Assembly: GCF_001458295.1 (NCBI RefSeq)
Contig: NZ_CYUD01000002.1
Location: 310,001-374,000, forward strand
DNA: 64,000 nt
Direction of reading: 5' to 3'
Source of the DNA: Ruegeria denitrificans
Lineage (GTDB): Bacteria; Pseudomonadota; Alphaproteobacteria; Rhodobacterales; Rhodobacteraceae
Under the pieces are notes generated by a model. That model searched no databases. It was not told where the DNA came from and worked only from the letters and a program-made list of their open reading frames with translations. The position numbers and the translations under genes were made by a program. Shown piece by piece: positions 1 through 64,000 of the stretch (position 1 is the first letter of the stretch; each line of letters opens with the position of its first letter).

Positions 1-1827
1 TCAGGCGGCCTGAGCGTCCGATTGCTGACGGTTCCACAGCTGGGCATAACGACCTTCGCGCTGCAGCAACTCGTCATGGGTGCCCTGTTCCAGTATCTCG
101 CCTTGCTCCAGCACCACGATACGGTCGGCCTCAGCGATGGTACTGAGGCGATGCGCGATGGTCAGAACGGTGCGCCCCTCCCCGGCCCGGGCCAGCGCAT
201 CCTTGATGTCCTGTTCGGTGTCAGTGTCCAAGGCCGAGGTCGCCTCGTCCAACAGCAGGATCGGCGGGTTCTTCAACAGCGTGCGCGCAATACCGACGCG
301 CTGTTTTTCGCCACCAGACAGTTTCAGTCCACGCTCACCTACCTTGGTGTCATACCCTTCGGGCAGCGTGATGATGAATTCGTGAATCTGAGCCGCTTTG
401 GCTGCGGCCTCAACCTCTTCCTGCGTGGCACCGTCACGACCATAGGCGATGTTGTAGCGAATGGTGTCGTTGAACAGCACCGTATCCTGCGGCACCACGC
501 CGATGGCGGCGTGCAAGCTGTTCAGGGTCACGTTACGCACATCCTGTCCGTCGATCTTCAGAGCCCCGCCAGTCACATCATAGAACCGGAACAGCAACCG
601 TCCGATGGTGGATTTACCTGAACCGGTTGCCCCGACAATTGCCACGGTCTGACCCGCCGGAACGGTCAGTGAGACACCCTTGAGGATTTCGCGATCCGCA
701 TCATAACCAAACCGCACATTGTCCAGTGTCACCTCGCCGCCGTTGATCGCGAGGTTCGGCGCGCCGGGCTTGTCGGTCACCTCGGTGGGTTGATCCAACA
801 GATCGAACATCTGCCCCATATCGACCAGCGACTGGCGGATTTCTCGATATACCGTGCCCAGAAAGTTCAGCGGCACGGTAATCTGGATCATGTAGGCGTT
901 GACCATGACAAAATCGCCTACGGTCAGGGTACCATTCTGCACACCGATGGCCGCCAGAACCATCACCCCGATCAGGCCGCAGGTGATCAGGAAGGATTGC
1001 CCGAAATTCAGAAAGGCCAGCGAATAGGCCGTCTTGAGCGCCGCGCCGGCATAGGCTTTCATTGACACATCATAACGCTCAGCTTCGCGCTGTTCGGCGT
1101 TGAAATATTTGACAGTTTCGAAATTCAGCAAGCTGTCAATGGCGCGTTGATTGGCCTCGGTATCCTGATCGTTCATCTCGCGCCGGAGCTTCACGCGCCA
1201 TTCGGTCACTGCGAAAGTGAACCAGATATATAGCGCGATGGTCACTGCGACGACGACCAGATACCACACATCAAACAGCCACATCAGAATGATCGCGACC
1301 AGCAGCAGTTCCAGAATCAGCGGCCCGATGGAAAACAGCAAGAACCGCAGCAGGAACTCCACGCCTTTCACGCCGCGCTCGATGATCCGGCTGAGGCCTC
1401 CGGTGCGACGCGTCACGTGATAGCGCATCGACAATTGATGGATATGCTGAAACGTTTCCAATGCCAGCGCCCGCAATGCCCGCTGCCCGACTGGCGCAAA
1501 AGATGCATCCCGCAACTGCTGAAAACCCACGGTCATCATCCGGGCAACGCCATAGGCCACGGTCAGACCCACAGCACCCAGTGCCAATGGCGGCACGCCC
1601 TCGCCCGCCAGACCGTCGACTGCACCTTTGTACAAAATCGGCGTGTAAACCGCGATCAGCTTGGCAATCACCAACATCCCCATGGCCAAAACGACGCGGC
1701 GTTTGACCCAGGGTTCATCCTCGGGCCAGAGGTAAGGGGATACCTTTCGGATCGTGCGCCAGCCCGAACGGCGCTCGTTCGTCTCTGGCATGTCGTTTGA
1801 TTGCATCGGGGCTGATCGTCTCATCAC
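1..1827 (-). CDS. ATM1-type ABC exporter, fused permease and ATPase
   Basis: 608 aa half-transporter of the ATM1/HMT1 group, which in the known family exports glutathione-linked metal or sulfur species across the inner membrane. The N-terminal half has about six hydrophobic segments (roughly residues 45-320), including the family-typical stretch LLNFETVKYFNAE. The C-terminal ATPase has Walker A GATGSGKST (about 399-407), the signature LSGGEKQRV, Walker B ILLLDEATSALD and the switch motif AHRLST. The stop codon is the first three bases of the window, so the gene is complete. Start is ambiguous: Met1, Met2 and Met8 are close together. It stands alone, upstream of and co-directional with the LysM gene. 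Function is inferred from family; the substrate cannot be read from the sequence. Confidence 0.9.
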   Translation of the reverse strand: MMRRSAPMQSNDMPETNERRSGWRTIRKVSPYLWPEDEPWVKRRVVLAMGMLVIAKLIAVYTPILYKGAVDGLAGEGVPPLALGAVGLTVAYGVARMMTVGFQQLRDASFAPVGQRALRALALETFQHIHQLSMRYHVTRRTGGLSRIIERGVKGVEFLLRFLLFSIGPLILELLLVAIILMWLFDVWYLVVVAVTIALYIWFTFAVTEWRVKLRREMNDQDTEANQRAIDSLLNFETVKYFNAEQREAERYDVSMKAYAGAALKTAYSLAFLNFGQSFLITCGLIGVMVLAAIGVQNGTLTVGDFVMVNAYMIQITVPLNFLGTVYREIRQSLVDMGQMFDLLDQPTEVTDKPGAPNLAINGGEVTLDNVRFGYDADREILKGVSLTVPAGQTVAIVGATGSGKSTIGRLLFRFYDVTGGALKIDGQDVRNVTLNSLHAAIGVVPQDTVLFNDTIRYNIAYGRDGATQEEVEAAAKAAQIHEFIITLPEGYDTKVGERGLKLSGGEKQRVGIARTLLKNPPILLLDEATSALDTDTEQDIKDALARAGEGRTVLTIAHRLSTIAEADRIVVLEQGEILEQGTHDELLQREGRYAQLWNRQQSDAQAA

Positions 1828-1885
1828 GTACCTAATCTGCGGTCAGAGATACCCCCCCGCCCCCGCAGGGGCCAGAGGCAAAAAC

Positions 1886-3289
1886 TTATTCGGGGATCGT
1901 GAAGATCTGCCCGGGATAGATCAAATCCGGATCGCGGATCGCAGTTCGATTGGCTTCGAACAGCTTTACATACAGGATACCGTCACCGAACCGCTCGCGG
2001 GAAATGGCCCACAGGGTATCGCCCTTCTGTACCGTGACCGAACGGATCGGCGGAGCATCCGAAGCTGCTTCGGTGGTATCCGCCGCCTCGACCGCGCGCA
2101 ACACTTCGGTAGCCTCGCGCTTGAATGGCGTTTCAAGGCGGCTGACCACGGTACCATCTGGCGCGATCTCGTCCACTCGCAATGTGTAGACGCCGGGTTC
2201 AACCCCATCCAATTCACTGCGCCATTTGCCGTCATCGGCGGGGGACAAATCATCGACCAGCCGGTTGTCCAAATACAGACGCACCGCTGACCCATCCGGC
2301 ACCCGGCCCGTCAACTCAACTTCGCCGGCATCTGAATACCCAATTGTATCCAACGCGACCTGATCCGCCGCCTCTGGTTGATCTGTAGACCCTTGCACCA
2401 GTTCAACCCCGTCCTCACCTGATCTAAGGATGGCGACCTGCTGGTCCTGCGTTTCCTCGGCCAAATCCTCTGCCACCGGTTCAGCGTCCTCGTCGATCGA
2501 CGGTGCGTCCGTGCCGACCGTCTCGGTTTGCGCGACATCTATGGTGTCGGTCGATGGCACTTCTGCGTCAGTCGTTTCGATCGGCTGCGCACCCGCATTG
2601 ACAGTGTCAGATGCTGCGGGTTCATCCGAGTCGGCAGCGTCCGCAACCTCGGGCTCATGCGTTGCACCCTCAGCTGTATCCGTGGCGGAAACAGCATCAT
2701 CCGCGGCTTTCGGTTTGGGCAAGGCCGCGATCACATAATCGTCCGAACGCACCGACTGATCGCCCTCCGTTTCCAGCGTCAGGCCGCGCGCGGTATCGGC
2801 AAAGGGGACCGAAAGGAACGCGGCAAACTGACCGCTGGGATCAACCGTGAAACTGTGCACCGGCTCACCATCCAGTAATACGTTGACCCGAGAACCCGGC
2901 GCGGCAGTACCGGACAGAACCGTATTGCCGTCCGGCTCAATAAAAATCTGATCCAACAACGGCTTTACTGGCGACTCAGCTTCGGCTGTCTCCTCCTCAG
3001 CCGGCGCTTCAGGCTCGGCCTCCTCAGTAGCAGGAGGAGCGGCGGGTGCTTTGGCGCCTTGCTCTTCTTCAGCGGTGGGTGTTGAAGAACCCTCGGCAGG
3101 CAGCTCAGCGGGCTTAGCGCTGTCTTCCTGGGTCTGAACTGCGACCTCGGCATCCGGCGCGGTTTCTTCTGGGCCTCCGCCGAAGATGCCAGACAGGTAC
3201 AATCCACCTGCCCCGATTAAAACTGCGATACCGGCGATCACCCCCCAGGTGAACGTGCCAGAGCTTCCGCTTCCCGACTCGGCGTTCAT
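1886..3289 (-). CDS. Membrane-anchored LysM-domain protein
   Basis: 467 aa. One transmembrane helix near the N-terminus (residues about 13-35) is followed by a long Ala/Glu/Asp-rich, low-complexity region, then two short Ig-like or beta-rich segments (one around the VLLDGEPV stretch, one around VRLYLDNRLVDD), and a C-terminal LysM module starting VQKGDTLWAISRERFGD. LysM binds peptidoglycan, so the protein probably spans from the inner membrane to the cell wall. I chose the start at 3289 (MNAESGSG) because AAGGAAAAG lies just upstream; the longer frame to 3364 adds an unlikely basic leader. This domain order is common in Rhodobacteraceae, with no fixed function. Confidence 0.85.
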   Translation of the reverse strand: MNAESGSGSSGTFTWGVIAGIAVLIGAGGLYLSGIFGGGPEETAPDAEVAVQTQEDSAKPAELPAEGSSTPTAEEEQGAKAPAAPPATEEAEPEAPAEEETAEAESPVKPLLDQIFIEPDGNTVLSGTAAPGSRVNVLLDGEPVHSFTVDPSGQFAAFLSVPFADTARGLTLETEGDQSVRSDDYVIAALPKPKAADDAVSATDTAEGATHEPEVADAADSDEPAASDTVNAGAQPIETTDAEVPSTDTIDVAQTETVGTDAPSIDEDAEPVAEDLAEETQDQQVAILRSGEDGVELVQGSTDQPEAADQVALDTIGYSDAGEVELTGRVPDGSAVRLYLDNRLVDDLSPADDGKWRSELDGVEPGVYTLRVDEIAPDGTVVSRLETPFKREATEVLRAVEAADTTEAASDAPPIRSVTVQKGDTLWAISRERFGDGILYVKLFEANRTAIRDPDLIYPGQIFTIPE

Positions 3290-3415
3290 TCTTTTCCTTT
3301 CACTCCGCGGCGCAAGTGTCTTGGCTAAAACACATTCTGCCCGGCGGTTGAGCCAATCTATCAATCCCGCTATCAGGGGTCAAAAGCCCAGGCACAACCC
3401 CGGAGAGCGTTCACG

Positions 3416-3967
3416 ATGTCTCAGAAATCTGTTTGTGTGTATTGCGGGTCACGCAATGGCGCAAATTCCGCCTATTCCGAAGCCGCAAAAGCATTCGGAG
3501 CAATGCTCGCGCAAGAAGGCTGGCGCTTGGTCTATGGTGCCGGGGATGTCGGCTTGATGGGCGAAGTTGCCCGCGCCGCGCAATCCGCCGGTGGCGACAC
3601 ATTCGGCGTGATCCCGGTTCACCTGCTGAAACGCGAGGTCGGCAAAACCGACCTGACCCGTTTTGTTGTCACCGAAACGATGCACGAGCGGAAAAAGGTC
3701 ATGATCATGAATGCGGATGCCGTGGTCGTGCTTCCGGGCGGCCCGGGGTCGCTGGATGAGCTGTTCGAGGCGCTGACATGGCGACAGCTGGGTCTGCATG
3801 ACAAACCCATTCTGGTGATGAATGTGGATGGCTACTGGGACGCGCTGCACGACTTGGTGCAGCGCGTCATCGGTCAGGGCTTCGCGGACGAGTCGTTGGC
3901 GGATTACATCACTTGGGTTGATGATCCGGCCTCGGCAATGTCGACGCTGCGCGGATTCCTGACCTGA
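3416..3967 (+). CDS. LOG-family phosphoribohydrolase (TIGR00730)
   Basis: 183 aa, Rossmann-fold lysine-decarboxylase-like family. Members that have been tested cleave nucleoside 5'-monophosphates such as cytokinin riboside phosphates to free base and ribose phosphate. Visible marks are the N-terminal VCVYCGSRNG, the GAGDVGLMG loop, the conserved Arg of TMHERKK and the active-site motif PGGPGSLDE, a slight variant of the usual PGGxGTxxE (Ser in place of Thr). Divergent from the LysM gene. Starts with ATG after GGAGAGCG. A cytokinin role in a bacterium is not implied. Confidence 0.88.
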   Translation: MSQKSVCVYCGSRNGANSAYSEAAKAFGAMLAQEGWRLVYGAGDVGLMGEVARAAQSAGGDTFGVIPVHLLKREVGKTDLTRFVVTETMHERKKVMIMNADAVVVLPGGPGSLDELFEALTWRQLGLHDKPILVMNVDGYWDALHDLVQRVIGQGFADESLADYITWVDDPASAMSTLRGFLT

Positions 3968-3999
3968 CCGGTGGACGGACGGCTGGGACCGCCCACCGG
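3968..3999 (+). terminator. Hairpin after the LOG gene
   Basis: Begins immediately after the stop codon at 3967. Outer arms CCGGTGG (3968-3974) and CCACCGG (3993-3999) are perfectly complementary. No clear T-run follows, so it may act as a transcript-end stabiliser or as a shared terminator between two convergent genes. Confidence 0.45.
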
Positions 4000-4011
4000 G
4001 GGATAAATCAC

Positions 4012-4461
4012 CTAAACTGCTGGTTTCAGACGGCTGGTCAGCAGCTTTTCAACCTTGTGCATCGGATGGTTGGTCAGTGTCTTGTCCACCTCAGCCACCA
4101 CCTTGGCCAGAACCTCGCTGTGCAGACGGCGGCGCAGCAGGCCCAGAACATGCGGACTGGCGACCAGAACCAGCCGGTTAAAGGCCCCTTTTAGCCCCTT
4201 ACGGTTCAATAGATTGGCGACATCCTGCACGAACAGAGATTTCGCGTGGGTCTTCCAGTTTGGTTCTTCAACCGCCGATTTCTGGTTCGGCCCGGTATCA
4301 TAGCGCCGTCCGGCCCGGTCGGTGGGTCGGCTGGCCCCGTCCTGTTCTTCTACCGAGACAACAACCAGATTGGGGTCTTCGGCATCGGTGATATTCTCGA
4401 CGAACAACGCCTTTTCCCCATCGGCAATGACAACCCAGGTTCCCTGTTCAAGTGCGACCAT
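4012..4461 (-). CDS. Host-attachment family protein
   Basis: 149 aa, resembling the Pfam 'protein required for attachment to host cells' family first named in plant-associated bacteria. It shows the family start WVVIADGEKALFVENI, the central DRAGRRYDTG and the conserved tail beginning LVLVASPHVLGLLRRRL. It has no signal peptide or membrane helix, so it is probably cytoplasmic despite the name. Convergent with the LOG gene. The family name reflects one genetic study; the molecular role is unknown. Confidence 0.75.
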   Translation of the reverse strand: MVALEQGTWVVIADGEKALFVENITDAEDPNLVVVSVEEQDGASRPTDRAGRRYDTGPNQKSAVEEPNWKTHAKSLFVQDVANLLNRKGLKGAFNRLVLVASPHVLGLLRRRLHSEVLAKVVAEVDKTLTNHPMHKVEKLLTSRLKPAV

Positions 4462-4667
4462 TGTGATCTCCTGTCATGTTTCTACGGCTATCCCTCAATT
4501 TCCAGGCATAGGTTACCCTGACGCACCCAAAGGATTCCGGCGCGTTGCCTGTGCATTTTCATATGGTTAGCGGTTCTCTCCCTCCGCCTCACCAAAGGTA
4601 AGCATTGCGAGGTTGCGTGCAAACCCGTCTCAGCATGAAACTTTATTCATAGGCGGGTTTTCACCTG

Positions 4668-5546
4668 TCAGGCCGACAGTTCGATCACCGTAATCTCGGG
4701 CGTCACACCAAAGCGCACTGGCAGGATCGAGCACCCAATCCCGCCGGACACAACCAGATCGCGCCCATCTTCGCGTACATGCCCATAGGCATAACGATTG
4801 CCATATTTGGACGGCACCATCGGAGACCAACCAAACAGCCGCACCTGTCCGCCATGGGTGTGGCCCGAAAGGGTCAGTGCCACGCGATTCGGAATTTTTG
4901 GGAAGATGTCAGGCTCATGTGCCATCATCACCACCGGCGCATCATCTGTCACTTGTGCCAATGTACCCGGCAGATCGTCCAGCCCCACCAGCTTTCCATT
5001 GCGCCTGAACGCAAGCTGATCTTCCAAACCTGCCAACCAAATTTCTGGCCCATCAAGGCGAATAGCCTCATTGGACAGAACCCTGATTCCATGTTCCCCA
5101 AACGCCGCTGCAAATTTGTTCGGCCCTGCGCCCCGGCTCTGAGCATCGCGGTCATCCCACCAGTCGTGATTGCCAAGAACAGCGTAGACGCCATTTTTCG
5201 CTTCTAGCCCAGCCAGGACCGGAGCCAGTTCGTCTGCTTCTATTCTATCGGAGATGACTTTGTGGTGCCCGGCATAGTCACCCAACAACAAGATCAGATC
5301 GGGCGCCAGTGCATTTGTGCGCCGGACGACCTGCCGTACACGATCAAGCCCGACATAGGGCTCTCCAACGTGCAGATCGGACAGGACAGCGATCCGCAAG
5401 GGCTGGGCAGTCCAATCCTTACGCCGTACGCGCCATTTGCGTACGCGCAACCGCAGCGAGGGCTCTACAAAGAACCCATAGGCCGCAACAAACAGGCCTG
5501 CCAGCGTGGTCGCCAGCAGGCCCTGTATGAACCCTCTGCGGGTCAA
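4668..5546 (-). CDS. Metallophosphoesterase, YkuE-like
   Basis: 292 aa. The N-terminus MTRRGFIQG plus a hydrophobic stretch (residues about 8-26) looks like a Tat-type signal or anchor, placing the enzyme at or outside the membrane. The calcineurin-like metal ligands are all visible in order: LSDLHVG, LLGDYAG, LGNHDWWDD, MMAHEPD and SGHTHGGQ. Family members include UDP-diacylglucosamine or lipid phosphatases, but the substrate cannot be assigned. It starts 3 bp after sodB on the same strand, so the two are probably co-transcribed. Confidence 0.88.
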   Translation of the reverse strand: MTRRGFIQGLLATTLAGLFVAAYGFFVEPSLRLRVRKWRVRRKDWTAQPLRIAVLSDLHVGEPYVGLDRVRQVVRRTNALAPDLILLLGDYAGHHKVISDRIEADELAPVLAGLEAKNGVYAVLGNHDWWDDRDAQSRGAGPNKFAAAFGEHGIRVLSNEAIRLDGPEIWLAGLEDQLAFRRNGKLVGLDDLPGTLAQVTDDAPVVMMAHEPDIFPKIPNRVALTLSGHTHGGQVRLFGWSPMVPSKYGNRYAYGHVREDGRDLVVSGGIGCSILPVRFGVTPEITVIELSA

Positions 5547-5549
5547 GGA

Positions 5550-6149
5550 TTACATCCGCGATGCAACGTTTTCCCAGTTCACCAGATTGTCGAGGAAGTT
5601 CGACAGGTAAGCCGGGCGCTTGTTGCGGAAATCGATGTAGTACGAGTGTTCCCACACGTCACAACCCAGCAGAGCGGTCTGACCAAAGCACAGCGGGTTC
5701 ACGCCGTTTTCGGTCTTGGTCACTGCCAGTGAGCCGTCAGAATTCTTGACCAGCCACGCCCAACCCGAGCCGAACTGACCAGCGCCAGCCGCACTGAACT
5801 GCGATTTGAACTCGTCGACCGAGCCAAAGCTTTCAACCAGAGCTTTTTCCAGTTCACCGGGCATGGCGTTGCCGCCGGGGCCCATCATTTCCCAGAACTG
5901 GTTGTGGTTCCACAGCTGGCTGATGTTGTTGAAGATGCCATTCTGCGCCACAGCGTTCGCGTCATAGGTGCCAACGATGATCTCTTCCAGCGACTTGCCG
6001 TCCCATTCGGTTCCGGCAATCAGCTTGTTGCCGTTGTCGACATAGGCCTTGTGGTGCAGGTCGTGGTGATATTCCAGTGTTTCCGCGGACATACCCTTGG
6101 CTGCCAGCGCGTCATGTGCATAAGGAAGATCAGGAAGTTCAAAAGCCAT
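5550..6149 (-). CDS. sodB: Superoxide dismutase, Fe/Mn type
   Basis: 199 aa, full length for the iron superoxide dismutase family, which converts superoxide to hydrogen peroxide and oxygen in the cytoplasm. Metal ligands are visible: His in the EYHHDLHHKAYVDN region, His in LWNHNQFW, and Asp and His in DVWEHSYYIDF. The motif GSGWAWLV is typical. I lean to Fe rather than Mn from the overall SodB-like motifs, but metal use needs assay. It is the first gene of a likely two-gene unit with the metallophosphoesterase. Confidence 0.95.
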   Translation of the reverse strand: MAFELPDLPYAHDALAAKGMSAETLEYHHDLHHKAYVDNGNKLIAGTEWDGKSLEEIIVGTYDANAVAQNGIFNNISQLWNHNQFWEMMGPGGNAMPGELEKALVESFGSVDEFKSQFSAAGAGQFGSGWAWLVKNSDGSLAVTKTENGVNPLCFGQTALLGCDVWEHSYYIDFRNKRPAYLSNFLDNLVNWENVASRM

Positions 6150-6250
6150 CTCGGCCCCCTGTAATAAATGTAAGTTGCGGTTCCCAAGGTTAAATGCTTT
6201 GACAGCCGCCGTAGGTCAAGGCCCGTGACAATAAAACCCGGAGGTCCGCG

Positions 6251-7012
6251 ATGCTGACAAAGGCGCGCAAGATGTTTTACCGCGCTCGCGGGTATTATGC
6301 AGGCAGTCTGAATGGCGAGCCGTTTCGCCTGGACCCCTATCACTCGAAATTCTGGCGCAAGGCCTCAGCCGGCGCGTGGGAGCCTGAAACTTTCGCTGTG
6401 CTGGACGAATACCTGTCACCCGACAGCGATTATCTTGATATCGGTGCCTGGATCGGCCCCACGGTCCTTTACGGTGCCCGCCGGGCAAGACACGTGTGGT
6501 GTTTCGAACCCGACCCTACCGCATTCCGGTATCTGGCGTGGAACCTTGCCCTGAACGAGATCAACAACGTCTCGGCCTTTGGGGTGGCGCTGTCGGATCG
6601 GTTCGGCGTGGCCCGCATGGCCTCGGTACGCGGAGAGCCGGGCGATTCCACCAGCTCCCTACTGCATGACGGCACACATGGAAGTGACGCCCTGACAATC
6701 GCATGGGACCAATTTGAGGCCGCGAATGATCTGTCTGACGTATCGCTGGTCAAGATGGATATCGAAGGGGCCGAGTATTTCGTTTTGCCCGCGCTGATTG
6801 CTTGGCTCAAGAACCTGCGCCCGACTCTGCTGTTGTCGCTTCATGCACCGCTGCTTTCGGACCAAGATCGCCTGGACCAAACCAGGTCGCTGTTGGAAAG
6901 CCTGAAATTCTATACGACCATACTGGACGAAAAACTTCAGCCGCTTGAGGTTTCGGATATGTTGAAACCCAGTGGATTGAACCAGTACCGGACGATCCTG
7001 TTGCACAGGTAA
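6251..7012 (+). CDS. FkbM-family methyltransferase
   Basis: 253 aa SAM-dependent methyltransferase of the FkbM type. The SAM-binding segment is DYLDIGAWIGPTVLYGA (about residue 60 on), followed by the acidic CFEPDPTAFRYLAWN strand and the KMDIEGAEYFVLPAL motif that defines the family. FkbM enzymes usually methylate a hydroxyl on a small molecule or a sugar. It follows AAACCCGGAGG just before the ATG, a good ribosome site. It stands alone, divergent from sodB, and no biosynthetic partner is nearby. Confidence 0.85.
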   Translation: MLTKARKMFYRARGYYAGSLNGEPFRLDPYHSKFWRKASAGAWEPETFAVLDEYLSPDSDYLDIGAWIGPTVLYGARRARHVWCFEPDPTAFRYLAWNLALNEINNVSAFGVALSDRFGVARMASVRGEPGDSTSSLLHDGTHGSDALTIAWDQFEAANDLSDVSLVKMDIEGAEYFVLPALIAWLKNLRPTLLLSLHAPLLSDQDRLDQTRSLLESLKFYTTILDEKLQPLEVSDMLKPSGLNQYRTILLHR

Positions 7013-7075
7013 CACTCAACGCTGCAAAATTTACCAAATGCACAAACCTTTGCTTTCCCCCGAAGATGTATCAGG

Positions 7076-7320
7076 TTGAGTGACCGCGCCGAAAATCAAG
7101 ACAAAAAAGGACAACCTTGGCTGGATCGCAGCGCAAGTGCTTATCGCATCATTTGGAACCGGACCGAAAGAATGGCAGCTGGCGGCAATGTCCGCGTACG
7201 ATACCAGGCCAATTGGAACCCAAACCAAAATACCATTGATATTCGTATGGCCTTTGTTCATGGGAATTTCTCGAACAAACCCAAAGGTGCTTGAACCTGT
7301 CACGTTAGTGAACAAGAAAA
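7076..7320 (+). pseudogene. Truncated paralogue of the neighbouring secreted-protein gene
   Basis: Translation of this plus-strand frame (AYRIIWNRTERMAAGGNVRV... to NKPKGA) aligns over about 50 residues with the C-terminal half of the protein at 7380-7808 (GAYRLTWKMNIPASNGGLIYV...). The matched residues include AYR, W, GG, V, Y and D.R/R.D. The N-terminal half with signal peptide is missing, and a TGA follows KGA where the paralogue has a Gly. After it the frame continues TCHVSEQ, resembling the GCSVNS end. It is therefore a decayed copy in inverted, tail-to-tail orientation. It explains most of the 367 bp between 7012 and 7380. Confidence 0.55.
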
Positions 7321-7341
7321 GCCCCGGAAATCCGGGGCTTT
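7318..7341 (-). terminator. Rho-independent terminator of the secreted-protein gene
   Basis: Perfect 10-bp stem, AAAGCCCCGG (7318-7327) and CCGGGGCTTT (7332-7341), with a 4-nt loop. Read on the minus strand it runs into TTTTCTTGTT, giving a plausible U-rich tail 40 bp after the stop of the gene at 7380-7808. Confidence 0.8.
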
Positions 7342-7379
7342 CAAAATCTTAACCAGAAAAATAAATCGCTTGACTGAAC

Positions 7380-7808
7380 TCAGGAAGCGTAGAGAGACCC
7401 GGTTGAGTTTACAGAGCAGCCACCGTACCCAGATGGTCGGTTAAGCGCGTTGACTTGCGGGAAACTTGCAGTGAGGTCCAGGCGCTGTTTTTCCGGATCC
7501 AGCTTCGCAGAATAACTTACATAGATTAACCCACCATTGCTGGCTGGAATATTCATTTTCCAAGTCAGTCTGTACGCACCCTTGCGCGTTTCCTTGAACT
7601 TGACATCCTTGGGCTGCTGACCGTCATATTCGTGGATATAGGCATCATAGGCGCGCGCGCGCTTGTTTTCCGCATCAACGCTCAGGATCACGCGCTCAGC
7701 AATCCATCCTTGTTCCATCCGGTGCAGGGAGCAGTCATAGGTGAGGACTTCAGCATTTGCTGTGCTCGCGGCCAAGGTCAAAGCCAAGGCGGCTAGTACT
7801 TTCTTCAT
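7380..7808 (-). CDS. Small secreted protein of unknown function
   Basis: 142 aa. MKKVLAALALTLAASTANA is a clear Sec signal peptide ending in an ANA cleavage site, so the mature protein of about 123 aa is periplasmic or secreted. The mature part is rich in beta-type alternation. It has two Cys (YDCSLHR near the N-terminus, GGCSVNS near the C-terminus) that could form a disulfide. I do not recognise the family. Followed by a good terminator. A broken paralogue lies inverted just downstream. Confidence 0.75.
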   Translation of the reverse strand: MKKVLAALALTLAASTANAEVLTYDCSLHRMEQGWIAERVILSVDAENKRARAYDAYIHEYDGQQPKDVKFKETRKGAYRLTWKMNIPASNGGLIYVSYSAKLDPEKQRLDLTASFPQVNALNRPSGYGGCSVNSTGSLYAS

Positions 7809-7951
7809 CTTCTCAGGCTTTCAAGTTTTACCAATAACACTAACGTTTGCGGCCTTATCCCATTTAAAACTCAATACAATCTTAAGCAGAGACCGTCTTT
7901 GCATTTCTCCAATAGAAGACCATCAAAAAGCAGTGCAACTCCAAAACAATA

Positions 7952-7980
7952 GCGGCCGCCTTTTTCAGTAAGACGGCCGC
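7952..7980 (-). terminator. Possible terminator of the sox operon
   Basis: GCGGCCG (7952-7958) and CGGCCGC (7974-7980) form a 7-bp GC-only stem with a 15-nt loop, about 30 bp beyond the soxG stop. On the minus strand it is followed by TATTGTTTTG, only a weak U-tract. Confidence 0.4.
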
Positions 7981-8011
7981 CATTTGTGACTTTTCTGCGT
8001 GTACTACAGGG

Positions 8012-8578
8012 TCAGTAAAACCCAACCTCACTGCCCGGCTGTGCAGCAACCTTGAGCAACTTAAAAACATAATCCGCAGCCGACCGGAAACAGACGACCC
8101 GGAAGGTTTCGGCATCATCCATCCAGAACGCCCCAGCCACCTGCGCCAGGCGCGAACGGCGGATCTGGCCGGGTTGGAACGCCTCGGTCGAAAGTTCAAC
8201 TGGTGCCAGCTTGCCAACCGCTTCGCGCGCACTGGCACCCGAGATACGGAACACAGCTCGCGCGTCCGACACATTGACCGCCAACGCGTGTGTGCCGCTG
8301 AGCGCGTTTGCCATTGCAGCCAGCTTGGCCTCCACCTCGGCATACGGCACCAGCACCAGCAATTCGTCGGTGGACATCCAGCAGACGCCGGTATCGCCGT
8401 TGACCAGAGCTTCGCGCTGGCCTGGCACTTTCTGGCTTGTGGCATCCTTGACCGCCTTGGCCAGCACCTTGTCGGACAGGTCGCCGCGCAGAGTGATCAT
8501 ACCCTGCAGGCCACATTCCTCGACTTTGACGATACCTTCATAGCTGGCGTGGTTCAGTGCGCTGATGGGTTCAGACAT
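8012..8578 (-). CDS. soxG: Sarcosine oxidase, gamma subunit
   Basis: 188 aa from the start MSEPISALNHASYEG at 8578. A longer frame back to 8689 lies inside soxA and is rejected. The start overlaps the soxA stop by 8 bases, so translation is coupled. The gamma subunit is the small partner in heterotetrameric sarcosine oxidase, which oxidatively demethylates sarcosine to glycine and passes the methylene group to tetrahydrofolate. Typical features are GMITLRGDLSDKVLAKAV and a WMSTDELLVLVP segment related to the aminomethyltransferase fold. Last gene of soxBDAG. Confidence 0.92.
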   Translation of the reverse strand: MSEPISALNHASYEGIVKVEECGLQGMITLRGDLSDKVLAKAVKDATSQKVPGQREALVNGDTGVCWMSTDELLVLVPYAEVEAKLAAMANALSGTHALAVNVSDARAVFRISGASAREAVGKLAPVELSTEAFQPGQIRRSRLAQVAGAFWMDDAETFRVVCFRSAADYVFKLLKVAAQPGSEVGFY

Positions 8579-11500
8579 TCTGCTTCTCCCCGTCTTTGTC
8601 ATAGAAGACCGGGTCAACGATCTTGGCTTTATAGGTTTTGCCGTCGGTGCCTGGGAACTCGACAATCTCGCCCATCCGGTCAGGGCCATGCTTGATCAGA
8701 CCCATGGCGATGCCGCGGTCCAGATTGGCCGAGTAATAGGTCGAGGTCACGCGCCCGATCATGTTGCGCTGACCATTGGCGTTGACGCCCTCGCCAACTG
8801 CGTAAGCTCCATCCGGGATGACAGAACCATCCACAGTCTCAAGTCCCACTAGTTTCCAGCGGTCAGGATCGGCCATATGGCTGCGCGAATGGGCACGCTT
8901 CCCAAGGTAATCCTCTTTCTTTTTGGACAGTGCCCAATGCAACCCCAGATCCTGTGGGATCACGGTGCCGTCGGTTTCATCCCCGATCATGATAAAGCCC
9001 TTCTCGGCCCGCAGGATGTGTAGACATTCGGTGCCGTAAGGCATCACCCCGAACTCCTGTCCGGCCTCAACCAGCGCATCCCAGAACGCCTGCCCCTGCG
9101 AGGCAGGAACCGCGATCTCATAAGACAGCTCACCCGAAAACGAGATACGATAGGCGCGGCAATCGAAGTCACCGATCTTGCCATCGCGCCATTCCATGAA
9201 GGGCAGCGCCTCTTTGGACACATCCATGCCGCCCAGATTCTCCAACACCTTGCGGGCGTTGGGGCCAACAACTGCCACCTGAGCGTACTGCTCGGTCACA
9301 TTGGCGACGTAGACTTTCCAGTCCCACCACTCGGTTTGCAGCCATTCTTCCATATGACCATGGATACGTTCCGCTCCGCCGGTGGTTGTGTGACACAGCC
9401 AGGTATCCTCGTCGATACGGGCAACAACGCCGTCGTCGATCAAGAAACCGTTTTCCGAACACATCAGGCCATAGCGGCATTTGCCGACCTTCAGCGTGGA
9501 CATCATGTTGGTGTACATCATGTCCAGGAACTTACCAGCATCCGGGCCTTTGACGATCAACTTACCCAACGTCGACGCGTCCAGCAGGCCGAGGTTATCG
9601 CGGGTGTTCTTGACCTCGCGATTCACCGCGTCATGCACCGATTCACCGGGGCGCACATAGGCATAGGTCCGGCGCCAGTGGCCGACCGGCTCCCAATCGG
9701 CGCCGTTCTTGTCGTGCCAATCGTGCATCGGAGTTTGACGGATCGGTTGGAATACGTCGCCCCGCGCTTCGCCGCCAATCGACCCCATCGAGATAGGAGT
9801 GTAAGGCGGGCGGAATGTGGTTGTACCGACCTTCGGGATCTCAGAATCCAGCGCATCAGCAAGGATCGCCAAGCCATTGATGTTGCTCAACTTGCCCTGA
9901 TCCGTTGCCATGCCCAGCGTGGTGTAACGCTTGGTGTGTTCTACGCTTTCATAGCCTTCGCGCGCGGCCAGTTGGACGTCGGACACTTTGACGTCGTTCT
10001 GGAAATCGAGCCAAGATTTCATACGCAACTGAACCTCGGCATTGGCGGGCATCAGCCAGACCGGCTCCATCGCGGCCTCGACCGTGGTTTCACCCTTCGG
10101 CGCATCGGCCGTTTTAGGTTTGAAGCCCGCGCCATTGGCGGCGGCTTCGCCTGCGGTCTGCGCATCGGCCAATACGTCGCCCAACGCAAGTGGACCGTTT
10201 GCGGAACCGGCGGCCACGACAAATCCTTCTCCGTTCGCGCCCAGCGGCGGACGTTCGGGGTCAGGGCGGAAATGAGCGTTCGCGTCGTCCCAAATCAGCT
10301 TGCCACCGCAATGCGACCACAGATGGACGACCGGAGACCAACCGCCCGACATGGCAACAGCATCGCACTCAACTTCCTCGCGAGCACCGCCGATACCTTC
10401 CTGATTGCAAATCGCAACCTTCTTAACGCGCTTACCGCCTTTGACTTTGGCGACGGCTTTGCCGGGGTCAACGCGGATGCCGAGCTGACGCGCCTCTTCT
10501 GCCATCGGGCCAGCAGCGGCGCGCGCATCAACCACGCGCAGGACGTCCACTCCGGCCTGTTTCAGGAGGATCGCGGTGCGATACCCGTCGTCATTGTTGG
10601 TGGCAACGATCACACGCTCGCCCGGGGTTACGCCCCAGTTCACCACATAGTCACGCATGGCCGAGGCCAGCATCACACCTGGCACATCGTTACCCGCGAA
10701 AGACAGAGGGCGTTCGATCGCACCAGTTGCCGTCACGACCTGCTTGGCGCGGATGCGCCACAGGCGGTGGCGTGGCCCCTGGATGCCCGGAGTATGGTCG
10801 GTCAAACGCTCATACCCCAGCACGTAACCGTGGTCATAAACACCCGCGCCCATGCAACGCAATCGCATGGTGACGTTGTCCATTGTTTCCAATTCGGAAA
10901 CCAATTGATCCACGAACTTATCCACAGGCGCACCATCAACAGTGCCCCCATCGACCGGAGCACGCCCGCCCCAGTGTGCAGTCTGTTCGATTAGCAACAC
11001 CTTCGCACCGGACGCAGCGGCTACTTTGGCGGCCTGCAAACCAGCCACACCGCCACCGATCACCAAAACATCGGTGAAGGCATAGAAGTGTTCATAGGTG
11101 TCCGCATCGCGATTGTCTTTGTCCGGCGCTTTGCCCAGACCGGCCGACTGGCGGATGAACGGCTCATAGACGTGTTTCCAGAACGGCTTGGGATGGATGA
11201 ACATCTTGTAATAGAAGCCCGCCGGCAGAAAACGCGACAGATGGGTGTTCACCGCCCCGATGTCGAATTCGAGGTTCGGCCAGTGGTTCTGTGAAACTGC
11301 CGTCAGACCGTTGAACAACTCGGTCGTGGTGGCGCGCTGGTTCGGCTCAAAACGGTTGCCCTGCCCCAGACCGACCAGTGCGTTCGGCTCTTCCGCACCG
11401 CTGGCGACTACACCGCGCGGACGGTGGTACTTGAACGACCGGCCCATCATCATCTGATCATTGGCCAGCAGAGCCGAGGCGAGCGTATCGCCTTCGTACC

Positions 11501-11585
11501 CCTGCATCGAGGTGCCGTTGAAGGTAAAGGTGACCTGTTTTGACCGATCAATCAGCCGGCCTTGTTTTGCGAGACGGGTGCTCAT
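8571..11585 (-). CDS. soxA: Sarcosine oxidase, alpha subunit
   Basis: 1004 aa, full length. The N-terminal part has the 2Fe-2S-like ferredoxin fold segment seen in the family (FNGTSMQGYEGDTLASALLAND). A dinucleotide-binding domain follows with VLVIGGGVAGLQAAKVAAASGAK (split here: VLVIGGGVAGLQAA about residue 170 on). The C-terminal third is a folate-binding aminomethyltransferase (GcvT-like) domain, with TLKVGKCRYGLMCSENGF and SFSGELSYEIAVP. It carries NAD and the folate site, while soxB carries the flavin site for sarcosine. Third gene of the operon. Confidence 0.95.
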   Translation of the reverse strand: MSTRLAKQGRLIDRSKQVTFTFNGTSMQGYEGDTLASALLANDQMMMGRSFKYHRPRGVVASGAEEPNALVGLGQGNRFEPNQRATTTELFNGLTAVSQNHWPNLEFDIGAVNTHLSRFLPAGFYYKMFIHPKPFWKHVYEPFIRQSAGLGKAPDKDNRDADTYEHFYAFTDVLVIGGGVAGLQAAKVAAASGAKVLLIEQTAHWGGRAPVDGGTVDGAPVDKFVDQLVSELETMDNVTMRLRCMGAGVYDHGYVLGYERLTDHTPGIQGPRHRLWRIRAKQVVTATGAIERPLSFAGNDVPGVMLASAMRDYVVNWGVTPGERVIVATNNDDGYRTAILLKQAGVDVLRVVDARAAAGPMAEEARQLGIRVDPGKAVAKVKGGKRVKKVAICNQEGIGGAREEVECDAVAMSGGWSPVVHLWSHCGGKLIWDDANAHFRPDPERPPLGANGEGFVVAAGSANGPLALGDVLADAQTAGEAAANGAGFKPKTADAPKGETTVEAAMEPVWLMPANAEVQLRMKSWLDFQNDVKVSDVQLAAREGYESVEHTKRYTTLGMATDQGKLSNINGLAILADALDSEIPKVGTTTFRPPYTPISMGSIGGEARGDVFQPIRQTPMHDWHDKNGADWEPVGHWRRTYAYVRPGESVHDAVNREVKNTRDNLGLLDASTLGKLIVKGPDAGKFLDMMYTNMMSTLKVGKCRYGLMCSENGFLIDDGVVARIDEDTWLCHTTTGGAERIHGHMEEWLQTEWWDWKVYVANVTEQYAQVAVVGPNARKVLENLGGMDVSKEALPFMEWRDGKIGDFDCRAYRISFSGELSYEIAVPASQGQAFWDALVEAGQEFGVMPYGTECLHILRAEKGFIMIGDETDGTVIPQDLGLHWALSKKKEDYLGKRAHSRSHMADPDRWKLVGLETVDGSVIPDGAYAVGEGVNANGQRNMIGRVTSTYYSANLDRGIAMGLIKHGPDRMGEIVEFPGTDGKTYKAKIVDPVFYDKDGEKQNV

Positions 11586-11628
11586 GTTGCGGACCTTTCG
11601 CAGGCGGAATTACGTGTGGCGGCGCGGA

Positions 11629-11958
11629 TCATTCGTACTCTCTCCACGCCCAGCCGGGGCGCTTGGCAGAGATCGCTTCGCGGATTTCTTTCGGCGGCTC
11701 GGTGGTTTGGGCCGAATAGGTCCCGAACACCTCAAGCGTCTGAGTACAACGCGCGGCGTGGAACCACTTGCCGCAGCCATTGCTGTGGCGCCAGCGCTCG
11801 AAATGAACGCCTTTGGGGTTTTCGCGCATGAACAGATAGTCATGGAACTCGTCTTCAGACGAGCCGGGACCAAAACGCTTCAGATGCGCCTCGCCACCAG
11901 CGGCCAGTTCGGTTTCTTCGGCGTCGACGCCGCAATACGGGCAATTCAGGATCAGCAT
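11629..11958 (-). CDS. soxD: Sarcosine oxidase, delta subunit
   Basis: 109 aa from MLILNCPYCGVDAEE at 11958; the frame also has Met 10 codons upstream. The delta subunit is a small zinc protein of the heterotetramer. Visible zinc ligands are CPYCG at the N-terminus, with His in the RWRHSNGCGKWFHAAR region and Cys in RCTQT. The tail QTTEPPKEIREAI is typical. It lies 43 bp upstream of soxA and 76 bp downstream of soxB. Confidence 0.92.
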   Translation of the reverse strand: MLILNCPYCGVDAEETELAAGGEAHLKRFGPGSSEDEFHDYLFMRENPKGVHFERWRHSNGCGKWFHAARCTQTLEVFGTYSAQTTEPPKEIREAISAKRPGWAWREYE

Positions 11959-12034
11959 GTGTTCATCCTTTTGGCGGTCGGTCGACACAATGGCCGACCT
12001 GAATTCTGTTAGTGAGCAACTTTGGACAACGCCC

Positions 12035-13279
12035 TTAGTGCGCCACCCCGGCGGCGACGCTTTCGTCGATGAAGCGGCCCTCTTTGAAACGATCCAACGA
12101 GAACGCCTCGGTCAGCGGCGAATGACCCGTGGCCATCAACTGTGCCATTCCCCAGCCGGACCCCGGGATCGCCTTAAAGCCACCCGTTCCCCAACCACCG
12201 TTGATGAAGCAGCCTTGTAGTGGCGTCTTCGACAGGATGGGTGAGCGGTCGCCGGTCATGTCCACGATACCGCCCCACTGGCGCAGCATCTTCAGGCGCG
12301 AGATCATCGGGAAAGTCTCGACCAACGCGCGCACGGTTTCCTCAATGTGGTGGAACGACCCGCGTTGGGTGTAGTTGTTATAGGCATCAGTGCCGCCACC
12401 AATCACCATCTCACCCTTGTCGGATTGCGACATGTAACCGTGGACGGTATTGGCCATCACGACCACATCCATGCAGGGCTTGATCGGCTCGGAGACCAGC
12501 GCCTGGAGGGCAATCGCCTCAAGCGGCAGACGGAAACCCGCCATCTCGGCCAGTTGACCGGAATGGCCCGCGACCACGATGCCCAGCTTTTCGCAATCGA
12601 TCGCGCCCTTGGTGGTGTCGACGCCAATGACGCGGCCATTCTCGGACCGGACACCTGTGACTTCGCATTGCTGGATGATATCCATCCCCATTGCCGAACA
12701 CGCGCGGGCATAGCCCCAGGCCACAGCATCGTGCCGTGCGGTGCCGCCGCGTTCCTGCCAAAGAGCCCCCAAAACCGGATAGCGCGGACCGTCGATATTG
12801 ATGATCGGCACCAGTTGTTTGACACGTTCAGGTCCGATCCATTCGGTCTGCACGCCCTGCAGCGCATTGGCGTGAGCTGTGCGCTGATAGCCGCGGATTT
12901 CATGCTGCGTTTGCGCCAGCATCATCACGCCTCGGGGGCTGAACATGATGTTATAGTTCAGGTCCTGGCTCAGGTCCTCATAGAGGCCACGCGCCTTTTC
13001 ATAGATCGCCGCCGACGGGTCCTGCAGATAGTTCGACCGGATGATGGTCGTGTTGCGCCCAGTGTTGCCACCGCCCAGCCAGCCTTTTTCGATCACGGCG
13101 ACGTTCTGGATGCCGTAATTCTTGCCAAGATAATAGGCGGTCGCCAGACCATGCCCCCCTGCTCCGACGATGATCACGTCGTACCGCTTTTTCGGTTCAG
13201 GCGAGCGCCACGCGCGCTCCCATCCGGTGTGATAGCGCAGGGCCTCCCGCGCCACAGCAAAGGCTGAGTAGTGTTTCAT
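12035..13279 (-). CDS. soxB: Sarcosine oxidase, beta subunit
   Basis: 414 aa from MKHYSAFAVAREAL at 13279; a longer frame to 13357 adds an unlikely Cys-rich leader. It is the flavoprotein subunit: FAD-binding YDVIIVGAGGHGLATAYYLG near residue 35. The segment beginning VIEKGWLGGGNTGRNTTIIR contains the conserved flavin-contacting residues, and the C-terminal FINGGWGTGGFKAIPGSG completes the FAD site. First gene of soxBDAG. The operon here lacks the glyA, folD or purU neighbours often seen with sox genes, so C1 units must be handled by genes elsewhere. Confidence 0.95.
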   Translation of the reverse strand: MKHYSAFAVAREALRYHTGWERAWRSPEPKKRYDVIIVGAGGHGLATAYYLGKNYGIQNVAVIEKGWLGGGNTGRNTTIIRSNYLQDPSAAIYEKARGLYEDLSQDLNYNIMFSPRGVMMLAQTQHEIRGYQRTAHANALQGVQTEWIGPERVKQLVPIINIDGPRYPVLGALWQERGGTARHDAVAWGYARACSAMGMDIIQQCEVTGVRSENGRVIGVDTTKGAIDCEKLGIVVAGHSGQLAEMAGFRLPLEAIALQALVSEPIKPCMDVVVMANTVHGYMSQSDKGEMVIGGGTDAYNNYTQRGSFHHIEETVRALVETFPMISRLKMLRQWGGIVDMTGDRSPILSKTPLQGCFINGGWGTGGFKAIPGSGWGMAQLMATGHSPLTEAFSLDRFKEGRFIDESVAAGVAH

Positions 13280-13474
13280 AAGCGAATCCATCCGGTTCGG
13301 TGATTGGCGCAGATATGCCGTGCGCAAACAGTTTACCCCTGCCGCACAGCGCCACAATATCGAACTATTGCGACATCCGCCCCATTATTGCGACATGACG
13401 TCCTCTCGCGGCCATTTGTCTCTTTTTTCGCCCCGCAGACAAGTCTAAGTCAGGGCAGCCATATCGGAGAAACC

Positions 13475-14695
13475 ATGTCGTTCCTGGTCGTCACCATTCT
13501 TACCGCTTTGATGATTGCGGTGTTCCTGGGCTTTTCGCTGCTGCGCAGCCGCAAAACGCGCGAGCCTGCGGCGGCTTATGATCTGCGCGTTTATCGCGAA
13601 CAGCTGGCGGGTGTGGACAAGGATTTAGCCCGAGGAGTGATCGGTGAGGCCGACGCAGACCGGGTGCGCACGGAAATCTCACGCCGCATTCTGGCCGCTG
13701 ACGCGCAAGTGCAGGCAAGGGTTGATCGCACCGGACCGCCCCTCTGGGCCTCCGTTACAGCCTTTGCTGTCATTGCGCTTGTCGTCGTCGGTGGTGCGGT
13801 CTGGATGTATCGCCAGATGGGGGCTGCCGGGCTGCCAGATCAGCCCTTGTCGCAGCGGCTGGAGCAAGCCGAAATCCTGCGCGCCGAACGCCCCAGTCAG
13901 ACCGAAGCCGAGGCTGCCGCCCCGCCCGCGCAATTGCCACCGCTTGATGAGAGCTATGCCAATCTTCTGAATCAGTTGCGCGACACTGTTGCAGCGCGCC
14001 CTGATGATCTGCAGGGCCACATTTTGCTGGCTCAGCACGAGGCGAATGCAGGCAACTTTCCCGCCGCGTACGCAGCCCAGCAACGTGTGATCGAGCTGTC
14101 AGGTGACGATATCCCGGCGGATGCCTTTTCGCATCTGGCCGAGATGATGATCTTGTCCGTCAGTGGCTATGTCTCACCCGAGGCAGAAGAGGCATTGCGG
14201 CAAGCCTTACAGCGTGACCCGCGCCATGGGCCGGCACAATATTATCTGGGGCAGATGATGGTGCAGATTGGGCGCCCCGATGTTGGATACCGGGTCTGGG
14301 TCGATGCTTTGGGCGATGCCCCTGCGGGCGCTCCGTGGGCCGATGCCATTCTGGCGCAATTGGATGAGCTGGCTTTCCGCGCCGGGGTATTCAACGCGCC
14401 AGAAATACCTGCCGCCCCCGGCCCCAGCCAGGGTGACGTCGACGCTGCCGCCGAACTGACACCGGAAGAACGGCAGGAGATGATCAAGGGCATGGTCAAC
14501 CAATTGTCTGAACGTCTTGCCACCGAGGGAGGCTCGCCCGAGGAATGGGCGCGTCTGATCGCGGCCCTAGGCGTTCTGGGTGAAGGTCAGCGCGCCATCG
14601 ACATCAAGAATGAAGCGATGGAAGTCTTTGCCGGAAATGCCGATGCCATAGAATTGATCGACGCCGCCGCACTGCAAGCCGGGATCGCACAATGA
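13475..14695 (+). CDS. ccmI: Cytochrome c maturation protein CcmI
   Basis: 406 aa. Start chosen at 13475 (MSFLVVTIL), preceded by GGAGAAACC; the upstream frame to 13304 has no support. Two membrane helices (residues about 2-22 and 90-110) flank the conserved cytoplasmic loop with YDLRVYREQLAGVDKDLARGVI. A long periplasmic TPR-like domain follows (about 150-300), which in the family binds apocytochrome c and hands it to the CcmFH haem lyase. The stop overlaps the ruvX start (ATGA). No other ccm gene is in the window. Confidence 0.9.
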   Translation: MSFLVVTILTALMIAVFLGFSLLRSRKTREPAAAYDLRVYREQLAGVDKDLARGVIGEADADRVRTEISRRILAADAQVQARVDRTGPPLWASVTAFAVIALVVVGGAVWMYRQMGAAGLPDQPLSQRLEQAEILRAERPSQTEAEAAAPPAQLPPLDESYANLLNQLRDTVAARPDDLQGHILLAQHEANAGNFPAAYAAQQRVIELSGDDIPADAFSHLAEMMILSVSGYVSPEAEEALRQALQRDPRHGPAQYYLGQMMVQIGRPDVGYRVWVDALGDAPAGAPWADAILAQLDELAFRAGVFNAPEIPAAPGPSQGDVDAAAELTPEERQEMIKGMVNQLSERLATEGGSPEEWARLIAALGVLGEGQRAIDIKNEAMEVFAGNADAIELIDAAALQAGIAQ

Positions 14696-15156
14696 TTCAC
14701 GACGCGTTCGAAGAGTTTGCAGCCGCCCTACGCCCGATGACCGCATTGATGGGCTTGGATTTGGGCGAAAAAACCATCGGCGTCGCGGTCTCGGACCGGA
14801 TGCGCGGCGTAGCCAGCCCTTTGGAAACCGTGCGGCGCAAGAAATTCACACTGGATTCCGCGCGGTTGCTTGAGCTGATCGCCGACCGTGAGATTGGCGG
14901 TATCATTCTGGGTCTGCCGAAAAACATGGACGGAACCGAAGGCCCTCGCTGCCAATCCACCCGTGCTTTCGCCCGGAATCTGTCGCGTCTGACCGAACTT
15001 TCCATCGGGTTCTGGGACGAACGACTCAGCACGGTTGCGGCCGAAAAGGCGCTTCTTGAGGCGGATACGACACGAAAACGTCGCGGACAGGTTATCGATC
15101 ACGTCGCCGCTGGCTATATTCTGCAAGGAGCCTTGGACAGGCTACGCTTTCTTTAG
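14692..15156 (+). CDS. ruvX: Holliday junction resolvase-like RuvX (YqgF)
   Basis: 154 aa, RNase H-fold protein involved in 16S rRNA 5'-end maturation and, in older literature, Holliday junction resolution. Motifs: MGLDLGEKTIGVAVSD near the N-terminus with the catalytic Asp, the central GGIILGLPKNMDGTEGPR, and the acidic FWDERLSTVAAEKALLE. Overlaps the end of ccmI by 4 bases, which suggests translational coupling, and is followed by a small DUF1289 gene. Confidence 0.93.
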   Translation: MIHDAFEEFAAALRPMTALMGLDLGEKTIGVAVSDRMRGVASPLETVRRKKFTLDSARLLELIADREIGGIILGLPKNMDGTEGPRCQSTRAFARNLSRLTELSIGFWDERLSTVAAEKALLEADTTRKRRGQVIDHVAAGYILQGALDRLRFL

Positions 15157-15174
15157 TTGCGACGGGATACGGCA

Positions 15175-15408
15175 ATGACGAACATGGTTTGGAAAAGGAA
15201 CGAGGTCGAAAGCCCTTGCGTCCAGATCTGTGTCGTGCACCCGACCGAACGTATCTGCACCGGCTGCTATCGCACCATCGACGAAATCTCACGCTGGTCC
15301 AAAATGGACAGCAGTGAGCGCGCCGAGATCATGGAAAATCTGCCCTCACGCAAGCCCCAGCTGACCAAACGTCGGGGCGGTCGCGCTGCACGACTGAAAG
15401 AGTCTTAG
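15175..15408 (+). CDS. DUF1289 small cysteine protein
   Basis: 77 aa from the ATG at 15175. The conserved pattern SPCVQICVVHP...CTGCYRTIDEI contains four Cys that probably bind a metal or cluster. The C-terminus is strongly basic (KRRGGRAARLK). Function is unknown. It lies 18 bp after ruvX and is probably in the same transcript. Confidence 0.85.
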   Translation: MTNMVWKRNEVESPCVQICVVHPTERICTGCYRTIDEISRWSKMDSSERAEIMENLPSRKPQLTKRRGGRAARLKES

Positions 15409-15536
15409 TCCAACTCAAATCGAGGGTATTGACTGAATCTGCGCCGCTGCAGGCTGGTCTGAACTTCGAGGGGGATCAAGTTCGAACACTTGTGGTGAGT
15501 GAGTGGCAACCCACAGCGACGCGCTTCAGTTATTAG

Positions 15537-15565
15537 GTTCTTCCGAAGTGGTTACGCGGAAGAAC
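15537..15565. repeat. Inverted repeat in the 15409-15657 gap
   Basis: GTTCTTCCG (15537-15545) and CGGAAGAAC (15557-15565) are perfect 9-bp arms around an 11-nt loop. It has no T-run on either side and could be a weak terminator or processing hairpin between two convergent genes. I see nothing else in this 249-bp gap. Confidence 0.4.
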
Positions 15566-15657
15566 AGGGCATTGCTAATCGTTTCTTGACCGTTCAATCA
15601 AGTAAAACAAAGCCTGACTTAACGTGACCTGACGTAAGCGTTACTTTTTATCTTGGC

Positions 15658-16386
15658 CTACCCCGCAGCCAGCCAGGATTTGGCGTTTTCAATGTCTTCG
15701 GATGCAAAGAACTGAGTTCTCGTGCCCAGAACATGACTGGCCGCCCGTTGCGCCATATGCTGCCACGTCTTGTCGCCAATAATGGCCGCGCGATCCAGCA
15801 TTCCGGCGTGATTTCTCACCAGTTTGAAATGTGATGCCAGGGCGGACAGCCCTTGCCAACCATCAAATTCCCTCAGATCAATCAACAGACGGAACCCCTC
15901 CTTGCCCTGCAATAAATTATCGAGGTCCAGTTCGGCCCGGCTGAATTCATCGGGGTCCAGTTTGCCCAACAGGCGGATTTGAATGCAGGGGCCGCCCAGA
16001 TCAATCACGTGAATGGAGCCCAGAGATTCGCGCATCCAACGACGGGCGGCTTCAAGTTCGGATAGTTCAAAGACCTGCACCGGGCATGGCAGGATCGGGG
16101 CAGCCAGGCGGATACTGGTCTTTACCCAACCCTGATCCGCTGCCACGCCAATGCGATCAAATCCGCGCCAATGGCTCAGTCCCAGCTTTGTGTCAGCCCA
16201 GGCGGCACCTAGATCGTAACCCTTGAATTCCGGCTGCACGACAGCCAGCAGACGCACATTGTCATGTTCGGTCAGCGCGGCCTCGATCGCGGGCACCAGA
16301 ACCTCGCTGTAATCAGTGCTGGTCACCTCGCCGGACAGTTCGACCTCCAGCAAGGCCCCGTCCGAATTTCTGTGGACCGTAATCAT
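15658..16386 (-). CDS. SpoIIAA-like (STAS/SEC14-type) protein, two tandem domains
   Basis: 242 aa. The protein looks like two copies of a SpoIIAA-like fold: one starting MITVHRNSDGALLEVELSGEVT and one starting SIHVIDLGGPCIQIRLLGKLD (about residue 120). The N-terminal copy contains the family-typical FKGYDLGAAWADTKLGLSHWRGFDRIGVAADQ region, and the C-terminal copy LLIDLREFDGWQGLSAL followed by DRAAIIGDKTWQHM. Members are soluble and often linked to lipid or membrane stress, but the function is unproven. Stands alone. Confidence 0.75.
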   Translation of the reverse strand: MITVHRNSDGALLEVELSGEVTSTDYSEVLVPAIEAALTEHDNVRLLAVVQPEFKGYDLGAAWADTKLGLSHWRGFDRIGVAADQGWVKTSIRLAAPILPCPVQVFELSELEAARRWMRESLGSIHVIDLGGPCIQIRLLGKLDPDEFSRAELDLDNLLQGKEGFRLLIDLREFDGWQGLSALASHFKLVRNHAGMLDRAAIIGDKTWQHMAQRAASHVLGTRTQFFASEDIENAKSWLAAG

Positions 16387-16420
16387 CCAATAACCTCCAA
16401 ATCCGAATAATGGCAGGAGG

Positions 16421-17203
16421 TTAGGCGGATTCGATCCATTCGGCTACTCCCCCGGCACACTCGGGGCGGAAATAGGCGATCATACGTCCGTCCACCCCGG
16501 CCGAGGCATTGCCTCCCCAAGGGGCCACCCCATGCAGGCAATGACGGTGCAACAGGTAAGCCTCACCCGGTTTGGCGGGCAATTCGATGCGTGGGCAGGT
16601 GTCGAATACCTCGCGGCGAGCAGCCTGATAGATATCTGTGACATCCACCTGACGCAGACTATCGCGTGGGTGCCCATCCAGTGCGCGTCTGAAGGCGGCG
16701 CGCAGGATTTTATGACTGCCTTCCCACAGCACCATGGGGGCCGCATCAATGCTGGCATCGTTCAGAGGAACGCCCAATATCCACGCATGCGGTTCATCCA
16801 CTCGCCGCCGACGATCCGGTCCCATCGGTCGCAACCCGTCCACATGTGCCGCGTCCCGCTTTAACCTATACTGCCCGGCGCTGGTGCTTTCACCCTGCCG
16901 CGGGCGTGGATAGCCGGGATAAATGACCGAGACCTGCCCTTTGTGCAGCGGCAGTTCTCCGTATTGTTCGGTGATGAAGTCCATGGCTTGGCCAGACAAC
17001 ACCTCCGATTGCCCAACCCTGCCTTGCGGGTCGTTGTCCAGCGCGTCAACACCAATAAACCATGTTTCTTCACAATCCAGCCATTGGGCATAGGCCGGGT
17101 CAGTGACAGACGCGCGAGCAGCGGGCAGCGCATGCCCAACCCATTCGGCCAGCGCTGGATCGAAGGGGAACCTGATCCAACCTTTTTCGTGAAAATCACT
17201 CAC
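16421..17203 (-). CDS. Phytanoyl-CoA dioxygenase-like Fe/2-oxoglutarate oxygenase
   Basis: 260 aa, starting with GTG at 17203, which overlaps the TauE stop as GTGA. The iron-binding facial triad is visible: HVD in RDAAHVDGLRP, and the distal His in LLHRHCLHGVAPW. The body includes WILGVPLNDASIDAAPMVLW and a SHKILR segment, as in PhyH-type enzymes. The substrate is unknown. Tight coupling to a TauE/SafE permease is suggestive of a shared small organic acid or sulfonate, but that is inference. The frame upstream of 17203 lies in the permease gene and is not used. Confidence 0.7.
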   Translation of the reverse strand: MSDFHEKGWIRFPFDPALAEWVGHALPAARASVTDPAYAQWLDCEETWFIGVDALDNDPQGRVGQSEVLSGQAMDFITEQYGELPLHKGQVSVIYPGYPRPRQGESTSAGQYRLKRDAAHVDGLRPMGPDRRRRVDEPHAWILGVPLNDASIDAAPMVLWEGSHKILRAAFRRALDGHPRDSLRQVDVTDIYQAARREVFDTCPRIELPAKPGEAYLLHRHCLHGVAPWGGNASAGVDGRMIAYFRPECAGGVAEWIESA

Positions 17204-18024
17204 AGCCCCAGTGCCTTGCGCAGCATGTTCAGAGCCACCAGTGTCAAAAATACCGCAAACACACGTCTGAGGGGTTTGGGGTCCATGGCATGAGCCAGCT
17301 TTACCCCCCAAGGCGCGGTGATTGTCGTCATAGTGACAACGATACCAAAAGCAATCAGATTGACCGCCCCAATGGTCAATGGCGGGCGGTGTTCCGACGG
17401 AACGTCCAGAAATAGAAAGCCCAATACCGAAGGCACCGCGATGATCACGCCAAAACCGGCAGCAGTTGCGACGGCGCGGTGGATGGGTGTGTTGTAAAGG
17501 CTCATCAGCGGTACGCCGAAACTGCCACCTCCGATCCCCATCAACACCGAAAGAAAGCCAACCGGAGGCGACAGTATCGCACGTTTGATCCCCTTGGGCA
17601 TGGCGTCACCCAATCGCCATTCAGATTTGCCCAGCCCAAGATAGGCTCCGATAACCATCCCCAGCACCCCGAACAATATCTGCAGGACCTCGGTCCGCAG
17701 CGCCGAGGCCACCAGAACGCCAATGATCGCCCCGACCGCGATTCCGGGCCCCCAGCCGCGCAGAATTTCCCAATCCACAGCGCCTTTTTTGTTATGCGAC
17801 AACACGGATCGCACTGAGGTCACGATGATTGTCGCCAAAGAAGTCGCCAAACACAGCTGCATCAACTGCGGGCCGCCATAACCAAGCGTCTGAAAGGCAT
17901 AAAAAAAGGCGGGCACTAACACGATACCCCCGCCAACGCCCAGCAATCCGGCCAGCACGCCGGCCAGCGCCCCGATTACAAGCAAAAGGCCCAGCATCTG
18001 GGCCAGCAACATCGTCTCGGGCAT
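17200..18024 (-). CDS. TauE/SafE-family anion permease
   Basis: 274 aa, nearly all hydrophobic, with about eight membrane helices. The N-terminal GVLAGLLGVGGGIVLVPAFF and the second-half repeat SVLMGIGGGSFGVPLMSLY are the two family signatures. Tested members export sulfite, sulfoacetate or related organic anions. The stop overlaps the GTG start of the PhyH-like gene downstream, so the two are translated as a unit. Confidence 0.85.
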   Translation of the reverse strand: MPETMLLAQMLGLLLVIGALAGVLAGLLGVGGGIVLVPAFFYAFQTLGYGGPQLMQLCLATSLATIIVTSVRSVLSHNKKGAVDWEILRGWGPGIAVGAIIGVLVASALRTEVLQILFGVLGMVIGAYLGLGKSEWRLGDAMPKGIKRAILSPPVGFLSVLMGIGGGSFGVPLMSLYNTPIHRAVATAAGFGVIIAVPSVLGFLFLDVPSEHRPPLTIGAVNLIAFGIVVTMTTITAPWGVKLAHAMDPKPLRRVFAVFLTLVALNMLRKALGL

Positions 18025-18063
18025 CTTCCCCCCATAACGGCCAATGACCGTATCTTGTTCCGC

Positions 18064-19059
18064 TCACACCTCGACCAGAGGCGCCACGCGCTCTAGTGCC
18101 TGCAACATTACCTCGGGGCCTGCGCCCTCATGCACCGCACCCTCGGACAAGGCCCGCCGCCATGCCCGCGCGCCAGGGCGTCCAGCGAACAAGCCCAGCA
18201 TATGACGGGAGATTTGGTGCAACCGTCCCCCCTCGGCAAGATGAGCCTCGATATATGGAACCATTTTGTGAACGACCTCGATAGGATCAGCCGTTTGTCC
18301 GGTGCCGTAAATCAACGGGTCAGCTTCGGCCAGAATGTCGGCTGGCTGATGATAGGCCGCACGCCCAATCATGACACCGTCCAACCCGGCCTCAAGATGG
18401 GTGCGCGCCTGATCCAGAGAGGTAATGCCGCCGTTGATCGAGATATGCAGATCGGGAAATGCCGCCTTCATTCGGTGAACCAGATCATAGTCCAAAGGCG
18501 GGATATCACGGTTTTCCTTGGGGCTAAGCCCCTGTAACCAGGCCTTACGTGCATGGATCGTCACCCGCTCACAACCCACTGCACGGATTTGATCCAGAAA
18601 CGTGGGTAAAACCTCTTCGGGGTTTTGCTCATCCACCCCGATGCGGCATTTCACGGTTACTTCAACATCGACCGCCTCACGCATTGCGGACACACAGTCT
18701 GCAACCCGGCCCGGGTCTTTCATCAGCACCGCCCCGAACGTGCCGGACTGCACCCTATCCGAGGGGCAGCCGCAGTTCAGGTTGATCTCATCATAGCCCG
18801 CCTCGGCCCCAAACTGCGCTGCCTGCGCCAGTTCCTGCGGGTCGGACCCACCCAATTGTAACGCAACAGGGTGTTCTTCGGGGTTGAAAGCCAGCAGATG
18901 CATCGCCCGACCCCGCACCAACGCCGGGGCGGTCACCATTTCGGTATACAGCAACGTCTGCCCGCTGAGCAGCCGATGCAGATAACGACAATGCCGATCT
19001 GTCCAATCCATCATGGGTGCCACGCTTAAACGCGCTGCTTTTTGTGCGTTATTTTTCAA
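18064..19059 (-). CDS. dusA: tRNA-dihydrouridine synthase A, 5' end rebuilt by island
   Basis: 331 aa FMN enzyme that reduces U20/U20a in tRNA. Marks: LSVAPMMDWTDRHCR at the N-terminus, INLNCGCPSDRVQSG with the catalytic Cys, VTVKCRIGVDE, ITIHARKAW-type loop (seen as VTIHARKAWLQGLSP) and the FMN-phosphate loop SINGGITS. No ATG lies near the true N-terminus. The best start is TTG at 19059, preceded by GGAG with a 7-nt spacer, all inside island DNA. The original host start is stranded at 43947-44060. The first residues (LKNNAQ) are thus island-coded and the match KAARLSVAPMMD is shared with the stranded piece. Confidence 0.9.
   Translation of the reverse strand: MKNNAQKAARLSVAPMMDWTDRHCRYLHRLLSGQTLLYTEMVTAPALVRGRAMHLLAFNPEEHPVALQLGGSDPQELAQAAQFGAEAGYDEINLNCGCPSDRVQSGTFGAVLMKDPGRVADCVSAMREAVDVEVTVKCRIGVDEQNPEEVLPTFLDQIRAVGCERVTIHARKAWLQGLSPKENRDIPPLDYDLVHRMKAAFPDLHISINGGITSLDQARTHLEAGLDGVMIGRAAYHQPADILAEADPLIYGTGQTADPIEVVHKMVPYIEAHLAEGGRLHQISRHMLGLFAGRPGARAWRRALSEGAVHEGAGPEVMLQALERVAPLVEV
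19005..19014. other. attL core in dusA
   Basis: AATCCATCAT on the plus strand, encoding the MMD of DusA on the minus strand, identical to 43958-43967. Beyond the core the flanks differ mainly at silent codon positions (GTGGCACCC here against GTCGCTCCG at the right end), as expected when an island brings its own dusA-like 5' end. Confidence 0.82.
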
Positions 19060-19087
19060 AGCGTTAACTCCATTCAGCTCCAAACTT

Positions 19088-19170
19088 CGCGTAGCACGAT
19101 TTCCCCTGATTTCACCGTATTTCCGGGGATTTTCGGAGGTTCTCGATTCGAGCGTGCTACGGTGTAGCAC
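19088..19170. repeat. Candidate integrase arm-type sites, left end
   Basis: CGCGTAGCAC at 19088-19097 is the reverse complement of GTGCTACGCG at 43893-43902 near the right end. A further perfect inverted pair GTGCTAC (19154-19160)/GTAGCAC (19164-19170) lies upstream of the integrase. Repeated heptamers 70-160 bp from the core are where tyrosine integrases usually have arm sites; the role is inferred. Confidence 0.5.
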
Positions 19171-19336
19171 ATCCAAAGCCTACAAACAGCGGCCCAAATG
19201 CAGCTGGTTCCTGGCCCGGGCACCACCGGTTCCATCTTCCCTTCTTCCCTCGGAATTTGGCTATCAAACCCCGGAATCTTTTTTCGTGCGGACGAACCGA
19301 ATTCCCTGTCATCTAAATCAAGATGGGACGAATTCC

Positions 19337-20599
19337 ATGACCACTATCAACAAAAGCACAACGGATGTGCTCGCAGCGATTACTGCCCAGAACCTCTTCC
19401 ACCGCTCCCCTTCTCAAGCAACCGCTGTGACTGCTGCCGGGGTTTCAGAAAGCACCATGCCGATCTCGACGACCGAGCAGAAAGAAAAGAAACCTCGCAA
19501 GGAGATTCCTGGGAAAAAATTCGAGGAACAGAACATCACTCGGTTTGAAGGCAAGAATGGAAAGTTCTCCTACCGGGTACAAATCCGAAAGCGTGTCGAT
19601 GGCAAACAGCACAGCCTCACGAAAACCTTCAAGCACCTGCCAAACGCAAAAAAATGGCGAAACAACCAACTCCGCGACATCGAGCTAAACGGGTTTCCAA
19701 TTCAAATCGTGACGGAAACTACAATCTCAGATGTCATCGACGATCGATTGAAGCGCGGAAAAACCCTTGGCCGATCTGCCCTTCAAGTGCTGACGTTCAT
19801 CAAGGCCGACGAGTTCGGAAAGACCAAGGTATCAACGCTGACCCAGCAACAGCTATACGACTATGCAGATCTATTGTCGGCTGGTGAAAGAATGCCGCAG
19901 ACTGTCGCGGGATACATGACTCACCTGGCGAGGACACTCTCCTGGGCCAAGGACCGAGGAGCTTTGATCCCCATCGAAGTGGTCAGCCTGGCCATGCGAA
20001 CTCTTTGGGAAGATGAGGTTCTGGCTCGATCCGAAGAGCGCGATCGCCGACCGGAACTCTGTGAGCTGAACAAAATCCTGACTGCTATCTCGGAAAATCC
20101 TCGGCAGAAGATACCTGCAGACATCCTGGCGGTCTTTGCAATCTATTCGGCGCGTCGTCTGAGCGAAATCTGCAGACTGAGGTGGGATGATCTGCGCGTG
20201 AATAGTGGCACGATCCTCGTGCGCGACATGAAACATCCCAGGCAAAAAAAGGGAAACAACGTTTGGTGCACTCTTCCGAGTGAAGCGTTGGAGATTATCC
20301 TGGCAATGCCCAGGACGTCTGAGTTCATCTTCCCTTACAATCCGCGCTCGGTTGGGACAGCATACCGCCGCCACCGGGACAAGGTCGGAGTCGTCGATCT
20401 GCGCTTCCATGACTTTCGGCACGAAGCCATCAGTCGGCAATTCGAGATGGGAAAGTCTGCTTCATTCGTCAGAAAAATCTCAGGTCACAAGAATGGTGGA
20501 TGTCTGTACCGCTACGAACACGTTGAAGAAGAAGGCGACAAATTCGCCAACTGGGACTGGCATCAACTGATCCTGGAGAGATGCAAGTCACTTCACTGA
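19337..20599 (+). CDS. int: Tyrosine-recombinase integrase of the dusA island
   Basis: 420 aa from MTTINKSTT at 19337; the open frame upstream runs through att DNA and is not likely used. The N-terminal half contains an arm-binding-like segment (ENGKFSYR-type: GKNGKFSYRVQIRKRVDGK) and a core-binding domain. Catalytic residues are in order: Arg in SARRLSEICRLRW, Lys in DMKHPRQKKG, HDFRHEA, His in SGHKN, and the nucleophile Tyr in the CLYRYEHV stretch. It sits next to attL and reads inward, as expected for an integrase that acts on the dusA site. Confidence 0.9.
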   Translation: MTTINKSTTDVLAAITAQNLFHRSPSQATAVTAAGVSESTMPISTTEQKEKKPRKEIPGKKFEEQNITRFEGKNGKFSYRVQIRKRVDGKQHSLTKTFKHLPNAKKWRNNQLRDIELNGFPIQIVTETTISDVIDDRLKRGKTLGRSALQVLTFIKADEFGKTKVSTLTQQQLYDYADLLSAGERMPQTVAGYMTHLARTLSWAKDRGALIPIEVVSLAMRTLWEDEVLARSEERDRRPELCELNKILTAISENPRQKIPADILAVFAIYSARRLSEICRLRWDDLRVNSGTILVRDMKHPRQKKGNNVWCTLPSEALEIILAMPRTSEFIFPYNPRSVGTAYRRHRDKVGVVDLRFHDFRHEAISRQFEMGKSASFVRKISGHKNGGCLYRYEHVEEEGDKFANWDWHQLILERCKSLH

Positions 20600-20708
20600 T
20601 AACCCCGATGGCCGGGTTCCATGCATCGGCCATCAAACTCCTATCAAACCAGTTTTCCGCCTTTTGAAGCAGAAACGCATTTCCTCTCCACAAGCAAAGG
20701 AGACCAAG

Positions 20709-20993
20709 ATGAAAACCATCGACATGCTGCTCGCCCATTTCGGCGGAAATCCGATTATCCCGCTGGAACACGTAGCGCAGTATTTGAACTACAAGCCGGA
20801 TACGCTGAAGCAAAAAATCGACGGCGGCGACATCCGCTTGCCATACACTGGAGTAGAGAACAACAGCCAGAAGGCTCAGAAATTCATACAGCTCACGGAT
20901 CTCGCTCGACTGATTGACGTTCAGTTCACAGCTGCGCAGGAGAAATTCGCTTCTATCTGGGAAGACGCCGCGTTCGACGCAAGCGCCCGTTGA
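20709..20993 (+). CDS. PrtN-like (pyocin activator family) protein
   Basis: 94 aa. Start ATG at 20709 follows AAAGGAGACCAAG. The pattern IDMLLAHFGGNPIIPLEHVAQYLNY, then DTLKQKIDGGDIRLPYTGVEN and QKFIQLTDLARLIDVQ matches the small PrtN family, named for the activator of pyocin genes in Pseudomonas. It is probably a small DNA-binding regulator with a winged-helix-like fold. A position directly after the integrase suggests a role in controlling excision or island gene expression; I recall PrtN-like genes beside dusA integrases elsewhere, but have not checked. Confidence 0.7.
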   Translation: MKTIDMLLAHFGGNPIIPLEHVAQYLNYKPDTLKQKIDGGDIRLPYTGVENNSQKAQKFIQLTDLARLIDVQFTAAQEKFASIWEDAAFDASAR

Positions 20994-21059
20994 ACCTGAC
21001 CTGACGGCGCCTTGACGAGTGATTTATGGGCGGGCGGAAGAAGGGGTTTTAATCGGACG

Positions 21060-21190
21060 AAGAAGAGCACGAGAGTTGAGCGTAGGCAACGACGCAGGGG
21101 ATTTCAGTGGCACTGGTGGCGCAGCGATATGCAGCCAATGCGAACCCCATTTTCGAATGGTTGAAGGATCCTCACTTTCTCCGTCATGAG
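21060..21190 (+). pseudogene. Remnant of a transposase orfA
   Basis: The frame ISVALVAQRYAANANPIFEWLKDPHF resembles the helix-turn-helix end of IS66/IS3-type first ORFs (consensus like SVxxVARRYxVNANLxFKWLRDPRF). Upstream in-frame stops occur within 50 bases and no second transposase ORF follows, so it is a scrap of an insertion sequence. It explains part of the gap 20994-21677; I see no intact gene in the rest except the doubtful minus-strand ORF at 21248-21493. Confidence 0.45.
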
Positions 21191-21247
21191 ATGCGCCGTC
21201 CCAATTTCAGCTTGCTGAGAAAGGGGCGGTGTCCAATCACCGCAAGC

Positions 21248-21493
21248 CTACTTTATGTCAGTATTATAGTGGAGTTCGACTTTCATTTCGGTCTCACGTT
21301 GATTGTTGAATAGAGTCCAGCGCTGACTATTGAGGATACTTCCATCGTCGCAAATATTCTTTTTTGAGGTCGGCGTGGAATTTGGATGCAATACGATCCA
21401 AAGCACACCCAACGCCGCGTCTCGCTTGCCATGCTCAAGACCATGCATGTCCAAAATTCTGCTAATTTCGGAAATCAGCGCTCTATCATCCAT
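21248..21493 (-). CDS. Small hypothetical ORF
   Basis: 81 aa starting MDDRALISEISRILDMHGLE, with GAGATGAG shortly before the ATG and an AT-rich stretch (TTGAGTGTTATTTTAAT) further upstream that could be a promoter. No recognisable domain. It lies downstream of hsdR on the same strand. It could be a real small island gene or chance; lower codon bias and isolation keep confidence low. Confidence 0.4.
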   Translation of the reverse strand: MDDRALISEISRILDMHGLEHGKRDAALGVLWIVLHPNSTPTSKKNICDDGSILNSQRWTLFNNQRETEMKVELHYNTDIK

Positions 21494-21677
21494 GGCTCAT
21501 CTCTTTCCATTAAAATAACACTCAAACTATATCATCAGGAAAACTCTGGGGAATGAGATTTGCACCGGCACGCGTAGGCCGGGATTACAGAGTGCTCACC
21601 GCTCGACAGAAGAAACTGACACAGTTGAAGAGACACCAAACGACCGTGGGGCCTCTCTCCTTGGTTCAACGTGTCGC

Positions 21678-24600
21678 TCAACGTAGCTCGACTGCCAGGG
21701 CTTCGGCTTGACGAAGAACGGTCTTCACAGCCTCAGATGCAAGATCAGGTGGGTATCCATGCCGCTGAAGAATTTTCTTCACTGCAATGCGCATCCTCGC
21801 TCGCACATTATCCCGGCGCCACCAATCCGTACCTGAATTCTTTCGTACCGTATTCACCAGTTCCGCGGCTATTACACGCAACTTATCATTGTCCATGATC
21901 TCAACCGCGCTGTCATTTTGCGACAGGGCATCATAAAATGCGCGTTCTTCCGCAGACAAACCGTCGTCAGGTTGATCCCGAAGGTCCTTCGCAATTTCGA
22001 TCAGTTCCTGAAGGATCTGAAGGGCGTCGACACTTCTATTGTGATATTTAGAAATCGCTTGCTCCAGACGAGAGGAAAACTCCTCTTTCTGGACGATATT
22101 CGTTCTGGTCTTCGCAGAGATCTCTCCGTTGAGAAGCTTCTTGAGAGCTTCCACCGCCAGGTTCTTGTACTTCATATTTTGGATTTCGATCATGAAGGCA
22201 TCAGACAGAACGCTGATATCAGGACGATCGAAGCCGCAAGCTTCAAGGATATCAACAACCTCTGTTGACGCAACTGCACGATTCACAAGCTGCTGAATTG
22301 CAAAATCCGGATTCCGGGATGACCGCCCAACCGGCGCCGCCCCAACTTTTTCCAGGCCTGATCTGACGGCAGAGAAAAAGGCTACTTCTTCCGTGTGGTC
22401 GGTGGCTTGAGGACTGCCTGAGGCGAGTTTGAAGGCCTTTACCAGGGCCGCAGTGGCATCGTTGAAGCGCTTCACTGCCCCGCCTTCACCCAGTCTGTCG
22501 CTTTGCAAAATGTGATCGAGAGCACTCGGTAGTACGCGAAGCCGTTCCGCAGGCGTCCCTCCCAAAGCTTGAGAGTAGTCAAACCCATGGAACTGGGTGC
22601 GCGCCACGTCAAGCGCATCCAGGAAAGCCGCGACGGCCTCGGCTTCACTGATCCCTGTCTGTTGCTGGTCGGACTGACTGTAGTGGGCAAGCGCACTTTT
22701 CAATTCCGCAGCGATACCAATGTAATCAACGACAAGCCCTGCAGGTTTGTCCTGAAATACACGGTTCACCCGGGCGATAGCTTGCATGAGGCCATGCCCT
22801 CGCATCGGCTTGTCGACATAAAGTGTATGCATGCAGGGTGCATCAAATCCGGTCAACCACATGTCACGGACGATGACGAGCTTCAATGGATCCGTGGGAT
22901 CCTTTGTTCGGTTCCTGATCGCTTCCTGGCGGGACTTCGAGCGAATATGGGGCCGAAATTCTGCGGGATCTGTTGCGCTGCCAGTCATGATGACTTTGAC
23001 CTGACCAGTTTCGTCAGTGTCCCCATGCCATTCAGGCCTCAGTTCCACGATCCTATTGTACACTTCCACGCATATGCGTCGGCTCATGCACACAATCATC
23101 GCCTTGCCGTCCATCGCCTCAAGCCGCGCGTCGAAATGCTCCAGGATGTCTTCGACCACCGTATCCAGGCGCTTGTTGGCTCCAACCAGTGCTTCGACAC
23201 GCGACCATTTTCGAGCGATCGCCGCCGCCTCGGTATCTTCCATTATTTCGGTGGCTTCGTCGAATTTCTCGTCGAGTTCCCTGGAAAACTCCTCGTCCAG
23301 CTCGACCTTGGCAACTCGTGCTTCATAGTAGATTGGAACCGTCGCTCCATCCTCTACGGCTTGGGCGATGTCATACACATCAATGTATTCGCCAAATACA
23401 CTCCTTGTGTTAGCTCCGACCAACTCAACAGGAGTTCCTGTGAAGGCGATGTAAACAGCATTGGGGAGCGCCTGACGAAGTTGGTATGCAAGGCCATGAC
23501 GGACTTCCCCAGTCTCCTTCTTAATCTTCGCCTCGAACCCATATTGAGTGCGGTGCGCCTCGTCGACCATGACGATCACGTTGGATCGGTCCGTCAGTTC
23601 TGGGAAAACTTCACCTGTTTCCGGACGGAATTTCTGTATCGTGGAAAAGACAACACCACCCACTTCACGATTAAGTAGGTCTTTCAGGTCACTGATGCTG
23701 TCGGCCTGGACTGGATCTTCGCCAAACAGATCCTTGCACCGACCGAAGGTCGCAAAAAGCTGATTATCCAGATCATTACGGTCAGTCAGAACCACCAGGG
23801 TCGGATTTTCAAGGCCAGGGTGCCGCATAACGCGCCCGGCAAGGAAGGTCATCAGCAGAGACTTACCAGACCCTTGTGTGTGCCAGATGACACCGCCTTT
23901 GCCATCCCCCCCCTGAGCCATCAGAATCGTCTGGATCGCCTTCCGTACTGCATGGAATTGATGGTAGCCGGCAATCTTCTTGACCGGTCCTCTACCCTCA
24001 TCCTCGAACACTACAAACCAGCGCATCAGGTCCAGAAGCGTCTGTGGATCCAAAAGCCCTTGGGTCAGAGTTTGGAGGGCAAGAGACGTATTTTCTTCGA
24101 CTATAGTTTCGCCGTCGATGGTACGCCATCGCATGAAACGATCCAGTCCGGCCGACAACGAGCCATAGCGGGCATTCAACCCATCTGAAATCACGGTAAG
24201 AAGCGATGTGCGAAACAGATCAGGGATATCTTCTTTGTATGTGTCAATCTGCCGATAGGCGGCGTCAATTCCGGCCCCTTCCGTCCCCTTCAGCTCAACA
24301 ACGACCAGTGGCAGGCCGTTCAGGAATAGTACCACATCTGGTATCCGAGGGTTCTTTCCGACTACATCCACCTGATTGACGGCACGCCAGTCATTCTTCT
24401 GGTTTTCCCAATCAACAATCTGAACACGCGCATTGCGTTCTTCACCATCGGCGAAATAGGTCAGAGCCACACCATTGACGAGAAGGTCATGCAGACGCCG
24501 GTTTTCCTGGACAACGTCAGTGGCGTACACGACATCATGTACCCGCGTCGCGGCCTCCTGCACCGCAGTGACCGGCAGCTCAGGGTTCAGTCGTTTCAAC

Positions 24601-24761
24601 GCATCGAAGAACACCGGCAGAAGAAAGGTCTCTCGGAAACTCGTTCGCATCGGATTGCGCATTTCAGGCGAAATCTCAGAACCGTGGTGGACGGAGTACC
24701 CCAGCGCCCCAAGGTCTTCCATGAAGACAGCTTCAAGGTCCGCTTCGCTCGCCCAGGCCAT
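21678..24761 (-). CDS. hsdR: Type I restriction enzyme, R subunit
   Basis: 1027 aa motor and nuclease subunit of a type I restriction-modification complex. The N-terminal nuclease has [19 protein letters not shown] (PD...ExK pattern). The helicase core has Walker [14 protein letters not shown], motif [12 protein letters not shown], motif [14 protein letters not shown], and a second RecA lobe with [21 protein letters not shown] and the ARVNRVF arginine finger region. Its ATG overlaps the stop of the DUF4268 gene by one base (TGATG). Last gene of the five-gene operon. Confidence 0.95.
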
Positions 24762-25897
24762 CAGGAAACACCACCGTTTGCTTTCAGGGCCTGGTTGACC
24801 TCAGCCAGTGGCCCTCTCAACGCTCTCTCCCACTTCTGGATGTGCTCTACATGCCAGGCGATATGTTTAGGCCATTCATCTCGATTGAACCCGTCACAGG
24901 GGATCTCATACTGAAGTCTGCAAGCCTTTTTGTCATCCAGCCTCAGCCATTCGATTTTGTTCCCAAAGTCGGCCTCGATTTGTTCCCGCTTCTGAATTAG
25001 TCGGTCAAACAACCATTTATTTTCTTCAGCGGAAGCGCGAGCAAAGGAAAATTCCACACGAAGCAGCGCCTTGCCGAAAATCATGGCATAATGGCAGGAG
25101 CGCACGCCTGACCCAGCACTCAACCAGTGATCCTTGCTGGGACTGATATTCTGATAAAGCGTGTCCCCCGCTTCCTTCAAAGCCTCCAGGGCCATTTCCC
25201 AATAGTCACGGCGCAATTTGTGTCGGTTCTTCTGTTCGCCCTGTGCACCGCGCGCCTCGGTCTCTTTCTCGGCCATTCCAATCATGAAATCCGCTGCTTC
25301 AGGCGTGGGGATCACCGGCTGGATATCAACAAAGAGTTCTTCTCCAAACACATACGGCACGACCTTGAAGCACCGCGCATCAATGCGATGCTCTCGCAGC
25401 CAGAGGACGGTCGATGTGACTTCCTTCCTGAAGTTGGCAGCGATGAAGATCAGACGCTGGTCATTCCCCGGATTCAGGATGACCTCTCCAAGCTCTTCAA
25501 CATCCAGGAATTCGCAGATCTGCGCCGCAGCATTTCCGCCCCCGCAATACCGGTCCAGGTACTGCTGGTAGATGTCGATGATCTGCGTCTTGGTGAGCCC
25601 AGACACATAGGCGGTGTATTTCAGCGCCTGCCAGGTTACATCCCGGCCGCTGTCGTCGAGCTTGTTTTCGATCACCACCAACTGCCCGTCCTTGTCGAGC
25701 GCCAGCAGGTCGAGCCGTTCGCGCGTGTCGGCGAAACCGTCGAATTCCTTCTGGATGATCAACAGCTCCTCGCCCAGGGCATCCGGCTGCCCGGCCAGCC
25801 ATTCCTGAAGGTGCTCCCGCTCTCGCAGGTTGAGGTCGGAAAATCTCTTTTCTTCAAGCTTTTGAATACGGTTTTGGGATAAATCGACTTGAAACAT
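24761..25897 (-). CDS. PD-(D/E)XK nuclease-like, DUF4268 protein
   Basis: 378 aa. The N-terminal half has a nuclease-like core, [22 protein letters not shown] (D...ENK) followed by [12 protein letters not shown], similar to NucS/DUF91-type endonucleases. The C-terminal half (from about [15 protein letters not shown] on) matches the DUF4268 domain, with a long acidic and aromatic tail. It starts and stops by one-base overlaps with both neighbours (TAATG and TGATG), so it is part of the R-M operon. It may be an accessory restriction nuclease or an independent defence effector. Confidence 0.75.
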
Positions 25898-26640
25898 TAT
25901 TCCCCTCGAAAATCGGAAAAATCCAAAATAGCCACACCAGCCAATTCTTCCGTTTGAATATACTGAGACATGAAATCGCGGTTTCTGATGTTTTCAAGCA
26001 CAACTCGCCGCGAAACCGGCATGGAAGCGTTCATCTCATCCTGAGTGATACCAAGCGCATTCTTCGCATCACACTTTCCGGACATGGTAACCAAGCGATG
26101 CCAGGGCTTCATATGCTTCTTCAAGTCACTAAGCTTGTTGGTGCCCGCGGCTTTCACCTTTTTAGCACAAGCGATAGAACACCCCCAATAGCTTCGACCG
26201 CGATAAGGGTGTTCCCCGCCTCCATGCAGAAGCTTGGAATTCACGCCATGATCATGATTGAAGAAAACATACAGCGGGATGTTCGATCCTGCTCTCTTGA
26301 TCAATTTCCCTGCTTGAGGTGATGACGGATCCAGCCCGCCGTAGTCCTTCGATTTGTCCTTGTGATATAGTCGTTTAGCCTGCACTCGTAATCCCAACTC
26401 ACAAAACCTGGTACGGATGATCCACTCCCAGTCTGCACCGTTGATCCCCTCCTCAGTCTTGTTAAACATGGTCACATTGAGCCCATGCTTCGCGTGATCT
26501 CGGGCCATGCGGAGAAGAAGCATCTCAGTGAGTGTTTCCTCCTGGAGTGCCAAGCCGTTATTGAAAGCGTGGCCCTGTTCATTCCAGACCCAAGCTGCAC
26601 GCTGGCGAAGGTAGTCTCGCAAGGAAATCGCGGAAGGCAT
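25897..26640 (-). CDS. DUF6615-type protein, nuclease-like
   Basis: 247 aa. The pattern LQEETLTEMLLLRMARDH, EEGINGADWEWIIRT and LRVQAKRLY resembles DUF6615. The E..GADWEW...QAK residues could form a degenerate PD-(D/E)XK site (acidic residues then QxK). The middle shows PLYVFFNHDHGV and a Cys/His-containing GCSIACAKK. Between hsdS and the DUF4268 gene, with one-base overlaps on both sides. Not a standard type I subunit; I infer an accessory defence function. Confidence 0.65.
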   Translation of the reverse strand: MPSAISLRDYLRQRAAWVWNEQGHAFNNGLALQEETLTEMLLLRMARDHAKHGLNVTMFNKTEEGINGADWEWIIRTRFCELGLRVQAKRLYHKDKSKDYGGLDPSSPQAGKLIKRAGSNIPLYVFFNHDHGVNSKLLHGGGEHPYRGRSYWGCSIACAKKVKAAGTNKLSDLKKHMKPWHRLVTMSGKCDAKNALGITQDEMNASMPVSRRVVLENIRNRDFMSQYIQTEELAGVAILDFSDFRGE

Positions 26641-27908
26641 CAGACGGCGTCCTCCACCTGCTCTTTCACCTCTCCGACACGCAATGCGCCGGACATCAGG
26701 CGCGGCAGGAGCGTGTCGCGGAGGGTGGCGAGGGTTTGGTTTTCGTTGGTTGCCGTCTGTATGCGTTCAAACATAGGAGAGACCAAGTTGTCGAAAGACG
26801 AAATGACCTCGAAAGGAGGTGTGCCAACGGCCAAGTTGTGGACGTTATTTCGGTTCAAGGAAGGCACTGCCGAGCCTGAATTCAAAGCCTTCAAATCCAG
26901 AGTTTGCAGGAAGAAGTATGCAAAAAATGGCGAGCATTTCTTAAATTCTTTTACCCAAAGAGATGTGTTCAGCGGCCAAAAATCTTCCAGAACCAGGAAC
27001 ACTTCCCCGATCACCCCGCTTCGGCCGGTGGTGACCCCTGGCCCCTTCACCTTGAATTCTTTGTGTGTCCCATGGTGACCTCCGGCCGCGAGCACCGGGT
27101 AAGGCCCGTCCGCACGATTCTTCTTTGGCAGATCAAAGCCCCTTTGAAGGGTGAACAGGTCCCCAATTGTTTCTGGCACCCACCCCTCCGGCAGGCCATC
27201 CTCACCGAAACTGTCGGGGAATAGATCGGCGGTTTGGATGTCCATGTGGGCCGGGGCGAGGCCTGCGGATTTGGCGTGGACGGGGTCAAAATCGACGAAC
27301 CACGACCGATACAGCACCCGCGCCATCTCTTCCAAGGTCGCCGCCGTCTTGCGGTTCAGCTCGATCTTGTCATCCAGCGCTCCAAGAATCGCGGCGATTT
27401 CGTGTTGTTCGTTGATGGGTGGCATCATAATTGGCAACTTGAGCTGACCAGTTATGCCGAGATACGCCCGAGTTGACCCATCACCGGCCCATTGCCCCAA
27501 AACCTCAAGGAAGGGCCTCGATTGGAAATAGTAGAATAGGAATCGCCTATCCAAGATATCCGTTTTCAGAACCCGATAATACGTGACTTGCGGAGTCAAC
27601 ATCAGGAAGGACGATTCGATTTTGCCCACCATAGCCACGCGGCCAATCGTTGCCTTGTGCGAAATGAGAACATCACCTTCTTTGGCAAAGCCTTTACGCA
27701 ACGAGTTGGCTTGCGCTTCGGAAATGAAGCTGCAGGAATTAGTGTTGACGCGGCCGTGCTCTAAGTCCGAAGCCATCACAAAGGGAATGCCAGAAGGGAC
27801 ATAATCGGCTGATTTCGGATGTATTGAACCGTGGTTTCCGTCCATTGGCTTAGCCAAAACAGATTCCGCCACCAGTTCCTCAACCGTGTACGTTGGCCAT
27901 TCGATCAT
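26640..27908 (-). CDS. hsdS: Type I restriction-modification, specificity subunit
   Basis: 422 aa with the expected two target-recognition domains, each followed by a conserved helix: LPIMMPPINEQHEIAAILGALDDKIELNRK after the first (quoted in part: NEQHEIAAILGALDDKIELN) and LVSPMFERIQTATNENQTLATL after the second. The two half-sites set the bipartite DNA target, which cannot be predicted here. The start overlaps the hsdM stop (ATGA), and the stop overlaps the DUF6615 start by one base. Confidence 0.9.
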   Translation of the reverse strand: MIEWPTYTVEELVAESVLAKPMDGNHGSIHPKSADYVPSGIPFVMASDLEHGRVNTNSCSFISEAQANSLRKGFAKEGDVLISHKATIGRVAMVGKIESSFLMLTPQVTYYRVLKTDILDRRFLFYYFQSRPFLEVLGQWAGDGSTRAYLGITGQLKLPIMMPPINEQHEIAAILGALDDKIELNRKTAATLEEMARVLYRSWFVDFDPVHAKSAGLAPAHMDIQTADLFPDSFGEDGLPEGWVPETIGDLFTLQRGFDLPKKNRADGPYPVLAAGGHHGTHKEFKVKGPGVTTGRSGVIGEVFLVLEDFWPLNTSLWVKEFKKCSPFFAYFFLQTLDLKALNSGSAVPSLNRNNVHNLAVGTPPFEVISSFDNLVSPMFERIQTATNENQTLATLRDTLLPRLMSGALRVGEVKEQVEDAV

Positions 27909-29425
27909 CCCAACGCCCCCAGCCGGTCCTCGATTTCCTTCTCAAGCCGCCGCCCCTCGGCAAACTGGCCACGGAGTTCCCCCATCAGACGGGAAAATTT
28001 CTCTTCGAAGGGTTCGTCGTCTTCCTCGGCGGCCCCGGCCCCGACATAGCGGCCCGGGGTCAGGACGAAGTTGTGTTTGGCGATCTCGTCCTTGTCCGCG
28101 GATTTGCAGAAGCCAGGCACGTCTTCGTATTCGCCCACATCCGGCTCCCCCCGCCAAGCGTGATAGGCGGTGGCGATGCGGGTGATCTCGTCCTCAGACA
28201 GTTCTTTCTGCTTGCGGCTGCCCGGTACCAGCGCGCCCATCTTGCGGGCGTCGATGAACAGCACCTCACCCCTCCGGTCGCGCAGCTTGGCCTCCTTCGC
28301 AATGCCGTTGGATTTGTCTTTGGCCATGATCCACAGGCAGGCTGGGATCTGGGTGCCATAGAACAGCTGCCCCGGCAGAGCCACCATGGCATCCACTGCG
28401 TCGCCCTCGACCAGCGCTCGGCGAATGTCGCCCTCGCCCCCGGACATCGACGACATGGAACCGTTGGCCATGACCACCCCGCCGATGCCTGATGCGGACA
28501 AGTGGTGATGGATATGCTGGATCCAGGCAAAGTTGGCATTGCCCACCGGCGGCGCACCATATTTCCAGCGCGCATCTTCGCGCAGCAACTCGCCCGACCA
28601 GTCTGAAATGTTGAAGGGCGGATTTGCCAGGACATAGTCGAACCGTTCGTCCGCAAAGGCGTCCTTGACCAGGGTACCCTCGGAATTCCAGCGGATGTCG
28701 CCAAAGATACCACGGATCGCCAGGTTCATGCGCGCGAGGCCAAAGGTGGTGTGGTTACGCTCCTGACCATAGATGGCGATGTCATTGCGCTGGCCTGAGT
28801 GGGCGTCGATGAATTTTTCGGACTGAACGAAGAATCCCCCGGTGCCGCAACATGGGTCATAGACACGCCCCTTGGTGGGCTCAATCATCTCAATCAGCGT
28901 GTCGACGACGGATTTGGGCGTATAGAATTCGCCGCCGCGCTTGCCTTCGGAACTGGCAAATTCGCCGATACAGTATTCGTAGATGCGTCCGATGAGGTCG
29001 AAGTCAGCTTTGCTACCTTCCATCTTGAGGTTGGTGAACAGGTCGATCAGGCCAGTGAGCATCGTGCGGTCGATGCTCTCCTTGCCGAAGACCTTGGGCA
29101 GCGCGCCCTTGAGGCTTTCATTGTCTGCCTCGATCGCCCGCATGGCATCGTCGATCATGATCCCGATCTTGGGATCCTTGGATTGCTTGGCCAGTGTCGA
29201 CCATCGCGCCTTTTCCGGCACCCAGAAGATGCTCTCGGCCAGGTATTCATCCGGATCCTCCGGGTCGGAGTATTCTTCCTTGGAGAGCTGATCGTGCAGG
29301 CGTTCAAAGGACATCGAGACGTGGCGCAGGAACAGCAGACCCAGGGCTATGTGTTTGTACTCGCCCGCATCCATTGAGCCGCGCATCTTGTCGGCGGCGG
29401 CAAATAACGTCTTTTCGATGCTCAT
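27905..29425 (-). CDS. hsdM: Type I restriction-modification, N6-adenine methyltransferase subunit
   Basis: 506 aa from MSIEKTLFAAADKMRG at 29425; the frame to 29512 adds an unlikely basic leader. Motif I is VYDPCCGTGGFFVQSE and motif IV is NPPFNISDWSGE (NPPF type), which identify N6-adenine methylation. The N-terminal HsdM bundle KHIALGLLFLRHVSMSFERL is present. First gene of the operon, transcribed away from the ATPase-like gene at 29758 across a 332-bp gap. Confidence 0.94.
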   Translation of the reverse strand: MSIEKTLFAAADKMRGSMDAGEYKHIALGLLFLRHVSMSFERLHDQLSKEEYSDPEDPDEYLAESIFWVPEKARWSTLAKQSKDPKIGIMIDDAMRAIEADNESLKGALPKVFGKESIDRTMLTGLIDLFTNLKMEGSKADFDLIGRIYEYCIGEFASSEGKRGGEFYTPKSVVDTLIEMIEPTKGRVYDPCCGTGGFFVQSEKFIDAHSGQRNDIAIYGQERNHTTFGLARMNLAIRGIFGDIRWNSEGTLVKDAFADERFDYVLANPPFNISDWSGELLREDARWKYGAPPVGNANFAWIQHIHHHLSASGIGGVVMANGSMSSMSGGEGDIRRALVEGDAVDAMVALPGQLFYGTQIPACLWIMAKDKSNGIAKEAKLRDRRGEVLFIDARKMGALVPGSRKQKELSEDEITRIATAYHAWRGEPDVGEYEDVPGFCKSADKDEIAKHNFVLTPGRYVGAGAAEEDDEPFEEKFSRLMGELRGQFAEGRRLEKEIEDRLGALG

Positions 29426-29572
29426 GATCTGTCCTTGAAAATACTTCCTGGTCTGCCTTGGAGGCGGAACAACCTTGCGATGAGTTTTGGCCGATTTTTG
29501 TCGTTGGTTCAATGATCTGGATCGAAAAGAAAAAAGTTGGAACGTCCTGCCTGCAACTCGTTGAGTAGCATT

Positions 29573-29653
29573 TTGTCGGCGGCTTGTCGGCGATGCAATT
29601 ACAGGTTTTTCAATTTAATAGCAGTCACTTACAAAAACTGTCGGTTGTCGGCG
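29573..29653. repeat. Three TTGTCGGCG direct repeats in the hsdM/ATPase gap
   Basis: TTGTCGGCG occurs at 29573-29581, 29584-29592 (an 11-bp period, about one helix turn) and 29645-29653. They lie between divergent starts, where an operator would be expected. No hairpin is obvious. The rest of the 332-bp gap holds nothing else I can name. Confidence 0.5.
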
Positions 29654-29757
29654 CCCCCTGGCATTTTCCGAAGTTCGACACCCTATCAAACCCAGTTACC
29701 TGATCAGGGTTCATGACAACACGTCCCGTGCACGCAGAAAAGTAGAAAGGCGTGCAG

Positions 29758-31323
29758 ATGGCACAGAAATCCAAGACCTCAACAAACCGTAAGACCAAGC
29801 CGAGCCTGTTCAATGATCTTCGGGTAAACGATGGCAAGCGCAAACGAGCGCTGACCGAGAAGGAGAAAAGCGACCTTGTCGCCATGCTCACGGTCAAGGA
29901 ACGCCCGGAGGCATTGGACATCCTGCCACTCGTGCCTCGTGGCTCCTACATCCAACGCATGCTCAAGCACTTCGATGCCACGGACACCAGCTACGCCCTC
30001 CCCTTGTTCCAGTTGATCATGATCGCGTCTTCCTGGCTGACACAAAGTGGTGCCTCGTTGATGATCCCAGGAATGAAGCCACATCGGCCGATCCTCTGGA
30101 CTATCGCCATGGCTTCTTCAGCAAGTTCCAAAACCCTGGCCACAAACCGGGTTAAGGACACTCTGTTTGGCGAGGACCAGACCACCCCTGTTCGGATGTT
30201 CCCGAAATATAGCAGCGACGCACAATGGATTATCGACCTGAAAGAGAACAACGGGTCCTATTGGTTCCAGGACGAGGTGGGCCAATTCTTCAAATTGGTT
30301 CTAACTCATTCAAATTACGCACGGATCAAACCATGGATTCTCGACGCGTACTCTCATGAGGAAATCGCCAACCGGCTAAAGAGCGAGGAAAACAAGCTCA
30401 CTGTTACCGACCCACACTTCACATTTCTGGGCCTAACAGTACGCGAAACGTGGAAGATGAACATTGATCTCCCGAGCATGCTCGACGGCCTTTGCCAGCG
30501 TTTCAACTATGTCATAGCCGAAAATCGGACCGATACCGATATGTTCGATCACTTTCTTTTCTTCCAGGGAGAAAAGAACAAGATAGAACAGGAAGGCCTT
30601 CGTGAAATGTGGCATGCACTTTGTGCGCAGAAGAACTCCTGCGGCGACTATACGCTGGCCCCTGAGACACTGCCTTTCATTGAAGCGTGGTGGCAGGAGC
30701 TTCGCCCTACTTGGGGCAACAGCCTCCTGCCAGGATCCTTCATTCGCCGGATTGGTTTTTCCGTCCTGTCGTATTTGGTGGTCATTCACTTCCTGCTCGG
30801 AAGATCGCAGAAGGAAATCGACGTTGAAACGGCACGGATCGCTACGCGCTATGCAGAGTACCACATGGAATGTGCATTGATAATGATCCGGGAATACGAC
30901 ACCGGTTGGTCAGACCCGGTTCGCATTGTAGCTGAGCGGCGGGAGCGTCACCGCGAAAGAACCGGCAAAGAGCCAACTGCTCGAGAAATCCAGAAAAACC
31001 TAAGTTCCAAAGCTCGTCAGATCCTGAATTCGGCCCAGATCAAGGAAATCATGGAGCTGCTTGCAAGCCTCGAAAAACCGAATAACCAACCATTGTTCAA
31101 TCAGGAGAATCAAACGATTGCAGATCGTTTGCACTCAGAGCACATGGCAAACAAGAAGCACGAAGACACCCAGGAAAACTGGAGAAACAAGAAGCGTCTT
31201 GCAAGGGTGCTTGAGGCCTACCGGTCGGCAGATTTGCATATTTCATCGACGTCCTCCAACGTACTGAACTTCCAACTGCCGCTTGGCGAGGATGAAGACC
31301 CTATATTCGAAGCCGCAAGTTGA
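29758..31323 (+). CDS. DUF3987-like ATPase-type protein with degenerate P-loop
   Basis: 521 aa; ATG at 29758 is 7 nt after AAAGG, better placed than a GTG at 29752. The layout resembles DUF3987/primase-helicase-like proteins: a helical lead-in (YALPLFQLIMIASSWLTQSG), then PILWTIAMASSASSKTLATNRV where a P-loop would stand, with GxxxxGKS replaced by ASSASSKT, and WFQDEVGQFFKL in the Walker B place. Later comes a helical region with IRRIGFSVLSYLVVIHFL. The loss of the Gly pair suggests altered or no ATP hydrolysis. It sits alone between R-M and Zorya, on the opposite strand to both. Function unknown. Confidence 0.6.
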   Translation: MAQKSKTSTNRKTKPSLFNDLRVNDGKRKRALTEKEKSDLVAMLTVKERPEALDILPLVPRGSYIQRMLKHFDATDTSYALPLFQLIMIASSWLTQSGASLMIPGMKPHRPILWTIAMASSASSKTLATNRVKDTLFGEDQTTPVRMFPKYSSDAQWIIDLKENNGSYWFQDEVGQFFKLVLTHSNYARIKPWILDAYSHEEIANRLKSEENKLTVTDPHFTFLGLTVRETWKMNIDLPSMLDGLCQRFNYVIAENRTDTDMFDHFLFFQGEKNKIEQEGLREMWHALCAQKNSCGDYTLAPETLPFIEAWWQELRPTWGNSLLPGSFIRRIGFSVLSYLVVIHFLLGRSQKEIDVETARIATRYAEYHMECALIMIREYDTGWSDPVRIVAERRERHRERTGKEPTAREIQKNLSSKARQILNSAQIKEIMELLASLEKPNNQPLFNQENQTIADRLHSEHMANKKHEDTQENWRNKKRLARVLEAYRSADLHISSTSSNVLNFQLPLGEDEDPIFEAAS

Positions 31324-31348
31324 AGAGACTGTGCCCAGATTCGCCCTG

Positions 31349-31386
31349 CCTTTCGGATCAACGAGAATGCGTGTTGATCCGAAAGG
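31349..31386. terminator. Bidirectional terminator between two convergent genes
   Basis: CCTTTCGGATCAAC (31349-31362) and GTTGATCCGAAAGG (31373-31386) form a perfect 14-bp stem around a 10-nt loop, in the 96-bp gap between the convergent ATPase-like gene and zorD. No long T-run, but stem strength and place make a two-way terminator likely. Confidence 0.7.
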
Positions 31387-31419
31387 ACGGGCGGAAGGAA
31401 AGCAACTGACTTCAAATCA

Positions 31420-34400
31420 TCAATCCGGCAATACGAATTCTGGCCAGAGCGCTGACCCACCCAGAATTGACGTTGGAACATTCGTGCCTTCAGGAAGATT
31501 GTCGAAGTCAGAAAGGACGATTGCCGCAGCATCCGTCTCTGGCCTTAAGATAACCCGCTGAAGGTCTGCACCATCCAGGGCTACTACGACCGAGGCTCCT
31601 CCCCCCTTCAGGCACACCCGAAGTATGTTCTCGCCAAGCTCCTGCGTTTCCAAGTCCGGGCGGCCTGAGAGAACAAGCCCCTCATCTGCTGCGAGACCAT
31701 CCTCCTCCTCAGCGGAAACGATTGCGTCGTAAAGCGCGCGGACCTCGCTTTCATCACTTTCAGGAGGCCATAGTACGCTGTCTGCCAGGGATCTTTTGTT
31801 CTTCATCAAGTTCTGCAACAGGCAATCAAAAGAACCGCGCTGGAGGCGCGGGTGTATAGCCAAGGGGATATGCACAGTAACCGGGCGGGTCTGTCCAATG
31901 CGGTGAGTTCGGTCGTTGCATTGTTCTTCGACCGCGGGATTCCACCAGCGAGTCAAATGGATCACGTGGTTTGCCGCTGTCAGGGTCAACCCCGTACCTG
32001 CCGCACGCGGCCCCAATACAAGGACATCGAAACCTTCATCATGCTGCATATGGCGTTGAAAATGGTCTGTGATTTCCTTTCGATGCGACACCGGTGTTGA
32101 TCCATTGATGATTTCGACGCGTGGCAAGCCGAATTCGATTTTGACCAGTTCAGCAAACCAGGCTTGAACATCCCTGTTCTCGACAAACACGAGCGCCTTT
32201 TCCCCCTTTGCCTGGATCGCTCGAAGGACATCTATGGCAGCCTCAATACGGGCTGAAGCGTGGATAAAAGTTTCAGGCGCTTCACCTTCCAACAAACCCG
32301 GATGCAAGGATGTTCTCCTGATGTGGTGCAGGAGGCCAAACAGGGATTGCCCGGGTTTACGAGCCTCATCATATCTGAGCGCTTGGATCTCTGGCATGAT
32401 GCGTGGATGCAGCACCCTCACTTTGGGTGGCAGATCCGATGCAGCTTTCTCTTTTGTGCGTCGAATGCCCAATGCCGGGTACCCGTTGATCGATGAGAAC
32501 ACGGCACGGTGCAACTCTTGCATGTTACCCTGCTTTGGAATGTCAAAGGCGATACGAAAATCGTTGAGCGCACCCAGAGCCCCGGGAATCAGCTGATCCA
32601 TGATAGCCCAAATGTCGCGGGTAGCATTCTCAACGGGAGTTCCAGTCAAACCAATTCGAAAGTCAGCGTTGACAGCCTTCGCCGCATTCGAACGCAACGT
32701 TGATGGGTTCTTGAGATTCTGGATTTCATCAAACACGGCGACTTCGAAAGGAGTTTGGGCAAAGGTCACCGCGTAATTTGCCAAAGTTTGGTAAGTGGTA
32801 ATTACGAGTCGCGGCTCGGAGCAATCAACAAGACTGGAGAGGTCAAGTTTCGCGCGACCATCCTGAATGTCCCTGCCCCGTTCACCCTGAACGCGCCACG
32901 CCTTGAGTTCGCGGCCATAGAGACGAACCGGCTCATCGAAAATACCCGGCAGAAGGTGCTTCCTGGTTTCATCTTCCCAATTCCTAAGCAAGGATGTGGG
33001 GGCGACAATGAGAAACGGTTTGGTAGGCAATTCACCTTTCGTCATCCTCTCATTCAACCATGCCAGGAAAGAGAGCGTTTGAACGGTCTTTCCAAGACCT
33101 TGTTCATCAGCATTCAGGATTCCAGGGAGACCGGCCTCCCATGCAGACAATTGCCAATCAAAGGCGTTTCTCTGATGTACGTACAAAGATTTCTTTAGCG
33201 AACTGGGCAACCCTCGCTCCGTTGCTGAAGGTCTGTCGCGCAACCTTTCGCGGAATTCGAGTTCCCAGAAATTGTCATGTGTCACCGGCAAAATGGCCGT
33301 GACCTCGCCTTCTTCTGCCTGATCCTGGCTGATTCGATTGAGATACAGTTCCAGACGCCGTCTCACTGCCTGGATAACCAACTCCGTGACAGGAAGAACT
33401 CCTTGTTCAAGCAGGACCTCCAGATCCCCGCTCTCCTGCGCAGCAAGGAGAGCCTTCAACACGGTATCCAGATCCTCTTCTGGAATGGTACCCAGGATCT
33501 CACCAACGACAGCTTCAATGTCATCAGGCAACCACGACGTGCCAGATCCTTCAAGAATTTCGATCTCGGGCTTGGTCCACTTCCTGATCTCGATAACGCG
33601 ATCAGTCCACTCCCGCGTTTCAGCCCAAGCTTTTTCGAACTCTGTTTCAACCGCATCTACCAGATCGGCAGACGGCATCAGTTCGTTCAGCCGACCCTCA
33701 TCTATCAGAGCTTGCTCAATCGCTTCTGCAACCAAGCGATCTGCATTTTCGAGGAAATTCCTCTTCTCCTGGTCTGTTCCTCTCGCATGGCGCGAAATCA
33801 CATCGACAACCGGCACAACAGACTTGTCCAGGATCAGGAACCTGTTCTCTCCTACCCGATATGCTGGTTGAGCGCCTCGGCGGTTGGAATCGTCTTTGAA
33901 GGCAGAAAGCTCATCGCCCTGGAGCGCGGCGGAAACCTCGGACGCCATTTCTCCTTGTCGGATTTGCTGAGATACAAATGGTAGCGGCGCAAATCCCAAT
34001 GGATCCTCGGGATCGACAGCCAACCCCACCTTGTCACACGCGACAATTTCCACCTTTTCCAGATAACGTTCTGGCCGCGTTAACCCGTCATCTTCAAGGT
34101 CACCCAATGCCGCACGAAACTCCGAGAGCGCGCGCCAGTGTTCTGGCAGAGGCCTGCCGCCGTCGAAGGCTTCAGACAAGAAGATTGCGTCATAGATCTG
34201 CGCAGGCAATCGCATGAAAACGCCGCCAGATTCTACTATCGCACCCGTACGATTGAGCCGAATTTGCCGCTTGTCACGCTCCCACCACCACTGCAGAGCA
34301 AAGCTCTCGCTCCCAAGGGATCCTCGCATTTCCGCATGGAACACTACACCAGAAAGTTTCCGGGGTATCCCAAGCACGGAAGCTGACATGTCATCCAGCC

Positions 34401-34635
34401 GTGACACCATCCAGTGATCCAGCCACAAGTAATCAGCCGAAAGTTCATGGTGATCGGAGTCACGATCCAAAGCACGGATGCTCGAAAAGGCAACAGCAAG
34501 GGTTCTTTCAGCGCCTGCAAGTGTTTTTAGATCTACAGGTTCCCGTTTCCGAAAGCGTGCAAACAATCCTGTCTTTTGTTGTGAAATTCGTACTCGAAGG
34601 CCATTTTCTTCAATATCGAACTGAAACTCATGCAT
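31420..34635 (-). CDS. zorD: Zorya type I effector helicase ZorD
   Basis: 1071 aa. Start at MHEFQFDIEENG (34635), which overlaps the zorC stop by one base (TAATG); the longer frame is inside zorC. The C-terminal half is a SNF2-type helicase: ADEQGLGKTVQTLSFLAWL, VFDEIQNLKNPS, IGLTGTPVENATRD, then LGPRAAGTGLTLTAANHVIH and the arginine finger NDRTHRIGQTRPV. The long N-terminal half is specific to ZorD. In the known type I Zorya system ZorD is the DNA-acting effector that degrades or clears invading DNA once ZorAB senses infection. Confidence 0.93.
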   Translation of the reverse strand: MHEFQFDIEENGLRVRISQQKTGLFARFRKREPVDLKTLAGAERTLAVAFSSIRALDRDSDHHELSADYLWLDHWMVSRLDDMSASVLGIPRKLSGVVFHAEMRGSLGSESFALQWWWERDKRQIRLNRTGAIVESGGVFMRLPAQIYDAIFLSEAFDGGRPLPEHWRALSEFRAALGDLEDDGLTRPERYLEKVEIVACDKVGLAVDPEDPLGFAPLPFVSQQIRQGEMASEVSAALQGDELSAFKDDSNRRGAQPAYRVGENRFLILDKSVVPVVDVISRHARGTDQEKRNFLENADRLVAEAIEQALIDEGRLNELMPSADLVDAVETEFEKAWAETREWTDRVIEIRKWTKPEIEILEGSGTSWLPDDIEAVVGEILGTIPEEDLDTVLKALLAAQESGDLEVLLEQGVLPVTELVIQAVRRRLELYLNRISQDQAEEGEVTAILPVTHDNFWELEFRERLRDRPSATERGLPSSLKKSLYVHQRNAFDWQLSAWEAGLPGILNADEQGLGKTVQTLSFLAWLNERMTKGELPTKPFLIVAPTSLLRNWEDETRKHLLPGIFDEPVRLYGRELKAWRVQGERGRDIQDGRAKLDLSSLVDCSEPRLVITTYQTLANYAVTFAQTPFEVAVFDEIQNLKNPSTLRSNAAKAVNADFRIGLTGTPVENATRDIWAIMDQLIPGALGALNDFRIAFDIPKQGNMQELHRAVFSSINGYPALGIRRTKEKAASDLPPKVRVLHPRIMPEIQALRYDEARKPGQSLFGLLHHIRRTSLHPGLLEGEAPETFIHASARIEAAIDVLRAIQAKGEKALVFVENRDVQAWFAELVKIEFGLPRVEIINGSTPVSHRKEITDHFQRHMQHDEGFDVLVLGPRAAGTGLTLTAANHVIHLTRWWNPAVEEQCNDRTHRIGQTRPVTVHIPLAIHPRLQRGSFDCLLQNLMKNKRSLADSVLWPPESDESEVRALYDAIVSAEEEDGLAADEGLVLSGRPDLETQELGENILRVCLKGGGASVVVALDGADLQRVILRPETDAAAIVLSDFDNLPEGTNVPTSILGGSALWPEFVLPD

Positions 34636-35945
34636 TACAAAACCCGCCTTTGCACCCACTCCATCCAATGGCCAGGTGGATCATGCCTTCTGGCATCCTG
34701 GTGGCCCACTGGCAGCAAGATATCGTCAAGATCGTAGTTGCTGAGATAAAGCTCAGGAGTTGCTCGAGTTGGTGTCGGAAAAATATGCACCCGAAAACTA
34801 TGCGAGCCTTCGACAACCGTCTTCGATCCGATCTTCATCATGAGCAGACAGGTATCACTTCGAGTGCCTTGGTGGCCAAAGCTCATGTAGGATGGATCAC
34901 CCGTACGAGCATAAAGTTCCTTTGCATGGGGCACGGCTTTGCTGCCGAGTGCGACCCACGCTTCCTCAATACGGCCCTTGTCATAGACTCCCATCCAGAA
35001 CCGTTTTCGATTTGCCCATTGGTGCCCCTGTTCCGATCCTCCTTCTGCCCTGGTCACAATATCGAAAATCGCTTCCATGCTCTTGCGAGCCAACCATTTC
35101 AGCAGGATCCGTCGATAAGGCTGCCCTACCATGGACCAAAAAGCTGGGCGATCAGTCCGAGGGTCGCCGAACCTATTCACGAGCCTTTCCAGGTTGAATT
35201 CGCGGAGCTTCTGAGGGCAGTCGGTGGAAACCCAGGGGGATAGAATTTTTTCGACAGTCTCAGCAGCCCAAGGGTCAAAAAGTTTCGGACGGTTTGGCGG
35301 TGTTACCCATCCCAGAAGCTTGTCTACGGCCATCTCAGTCTGTGGCATGGGGGTTTGCCTGAGAAATGCGAGATGGGTTTCTCTCATCAAGCCTTCTTCG
35401 TGAGGGGCAGGTAAACCTTCAGACTTGAGCCACTGGTAAGGTGTCGTGGCTTCGACCATTCGTGCAGCCATCTTCTCTGCGCCATCTTCAATATCAAGAA
35501 AGGCCGGGTGCTTTGCGAATATTGTCTTCCAACGCGTCGGCAGTACGGAGGCCTTTTCAAGCAAAAGGTTTGAAAGAACACGTGTCTTGGCCGCTCGTTT
35601 TGACCAACTCACAAAGTATCCCCGGCACATGGCATCGATCAGGGTCGGGTTCGTTGCAACCTTCATTTCCTGATCCAGGAAAAGGCGCAATTCCTGTGGG
35701 AGTTCGATCTTTTCTCGAAGATGCTCATAAACCGCGATACCAACATCGCCGGACGTCACACCTTGCCAAATTCCCGCCTTATATGCCTCCTCTACTTTAC
35801 GAAGAATGATCGGGACATCCTCTGGCGCGCGTTTCTCGAGCCCAGGAAAGGCTTCTGCGATCCGTTCTGCGGCCTTATCCAAGGCTCCACCTTTGACGCG
35901 AACACTGAAGTCAGGTTTGAGGACAAGTCGATCGGCCAGGCTCAT
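34635..35945 (-). CDS. zorC: Zorya type I component ZorC (EH-signature)
   Basis: 436 aa, matching the EH-signature family that pairs with ZorABD. Recognisable blocks are the central LFLDQEMKVATNPTLIDAMCRGYFVSW and the C-terminal MSFGHQGTRSDTCLLMMKIGSKTVVEGSHSF, with the FPTPTRATPELYLSNYDL tail. It is a soluble, charged protein; published work gives ZorC a DNA-binding accessory role. The start overlaps the zorB stop (ATGA), and the stop overlaps zorD. Confidence 0.9.
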   Translation of the reverse strand: MSLADRLVLKPDFSVRVKGGALDKAAERIAEAFPGLEKRAPEDVPIILRKVEEAYKAGIWQGVTSGDVGIAVYEHLREKIELPQELRLFLDQEMKVATNPTLIDAMCRGYFVSWSKRAAKTRVLSNLLLEKASVLPTRWKTIFAKHPAFLDIEDGAEKMAARMVEATTPYQWLKSEGLPAPHEEGLMRETHLAFLRQTPMPQTEMAVDKLLGWVTPPNRPKLFDPWAAETVEKILSPWVSTDCPQKLREFNLERLVNRFGDPRTDRPAFWSMVGQPYRRILLKWLARKSMEAIFDIVTRAEGGSEQGHQWANRKRFWMGVYDKGRIEEAWVALGSKAVPHAKELYARTGDPSYMSFGHQGTRSDTCLLMMKIGSKTVVEGSHSFRVHIFPTPTRATPELYLSNYDLDDILLPVGHQDARRHDPPGHWMEWVQRRVL

Positions 35946-37018
35946 TCGAGTTCTCCTCCCTGGAGAAGTTTTTGAATGCGCGCCAGATCATCCAGACCAG
36001 ACGGTATCGAAGCTTCATCCACCGGCGAGAACATTATGAAACGAATGTCGATACGCCGGTTTGCATCCCGGCCACCAGGTAAGGCTTCATCAGCAATTGG
36101 TCGGCCTTCGCCGTAGCCTGACACGGAAAGCACAGGCTGTGCACGCAGGTTCATAAACCCAAGCAACTGCGGGTTGGCCGCAATCATTTCGCCATAGATT
36201 GCCGCACCACGCCGGGCACTCAGATCCATGTTGTGATTATCACTTCCAACACTGTCCGCGTGACCTTCAATCTGCAACGCATCGATTACAGCAATATCTT
36301 CGTTGCAAGTACTGCCCAGCGTCGATGGTTCTCCCAGAGAGAAACAAGCTATGACTTCCTGGAGGATACCAGCAATGAGCCGCATTTTGGCCCGACCTTG
36401 GCGCGATGGTGTCGTTGAATTTGACGCAAAAAGCCCATCACCTCTGAATTGGAGTGCATCCTGGTTGCGCGAAATGCTGACATCGATCGAGGGATCAACC
36501 GCAACGATCCTTTCTCGCAAAACGTGAAGGATCCTGGCCCTCTGCAAAGAGACAACGGTATTGTATCTTTCGATCAAGTTCTCGTCTGAACTGGCAGCTA
36601 AGAGCGCATGCAAGCGTTGCAGTTCGTTTCGGAGCAGTGAAATACGTGCCACGGCGGTGTCCCCATCCGCCAGTTCCAACTCTGCATGAATTGCGTCGAT
36701 ATCTTCTTCCAGCGCACGCACTCTGGCCTCAAGCTGCGCTTTTTCAGCCTGCAACTTAGAGATGATGCTTGGTTCTCCTGAACGATAGCTTTCCAACTCC
36801 TCAAGCAGCTGTCTGACCTGAAGATCCCGCTGCTCGATGATGCTTTCTGCTTCATCGAGCATATGTTTCGGGACTGTTTCCCCTGGCGTAATCTGGGTGG
36901 CGAAAAAGGCGAGCAAAATCATCACGATGAACAAAAAGCTCACTGTCATGTCCGTCATCGAAACGAAGACGGATTCTTCCTCCTCTTCCGACAACCTCTG
37001 GCGAAACGCATGCCTCAT
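35942..37018 (-). CDS. zorB: Zorya stator subunit ZorB (MotB/OmpA-like)
   Basis: 358 aa. One membrane helix (residues about 25-42, SFLFIVMILLAFFATQ) is preceded by Asp23 in MTDMTVSF, the position of the proton-carrying Asp in MotB. A coiled-coil segment (about 55-140) leads to an OmpA-like peptidoglycan-binding domain with ALQIEGHADSVGSDNHNMDLSARRGAAI. ZorB assembles with ZorA into a proton-driven rotary complex in the inner membrane. Overlaps zorA and zorC by 4 bases each. Confidence 0.92.
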   Translation of the reverse strand: MRHAFRQRLSEEEEESVFVSMTDMTVSFLFIVMILLAFFATQITPGETVPKHMLDEAESIIEQRDLQVRQLLEELESYRSGEPSIISKLQAEKAQLEARVRALEEDIDAIHAELELADGDTAVARISLLRNELQRLHALLAASSDENLIERYNTVVSLQRARILHVLRERIVAVDPSIDVSISRNQDALQFRGDGLFASNSTTPSRQGRAKMRLIAGILQEVIACFSLGEPSTLGSTCNEDIAVIDALQIEGHADSVGSDNHNMDLSARRGAAIYGEMIAANPQLLGFMNLRAQPVLSVSGYGEGRPIADEALPGGRDANRRIDIRFIMFSPVDEASIPSGLDDLARIQKLLQGGELE

Positions 37019-38475
37019 TCTGCAATCGCCTCAACCGACGACTTGGGCTGGCTTTCCGGCTCGAACGCCTTCGCGTTTTCAATGACCGCCTGGAGAGTAG
37101 ACAACGCATCGGCGAACCTCTCCTGTACGCCGTTTCCGTGATCTTCGAGCTTGTCGATCGTCTTACCCACTTCGACCTGGTAGGTCTGAAAGGCTTTCTC
37201 AAGCTGCCCATCATAGGCGGCTGCTCGGCTCTCGAAGGCTTCAATCAGGCCTTTGATAGACAGCATCGCCTCCAAAACGACCTGTTTCTCCTCCGAGATC
37301 GCAGTCTTGGCGGCGTGAACCATTTCGGTTGCGCCTTCGGCTACCCGCAAGTTTGCCGCATTTCCTTCTTTGACTGTTTCCATGACCGTTGGGGCCAAGT
37401 CGCCAACCATTCCACTTGCGCTTGTCAGCTTTTCGGACACTTCCTCAAGACGCGAGAGTGCGGAAATCAGGGACTTCGTGGAAGAAGAAAGAGCCTCATC
37501 AAATTGTTTACCCGCCAGGTTCAGGTCGTCTCCGATTGAAGACAAGGCATTTGCAGCAGCTTCCATCCTCTCTGAAACAGAGTCCAACGAACCGCCAATC
37601 CCCGAGGTAATGTCTTTTCCCAGTTGATCGACCATGGTGCCTACATTCTGCACCGACTGTTCCACCACCCTGTTCAATGGCTCGCTCAGCTTCGCAACCA
37701 AATGTGTATTCAGTTCAGCCTGTTGTACTGTTTGGTCCTCGATTGCCCTCAGCTGCTTCCCTGCGAGATCCTCCAAGCTGATGAACGCCATATTTTTCTC
37801 AAGTGAAGCGGCGAAGGAATCGGCCCCCTTTTCAACTCTGGTCGACCAGTACCGCAGACAAAAATTGATTATGATGGAACAGGCCAGCCCACTCAAAGAC
37901 ATAGTGAATTTGGCTGAAGCTTGCCCCAGAAGTTCACGCAACGCACTTACTGTTGCGGCATCGTTGCCATTCAATAAACCCTGGGTCTGTTGAAGCACTG
38001 CCACCAAACCAAGGAAGGTTAACAACAGACCAAGAGAAACGAAAACTCCCGGAACCCATCGCAAAGATTTCAAAGAAAATCCAAGATCATCCACGTTCAA
38101 GAATGCTGATGGGCGAATTGAGTTGTGAATCCGCGCCTCGTCGCCCCTGCCGACAACTGTAAGCGTTTCACAATATTCCGAAAATCCAGTCGACAATGTA
38201 CGGTCGGCTGCGCCCTTCCGGCGTTTGAGTGCCGCTCTCAGGGCTTCTGCATCCAGGCCATGGCCCGAACTGTCGGAAGCGCGTTCTGCGTCTCTCAGCG
38301 CGGCAGCAAGCGCTTGCCTGCGCGACCACGAAATGAGGGAGATCCAAATGACGAATAGCATCATAGCTGCAAAAAGACCCGCGCTGATGATGCCGGGCCA
38401 GTGCTCGTCAACGATCATGTTGGCCGCCGACAGGATAAAGTCCCGAACCCAGACGCCTACGCTTTCAAAATCCAT
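37015..38475 (-). CDS. zorA: Zorya motor subunit ZorA (MotA/TolQ-like)
   Basis: 486 aa from MDFESVGVWV at 38475, preceded by GGAGACGAA; the frame to 38526 is not needed. Helices at about residues 30-50 (ISAGLFAAMMLFVIWISLI), 125-150 (VPGVFVSLGLLLTFLGLVAV) and 180-200 (SGLACSIIINFCLRYW) match the MotA/ExbB/TolQ core. The last 250 residues form a long cytoplasmic helical tail with repeated heptad-like patterns; this tail is the hallmark of ZorA and is thought to carry the infection signal to the effectors. First gene of zorABCD. Confidence 0.93.
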   Translation of the reverse strand: MDFESVGVWVRDFILSAANMIVDEHWPGIISAGLFAAMMLFVIWISLISWSRRQALAAALRDAERASDSSGHGLDAEALRAALKRRKGAADRTLSTGFSEYCETLTVVGRGDEARIHNSIRPSAFLNVDDLGFSLKSLRWVPGVFVSLGLLLTFLGLVAVLQQTQGLLNGNDAATVSALRELLGQASAKFTMSLSGLACSIIINFCLRYWSTRVEKGADSFAASLEKNMAFISLEDLAGKQLRAIEDQTVQQAELNTHLVAKLSEPLNRVVEQSVQNVGTMVDQLGKDITSGIGGSLDSVSERMEAAANALSSIGDDLNLAGKQFDEALSSSTKSLISALSRLEEVSEKLTSASGMVGDLAPTVMETVKEGNAANLRVAEGATEMVHAAKTAISEEKQVVLEAMLSIKGLIEAFESRAAAYDGQLEKAFQTYQVEVGKTIDKLEDHGNGVQERFADALSTLQAVIENAKAFEPESQPKSSVEAIAE

Positions 38476-38719
38476 TTCGTCTCCAAATCTGAGGGTATCG
38501 TCTTTCTGGCAACCCTCTTGTTGCACACAGTTTTTCCACTTTCATTGATGCAACTCAACCATCGAGTGCGCTAATTGTTCACCAGAATCCCCTAAAGCCA
38601 CAAAGGCATGCTGCCCAACTGTTTGAACCAAAGCACTGTCAATCCATCTGAGGCCCGAAGAAGTTTTTCGTTTGACGCCAATGCACCCATCTTCCCGACG
38701 AGACGTCAGGGAGATCGAA

Positions 38720-39259
38720 ATGTGTTCAGATCAATCAGCAAAGGATCATGCACTGCTAATCAGCACCAAGGATCTTTCTGAATTTCTAAATACTTCGGAA
38801 GGGTTTGCTCGAAACCTCATGAAAAACCTCGACATTCCAAAGCGTGGGAAAGGTTATCCCAGGCTTCGCATATTCGCAGCATTAGGATTCGAAAAACCGT
38901 ACCCGATCCATGCTCCGGGCATTTGGAGCACCCTGCTTGATGCTCCAGCAGCAGCGAAGGAGACAGGGGAAAGTGAGAAAACAATCGGGCGCATGTACGA
39001 AGGCGCCCACAAAGACAAAAGCTTCACCAACTTCTTACGTTTCGGCCCCCGCAAACGGATGATCTTTCCTTTTGAAGTTGAGGCTTGGCTCTCAGGCACC
39101 CAACCCAAATTTGTCCGGAAGAATGAGCTTATGCATCCCTTTCTTCGCGGAGAGATGCCACCAACGCACCAGACGGACAACCCCAGGCATGAGCCTGCTC
39201 CCGCAGGCACACGCTCATCGGCCACAGCCATTTTTCTCCCTCCGAAAGCGGCAAAATAG
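38720..39259 (+). CDS. Excisionase-like DNA-binding protein, two tandem HTH
   Basis: 179 aa from ATG 38720, which follows GGGAGATCGAA. Two helix-turn-helix-like units: ISTKDLSEFLNTSEGFARNLMKNL (about residue 15 on) and APAAAKETGESEKTIGRMYEGA (about residue 75 on). The second runs into a FGPRKRMIFPFEVEAWLSG wing-like segment that looks like the end of excisionase or phage-type winged helices. Divergent from zorA with a 244-bp gap between them, so it may control Zorya; or, being close to the recombinase module, it may be a directionality factor for it. Confidence 0.6.
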   Translation: MCSDQSAKDHALLISTKDLSEFLNTSEGFARNLMKNLDIPKRGKGYPRLRIFAALGFEKPYPIHAPGIWSTLLDAPAAAKETGESEKTIGRMYEGAHKDKSFTNFLRFGPRKRMIFPFEVEAWLSGTQPKFVRKNELMHPFLRGEMPPTHQTDNPRHEPAPAGTRSSATAIFLPPKAAK

Positions 39260-39417
39260 ATCTCCCCCAAATTTCCGCAAACCGTCATTTGGACCCAATT
39301 CCATCCTGTCGTTGAAGTACTCCTTTGCGACGCCAGGCGCCAAAAGGTTGAACAATATTCCGTTCGCCAAATGACTCTCCGGCGCGGAATTGGATGATTA
39401 TCGGTCAATGACACCGA

Positions 39418-39533
39418 TAGCGGACAAAATGACAAACACCGCCGAATATTCGGTTCCGGAGTATCCGCAGGTTTTTGTCATTTTCCGCTTTGGTTTCAGC
39501 GATAACGGCCAATTTGTCATTTAGCGGACAAAA
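39418..39533. promoter_or_regulatory. Repeat-rich leader of the second recombinase module
   Basis: Three related elements: TAGCGGACAAAATGACAAA (39418-39436), its approximate inverse TTTTTGTCATTTTCCGCTT (39472-39490), and TTTGTCATTTAGCGGAC (39513-39529) continuing into AAAA. A perfect 12-bp palindrome CCGAATATTCGG lies at 39442-39453. It ends just before the ribosome site (AGAGG) of the recombinase gene. Could be an operator, a recombinase-binding region or an element end. I see no gene in the whole 285-bp gap. Confidence 0.55.
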
Positions 39534-39545
39534 AAAGAGGCCCAA

Positions 39546-41309
39546 ATGAGCTTTCATAAACCACTCACCGCAATGACCCTGCAAGACGTCCAAGACCGAG
39601 AGGTGGCGGCAGGCAATAACGACTACGCCAATGCTGTTGGTCGCTACCCGCACCTGACTGATGGTGCAGTTCTCAATCAAATCCCCGCAGATCTGACGTT
39701 GATAAAACAGCGACTGCCACTCCATGGGTTCGATCCCTCTCTCAGCAAATCAGAGAAGGCCTACAAAGCAACGAGGCGAAAGATCATTGCAGCGGTCAAA
39801 AACGCGACAGGCGAAGCTGAAGCAGCCAGAGAACGCCGTGCCCGGGTCGACGAATGGGCGGAACTTCTGACCGCCCTGGAACCTCACGCCGTCACAGAAG
39901 GCGAACGGAAACACCGTGCCAAACAGATTCTCATCCCTGTCAGGAAGCTGGCTGACGTAGCGCGGGCAAGCGATATCAAACCCAGCCAGGTGTGTCAGGA
40001 CTGGTTGGACACCGTTTCGCCAACCCTGGAAACCAACGAGTGGAAAACTCTTCAGCGCGCATTCAAGACGCTGAACAAATTTCGCCACGACGACAATGTA
40101 TGCCGCTATCTTCCCGTTGCTCCCTTTCCTTCCCCTGAACCTCGCCGCCAGGAAAACCTTCATCTCATTCCTCCTCATATCGCTGATGAAATCGATGATT
40201 GGGTGCGCAACGCCACGCTGACCGAGTTCGATCCTGTTGAGCAGGAACATGTGAATACCGCTTCGGTCTCGAGCGTAAATTTCAAGCTGGCAGCGATGCG
40301 GAAATTCGTCAGCACACTTTTTCGCAGTGGTCGGCTACAGCCACATACAAAATTGGGTCTACAGGACCTCATGACGCCTGAGTATGCGACCGATGTCGTT
40401 CGGTTTTGGAGCCAACATGAAGATCAAAAGGGGCATATCTCGGCAAGAACCGCGTATGACTACCTCAAATCCAACTATGTCGTCATGGCCAGAAATGACG
40501 TCGATCCTTCCCTCATGAAAAGCCATCTCAGAGCCAACCGGTTCCTGAAAAATGGGAAGAAGGCCAGCAACGACATGTCACCCACTTCACGCAAATTCTG
40601 TGAGCATCTATTGGCATCACCACAGCAGACCATGAAATTCCTGTCGATGCATGTTCATTTGCGCAATCAGGTCAATGAACTGCTCGACCGGCTTACTGGC
40701 GTTGAATTCAACCCGAAATCGCAGGAGATTACGCGGATCCGACAGATCGGAACGGTCGCTGCCATCTGCGCCCTCGAAACACGCGGGGCTCCCATAAGAA
40801 TCGAAAGTGCTTTGGAGTTGATATTTCGCGGCCCGGGCAGAACCTTCCATCTCCCGTCACGAAAAACCAAGCATGCCACAATCGATCTCGGGCCCGAGCA
40901 CACCAAGAACGATGTGGAGATCTGGGCCCCGATACAGCCCAACCATTTGAATGGCCTCGAAGTCATCCTCTGGTATCTCGAAAAAATTCGCCCCCTCTTT
41001 CCCAACCACGAAGAAAGCGTTCACCTGTTTCCTGGTTTCAAATACGGAGAAGCACTGGAATACAGAACCTTCCTGGGCTGGTTCAAGCGCCAAACCCGAA
41101 GCGCCGGATTGCCAATGACACCGCATAAATTCAGGCATGGCCTCGCCTCGCTTCTGTTGCAACACAACCCAGGCAGATGGGACCTCCTCGAGAGATTGCT
41201 CGACGACACGCCCGCAACCGTTCGCAAGAATTATGCCTGGGTGAATGAACGCGCCAAACGCACGGAAGTTCAAAAATTCATTCTGGACCTGTCGAGCCTC
41301 AGCCGATGA
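39546..41309 (+). CDS. Large tyrosine recombinase, first of a module
   Basis: 587 aa, long for an integrase. The catalytic domain occupies the last 200 residues: Arg in CALETRGAPIRIESALEL, the box HKFRHGLASLLL (HxxRH), and the nucleophile Tyr in TPATVRKNYAWV. The N-terminal 350 residues contain Asn/Lys-rich helical repeats with no family I can name. It has the AGAGG site before ATG 39546 and overlaps the next gene by ATGA. It is not close to the dusA integrase in length or sequence, so it is a second mobility function inside the island. Confidence 0.82.
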   Translation: MSFHKPLTAMTLQDVQDREVAAGNNDYANAVGRYPHLTDGAVLNQIPADLTLIKQRLPLHGFDPSLSKSEKAYKATRRKIIAAVKNATGEAEAARERRARVDEWAELLTALEPHAVTEGERKHRAKQILIPVRKLADVARASDIKPSQVCQDWLDTVSPTLETNEWKTLQRAFKTLNKFRHDDNVCRYLPVAPFPSPEPRRQENLHLIPPHIADEIDDWVRNATLTEFDPVEQEHVNTASVSSVNFKLAAMRKFVSTLFRSGRLQPHTKLGLQDLMTPEYATDVVRFWSQHEDQKGHISARTAYDYLKSNYVVMARNDVDPSLMKSHLRANRFLKNGKKASNDMSPTSRKFCEHLLASPQQTMKFLSMHVHLRNQVNELLDRLTGVEFNPKSQEITRIRQIGTVAAICALETRGAPIRIESALELIFRGPGRTFHLPSRKTKHATIDLGPEHTKNDVEIWAPIQPNHLNGLEVILWYLEKIRPLFPNHEESVHLFPGFKYGEALEYRTFLGWFKRQTRSAGLPMTPHKFRHGLASLLLQHNPGRWDLLERLLDDTPATVRKNYAWVNERAKRTEVQKFILDLSSLSR

Positions 41310-42688
41310 AAACCCCAGACTACCGCTCAAAAAACGAAATTCTTAGGCTTCAACGCTGGGATCTCCTGATTGGAGATCCCAATATGGCCGCGGCCACGGT
41401 TCAGGAATTGAGGTTGGTCGATGATCTTCTGGCTTTTCTCGAAACACGCGGAATTTCGTCGATGGAAGCCCTGTCTGCACAGGAATTCCTGAAGTTTGAT
41501 GCCAGGAATGGATCGGAGAGCCGGCTTCGTCGTCTCAAACATGCGATCATGGCGATTTTCCCGAGCCACCCTTCGGTTTTGGCCCTGGAGGAAGCCATCC
41601 GATCGCGCGAAGCAAAACGCAAGAAGAAGTCGAAACCCAAGTCGCGCCGGCTGTCCAAATCTGTGGAGTTCAACCAATTGCCGCCGGCCTGGCGAAAAGC
41701 ATTCCAAGACATGGATGCTGGTTTCGATCAAAACGGAGAATTACCCCCTGCAGAAGGAATGATGGATACCCACAAAATGAAAATGCGTCAGTTCCTTTTT
41801 TCGGCCCGCGCAGCTGGACTACCGGATGCTCTGTCCACCGAGGCAGTGCGCGCATATGCACGCGATCTTCGAAATCGAGGAGTGGCCCCAGGAACCCTCC
41901 GGTCTTCGTTCGCAGCGGTGCAAAAGTTCGCTCGATACGTGGCGGCTGGTACAGAAACACTCGATCTGCTGGCCGATCTCGTTCGAATTTACGAAGCTCA
42001 AGCCCGCAAGACGAAAGGCAAGAAATTCAACCACCTGCAGAAAACCGGATACTCGCCGGTGGCGTTGATCGAGCAAGCTCGTGACATTCTGCAGGGTGCT
42101 GAAGAACACGACTGCCCAAGAAGCCGCCATGCGCAGCGCAACCGCGCGGCAGCATTGGCGTTGTTTTCCGTCATGCCGGTCCGCCTTGCTGACACGCGAT
42201 TTGTCTTTGGCGAAAACCTGTTCTGGACCGGCACCCAATACACCATTGAAACCGAACTCTCCAAGAGCGGCTATGCGTGGACAACAGACATTGATCCACG
42301 GCTCAATGTCCTGATCGACGCTCTCATCCTGCGTGGTGCCAATCCAGCTTGGCTCGATCACATGCGCCAGACCTGCCTCGCAGAGAAACGCTCCCTGTTT
42401 ATCAACAACGACGGAACTCCTGTCGCCTATGGATATGTTTCGGATTGCTGGCGGCGAGAAGTGGGAACCGGAGAGCACATCGCTCGTACGGTTTTGCACA
42501 CATTCATGGGAATAGAAATGGGACAGGCAGGAACAGACATGGCGATGGCATCCTGCGGACAACGTAACCATGCGACAGCTACGGCATACCAGGGTGAAGC
42601 TCTGGCGATGGCCCAACGCATGAAAGGACAGGCCGAGCTCCGCGAGATAGCCAACCAGGGAGAACTCGAGATGTTTGAATTCAAATAG
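41306..42688 (+). CDS. Second tyrosine-recombinase-like protein, altered catalytic set
   Basis: 460 aa. C-terminal fold still shows an Arg box (ALFSVMPVRLADTRF), a HIAR then TVLHTFMGIEMG stretch at the HxxR position, and a possible nucleophile in the NHATATAYQGEAL segment, but the usual LGH third motif is replaced by CGQ. An N-terminal basic stretch (KRKKKSKPKSRRL about residue 105) may bind DNA. ATGA overlap with the recombinase gene before it shows translational coupling. It may be an accessory or inactive partner, as in elements that carry two or three recombinases in series. Confidence 0.65.
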   Translation: MKTPDYRSKNEILRLQRWDLLIGDPNMAAATVQELRLVDDLLAFLETRGISSMEALSAQEFLKFDARNGSESRLRRLKHAIMAIFPSHPSVLALEEAIRSREAKRKKKSKPKSRRLSKSVEFNQLPPAWRKAFQDMDAGFDQNGELPPAEGMMDTHKMKMRQFLFSARAAGLPDALSTEAVRAYARDLRNRGVAPGTLRSSFAAVQKFARYVAAGTETLDLLADLVRIYEAQARKTKGKKFNHLQKTGYSPVALIEQARDILQGAEEHDCPRSRHAQRNRAAALALFSVMPVRLADTRFVFGENLFWTGTQYTIETELSKSGYAWTTDIDPRLNVLIDALILRGANPAWLDHMRQTCLAEKRSLFINNDGTPVAYGYVSDCWRREVGTGEHIARTVLHTFMGIEMGQAGTDMAMASCGQRNHATATAYQGEALAMAQRMKGQAELREIANQGELEMFEFK

Positions 42689-42866
42689 GATGAACTGGCA
42701 GCGGCAGGTGTTTCTTCGGGATTTCGGCATGAACCCCGAAGAAACAACCAGCCCAGCCATCAACCGAGAGAAAAGCAGCCTCTCACACGACAACCGCGCA
42801 TTCGAAAGGAAATTCAGTCGCCTTGAAGCCACGGCATCATGCTTTGGCGCTGCATAGGAGAACAAA

Positions 42867-43244
42867 ATGTTCGACTTTCACCAGGATGCACTGAAAGACC
42901 TTCGGGATTTCATGTCGTCTCATAACGAAGCACTGCAAAATGCTTCCGTTCTGTTAGGTGGCCAGCCCGCCCTTCGCCGGACGCAGGCTCTTCTCGGCGA
43001 CATCATGAGCGCACGCAGTCTGACACGAAGACTGAGATACAGGATTGCTGCACTCCATGGTCTTCTGTCTCTGAGCAATGTGCATGACATCGAGACACTC
43101 GAAGCGGCATACTTCGCCGAAATCGACCCGGCATCGCCCATCATGGAGGAGCTCTGTCTACTCACCGAAGGATTGAAAGAAGCAATCTGTCAGCACCAGG
43201 ACCCGGATCTGATCGCATTGATCGAAACAGATCTTGTCGCATAA
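42867..43244 (+). CDS. Small helical protein of the recombinase module
   Basis: 125 aa, start ATG after AGGAGAACAAA. No Cys-based motif, signal or membrane helix. It is predicted all-helical with regularly placed Leu and Ile (ALKDLRDFMSSHNEALQN and LTRRLRYRIAALHGLLSLSN). I do not recognise a domain. Its place and size recall the small third proteins of multi-recombinase elements such as TnpC of Tn554 (also about 125 aa), but I can show no sequence match. 178 bp separates it from the recombinase-like gene; that gap holds nothing obvious. Confidence 0.55.
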   Translation: MFDFHQDALKDLRDFMSSHNEALQNASVLLGGQPALRRTQALLGDIMSARSLTRRLRYRIAALHGLLSLSNVHDIETLEAAYFAEIDPASPIMEELCLLTEGLKEAICQHQDPDLIALIETDLVA

Positions 43245-43347
43245 CGGCGCAGCGTCACCCCCTGTCAATCTGGGGTTGGCGGCTTGAGAGCCAGCGCAAT
43301 GCCGGCTCACCACTGACAGATGACCGCTCAAACCGAAGGAGACCACA

Positions 43348-43764
43348 TTGGACATCGAAATCGAACGCGACGTACACAAGTTGACACTCGACGCAATCGT
43401 TCTGGGGCGATTGTTGGCCGAAGAATGGCTCGCAGGCAGCCTGACCCCCAAAGGATCCATTAGATCAACTATCCTGGATAGCCTTCAATCCCTCCGAGAG
43501 CGCCAGGGGCTTCAGCAGATCGACCAGGATCTAATCGACGTCATGGGTGAACAGATCCGCAGAACCCTGAATGAAATTCGTGAGGGCAAAGGTGATACTG
43601 CAATAACGCAGGACGTGGATCTGGTCTGGGAACAAGATCAGAAAGTCGTCGAGTATGTGAATCTCGCATATCGCTGGAAGCAGTTCAAAAAAGCCAAGGT
43701 AGCGCTCGACGATAAGCTGGCAGCAATCCGGGATACGGACACCCTTCTTGCGACCGTCGTTTGA
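43348..43764 (+). CDS. Hypothetical protein, TTG start
   Basis: 138 aa. The TTG at 43348 has AAGGAG 7 nt upstream, so I accept it; no other start lies near. Mostly helical and charged (LLAEEWLAGSLTPKGS; WEQDQKVVEYVNLAYRWKQF), no recognised domain. It is the last gene before the right att site. It lies 103 bp after the previous small ORF on the same strand and may be the fourth gene of the recombinase module. Confidence 0.55.
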   Translation: MDIEIERDVHKLTLDAIVLGRLLAEEWLAGSLTPKGSIRSTILDSLQSLRERQGLQQIDQDLIDVMGEQIRRTLNEIREGKGDTAITQDVDLVWEQDQKVVEYVNLAYRWKQFKKAKVALDDKLAAIRDTDTLLATVV

Positions 43765-43881
43765 AACCTCAATGGGATGGCCGGGCGCTTCGTGAGGTCC
43801 CGGCACATTCATTTGAAGACCAAACAGAAATATTGCATCCTCAGGAAGGTAGAGCACAGCTTCACTGTCAGAAGGGGACGA

Positions 43882-43902
43882 TTGCTACATATGTGCTACG
43901 CG
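43882..43902. repeat. Candidate integrase arm-type sites, right end
   Basis: TTGCTAC (43882-43888, with the first T replacing G) and GTGCTACGCG (43893-43902). The second is the inverted copy of the site at 19088-19097. Both lie 55-75 bp inside the right att core. Confidence 0.5.
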
Positions 43903-43946
43903 CCGAAATCACCCCTTAAAAACACCTATAGAACAATACCTTACCT

Positions 43947-44060
43947 TCAGTCGCACAAATCCATCATCGGAGCGACGGACAGCCGGGCCGCGCGCCAAAG
44001 TTTGGCTTTTTCCGGCTTTGTGGTTTGAGCTGAATCCGACATGTTTTCCGTGTCCGTCAT
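43947..44060 (-). pseudogene. Stranded 5' end of host dusA
   Basis: Minus-strand ORF of 37 codons: Met at 44060 or 44042, then KPEKAKLWRAARLSVAPMMD, then LCD and a stop created at the junction. The last 12 dusA residues (with one change to KAARLSVAPMMD in the rebuilt gene at 19059) match the DusA start exactly, and then the reading frame enters island DNA. This shows where the native start lay before the island came in, and that the rest of dusA is now about 25 kb away. Confidence 0.88.
43958..43967. other. attR core
   Basis: AATCCATCAT, identical to 19005-19014. It lies within the MMD codons of the stranded dusA piece. The flank to its right is host dusA 5' DNA; to its left is island. Confidence 0.82.
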
Positions 44061-44185
44061 GGGCCTGTTGCTGAGGGGGCAATTTCAGTACAGCCCTGTA
44101 GCATTATTTCGGGATTGAACGCCACTCGGAATGCCAAAGCAGCCAGCCGCAACGAGAACATACAAAATGTAAGGTATACTAGCCG

Positions 44186-44788
44186 TTAAACCGCATAGCG
44201 GCTGATCATCATTTCAACGCTGCTGTTGATGGTTTCGGCCATTTCGGACTCGCTCATCACAGATCCGGTGAACAACAAGGGCCAGAACGCGCGCGCCTTG
44301 ATCAGACCGATGAATTCACGTCCGGCTTGTTCAGGATCGTCGATTCGCAATTGGCCGTCCTCGGTCGCATCCCGCATCATTCCAATGAAGGCAGCTGTCT
44401 TGTCCAGCTTACCCTGAGCCGCCGCTGCCAGTTCCGGGCTGCGCAAGGTTTCGCTGATAATCATCCGCGACATCGCTATCACATCCGGCATCATCAGGAT
44501 GCGCCCCTCGGCCCAGGCCAATTCGGTCAGTTGCGCGCGAATATCACGCCCTTTTTCATACCGAATCTCGACCACTTCGGCAAAACGGCTGGACAGTTCG
44601 ATCACGATCGACCGAAACAGGTTTTCCTTGCTTTCGAAATACTTATACAGTGTACGCTTAGACACCTCGGCCTGCGCCGAGATGCGATCCATACTGGCCG
44701 CGGCAAAGCCCTTATCCTGGAACTCGGCCACAGCGGCTTCGATGATCTGCGCGTATTTGGTCGCATTCGGTGCGCTGCATTCGGTCAT
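44186..44788 (-). CDS. TetR/AcrR-family repressor
   Basis: 200 aa. The N-terminal HTH is visible (YAQIIEAAVAEFQDKGFAAASMDRISAQAEVSKRTLYKYFESKENLF, quoted in part: AEVSKRTLYKYFESKENLF). The remainder is a helical ligand domain in the TetR_C style. It is divergent from iorA and separated from it by a 139-bp region with two matched operators (44832-44890), so it most likely represses itself and iorAB. The effector is unknown, perhaps an aromatic or aldehyde substrate of IorAB. Confidence 0.9.
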   Translation of the reverse strand: MTECSAPNATKYAQIIEAAVAEFQDKGFAAASMDRISAQAEVSKRTLYKYFESKENLFRSIVIELSSRFAEVVEIRYEKGRDIRAQLTELAWAEGRILMMPDVIAMSRMIISETLRSPELAAAAQGKLDKTAAFIGMMRDATEDGQLRIDDPEQAGREFIGLIKARAFWPLLFTGSVMSESEMAETINSSVEMMISRYAV

Positions 44789-44831
44789 GTCAGAGCTATA
44801 GACCTATTGACAGGGGACGGTCAAATCCTAG

Positions 44832-44890
44832 GTAAACGCCAGAGTTTACAAGAGTGAAGTTCTGTGCCACTAGTAAACGCGCCAGTTTAC
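44832..44890. promoter_or_regulatory. Two operators for the TetR protein
   Basis: GTAAACGCCAGAGTTTAC (44832-44849) and GTAAACGCGCCAGTTTAC (44873-44890) share 6-bp perfect arms GTAAAC/GTTTAC with 6-nt spacers. Their starts are 41 bp apart, about four helix turns, in the divergent tetR-iorA gap. Confidence 0.75.
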
Positions 44891-44927
44891 CGACTCAGGC
44901 AACCAGCCCAACACGGAAGGTCCCCTC

Positions 44928-45392
44928 ATGGCACTGACATTGAAACTGAACGGCGAAACCCACACGGTTGACGCCGAACCCGGCACGCCCCTGCTGTGGG
45001 TGATCCGGGATGAACTGAAGCTGACCGGAACCAAATTCGGCTGCGGCGTCGCCTCGTGCGGTGCGTGCACCGTGCATCTGAATGGTGAGCCCGTACGCTC
45101 GTGCCAGACCTATATCGAAGACGTCGAAGATGCCGAGATCACCACAATCGAGGCCGTCGGCGCGGACAAGATCGGCTCTGCCGTACAACAGGCCTGGGTC
45201 GAGCTGGATGTGGTCCAGTGCGGCTATTGCCAGTCGGGTCAGGTGATGTCGGCAGTTGGCTTGCTGTCCGAAAACCCCAAGCCCAGCACCGAAGAGATTG
45301 ACGACTACATGCACGGCAATGCCTGCCGTTGCGCCACCTATCAACGCATCCGCGCCGGCATTCAGCGCGCATCCGAAATTCTGGAGGCCTGA
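44928..45392 (+). CDS. iorA: Isoquinoline-1-oxidoreductase-type 2Fe-2S subunit
   Basis: 154 aa, the small electron-transfer subunit of a xanthine-dehydrogenase-family molybdenum hydroxylase. Two 2Fe-2S sites are visible: GCGVASCGACTVHLNGEP with a later Cys (SCQ), and QCGYCQSGQVM with the GNACRCATYQRI pattern. No signal peptide; in this family it travels with the Tat-exported large subunit. Three bases upstream of iorB. The symbol follows the IorAB type; the true substrate, maybe an aldehyde or N-heterocycle, is not known. Confidence 0.85.
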   Translation: MALTLKLNGETHTVDAEPGTPLLWVIRDELKLTGTKFGCGVASCGACTVHLNGEPVRSCQTYIEDVEDAEITTIEAVGADKIGSAVQQAWVELDVVQCGYCQSGQVMSAVGLLSENPKPSTEEIDDYMHGNACRCATYQRIRAGIQRASEILEA

Positions 45393-45395
45393 TCC

Positions 45396-47582
45396 ATGAC
45401 CATCAATACCTCTCGCCGTGGGTTTCTGAAAGGTGCCGCCGCTGCCGGTGCAGTTCTGCTGGTTGGTGCGCGCCCGGATGGTGCGTTGGCAGTGGCGTCG
45501 TCCGAAACCACGCAGTTCAACCCTTTTGTCAAAATTGACGCCGACGGCACCGTGACCGCCATCGTCAAACACTTTGAAAAGGGGCAAGGGCCCGCAACCG
45601 GTTTGCCGACGCTGATCGCCGAGGAAATCGGCTTGCGCATGGATCAGATCGAATACGAATTCGCGCCGTCCAACCCGCAGGTCTACAACAACCTGCTATT
45701 CGGCCCCTTCCAGGGCACGGGCGGATCGACTGCGATGGCGAACTCATGGATGCAATACCGTCAGGCGGGGGCCGCCGCGCGCGAGATGCTGATCGCTGCT
45801 GCTGCCCAAAACTGGGGTGTGGATGCCGCGGGCATCACCATCGAGGAAGGCATCGTCAAAGCGGGCAACCAGTCCGCCCCGATTGCCGATTTCGTGGCCG
45901 CAGCATCCCAGCTTGATGCGCCTGCCGAGCCGCGCCTGAAGGACCCGTCGGAATTCCGTCTGATTGGCAACGAATCCGTGCGCCGCAAGGATTCCGCAAT
46001 CAAAGGTAACGGTCAGGCGATGTATGCGATGGACGTTCATCTGGCAAATCAGATGGTCACCATGATCAAGCGCCCTGAATCGAAAGGCGGTATCGCCAAC
46101 GGCTTTGACGACAGCGCGTCGAAAGAGATCAAAGGCTATATCTCAGCCGCCGTTCTGCCCAATCAGGCGGGTGTGGCGGTTTATGCCGAAAACACCTGGG
46201 CCGCGATTCAGGCACGCGACGCGCTTGAGGTCGATTGGGATATGTCGGGGGCCGAAACTCGCCACTCGGATCAGATCAAGGCCGAGATTATGGCCGCACT
46301 GGATGCGGAACCGGCATATAACGTGAACAAAGCGGAAGTTGCAGCGGTTGCGGCAGCAATCGACGAGGCGGACAAGGTCATCGAAAAGACCTTTTATTTC
46401 CCCCTACTGGCACATGCCCCGATGGAGCCACTAAACTGCACTATCGAGCAAACCGCCGAGGGCGATATCGTTCTGCATGACGGCGCACAGATGCCGACCG
46501 GCCCGCATATGGCCTATCAGCAAATCTTCCAACTGCCGCCTGAAAAGATCCACATCAAGACCATGTTGGCCGGTGGGTCGTTCGGACGTCGAGCAACACC
46601 GGATGCGGATTATCAGGTCGAGGCTGCGCTGGCCTTTGTGGTGACCGACCGATCCCGGCCAGTCAAATTGGTCTGGACACGCGAGGATGACATTCGCAGC
46701 GGCTATTACCGCCCGGCCTTCGGGCACAAGGTCCGCGTAGGTCTGGATGCCGATGGCAACATCGTCGGCTGGCAGCATCAGGTGGCTGGCCAATCCGTCA
46801 TCAAGGGCACCCCGTTCGAATCCGTTCTGGTGCATGACGGAATCGACCACAGCTCGATCGAGGGTATCGCGGACAGTCCTTACGCAATCCCCGGTATGGC
46901 GCTTGGGCTGACAGATACGCCCAAGGCGACGACGGTACTGTGGTGGCGGTCAGTGGGGCATACGCACACGGCCTACACTATGGAAACCATGATGGACCTC
47001 GTCGCCGAAGCCGCAGGCCGCGACCCGGTGGAATTCCGTCTGGCGCATCTGAGCGACAGCAGCAACGCGGATCAGATTCGCAAAGCTGCGGTTCTGAAAC
47101 TGGCCGCCGAAAAAGCCGGTTGGGGCAATGCTCCGGCAGGGCGGGCTCAAGGCATCGCGGTGCACAAGTCCTTTGGAAGCTATGCGGCAGAGGTTGTCGA
47201 GGTTTCGGGCGATCCGGAAGATGGCATCAAGATCGAAAAGGTCACCTGTGCCATAGACTGCGGGATTGCCGTGAACCCCGACGTGGTGCGTGCGCAGATG
47301 GAAGGCGGTGTCGGTTACGGCATCGGGCATGTCATGCGTGACCAGATCACGCTGACAGACGGCACCGTGGATCAATTCAACTTCCCTGATTACGAGCCGC
47401 TGCGGATCGGCGACATCGCCGCGATTGACGTGCACATCGTCCCATCTGCCGAGGCACCTACGGGTGTCGGCGAGCCGGGCACACCGCCCTCGGCCCCGGC
47501 GCTGGCGAATGCGATCAACGCACTTTCGGGCACGCATGTGGCCGAACTGCCAATGGCTGAAAACGGCATCAGCTTCGTTTAA
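45396..47582 (+). CDS. iorB: Isoquinoline-1-oxidoreductase-type molybdopterin subunit
   Basis: 728 aa, catalytic subunit with molybdopterin cytosine dinucleotide. N-terminal Tat signal TSRRGFLKGAAAAGAVLLVGA exported with its partner (quoted in part: SRRGFLKGAAAAG). The body has the expected blocks AMYAMDVHLANQM, HAPMEPLNCT, LAGGSFGRRATPDADYQ, VWTREDDIRSGYYRPA and GVGEPGTPPSAPALANA with the catalytic Glu near the end. Function in periplasmic oxidation of aldehydes or N-heterocycles is inferred. Ends with a hairpin at 47590. Confidence 0.88.
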   Translation: MTINTSRRGFLKGAAAAGAVLLVGARPDGALAVASSETTQFNPFVKIDADGTVTAIVKHFEKGQGPATGLPTLIAEEIGLRMDQIEYEFAPSNPQVYNNLLFGPFQGTGGSTAMANSWMQYRQAGAAAREMLIAAAAQNWGVDAAGITIEEGIVKAGNQSAPIADFVAAASQLDAPAEPRLKDPSEFRLIGNESVRRKDSAIKGNGQAMYAMDVHLANQMVTMIKRPESKGGIANGFDDSASKEIKGYISAAVLPNQAGVAVYAENTWAAIQARDALEVDWDMSGAETRHSDQIKAEIMAALDAEPAYNVNKAEVAAVAAAIDEADKVIEKTFYFPLLAHAPMEPLNCTIEQTAEGDIVLHDGAQMPTGPHMAYQQIFQLPPEKIHIKTMLAGGSFGRRATPDADYQVEAALAFVVTDRSRPVKLVWTREDDIRSGYYRPAFGHKVRVGLDADGNIVGWQHQVAGQSVIKGTPFESVLVHDGIDHSSIEGIADSPYAIPGMALGLTDTPKATTVLWWRSVGHTHTAYTMETMMDLVAEAAGRDPVEFRLAHLSDSSNADQIRKAAVLKLAAEKAGWGNAPAGRAQGIAVHKSFGSYAAEVVEVSGDPEDGIKIEKVTCAIDCGIAVNPDVVRAQMEGGVGYGIGHVMRDQITLTDGTVDQFNFPDYEPLRIGDIAAIDVHIVPSAEAPTGVGEPGTPPSAPALANAINALSGTHVAELPMAENGISFV

Positions 47583-47589
47583 AGCCCAC

Positions 47590-47619
47590 GCTCCGCGCCG
47601 TCCCCCTTGGGCGCGGAGC
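47590..47619 (+). terminator. Hairpin after iorB
   Basis: GCTCCGCGCC (47590-47599) and GGCGCGGAGC (47610-47619) pair perfectly over 10 bp, 7 bp after the stop. No T-run follows. Confidence 0.55.
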
Positions 47620-47647
47620 AACTTACAGCCGCCCGCTTCAGATATTT

Positions 47648-47666
47648 TTTGATCAAATTTAGTGAC
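47648..47666 (+). promoter_or_regulatory. Shared operator motif, first copy
   Basis: TTTGATCAAATTTAGTGAC, nearly identical to the motif at 49076-49094 in front of the amidotransferase gene. The centre TTTGATCAAA is palindromic. It lies about 50 bp before the glutamine synthetase start. Confidence 0.6.
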
Positions 47667-47718
47667 AACGCGCGCGTAACCCATTACATCTCGGGTAACT
47701 CGAAGGATGGAGACCCCG

Positions 47719-49038
47719 ATGGACCTGAGCGCCCTGCACAGTTTTCGCGTTGCTGCCTGTGACCTTAACGGTCAGATGCGCGGCAAACGAGTGCCACCCT
47801 CATATGCCGACAAACTGACCAAGGGCGCGGTCCGCATGCCCTTTTCCGCGCTGAACGTCGACCTGTGGGGCGCGGATATCGACAACAGCCCTCTGGTCTT
47901 TGAATCCGGTGACGCGGATGGGATGCTGCTGCCGACAGATCGTGGGCCGGTGCCGATGCCCTGGCTGGGTGCAGACACGGCGCTGGTCCCGATGTGCCTT
48001 CATGATGACGCAGGTGTGCCCTTTGCTGGGGATCCTCGCCACGCTCTGGCTGCGGTGCTGGATCGCTATGCCCAGCGCGGCTGGTCCGTCATCGCAGCGA
48101 CCGAACTGGAGTTCACCCTGCTGGACGCGTCCGGCCCGCAACCGCAACCGCCAATCAATCCAGTCACAGATCGGAGACTGGTGGATGAGGCGGTGCTGTC
48201 CATGGCCGAGATGGACGCATTCGATGCGTTTTTCACCGACCTTTACGACGGGTGCGCTGCGATGGGCATTCCCGCCCAGACAGCGATATCCGAAAGCGGG
48301 GTTGGTCAGTTCGAGATCAACCTGAACCATCAGGATGCAATGCGTTGCGCCGATGATACGTGGCTTTTCAAGACCTTGACGCGTGGCCTTGCCCGCAAAC
48401 ATGGGTTTACGGCCACATTCATGTCGAAACCGTACGCCGATGACGCGGGCAACGGGATGCACGTGCATTTCTCGGTCGTGGATGAAAAAGGCCGGAACGT
48501 GTTCGACAATGGCGGGCCGGAAGGCACAGATCTGCTGCGTTGGGCTGTCGCCGGATGTCTGTCGGCGATGCCAGGATGCACGCTGATTTTTGCGCCTCAT
48601 GGCAACTCATACACGCGCCTTATACCCGGCGCGCACGCCCCGACCGACGCAAGCTGGGCCTATGAAAACCGCACCGCCGCCCTACGCATTCCCGGCGGGG
48701 CCCCTGCCGCGCGGCGGATCGAACATCGCGTCGCGGGCGGTGACATCAACCCTTATCTGATGCTGGCTGCGGTTCTGGGCGCCGCACTGAATGGGATAGA
48801 GGATGAGACCGAACCGCCCGCACCAATTTCGGGCAATGCCTATGAGATCGACGGCCTGCCGCAACTGGCGGCAGATTGGGGTGCAGCCATTACCGCGTTC
48901 GAAACCGACCCGAATGTGGCGCGCATCTTTCCCGTCGATCTGGTCCGCTTTTTCGCCATGACCAAGCGGCAGGAAATGCGCCGCTTTGCCGAGCGCCCGG
49001 CGGAAGAGCACTGGCTAAGCTATCTCGAAGCGGTATGA
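47719..49038 (+). CDS. Glutamine synthetase family protein (polyamine/GlnT-like)
   Basis: 439 aa from ATG 47719, with GGAG 6 nt before; an ATG at 47707 overlaps the ribosome site. It has the catalytic fold with ELEFTLLDA, GQFEINLNHQDAMR, the ATP-site GNGMHVHFSVVDEKG and ENRTAALRIPGGAPAARRIEHR. The first residues VAACDLNGQMRGKRVP are typical of glutamylpolyamine synthetase-like enzymes, which ligate glutamate to an amine such as putrescine. It is followed by an amidotransferase gene and by decayed copies of partner genes. Substrate is inferred. Confidence 0.85.
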   Translation: MDLSALHSFRVAACDLNGQMRGKRVPPSYADKLTKGAVRMPFSALNVDLWGADIDNSPLVFESGDADGMLLPTDRGPVPMPWLGADTALVPMCLHDDAGVPFAGDPRHALAAVLDRYAQRGWSVIAATELEFTLLDASGPQPQPPINPVTDRRLVDEAVLSMAEMDAFDAFFTDLYDGCAAMGIPAQTAISESGVGQFEINLNHQDAMRCADDTWLFKTLTRGLARKHGFTATFMSKPYADDAGNGMHVHFSVVDEKGRNVFDNGGPEGTDLLRWAVAGCLSAMPGCTLIFAPHGNSYTRLIPGAHAPTDASWAYENRTAALRIPGGAPAARRIEHRVAGGDINPYLMLAAVLGAALNGIEDETEPPAPISGNAYEIDGLPQLAADWGAAITAFETDPNVARIFPVDLVRFFAMTKRQEMRRFAERPAEEHWLSYLEAV

Positions 49039-49072
49039 CCCTCTTGCCCGCGTGAACCCGGTGGGCTAGAAT

Positions 49073-49094
49073 AAATTTGATCAAATTTGGTGAC
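49073..49094 (+). promoter_or_regulatory. Shared operator motif, second copy
   Basis: Perfect 16-bp palindrome AAATTTGATCAAATTT (49073-49088) within TTTGATCAAATTTGGTGAC (49076-49094), directly before the amidotransferase ATG. The ATG follows within 3 bp and no separate Shine-Dalgarno is seen beyond GGTGA. Confidence 0.65.
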
Positions 49095-49096
49095 CC

Positions 49097-49777
49097 ATGA
49101 AAATCGGCATCCTTCTGACCGGCCACCCTCCTGACGTATTGCGAGACCAGTTCGACGAATATGACGTGATGTTTCGCGCGCTTCTGGACGGCAATGGCTT
49201 TACTTATGAAACCTTCGCCGTTGTGGACGGCCAGTTCCCCAAAGATGAATTTCAGGCCGATGGCTGGATCATCACCGGCTCGCGCCATGGCGCGTATGAA
49301 GGCCACCCGTGGATTCCGCCGCTCGAAGATCTGATCCGCGCCATCCGCCAAAGTGGACGGCCTCTGATCGGTGTTTGTTTCGGCCACCAGATCATCGCAC
49401 AGGCACTGGGCGGGAAGGTTGAGAAATTCAAAGGCGGCTGGGCCGTCGGGCGCACTGACTATGACTATAACGGCCAGTCCATTTCACTAAACGCCTGGCA
49501 TCAGGATCAGGTGGTTGAGTTGCCCGAAGACGCTCGCGTGTTAGGCACAAACACATTCTGCCGCAACGCGATGGTGGCCTATGGCGACAACGTCTGGACG
49601 GTGCAGGCCCACCCGGAGTACGGCGATGCCTTTATTCAGGGCCTGATGAACACGCGCGGTAAGGGCGTTGTGCCCGACGCAGTGATGGAGGCGGCTGCCA
49701 ACCGCCTGCCCGCCCCGGACGACAATCCGAAGATCGGACAGCTGATGGCCGAGTTCCTGAAGAAAGAGAGGGCTTGA
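49097..49777 (+). CDS. Class I glutamine amidotransferase-like protein
   Basis: 226 aa. Nucleophile Cys in GVCFGHQIIAQALGG and the His-Glu pair in VQAHPEYGD make a complete class I triad. In many roseobacter clusters such a gene sits with glutamine synthetase-like and PuuB-like genes, where it may hydrolyse a gamma-glutamyl intermediate (PuuD-like role). That role is inferred; sequence style is nearer to GMP synthase-type GATases. Its TGA overlaps the ATG of the broken synthetase that follows. Confidence 0.82.
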   Translation: MKIGILLTGHPPDVLRDQFDEYDVMFRALLDGNGFTYETFAVVDGQFPKDEFQADGWIITGSRHGAYEGHPWIPPLEDLIRAIRQSGRPLIGVCFGHQIIAQALGGKVEKFKGGWAVGRTDYDYNGQSISLNAWHQDQVVELPEDARVLGTNTFCRNAMVAYGDNVWTVQAHPEYGDAFIQGLMNTRGKGVVPDAVMEAAANRLPAPDDNPKIGQLMAEFLKKERA

Positions 49778-50758
49778 TGGCCGACTGGAAAGATCAGCTG
49801 CCACAGGCAGCCTAAACCAACATCGAAGGCCAGCGCTTGGATGAGGTCGAATGCATCATCACGGACCTGCCCGGCATTGCCCGCAGTAAAGCTGTACCAG
49901 CGTCTAAAATTTCAAAGCAGGCCTATTTTCACCTGCCCGACAACATTTTCTACCAGACCAATTAACGGTGACTGGGGCGAGGCCGCGGGCGAGGATGGGT
50001 TTATTGATCGACATGATCCTCAAACCCGACTTTTCGACAGTCTCAGCCGCGCCCTGGACCGGCGACTGGACGCTGCAGGTGATTCACGACGCCTATGATC
50101 GAGAGGGCGAGCCGATCCCCTTCAGTCCGCGCAACGTGCTGAAGCGCGTGGTGAAGTTGTAACACGACAAGGGCTGGAAACCGATTGTCGCACCCGAGAT
50201 GGAGTTCTATCTGGTCGCCCGCAATGTCGGTCCGGCGCAGGAGATCAAGCCAATGATGGGCCGCCCGGCAGCGGCGCATCAGGCCTAATCGATGACGGCT
50301 GTAGACGAATTCGGCCCGGTGATCGACGACATCTAGGACTTCGCTGCACATCAGGGTTACGAGATCGACTGCATCACGCAAGAAGGCGGAGCCGGTCAGC
50401 TGGAGATCAATCTGCGCCACGGCGATCCGGTCAAACTGGCGGATGAGGTGTTCTACTTCAAACAGCTAATCCGCGAAGCCGCTCTACGCCACAATTGCTT
50501 TGCCACCTTCATGGCCAAACCGATCGAGGATGAACCCGGATCGGCGATGCACATCCATCATTCGATCACGGATATGGAGACCGGCCAGAACATCTTTTCC
50601 GGCCCGCAGGGTGGTGAGACAGATGCGTTATGCAACTTCATCGCCGGACTGCAGAACCACCTGCCCGCTGGGTTGGCGGTCATGGCATCCTATGTGAATT
50701 CATACCGGCGGTTTGTGAAAGATCATGCCGCGCCAATCAATCTGGAATGGGCGCGCAA
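49777..50758 (+). pseudogene. Decayed second glutamine synthetase (puuA/glnT-like)
   Basis: Starts ATG at 49777 (one-base overlap with the stop before it). The translation reads MADWKDQLPQAA then TAA. Familiar synthetase blocks continue across several frames: LPGIARSKAVP, FIDR, MILKPDFSTV, IVAPEMEFYLVA, GAGQLEINLRHGDPVKLADE and GSAMHIHHSITDM. At least three more stops (near 50160, 50286, 50334) and two frameshifts are present. The gene ends abruptly in NLEWARN, so the C-terminal part with the ATP-binding loop is deleted and the remainder abuts puuB. Not functional. Confidence 0.85.
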
Positions 50759-52026
50759 TGAACTTGCTCTATTCCAACGAACGCAAGGCCGAGTACCCGG
50801 CCAGTTGGTATGCGGCTAAGGCCAACCCGGTGGATCGGTTTCCTGCACTTTCGGGGAGTGAGACAGCCGAAGTCTGTGCGGTCAGCGCAGGCTACACCGA
50901 CCCGTCCGCTGCGCTACATCTGACCGAAGCCGGGTTCAGTGCAGTGCTGCTTGAGGCGCACCGCGTGGGGTTCGGCGCATCCGGTCGCAATAGTTGCCAG
51001 TTGGGCAGTGCCCAACGCATGGATCAAGAAGACCTTGAGCGGCTGGTCGGGGACGACGATGCAGCCGAGCTTTGGGATCTGGCTGAGGACGCATAAGAAC
51101 TGGTCAAATCGCTGATCGCAAAGCACCAGATCGACTGCGACCTGAAACCCGGCGTGGCCGTTTTGGGCCTGAGCACCAGCGAGCAGCAAGACCTGCATGA
51201 ACATGCCGCGCATCTGTCCGACCGAAACGGGTACGATCAGATCGAAATGCTGGATGAGGCCGCTGGTCACGCGCCGTGCCCATCACCCACTTACAAAGGC
51301 GGGTATCTGGACATGGGCGCGGCACATCTGCACCCGCCGAACTTTGCCTTGGGTCTGGCGCAAGCGACTGCAAAGGCCGGGGTGCGCATCTTTGAAGGCA
51401 CCGAAGTCACCGGAATTGAGGAGGATCGATCCGCCAAAGTGCTAACGGCGAACGGAACGGTCAGCGCCAACCACGTTATTCTGGTCTGCAACAGTTATCT
51501 GGGTGATCTGAACCGTAAGGTGGCCTCAAGGGTCATGCTGATCAGCAACTTCATCGCGGCGACCGAACCATTGGGCGATGATACCGCCCGTGTCCTGACC
51601 CGGACGTTGCCGTCGCGGACACTAAATTTGCGGTGAATTATTTCCGCCTCGGCGTTGATGGTCGCCTGTTGTTTGGTGGCGACGAAAGCTATGGTTATCG
51701 CTTTCCAGCCGACATCGCGGCCAAGGTGCGCAAGCCGATGACCGAAATTCCCGCATCTGCAGAGTGTTAAGATCGACTACGCCTGGGGCGGCACGTTGGC
51801 CATCACCATGCGCCGCACGCCCTACCTGGCGCGGGTATCGCCAAATGTCCTGCCCGCCTCGGCTATTCCGGCCACGGTGTCGGCACGGCCACCCATGCCG
51901 GACAATTGATGGCCCTTGCGATTTAGGGACAAGCCGAAGGCTTTGACACTATGACCCGCGTCCCCGCCCTGCGCAGCCCATTGCTGATGCTGGCGATGTA
52001 ATGGTTTGCGCTGCGGAATCGGTTGG
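50759..52026 (+). pseudogene. Decayed PuuB-type FAD oxidoreductase
   Basis: Begins ATG at 50759 with NLLYSNERKAEYPASWYAA. The flavin site is recognisable (AVSAGYTDPSAALHLTEAG, VLLEAHRVGFGASGRN) but with Gly losses against the usual VGAGYTGLSAALHL. A TAA stands at about 51094, a frameshift near 51630, another near 51765, and a TAA close to the end (LRSPLLMLAM then stop, WFALRNRL). In the gamma-glutamyl pathway PuuB oxidises gamma-glutamylputrescine. This copy is dead. Confidence 0.85.
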
Positions 52027-52229
52027 CCTGTGATTGTAGGTCATCCAGAGTTTCTTACTTAAACCCTCTTAAGACACGGAACCTCGCCACGCGTGAACGG
52101 GTGTCTTCCAAACCACTGCCGCGACCAGCGACACGTGATCGGTCCATTGCGGCAGGTTACGCCCCGACTCGCGCGACGTATCTTTCACAACGTGAATTCA
52201 GTGCCATTTGAAGGTAAATGCTGGGTGTT

Positions 52230-52600
52230 TTCCAACTGGCATACCTATCAGTCCAGCAGGACATCCACTGATCATATGTGATTTCGTTTCGGCCCATCGC
52301 CACGGGCAAATCAATTGTCACCTTATGAACTGGCCCTTCATGAAACGCTATATAAGGGTCTTCCGGGGTAACGGGTAACCAATTGCCAACCTCGTCAAAT
52401 TTGACGTTCTGTTATGATTCAACCGGAGGGCCGCGCATCATAAACTCACCCAAAGGCAAGGCAATCATCTCAGGACAAACGTCGCATTCCTGAAACATCT
52501 CAAGAGGAGCCACTTCAGTGCCATCCACAAGAACATAGCCGGCATGTACCGGTGAAGCGAATGTTAAAAACGCCCAAAGGCATGCAAAGTGCTTGATCAT
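52230..52600 (-). pseudogene. Truncated sulfatase-modifying-factor (FGE-like) gene
   Basis: Starts MIKHFACLWAFLTFASPVHA, a signal peptide, then FQECDVCPEMIALPLGEFMM, the typical start of SUMF1/FGE-sulfatase domains. An in-frame TAA follows PPVES. Beyond it the same frame continues EDPYIAFHEGPVHKVTIDLP and AMGRNEITYDQWMSC, again exactly family-like, and then decays near 52230. The catalytic C-terminal part is missing. The 200 bp between 52026 and 52230, and 52601-52784, hold nothing I can name. Confidence 0.75.
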
Positions 52601-52784
52601 CAAAACAGCGACCGAACCCGTCAATACTCGCAACGTATAAGTTGGATCATTGCCATCTTACGTTGCCCAAAGTTGCAAGTTGAAATCAAATTTTCGGGGC
52701 GTGTTGCATGCCAACCAGTGAACCCTTGATTGTGACGGATTGGTGAAATTTCGCCCACTCGACGATTGAGGGCTTGGATTGCCT

Positions 52785-52835
52785 CATATTTGGATTTATA
52801 TTTCCCAAAGTTAGAATTTGGGAAAATCAAATATG
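52785..52835 (+). promoter_or_regulatory. Nested palindromes at the DegT gene start
   Basis: TTTCCCAAA (52801-52809) and TTTGGGAAA (52817-52825) form perfect 9-bp arms with a 7-nt spacer. Outer CATATTTG (52785-52792) and CAAATATG (52828-52835) pair too, and the second contains the ATG start. No Shine-Dalgarno is visible. An operator or an RNA structure that hides the start is possible. Confidence 0.55.
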
Positions 52836-54047
52836 ACGCTTCCTCCAAACGTCCATGCCGCCGAACCCATCCCCGCAACCGCAAAAGACGCCATCGACGC
52901 CCTGATGCAGTCGGGCGATCTGTTCCGCTATACCGCGCCGCAGGATGCGCCGGTGGCTCTGCTCGAGGCGGAATTCGCCGCCTTACTGGGCACGAAATAC
53001 GCGCTGGCCGTATCTTCCTGTTCGGCTGCTTTGTTCCTGTCACTGAAGGCGTTGGGCCTGCCACGTGATGCGCGAGTACTGATCCCCGGTTTTACCTTCG
53101 CCGCCGTGCCATCCTCGGTCGTACATGCGGATTGCATTCCGGTGCTGTGTGAGGTCGGCCAGAACTATCGCATCGACATGGAGGATTTCGCCGCCAAGCT
53201 GGAAAGCGTGCAGGCCGTGATTATCAGCCATATGCGCGGCCATACCTCTGACATGGACGCGATCATGGCGCTGTGCAACGAACGCAACATCCCGGTGATC
53301 GAGGACGCGGCCCATTCGCTGGGCACCACCTGGCACGGGCAGAACATTGGCACCATCGGCAAGGTGGGGTGTTTCTCGTTCCAGTCCTACAAGATGATCA
53401 ACGCGGGTGAAGGTGGTATCCTGATCACGGACGACGCCGATCTGGTCGCACAGGCGGTGATCATGTCCGGCGCTTATGAACATAACTGGAAAAAGCACAA
53501 AACCCCGCATGGCGACAACTCGCCTGAACTAGAGCAGGCCTTTGCCCGCTGGCAGAACCAGTTGCCCCTGTATAACCTGCGAATGAGCAACCTGAGCGCG
53601 GCCGTGATCCGCCCGCAAATCCCTGAACTGGCGCGCCGCGTACGGGATGGCTTGTCAAACCACGACTACGTGGCCGAGCGGCTGAACACCTCGCCTCATA
53701 TCGACGTCCCTGCTCCCCTGGCACCCGAGCGTCGCGCGCCGGATTCAATCCAGTTCAATTTGGTCGGAATGGATGAGGCCGAAATCCGCGCCTTTGCCGA
53801 CGCCTCTGAGACGCGCGGAGTAAAAGTTCAGGTTTTCGGCCTGAGCGAGGACAACGCCCGCGCCTTTTGGAACTGGCAATTCTTGCCCGAGAAGGTCGAC
53901 CTGCCGCAGACGCGGGACATGCTGATGAAGGCATGTGACGTGCGCCTTCCTGTGCGCCTGACACAAGAAGAACTGGATGTGATCGCCGATATTCTGCTGG
54001 CATCGGTCGGCGAAGTGACCGGCCCGGTTCCCGTCTACGGCACCTGA
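52833..54047 (+). CDS. DegT/DnrJ/EryC1-family PLP aminotransferase
   Basis: 404 aa from the ATG at 52833. The PLP-binding Lys is in CFSFQSYKMINAGEGG and the conserved VIEDAAHSLGTTWHG precedes it. The N-terminus SSCSAALFLSLKALGLP is the cofactor-phosphate region. Such enzymes transaminate sugar-nucleotide or cyclitol ketones. There is no sugar pathway around it. The start lies inside a palindrome and lacks a ribosome site. Convergent with the protease gene. Confidence 0.85.
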   Translation: MTLPPNVHAAEPIPATAKDAIDALMQSGDLFRYTAPQDAPVALLEAEFAALLGTKYALAVSSCSAALFLSLKALGLPRDARVLIPGFTFAAVPSSVVHADCIPVLCEVGQNYRIDMEDFAAKLESVQAVIISHMRGHTSDMDAIMALCNERNIPVIEDAAHSLGTTWHGQNIGTIGKVGCFSFQSYKMINAGEGGILITDDADLVAQAVIMSGAYEHNWKKHKTPHGDNSPELEQAFARWQNQLPLYNLRMSNLSAAVIRPQIPELARRVRDGLSNHDYVAERLNTSPHIDVPAPLAPERRAPDSIQFNLVGMDEAEIRAFADASETRGVKVQVFGLSEDNARAFWNWQFLPEKVDLPQTRDMLMKACDVRLPVRLTQEELDVIADILLASVGEVTGPVPVYGT

Positions 54048-54053
54048 AAATCG

Positions 54054-54815
54054 TTAAGGGACGAGGTCAAACGCCTCGACCGACAGAAACAAGGCTGTAA
54101 TCCCTTCGGGGGTTGCGCCCACACGCGACAGGATCGCCGCGACCTGAGGGCCGGTCAGCGTATCCACCAAGAGCGGCGCGCCGGAATCACCCATCATGAC
54201 CGGGCATAGCGACAAGATGATCCCACCCTCGTGGAGACGCGGCGCGCAAGCCAAGGTCCTGCTGAGCACATGAGGCCGGAGACCCGGATACCCCGCGACA
54301 AAAGCCGAAGACGTAATTTCAGTGGCCAGCGGTAAATAACCGACTGTCTGACCAATGGGTTCAGTCAGCTCCAGAACCGCCCAATCCAGCTCGGCGCGAT
54401 CATCAAATGCTCCGCCAGCGCCCTGCTCGGAATGCATCCTGTATTCGTTTACGTCAGAAACAGCGGCGGCCTCTCCGCGCTGATAACCAGCAGCAAACCG
54501 GATGCTGGACGGTGGAATCCAGCGTTTGCGTGGTGCGTTGTAAAGACAATGGGCGGCAGTCAGAACCAGCCGATCCGCAACCAAAACACCGGTGCAATGT
54601 GACCGCCGATCCCGACTGGCGAAGTTGATCCGCCCGATGGCACGCCACGGAGCTTGATCCGCATTCAGAATCTCGCGCGCTCGAATGGCGTCGCAGCCTT
54701 CGTCGGATTGCGTGCCTATGGTACAGATCGGGGACCAGTTTTCCGAGAAAACACCCTGCGACAACGCCGGTTGGGTCCAAAGCAATGCAACACTCAGGAC
54801 CAACCAGCGCATCAC
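54054..54815 (-). CDS. Secreted trypsin-like serine protease
   Basis: 253 aa. Signal peptide MMRWLVLSVALLWTQPALSQ. Catalytic triad visible: His in VLTAAHCLYN, Asp in ELDWAVLELTEP, Ser in MGDSGAPLLVD. Three or more Cys could make disulfides (CTIG, CDAIR, CTGVL, CAPRL, CPVM). Periplasmic or secreted. It starts 9 bp before the phaR stop boundary region on the same strand and could be the last gene of the phaR transcript. Confidence 0.85.
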   Translation of the reverse strand: MMRWLVLSVALLWTQPALSQGVFSENWSPICTIGTQSDEGCDAIRAREILNADQAPWRAIGRINFASRDRRSHCTGVLVADRLVLTAAHCLYNAPRKRWIPPSSIRFAAGYQRGEAAAVSDVNEYRMHSEQGAGGAFDDRAELDWAVLELTEPIGQTVGYLPLATEITSSAFVAGYPGLRPHVLSRTLACAPRLHEGGIILSLCPVMMGDSGAPLLVDTLTGPQVAAILSRVGATPEGITALFLSVEAFDLVP

Positions 54816-54823
54816 CGCAGACG

Positions 54824-55378
54824 TCAGTTCAGCTTTGAGAGCTTTTGCTGCAACTCGGCCAGTTGCTTTTTGATGTCGTCCAGATCTTCTTTCGATTCCG
54901 GTTTGTCGTCGTCGTCCTTGTCGGGCCCGGACCAGCCGCCAGACAGACCACCCGTCATCGCCTTGAGGAACGCCTGTTGCTGCGCCTGCATCGCCTCGAA
55001 CCCCGGCACCTGCGACATCGGGTTCATGGCGTTCATGTTCTCCATCATCTTGTTCTGGCTTTCGCGCAACATTTCGAACGAGCTTTGCAGAAATTGCGGC
55101 ATCATCCCACCGCCCGGAATCATGTAGCTGCGCACCAGATCGTTCAGTACGTTAACCGGCAGCACGTTTTCACCCCGGCTTTCGTGTTCGGCAATGATCT
55201 GCAGCAGATATTGCCGGGTCAGATCATCCCCGCTTTTCAAGTCAATAATCTGCACTTCGCGCCCGTCGCGAATAAAAGTCGCGATATCTTCGAGCGTGAC
55301 ATAGTCGCTGGTCTCAGTGTTATACAGCCGGCGGCTGGCATAGCGTTTGATCAACAGCGGTTTTTCTTGTTCTGGCAC
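54824..55378 (-). CDS. phaR: PHA synthesis repressor PhaR
   Basis: 184 aa. The N-terminal PHA-accumulation regulator DNA-binding domain is clear (LLIKRYASRRLYNTETSDYV, TLEDIATFIRDGREV). A second PhaR domain (LPVNVLNDLVRSYMIPGGGM) follows, and an acidic tail with DKDDDDKPE ends it. Known PhaR binds PHA granules and releases DNA when polymer is made, thus de-repressing phaP. Target boxes CTGC-N3-GCAG are found before phaP and between phaC and phaZ; a weaker one lies before phaR. Confidence 0.95.
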   Translation of the reverse strand: MPEQEKPLLIKRYASRRLYNTETSDYVTLEDIATFIRDGREVQIIDLKSGDDLTRQYLLQIIAEHESRGENVLPVNVLNDLVRSYMIPGGGMMPQFLQSSFEMLRESQNKMMENMNAMNPMSQVPGFEAMQAQQQAFLKAMTGGLSGGWSGPDKDDDDKPESKEDLDDIKKQLAELQQKLSKLN

Positions 55379-55399
55379 CGTTTGCCCTCCCTAAGGATG

Positions 55400-55410
55400 A
55401 TGCGTTGCAG
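55400..55410. promoter_or_regulatory. Weak PhaR-type box before phaR
   Basis: ATGCGTTGCAG matches CTGC-N3-GCAG except for the first base, 22 bp upstream of the phaR start. Could allow autoregulation. Confidence 0.4.
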
Positions 55411-55428
55411 CAGAGATTATGCGAGCGC

Positions 55429-55464
55429 AGAACAAAAAGAAAGGGCAGGTCCTAAGACCTGCCC
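55429..55464 (-). terminator. Terminator of phaP
   Basis: GGGCAGGTC (55443-55451) and GACCTGCCC (55456-55464) form a perfect 9-bp stem with a CTAA loop. On the minus strand it runs into TTTCTTTTTG, a good U-tract, about 50 bp after the phaP stop. Confidence 0.85.
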
Positions 55465-55513
55465 TGCGCGAATGCACCAGATGGGAGGAGTGGGTGCGCT
55501 TCGCGCCCTTCTC

Positions 55514-55960
55514 TTACTTGGTAGTTGCGGCTTTTTTAGCGGCAGCTGTCACGTCGTTGGTTGCTTTCTGAACGACAGCAGTTGCGTCTTCAGCAGCTTC
55601 TTTGCCAGCAGCCATCAGCAGCTCGACGGTTTCGGTCTGCAGCTTCTTCGCGATTTCAGCGAAGGCAGCCATGTTTTCAGCAGCAACTTCGGCCGACGCG
55701 CTTGCGAAATCGGTGGCCGCTTTTGCGTAGTCAGCAGGCTCGGCCTTTGCTTTCGACATCTCGGTCAGCTTGGACAGGGTGTCTTTGGTCCATTTGCTGG
55801 AGATTTCAGCCGATTTTTCTGCTGCTTCCAGAGCAACACCCGACAGTTTTTCGTTCAGAGTTGCGGTCGATTTGAAGGCACCTTCCAGAGCGGTGGTGTC
55901 AACGGGGAATGCACCCATCATGTCTTTCAGGGTCGCGGTAAAGTCTTGAGTCTTTGCCAT
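55514..55960 (-). CDS. phaP: Phasin, PHA granule protein
   Basis: 148 aa, Lys/Ala-rich amphipathic helical protein, the size and composition of class I phasins. Typical blocks: DFTATLKDMMGAFPV and EKSAEISSKWTKDTLSKLTEMS. It coats PHA granules and limits their size. Preceded by two CTGC-N3-GCAG boxes and followed by a strong terminator, so it is a monocistronic gene under PhaR. Confidence 0.92.
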   Translation of the reverse strand: MAKTQDFTATLKDMMGAFPVDTTALEGAFKSTATLNEKLSGVALEAAEKSAEISSKWTKDTLSKLTEMSKAKAEPADYAKAATDFASASAEVAAENMAAFAEIAKKLQTETVELLMAAGKEAAEDATAVVQKATNDVTAAAKKAATTK

Positions 55961-56026
55961 TGTCCTAATCCTTTTTGCCTAACCGGGCCCACCCCGGCTT
56001 TCATCAGCTTGAAGGCAATATGATTG

Positions 56027-56068
56027 CTGCAATGCAGCATTGCAAGTTTTTTTCTTGCTGCAATGCAG
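56027..56068 (-). promoter_or_regulatory. Two PhaR operators of phaP
   Basis: CTGCAATGCAG at 56027-56037 and again at 56058-56068, exactly 31 bp apart (three helix turns), 67 and 98 bp upstream of the phaP start. CTGC-N3/4-GCAG is the known PhaR site in Paracoccus. Confidence 0.88.
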
Positions 56069-56092
56069 AAAAATTCTAGTTTCAGAATGAAA

Positions 56093-57895
56093 TCAGCTGT
56101 TTGGATCGGCCACGACATAGGTGCCGGGCGCCGGGGCAAGCCGCGGGTGATCCGAATCGCCGGTATCACGGGCAGGAACCTGCTTGCCGGATCGCTTCTT
56201 CAGCCAGGCCTCCCACAAGGGCCACCACGAGCCTTCGTGGAAGTCGGCCTTTTTCATCCATGTGTCCGCATCCGCCGTCATATCCGGATTGGTATAGTGA
56301 CCGTATTTCTTCTTACTAGGCGGGTTTACAATGCCGGCAATGTGGCCGGATTCCGAGACCACAAAAGTCTTGGACTTTGACCCCATCTTCTGCACCCCAC
56401 GATAGCAATCTTTCCAGGCCGCGATATGGTCCGTCTCGCAGGTGATCGCCATCAGCGGCACATCCACGTCACTGACGCGCAGCTTTTGCCCGAACAGTTC
56501 GAACCCATCGGCCGCGAACTCGTTGCGCTGACACAGCCCGCGCAAATATTGCACCGTCATCTTGGCAGGCAGATTGGCCCCATCGCCGTTCCAGAATAGC
56601 AGATCAAAGGCCGGCGGCACCTCGCCCAGCATATAACTGCGGATGGCCGGACCGTAGATCAAGTCACGCGACCGCAGGAAAGACATGGTGCGCGCCATGA
56701 TCCACGACCGCAGAACGCCCTCTTTATTTACTTCTTCCTCGACACCGTCGATGAAATCATTCTGCAGGAAGGGCGTGAATTCACCCTGTTCAGAGAAATC
56801 TGTTAGCGCGGTAAACAGGGTGGCCGATTTGATCGACTTATCGCCGCGCTGTTTCATCAGCGATAGGGTCAGGCTTAGCGTTGTACCAGCGATGCAATAG
56901 CCGATCGCGTTCACCTGCTTGACCTTGCAAATTTTCTTGGCCTCTTCGACGGCGGTCAGGAAGCCGTCTTGGATATAGTCCTCCATCCCGACATCCGCAT
57001 AGCTTTCATCTGGATTGACCCAGCTGACCACAAACAGGGTATAGCCCTGTTCTGTGATCCATTTGATCATGCTGTTCTGCGCCTTGAGGTCGAGAATATA
57101 GAACTTGTTGATCCAGGGCGGGAACAGCACGATGGGTGTTTCATGCACCGTCTCGGTTGCAGGTTTGTACTGGATCAGTTCCATCATGCGATTGCGATAG
57201 ATAACGTCGCCCGGAGTGGTCGCAAGATTGCCCCCCACCTCGAACGCGCTTTCATCGGCCAGTTTAACCACCAGTTCGCCGTCGTTGGCCTCAAGATCCG
57301 AAACGAGGTTTTCAAGCCCTTTGATCAGCGACTGCCCCTCGGTCTCAACCGCCTTTTGCAGTGCATCCGGATTGGTCGCCAGAAAATTCGTGGGTGACAT
57401 CATGTCGACAATCTGCTGCGAGAAATAGCGCAGGCGGCGTTTATCCTTGGTATCCAGATCATCGACCGAGGCAACAGCCTGTGCGATGGCGTCCGAATTG
57501 GTCTGATATTGCTGGCGGATCAGGCGAAAATAGGGGTTGGTTTCCCACAAGGGGTTGGCAAAACGTTTGTCGCTGGGTTTGGGTTCTTCGTCCTCAGCAT
57601 CGCCTGTGGTCATCGCCTTTTGGGCTTCGGCGAAGTTCAGAACCGACTTACCCCAGTATTCTATTTGCTGTTCCAGCAACTTGGCGGGATTCTGCCACGC
57701 TTCGGCCCAATAGGCCGTTGCTGCTCGTGCGAAAAGCTCTTGATTCGGACCGTCCAAAGCGGGGGTATGAGACTTTTTGGTCGACATGACTTCGATCAGT
57801 CGCTTCGACAGCGCCTCGACCTTTTCCATATTTTCTTTAAGGCGTTCAATGTTTTCTTCGGTCGGTTCTGGCATCTGATCTTCACTTGTTGTCAT
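56093..57895 (-). CDS. phaC: Class I polyhydroxyalkanoate synthase
   Basis: 600 aa, full length. Polymerises (R)-3-hydroxyacyl-CoA into storage polyester. Lipase-like box GYCIAG with the catalytic Cys, later Asp in AITCETDHIAAWKD and His in VSESGHIAGIVNP. The N-terminal region (NPYFRLIRQQYQTNSDAI) is typical of class I, with a single subunit. Divergent from phaZ. No phaA or phaB (beta-ketothiolase, reductase) genes are in the window. Confidence 0.96.
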   Translation of the reverse strand: MTTSEDQMPEPTEENIERLKENMEKVEALSKRLIEVMSTKKSHTPALDGPNQELFARAATAYWAEAWQNPAKLLEQQIEYWGKSVLNFAEAQKAMTTGDAEDEEPKPSDKRFANPLWETNPYFRLIRQQYQTNSDAIAQAVASVDDLDTKDKRRLRYFSQQIVDMMSPTNFLATNPDALQKAVETEGQSLIKGLENLVSDLEANDGELVVKLADESAFEVGGNLATTPGDVIYRNRMMELIQYKPATETVHETPIVLFPPWINKFYILDLKAQNSMIKWITEQGYTLFVVSWVNPDESYADVGMEDYIQDGFLTAVEEAKKICKVKQVNAIGYCIAGTTLSLTLSLMKQRGDKSIKSATLFTALTDFSEQGEFTPFLQNDFIDGVEEEVNKEGVLRSWIMARTMSFLRSRDLIYGPAIRSYMLGEVPPAFDLLFWNGDGANLPAKMTVQYLRGLCQRNEFAADGFELFGQKLRVSDVDVPLMAITCETDHIAAWKDCYRGVQKMGSKSKTFVVSESGHIAGIVNPPSKKKYGHYTNPDMTADADTWMKKADFHEGSWWPLWEAWLKKRSGKQVPARDTGDSDHPRLAPAPGTYVVADPNS

Positions 57896-57919
57896 TTTAA
57901 CAATTCCCCCCTAACCTCG

Positions 57920-57930
57920 CTGCTACGCAG
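57920..57930. promoter_or_regulatory. PhaR box between phaC and phaZ
   Basis: CTGCTACGCAG fits CTGC-N3-GCAG exactly. It sits 25 bp before the phaC start and 78 bp before the phaZ start, so PhaR could control both. Confidence 0.75.
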
Positions 57931-58007
57931 AATAACGTCGTGGGTGTCGGGGGGCAAAGCGGCGAATGGTCCGAACTTATTGGCTGACATTTAGGAGGCC
58001 CCTTTCC

Positions 58008-59279
58008 ATGCGCTACATGATGACTTACGACCTGATGGAGACAATGCGCAACACCAACCAGTGGATGGGTGCAACTGCCAGTGCAATCGCATCTTATCCT
58101 GCGTTTTCCATGGTCCCCAACCCTGCGTTCAGCATGATGGCTGCATGGGGCGAGGTGACGGAACGCACATTCCAGCGCATGGTCGTCAAGCCGGACTGGG
58201 GCATTCGCACCTTTACTTGCGAGGATGGCAAAGACCATCTGGTCGACATCACCACCGTTGTCGAACGCCCCTTTGGCGATCTGATTCATTTCCGGGTGAA
58301 CGGGCGCGAAGAACAGCCCCGCAAGGTATTGCTGGTTGCGCCGATGTCCGGCCACTATGCCACGCTGCTGCGGTCGACCGTGAAAAGCCTGCTGGTCAAT
58401 TGCGAAGTCTATATCACCGATTGGCATAATGCGCGCGACATCCCTGTGTCCGAAGGCAAGTTCGATGTAGAGGACTATACACTCTATCTTGTCGATTTCA
58501 TGAAAGAACTTGGTCCCGACACTCATGTTGTGGCCGTTTGCCAACCTGCACCACTTACTCTGGCTGCCACCGCCTATCTGGCCGAGGTCGAGCCCAAGGC
58601 CCAGCCCAGCACCCTGACCCTGATCGGGGGGCCGGTTGATCCCGATGCCACACCCACCGACGTGACCGATTTTGGCCGCCGCGTCACCATGGGGCAACTG
58701 GAAGAAACCATGATCCAGCGTGTCGGTTTCAAATACAAAGGCGTTGGCCGCATGGTCTACCCGGGCCTGCTGCAGCTGGCATCCTTCATGTCGATGAATG
58801 CCGAGCGTCATTCCAAGGCGTTTTCCGAACAGATTCAGCGCGTCATGCGGGATGAAGCCTCGGATCACGACGCGCATAACCGGTTCTACGATGAATATCT
58901 GGCCGTTATGGACATGACCGCCGAATTCTACCTGTCGACGGTCGAGCGCGTGTTCAAGAACCGCGAAATTGCCCGGAACGAATTCATTGTCGCGGGCCAT
59001 AAGGTAGATATCGGCAAGATCACCGATGTTGCCGTCAAAACGGTCGAAGGCGCGAATGACGATATATCCGCCCCGGGCCAATGCATCGCGGCGCTGGATA
59101 TGTGTACGGGTCTGCCCGATGCGAAAAAGGCCAGCCATGTTGAGCCCGGTGCCGGACACTATGGCATTTTCGCCGGACGCAGCTGGCGCGACAACATCCG
59201 GCCGCTGGTGATCGACTTCATGAACTCCAACACGCGCAAACCGCGCCGGCGGGCCGCCAACAGCAACAAGGTCGCTTGA
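58008..59279 (+). CDS. phaZ: Intracellular PHA depolymerase
   Basis: 423 aa from ATG 58008, preceded by AGGAGG; a longer frame to 57966 lacks a site. No signal peptide, so it acts on native granules in the cytoplasm. The nucleophile region HVVAVCQPAPLTLAA matches the Cys-containing CQP pattern of class I intracellular depolymerases, and VEPGAGHYGIFAG holds the catalytic His. It recycles polymer when carbon runs short. Divergent from phaC with a shared PhaR box. Confidence 0.93.
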   Translation: MRYMMTYDLMETMRNTNQWMGATASAIASYPAFSMVPNPAFSMMAAWGEVTERTFQRMVVKPDWGIRTFTCEDGKDHLVDITTVVERPFGDLIHFRVNGREEQPRKVLLVAPMSGHYATLLRSTVKSLLVNCEVYITDWHNARDIPVSEGKFDVEDYTLYLVDFMKELGPDTHVVAVCQPAPLTLAATAYLAEVEPKAQPSTLTLIGGPVDPDATPTDVTDFGRRVTMGQLEETMIQRVGFKYKGVGRMVYPGLLQLASFMSMNAERHSKAFSEQIQRVMRDEASDHDAHNRFYDEYLAVMDMTAEFYLSTVERVFKNREIARNEFIVAGHKVDIGKITDVAVKTVEGANDDISAPGQCIAALDMCTGLPDAKKASHVEPGAGHYGIFAGRSWRDNIRPLVIDFMNSNTRKPRRRAANSNKVA

Positions 59280-59283
59280 CCTA

Positions 59284-59868
59284 ATGAGCAGGAGAGCGTC
59301 CCAGCAAGCGCCATTCTCCTGCGATTGCGGTGCTTTACACGGGCATATTACAGCGGCCGGAGTGCGGTCGGGCACTCATGTAGGCTGCTTCTGCCGTGAC
59401 TGCCGCGCTGCGCAGCTGTATTTCGGACAACCCGATCCTGCCCCCGGACCTGTGAATATCCTGCAGATGAGCCCGGAAGAAATTCGCATCGACGGCGGTT
59501 TGGAGCATCTGGCATTGATGCAGCTGAGCCCCAAGGGCATGCTTCGCTGGTACGCCAGTTGCTGCAATGCGCCGTTGGCGACGACGGCGCGAACCGCGAA
59601 ATTTCCTTTTGCCGGGTTGGATGTCAAAAGGGTTTCCGACCCCAGCGGGCTTGGTCCAATGACGACCCGAGGGTTTGTTCCGCAGCCAAACGGCAAGCAA
59701 TCGCATGAAAAACTTCGCTATGCAGCGATTGGGATGCTGACACGCCTCAGCAAATCGTGGCTGTCGGGAAGCTGGAAGAACACACCTTTCTTTGACGTGG
59801 ACAGTGGAAAGCCCGTGGCCGCACCTACAATCATCAGCAAGAGTGAGCGCGCAAAGCTTTACACATAA
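59284..59868 (+). CDS. DUF6151-type, GFA-like zinc protein
   Basis: 194 aa, 4 bp after phaZ. Cys pattern FSCDCGALHG, VGCFCRDCRAAQ and ASCCNAPLAT is like a glutathione-dependent formaldehyde-activating (GFA) fold, where such Cys hold zinc. The match is to the DUF6151 group. Probably in the phaZ transcript. Its end overlaps the convergent hydrolase gene by 10 bases, so both stop codons lie in shared DNA. Enzymatic role unknown. Confidence 0.72.
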   Translation: MSRRASQQAPFSCDCGALHGHITAAGVRSGTHVGCFCRDCRAAQLYFGQPDPAPGPVNILQMSPEEIRIDGGLEHLALMQLSPKGMLRWYASCCNAPLATTARTAKFPFAGLDVKRVSDPSGLGPMTTRGFVPQPNGKQSHEKLRYAAIGMLTRLSKSWLSGSWKNTPFFDVDSGKPVAAPTIISKSERAKLYT

Positions 59869-60575
59869 GCCGCGCGGGCGGGCACGTTCAGCCATTCGGC
59901 CAGCGCATCAATTACAGTTTGAGGCGCTTCGAGTGACGGCAGATGTCCTGCCTCGTCCAACACTTTCAGTTCTGCGCCCGGTATCATCTCTGACATAAAT
60001 TCGTGCTTGCGCTGCGGCGTCAGGGTGTCATGCGCGCCACACAGAACCAGCGTTGGCACAGTGATGTGCCGCAACTCGCCTTGCTGATCGGGGCGGCGCT
60101 GCAAGGCGCGGATCTGGCGTTCGAACACCTCGGGACCCTGATCCAGCGCCATCGAAACCACTTCGTTCAAAATGGGAATACGCCGTGGACCCGGCGCCAG
60201 CGTGTCCGAACCAATGATCCGGTGCATCACTTCTTCCAGCCGTCCCATCATGGCCCCAATCAACAACTCTTCGCGCGCCGCCGCCATCTGAGGGGTATCC
60301 GCCTGGGCATCTGTCGCCATCAAACACAGACGCGTCACCCGATCAGGCGCGCGTCGGATCAGTTCCAGCGCAACCACACCGCCCATGCCCGACCCGCCCA
60401 GCGCGAACCGCCGTGGCAACTGGTCCAACAAGGTTGACGCAATCTCTTCGATCCGCTCGCCCAGAGAAATCGGCGCAACCGTAACTACGCGCTGCCGCGA
60501 CAGGCTGTTGATCTGGGGTCCAAAAAGCCGTGCGTCGCACATCATTTCAGGCAGTAAAACCAGCGGCTCGATCAC
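59859..60575 (-). CDS. Alpha/beta-fold hydrolase
   Basis: 238 aa. Nucleophile elbow LGGSGMGGVVAL, Asp in LVLCGAHDTLTPQ and His in VLDEAGHLPSLEAP complete the triad. The start LVLLPEMMCDARLFGPQ is typical of a large group of esterase/lactonase-like enzymes. No signal peptide. Ends inside the DUF6151 gene end (10-bp convergent overlap). Substrate unknown. Confidence 0.82.
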   Translation of the reverse strand: MIEPLVLLPEMMCDARLFGPQINSLSRQRVVTVAPISLGERIEEIASTLLDQLPRRFALGGSGMGGVVALELIRRAPDRVTRLCLMATDAQADTPQMAAAREELLIGAMMGRLEEVMHRIIGSDTLAPGPRRIPILNEVVSMALDQGPEVFERQIRALQRRPDQQGELRHITVPTLVLCGAHDTLTPQRKHEFMSEMIPGAELKVLDEAGHLPSLEAPQTVIDALAEWLNVPARAAYV

Positions 60576-60660
60576 GCGGGGCCTCGCAACACTTCAACCT
60601 TATGAGCGATGTCTCTTGCCAACAGGATGAGAGGTTTTGCGAGTTCGGGCAAGTTAAACT

Positions 60661-61293
60661 TCAGGGATAGTTGATGCTCCGAAAGGTCGGAAAATCCGCA
60701 TAGCGATTGCGGCGAGCTGTCAGGTCTTCGCTCGGTGCGGCCCCGGGGCGCAGTAAACAACCGCGCGGTGCAATATAGCTATCGATCCGACGATGAGGGT
60801 TGGGCCGCCAGACCAGATTAAAGGCGCACAACTTAGGAAAGAACCAGATCTCGGAATAGTCCAGATGATCGTGCATCCACCACGCCAGATCGCGCCAGTC
60901 ACGTCCTGCATCGTATTGATCAGCAAACCATGGAATGACGATAGACGCCCCGGCGATCCGGGCAGCACCTGTACCCCGGTCCCAGATATGGCACTCCAAC
61001 GGGTTGTCGTTACGGGCGCAGTTCAGGCGGTTTTCGTTTCCGTACTGGTTTAGCGAGGGGGACCGGTATCCGGACCGGACCGCGATGCGCCCAAAGGTCT
61101 CCTCAAGCGGGTCCAGCAGGGTCTGACAAAAGGCGCGCCCGGTTTCTATGGCAAGATCAGGATTGTCGGGAAGGTTCTGCTTTTCATGAAAATTTCCAAT
61201 CTCGGAATACAGAAAATCTCGCATGAAGAAAAACCGGGAAAGGCGCACGCGGCCAAGCGTTTCAAGGCTCCACATGCTGCCAGGCTTGCGCAT
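60661..61293 (-). CDS. M15-like (D-Ala-D-Ala carboxypeptidase-type) protein
   Basis: 210 aa. GRIAVRSGYRSPSLNQYGN resembles the peptidase M15 N-terminal motif, followed by ECHIWD, in which His and Asp could be zinc ligands, and later WWMHDHLDYSEIWFFP. It is a conserved roseobacter hypothetical as far as I recall. Start at 61293 is 2 bp after the preceding hydrolase stop, so it is in the same operon; Met24 (MRDFLYSEI) is an alternative. No signal peptide is seen, so a phage-lysin-like or regulatory use cannot be excluded. Confidence 0.6.
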   Translation of the reverse strand: MRKPGSMWSLETLGRVRLSRFFFMRDFLYSEIGNFHEKQNLPDNPDLAIETGRAFCQTLLDPLEETFGRIAVRSGYRSPSLNQYGNENRLNCARNDNPLECHIWDRGTGAARIAGASIVIPWFADQYDAGRDWRDLAWWMHDHLDYSEIWFFPKLCAFNLVWRPNPHRRIDSYIAPRGCLLRPGAAPSEDLTARRNRYADFPTFRSINYP

Positions 61294-61295
61294 TC

Positions 61296-62291
61296 TTATT
61301 CCACCCCTATCGTTTTAAGCCAGTCCAGAATACCCGCCACAGTCGTGTCAGTTTGCCCCGGCGACATCAGGCGTCCCGCGATCACATGCGACGACGGATC
61401 ATCCCCCGGCCCCATCGTCACCAAATTAACCGTTGCCGATCCACCCCAAGCTTCGGCTACTTTATGTGTCAGATCAGGCCGCACGACTTGATCGTCATCC
61501 GAGAACCAGAACAGAGCAGGCACCTGCGCACCCGAGAAATCCAATGCATAAACGGTTTCGACCAATACGGTCATTGGAACCACGGCCGTCCACGGGTAAA
61601 CCGACGTCCAATAGGTGTTTACTTCCGGGTCCGGGCCAGAGACATCCCGTTCTTCGCCCATCACCAATGGCAGCCACTCCCGTGCCCAAGGCAGGCCCGG
61701 AAGCCGCGCGCCAGGCGTGTTCACCCCAAAGTTTGGCGAGACAAAGACCAACGCCGCGACGCCTTGGCTTAGCTCAACATCCAGCGCGGCAGCTGCAGTC
61801 AGCGTTCCACCGGTCGAGGTTGAGATGACAATAACCTTATCACCCACGGCCCGCGCGGCTGCCAGCCCCTCGGCCATGTCCTGCATCCAGCCAGTTGCCG
61901 TCCCTTCGGCCATCGCGGCGCTATCCCGGCCATGACCCTGCAGGCGCGTATAGACCAGATTGGCCCCCAGCGCGTCAGCCACCCGATCCGGCACCGGACG
62001 GATTTCTTCGGACGATGCCGAAAAGCCATGCATGTAGAGAACCGAGATAGGCGTGCGTTGTTCTTTGAACCCGTCCTGCCAGATCACGCGTTTTTCTACG
62101 CCCGGCACGATGTCGTCATAGGCGGATTCGATGCTTTCAAAGTAGACCTGAACCCCTTCACCGAATTTGCGCGAGTCAAAGCGGGGATGCAATTCGACCT
62201 GTTCGCGTGGCCCAAACCAATAGATCAGCCCACCGACAACAATCAGCGCCAGCAGCAAACGCCCTAGAAACCACCCAAAGCGCTGCATCAA
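61296..62291 (-). CDS. Membrane-anchored alpha/beta hydrolase
   Basis: 331 aa. One N-terminal helix (LGRLLLALIVVGGLIYWFG) anchors it, catalytic part outside the cytoplasm or facing it. Triad: VIVISTSTGGTLT, where Ser replaces the first Gly of GxSxG; Asp in FWFSDDDQVV; His in DPSSHVIAGRL. YMHGFSASSEEI is the oxyanion loop. Its start overlaps the stop of the upstream hydrolase by 4 bases, and the M15-like gene follows in 2 bp. Substrate unknown. Confidence 0.8.
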   Translation of the reverse strand: MMQRFGWFLGRLLLALIVVGGLIYWFGPREQVELHPRFDSRKFGEGVQVYFESIESAYDDIVPGVEKRVIWQDGFKEQRTPISVLYMHGFSASSEEIRPVPDRVADALGANLVYTRLQGHGRDSAAMAEGTATGWMQDMAEGLAAARAVGDKVIVISTSTGGTLTAAAALDVELSQGVAALVFVSPNFGVNTPGARLPGLPWAREWLPLVMGEERDVSGPDPEVNTYWTSVYPWTAVVPMTVLVETVYALDFSGAQVPALFWFSDDDQVVRPDLTHKVAEAWGGSATVNLVTMGPGDDPSSHVIAGRLMSPGQTDTTVAGILDWLKTIGVE

Positions 62292-63037
62292 CCGCCCCCC
62301 GTCACCTCAAGCACCGCGTTTTCGATCAGCCCCAGACAGGGGCCGTCCGAGAACCGGTGGTCTGCGTCCTTGACCAGCAACAGTCGCATATCTGGCCCGG
62401 TCGCGTGCTCCAGCAGCCGCACGGCCGTTTCGGTGGACACCGCCGTGTCTGCTGTTCCTTGCAGAAAACGTACCGGAAATGGCAAGTCCAGCACCTCGCG
62501 CAGCACCAACCGTTGTCGCCCGTCTTCGATCATACGTTTGGTGATAATGTAAGGCTCCATATAGTCCGAGGGCAGTTCCACATGCCCCACACTGTCCAGC
62601 GCGGCCTTCTGTTCATCACTGAATGACGCCCAATATCCATCCTCGGTGAAATCCGGCGCGGCGGCGATGGTGACCATGCCAGCGATCCGTTCGGGCATCC
62701 TCTTGGCAAGCAACAGCGCCTGCCACCCGCCCATGGATGAGCCGATAACAATCAGTGGCCCCTCGGTCAGGGCTGTCACGGCCTCAATTGTATCTTCATG
62801 CCAATCACCGATGCAGCCATCTGTGAAATCCTCGGAGCTTTCACCATGCCCAGAATAATCGAACCGCAAAAACGCCTGCCCGCGCGTTTGCGCCCAGTCT
62901 TCAAGATGCACTGCCTTGGTGCCTTCCATGTCCGATTTGAGCCCGCCCAGAAAAACGATGGTTGGGCCATGGCCCTCGCTTTTGTTATAGGCTAACCGCC
63001 GGTCTTTTGCCGTGATCAGAAATTCCGTAGCTGCCAT
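62288..63037 (-). CDS. Alpha/beta hydrolase, ABHD10-like
   Basis: 249 aa from MAATEFLITAK at 63037, preceded by GAGGG; the longer frame to 63259 crosses the divergent thrS start and is not used. Triad: LIVIGSSMGGWQALL, FLQGTADTAVS and KDADHRFSDGP, with FLGGLKSDMEGTKA as the oxyanion loop. It overlaps the next gene by ATGA, so a three-gene operon of two hydrolases and the M15-like gene follows. Confidence 0.83.
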   Translation of the reverse strand: MAATEFLITAKDRRLAYNKSEGHGPTIVFLGGLKSDMEGTKAVHLEDWAQTRGQAFLRFDYSGHGESSEDFTDGCIGDWHEDTIEAVTALTEGPLIVIGSSMGGWQALLLAKRMPERIAGMVTIAAAPDFTEDGYWASFSDEQKAALDSVGHVELPSDYMEPYIITKRMIEDGRQRLVLREVLDLPFPVRFLQGTADTAVSTETAVRLLEHATGPDMRLLLVKDADHRFSDGPCLGLIENAVLEVTGGG

Positions 63038-63231
63038 GAAACCCTCTTTCCTTTTGGGTGACATCATGCACGGCAGACCGGAGGTCGCAATTCCCGATTT
63101 CCACCATACCGCAGCGTCGACCTTACGCCCATCGACACTTGACAGGTTTTGCTGCGCCTGCCACATGGGCCAGACACACATAACCCGCAACCGGGCGTTC
63201 AGTGGGCGCCAAACCGACGAGGAGAGCCGAT

Positions 63232-64000
63232 ATGGCCCTGGATGCAAAATCCGTCTCACTCACTTTTCCCGATGGCAATGCACGTTCTTATGACGCAGGC
63301 GTAACGCCCGCGCAGGTGGCTGCCGATATCTCGACCTCACTGGCAAAAAAGGCCATCTCGGCCACGGTGAACGGCCAGCACTGGGATTTGCAGTGGCCCA
63401 TCGAAGACGATTCCGACATTGCCATTCACACCATGAAGGATGAGGTTCAGGCCAATGAGCTTATCCGCCACGATCTGGCGCACATCATGGCCCGCGCGGT
63501 GCAGGAGATCTGGCCCGATACCAAAGTCACCATCGGCCCCGTCATCGAAAACGGCTGGTATTACGATTTTGACCGGGCGGAACCGTTCACGCCCGAAGAT
63601 TTGGGCCTTATCGAGAAAAAGATGAAGGAAATCATAAACAAGCGCGATCCCGTGACAACGCAGGTCTGGGACCGTCAGCGCGCGATCGATTTCTACACGC
63701 AGAATAACGAGCCCTATAAGGTCGAACTGATCGAAGCCATCCCCGGTGACGAACCGCTGCGCATGTACTGGCACGGCGACTGGCAGGACCTGTGCCGCGG
63801 GCCGCACCTGCAGCACACCGGTCAGGTTCCGGGCGATGCGTTCAAGCTAATGTCCATCGCCGGTGCCTATTGGCGCGGCGACAGCGACCGCGCAATGCTG
63901 CAGCGTATCTATGGCGTTGCCTTCACCGGCAAGGAAAAACTGAAAGCCCACCTGCACATGCTGGAAGAGGCCGCCAAGCGCGACCACCGCAAGCTGGGCC
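63232..64000 (+). CDS. thrS: Threonyl-tRNA synthetase, 3' cut by window
   Basis: 256 codons visible from ATG 63232 (GGAG just upstream). The N-terminal TGS domain reads [20 protein letters not shown], then the editing-type domain with [15 protein letters not shown] (HxxxH zinc-like), [12 protein letters not shown] and [18 protein letters not shown]. No stop before the window end, so the catalytic and anticodon domains lie beyond it. Essential charging enzyme. Divergent from the hydrolase operon. Confidence 0.95.

Follow-up and report, generated by a model that had tools for sequence, protein, structure and literature searches.

The window analysed here, a 64,000-nucleotide stretch of Ruegeria denitrificans DNA, carries a dusA gene that is split by a 25-kb island at about 19005-43967 (Table 1). 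The exact stretch common to the two dusA copies is ATGATGGATT (plus strand AATCCATCAT, 19005-19014 and 43958-43967), and all eight codons of the preceding residues, AARLSVAP, differ between the live and stranded copies, every change being synonymous. A 17-nt pattern, TCCATCATSGGWGCSAC, searched with at most one mismatch, has two matches in the 4.62-Mb genome, which are the two island borders; its backwards-read control has none. A look for repeats acting as integrase arm sites gave short pairs only at the left end and none at the right, and the idea was dropped. These observations bear out what the earlier note had claimed from the letters alone: that the island splits dusA and strands the native start some 25 kb away, that it supplies its own ribosome site and TTG start, and that it silently recodes the shared residues. 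Of the ATG codons in the stranded end, the second is probably the native start: in genome G050, the native 5′ end is stranded too and contains MSDVTKTQKPSQAEIWRAARLSVAPMMD, aligned with MSDSAQTTKPEKAKLWRAARLSVAPMMD; counted from this ATG, the native leader has 28 codons up to the D of MMD.

Table 1. Features of the island, its borders and the two parts of dusA in the window
Feature	Position	Strand	Remarks
Live dusA	18064..19059	-	331 codons; TTG start from the island; Pfam Dus PF01207, E 9.4e-82; reading frame and start seen in the sequence itself
attL	19005..19023		10 bp identical to attR, then imperfect continuation
Putative TTG start codon	19057..19059	-	Inside the island; from the reading frame
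GGAG, ribosome-binding-like site	19068..19071	-	8 nt 5′ of the TTG; read directly
TGTGCTACACC, possible extended -10 of an island-borne dusA promoter	19161..19171	-	Similar in integrase-less relatives
Tyrosine integrase	19337..20599	+	PF00589, E 1.2e-18
PrtN-like protein, candidate RdfN-type excision factor	20664..20993	+	PF11112, E 3.9e-15; role by analogy with passages of PMC8409611
Type I restriction-modification cluster	21678..29512	-	PADLOC REase_I, Specificity_I, MTase_I, PDC-S11
Zorya type I system	31420..38526	-	Order ZorD-ZorC-ZorB-ZorA; PADLOC best matches ZorD1, ZorC1, ZorB1, ZorA1
Right-end module	39546..43764	+	Recombinase-like protein of 587 aa, then 460, 125 and 138 aa; also in G125
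attR	43958..43976		Partner of attL, same 10-bp core
Stranded native dusA 5′ end	43947..44060	-	37 codons then stop; reads MTDTENMSDSAQTTKPEKAKLWRAARLSVAPMMDLCD*; second ATG at 44042
Native region just 5′ of dusA, now ahead of the stranded end	44062..44138	-	Local match score 104 to the G009 dusA upstream region
TetR-family regulator, native upstream neighbour	44186..44788	-	PF00440, E 8.9e-17

The integrase start lies 277 bp from the TTG of dusA. Within the type I cluster, the PDC-S11 protein is interposed and there is a 247-aa protein that has no PADLOC match; the Zorya genes stand adjacent with four type I best matches in order. At the right end, the 587-aa recombinase-like protein matches PF00589 at E 6.9e-05, under the curated cut-off, and the three proteins that follow it have no Pfam match.

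The open dusA frame spans 19176-18064 on the minus strand, and translation from the TTG begins LKNNAQKAARLSVAPMMDWTD. Upstream of this TTG the in-frame candidates are TTG and GTG codons only, with no ATG. The TTG is our candidate for the start in use, and the island region ahead of it is the candidate dusA promoter; DusA would be made from an island-supplied start. A TGnTA element, judged by eye, is conserved in an alignment, and in the window TGTGCTACACC may be an extended -10 motif. A sigma-70 consensus scan returned no site in either the island region or the native region. Predicted mRNA folding at the start was alike for TTG-type and other leaders (mean MFE -9.7 versus -9.2, p 0.49) across 52 of the 54 genomes; G028 and G031 were dropped as no start was picked, and the starts of G000, G035 and G040 were set by hand.

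The island-free comparison that the earlier note had called for is provided by G009, which is nearest to the window in the dusA tree. Its dusA has an ATG leader and a native upstream region matching that of the window, with TetR 187 bp before the TTG-equivalent position, and no integrase match was found at E 1e-20. The same TTG leader also stands on other islands. G125, from another genus, shares most of the window island's cargo with 93-96% DNA identity (one 228-bp piece at 90%) and has an integrase that is 71% identical. Leisingera aquimarina DSM 24565 has a full-length integrase and a leader with 44/45 identity. In G035, a native GTG leader is stranded beside TetR and the live dusA has an island-type leader. 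In G007, the stranded leader is accompanied by about 350 bp of the island left end, where an integrase search confirmed no integrase remnant. Elsewhere the TTG leader adjoins broken or fragmentary integrases: a Pelagimonas MAG retains only parts of integrase residues 1-80 beside it, and G404 has an integrase fragment with a stop inside. We take G007, the Pelagimonas MAG and G404 as intermediates that favour persistence of the leader. The leader pattern gave no stretches in viral contigs.

Across the genus, 7/54 genomes carry a TTG 5′ end almost identical to that of the island (37-45 of 45 nt) and gave no integrase match at E 1e-20. In G010, G038, G025, G014, G047, G392 and G404, the frame is closed by a stop 4-7 codons 5′ of the TTG, which is the only ATG, GTG or TTG ahead of the RLSVAP residues. 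GGAG recurs in G040, G035, G125, G010, G013, G038, G039, G252, G392 and the stranded leader of G007; G025 and G014 have GAGG instead, and G047, G380 and G404 have neither before the TTG. G013 and G039 have further upstream start candidates, and since CTG stands in place of the TTG in G035, which shares with G040 an ATG six codons upstream, TTG is not the sole option everywhere.

We read the integrase-less TTG genomes as scars, in which the donated 5′ end has apparently outlasted the island; R. atlantica HKCCD6218 is one scar-like example. The earlier note had named island-free relatives starting as at 19059, with no leader like the stranded one, as the case that would speak against its own island-split reading. 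Taken literally, that case is realised in part, since seven relatives in which no island integrase was found do start there. The seven nevertheless look like later scars rather than the ancestral state of this lineage: their leaders are near-identical to that of the island, there is no grouping among their dusA bodies, and the 13 rows tested with this leader form no clade. The seven are scattered over the dusA tree, and a single clade for TTG-leader dusA was rejected (AU p 3e-54) in a test that omitted G077, G153 and G298, present in an earlier dusA tree. The former islands in G013, G014, G038, G039, G047, G010 and G025 are read from one end, because the stranded native end beside TetR was not found in the first five and in the last two no match to TetR was found at E 1e-60. 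G040 has no recognisable attR between TetR and dusA. Most of the genomes compared are drafts. TetR lies within 250 bp of dusA in 12/54 genus genomes, and the same number retain it within 1500 bp; loss of this neighbour is not peculiar to the scar-like genomes.

The TTG leader could instead be the ancestral dusA start in part of the genus, later captured by islands, with the integrase-less genomes never having carried one. Some native leaders are indeed short and begin with a codon other than ATG, and the island leader may first have come from one of these, since a same-position TTG (G016) or GTG (seven genomes) start is found with TetR adjacent and no panel integrase. Those eight leaders, however, are only 28-35/45 identical to that of the island, with no island-like upstream sequence above shuffles. 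The scatter of the seven near-identical leaders over the tree and the integrase fragments remaining at some loci also argue against it, and we consider this history unlikely. In its simplest form, a leader that is merely ancestral, it was dropped on leader identity, codon comparison and the clade test. In that comparison, the same-codon fraction in AARLSVAP is 0.70-0.95 within and between TTG-type sets, against 0.47 downstream; the controls give 0.29 against 0.45 and the GTG group 0.48 against 0.49 (G024 and G042 were excluded from the 'other' group for a differing leader motif).

Scattered near-identical leaders would also be expected if the dusA 5′ region had spread between species by ordinary homologous recombination, islands being carried along as passengers, and the run CGTTTAAGCGTGGC is common to the island leader and some GTG-type native leaders. 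Yet the shared stretch stops near the att core, downstream of which codon agreement is no higher than in other pairs. Moreover, six of the seven integrase-less genomes have aligned island-like stretches of 55-210 nt, reaching 112-212 nt 5′ of the start, which fits an attL arm; in G047 such sequence was not above shuffles (32 versus 30). We judge this route as improbable as an ancestral leader. That dusA is inactivated in the window and its TTG frame open only by chance is hardly credible: the frame is intact and full-length in the window genome and the integrase-less relatives, and the TTG position is conserved.

As a whole, the anatomy of the island, its att repeats, the stranded native end, the island-free relative and the same leader on other islands are best explained by a dusA-specific island that inserted through its own integrase and supplied a replacement dusA 5′ end (probability about 0.9). 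The tyrosine integrase would recombine at the 10-bp core within the dusA codons for PMMD, detaching the gene from its native promoter, its start and its opening codons. In their place the island would bring an upstream region of its own that probably holds a promoter, then the GGAG site and the TTG start, and finally some 15 codons in which the first beta strand is encoded anew by different synonymous codons. The earlier note supposed that this switch of control could alter tRNA dihydrouridine levels. Integration would also regenerate the att core, so that further elements could land in front. Less surely than the use of the island start and promoter, an island decaying by deletion would leave the donated end in place, because dusA would by then depend on it.

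We think it likely, with less assurance than for the insertion itself, that dusA islands exchange regulatory sequences in a lasting way. At each visit the gene may receive a new promoter, start codon and N-terminus, and these may be kept after the island decays; several species of the Ruegeria group would now use a dusA start from a lost element, and the donated start would itself be the next landing site. A passing island may thus alter a core tRNA-modification gene for good, as the near-identical replacement beside broken or unfound integrases in related marine bacteria suggests. If the donated end is fixed when the island decays by deletion, mobile elements would rewrite the expression signals of a core gene permanently and repeatedly.

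With its integrase beside the dusA 5′ end, imperfect repeats, split ends and PrtN homologue, the window island can be assigned by sequence to the dusA-specific genomic islands (Farrugia et al. 2015, PMC4482086). In the passages of that paper drawn on here, such islands likewise have an integrase adjoining dusA, imperfect att repeats in its 5′ end, the native 5′ end at the far border and an island 5′ sequence with a replacement beta strand; a prtN homologue is present in 60/94 islands, and one named island carries type I restriction-modification. Precise excision restoring the native gene was shown for other dusA islands, so an island of this kind is reversible in principle. The earlier note's suggestion that repair by a TTG-start leader is novel is weak, because repair of the dusA front end by an island is already published. 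What is added here is the near-identical TTG 5′ end without a found integrase in seven of the 54 genus genomes; those passages mention neither TTG starts nor island-less donated 5′ ends, and we recognised no prior report of retained donated 5′ ends in literature covered mainly at the level of titles and abstract openings.

Passages of the paper on IMEVchUSA3 of Vibrio cholerae (PMC8409611) describe tandem elements at dusA. There, the figure legend gives an ATG start codon, in contrast to the TTG of the window island, and dusA expression was assayed by lacZ fusion. As stated in the same paper, the ICE SXT enters the 5′ end of its host gene and provides a promoter and N-terminus, as in the window, although both the gene (prfC) and the element are different. 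SpyCI islands likewise enter their host gene, mutL, at its 5′ end, and are described as molecular switches with a mutator phenotype (PMC4129442); the window dusA, in contrast, stays in frame.

The earlier note held that an island of about 25 kb splits dusA in the window and gives it a TTG restart, and for the window genome (G000) both the observation and this reading of it hold. The exact sequence ATGATGGATT is common to the live gene and the stranded copy, all eight codons of the preceding AARLSVAP differ between the two with the residues unchanged, and a 17-base pattern spanning both copies has two matches in the 4.62-Mb genome (one mismatch at most), at the two dusA pieces. The core-to-core distance is 24,953 bp.

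Positions of the dusA pieces and of island features in the window
Feature	Position	Strand or orientation	Description
Live dusA	19059 to 18064	minus	TTG start, then LKNNAQKAARLSVAPMMD
Tyrosine integrase	19337-20599	adjoins dusA, reads away from it	PF00589
PrtN-like protein	20664-20993	near dusA, reads away from it	PF11112
Right-end module	38672-43764		195-aa protein, recombinase-like 587-aa protein, 460-aa protein (no Pfam match), two small proteins
Stranded dusA 5' end	43947-44060	minus	frame reads MTDTENMSDSAQTTKPEKAKLWRAARLSVAPMMDLCD, then stop

The cargo runs from a type I restriction-modification cluster and a Zorya type I system (4/4 parts) to the right-end module, whose proteins are 89-96% identical in the compared genome G125 and whose recombinase-like member has a Pfam score under the cut-off. 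All four Zorya parts lie at 31420-38526, beside the restriction-modification cluster with its PDC-S11 protein; together the two systems are a defence island carried at dusA. Past attR come the native neighbours: a regulator of the TetR family and two proteins carrying [2Fe-2S] and molybdopterin domains.

All 54 genus genomes have dusA. In G009, the closest to G000 in the dusA tree, TetR lies 187 bp ahead of the TTG-equivalent position, the leader begins with ATG, the sequence upstream of dusA matches window 44062-44138, and no integrase match is found at E 1e-20. Twelve of the 54 genomes (G009, G019, G026, G032, G051, G016, G022, G017, G049, G053, G011 and G034) have TetR no more than 1500 bp upstream of dusA, and none of the twelve has a panel integrase there. 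Native GTG and TTG starts occur at the same position in other TetR-adjacent genus members, and suggest where the island leader may originally have come from. G050 is a second case of a dusA split by an element: the native leader is left beside TetR, 19.7 kb from a live dusA with another leader. In G035, a native GTG leader is stranded beside TetR and the live dusA, about 75 kb away, has the island-type leader. This stranded leader (locus L119) reads SVALMMD against SVAPMMD, as expected from drift of a dead 5' end.

When 45 nt from the start were compared without gaps with the island leader across the 54 genomes, live leaders identical at 37-45 positions were found in ten (G000, G035, G040, G010, G013, G014, G025, G038, G039 and G047), and the remaining live leaders reached at most 35/45. 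The island's own type of integrase (89-100% identical) is present in three, G000, G035 and G040, with an internal TAG in two of them; no match to the integrase turns up in the genomes of the remaining seven at E 1e-20, most of the assemblies being drafts. Six of these seven carry island-like upstream stretches of 55-210 nt, extending 112-212 nt before the start, above shuffled controls; the upstream sequence of G047 is not island-like above such controls. Further upstream lie apparently ordinary chromosomal genes, judged from translated frames without a family search. In G010 (L094) and G013 (L097) the scar-like dusA adjoins apparent transporter genes, not TetR.

TTG-type genomes, with leaders like the island's, are scattered in separate places of a tree of the dusA body (single gene, first 20 codons excluded, 57 rows). 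A single clade is rejected both for the seven integrase-less genomes (p-AU 3e-54) and for all 13 TTG-type rows (p-AU 4e-106), and an earlier 58-row quick tree agreed. Within AARLSVAP, integrase-less pairs have the same codon in a fraction of 0.70, pairs between sets in 0.83 and island pairs in 0.95, against 0.47 downstream for each pairing, in sets that include G125, G252 and G392; the corresponding values are 0.29 and 0.45 for other pairs, and 0.48 and 0.49 for the GTG group. Among pairs with downstream similarity of 0.65 or less, at least 85% of AARLSVAP codons are shared in 41/78 TTG-type pairs versus 3/852 others. Because the dusA bodies scatter and these codons are alike beyond the downstream ones, we read the seven leaders without integrase as probable scars of former islands, that is, donated 5' ends left after decay. 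A native stranded end beside TetR was not found in G013, G014, G038, G039 or G047, so the former island there is read from one end; lost TetR adjacency is common across the genus. In G007 the stranded TTG leader retains about 350 bp of the island left end and lies about 260 bp from the equivalent of window 47648 and beyond, with neither TetR nor the two neighbouring genes between. In front stands another dusA element that has an integrase of its own, and the search did not confirm an integrase remnant by the stranded leader.

The leader query matched ten of 394 genomes sampled across the family (E 1e-8), window genome included; four of these matches, in G091, G245, G272 and G276, are weaker. 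G125 shares most of the cargo (93-96% identical DNA) and has an integrase 71% identical; directly behind the right end of its island stands another TTG leader with a left end (L141:7451-7973), where no second integrase match was found, and we read this as a remnant of an earlier island. The integrase is frameshifted in G392. The leader matches at 43/45 in G252, where no integrase was found at E 1e-30, and at 36/45 in G404, which has an integrase fragment; G380 has a stranded leader with a different integrase 37 kb away. Scanned for the leader pattern, named genomes yielded 17 stretches (Ruegeria, Shimia, Leisingera, Tritonibacter, Pelagimonas, Phaeobacter, Roseobacter and unplaced records), which measure persistence rather than frequency because the pattern was drawn from sequences already seen; a viral collection gave none. 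The integrase was sought in ten of the 17, the other seven being genus genomes already searched. It is full-length, 97-99% identical and free of stops in three (Shimia marina, two Leisingera) and broken, fragmentary or contig-cut in five (Tritonibacter aquimaris, Roseobacter SK209-2-6, an uncultured Shimia, two Pelagimonas), several fragmentary cases reaching contig ends; in Roseobacter SK209-2-6 its place is the same as in G392. No such integrase was found in isolate AB1-7 or in Phaeobacter CECT 5382, where the contig runs out about 500 nt upstream. The part most worth pursuing is the probable survival of a donated dusA 5' end past the decay of its island.

The dusA starts of 52 of the 54 genomes, picked mechanically except for three placed by hand, comprise 32 ATG, 11 TTG, 8 GTG and 1 CTG. 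The TTG is kept in all aligned TTG-type loci except that of G035 (L031), which has CTG in its place. An ATG stands six codons upstream in G035 and G040, and may have taken over as the dusA start in G035. For seven loci the sequence makes the TTG the likely start: in G010, G038, G025, G014, G047, G392 and G404 the frame is closed by a stop 4 to 7 codons before it, and no other ATG, GTG or TTG comes ahead of the RLSVAP residues. G013 and G039 have further upstream start candidates. GGAG precedes the TTG exactly in most loci and GAGG does so in G025 and G014; neither was found in G047, G380 or G404. A promoter consensus scan found none in the island region or the native one, and expression of DusA is a prediction from the sequence.

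The earlier note thought the repair of dusA by a TTG-start leader worth reporting. Passages of PMC4482086 and PMC8409611 hold no mention of a TTG start that we found; the repair itself is already established, since PMC4482086 (Farrugia et al. 2015) describes dusA-specific islands whose 5' sequence replaces the gene's own. Those islands supply a replacement beta strand, the displaced original 5' end stands at their far border, and putative promoters are described both before and after; a passage of PMC8409611 cites SXT in prfC as a parallel case. The mechanism of the window island is of this already-known kind.
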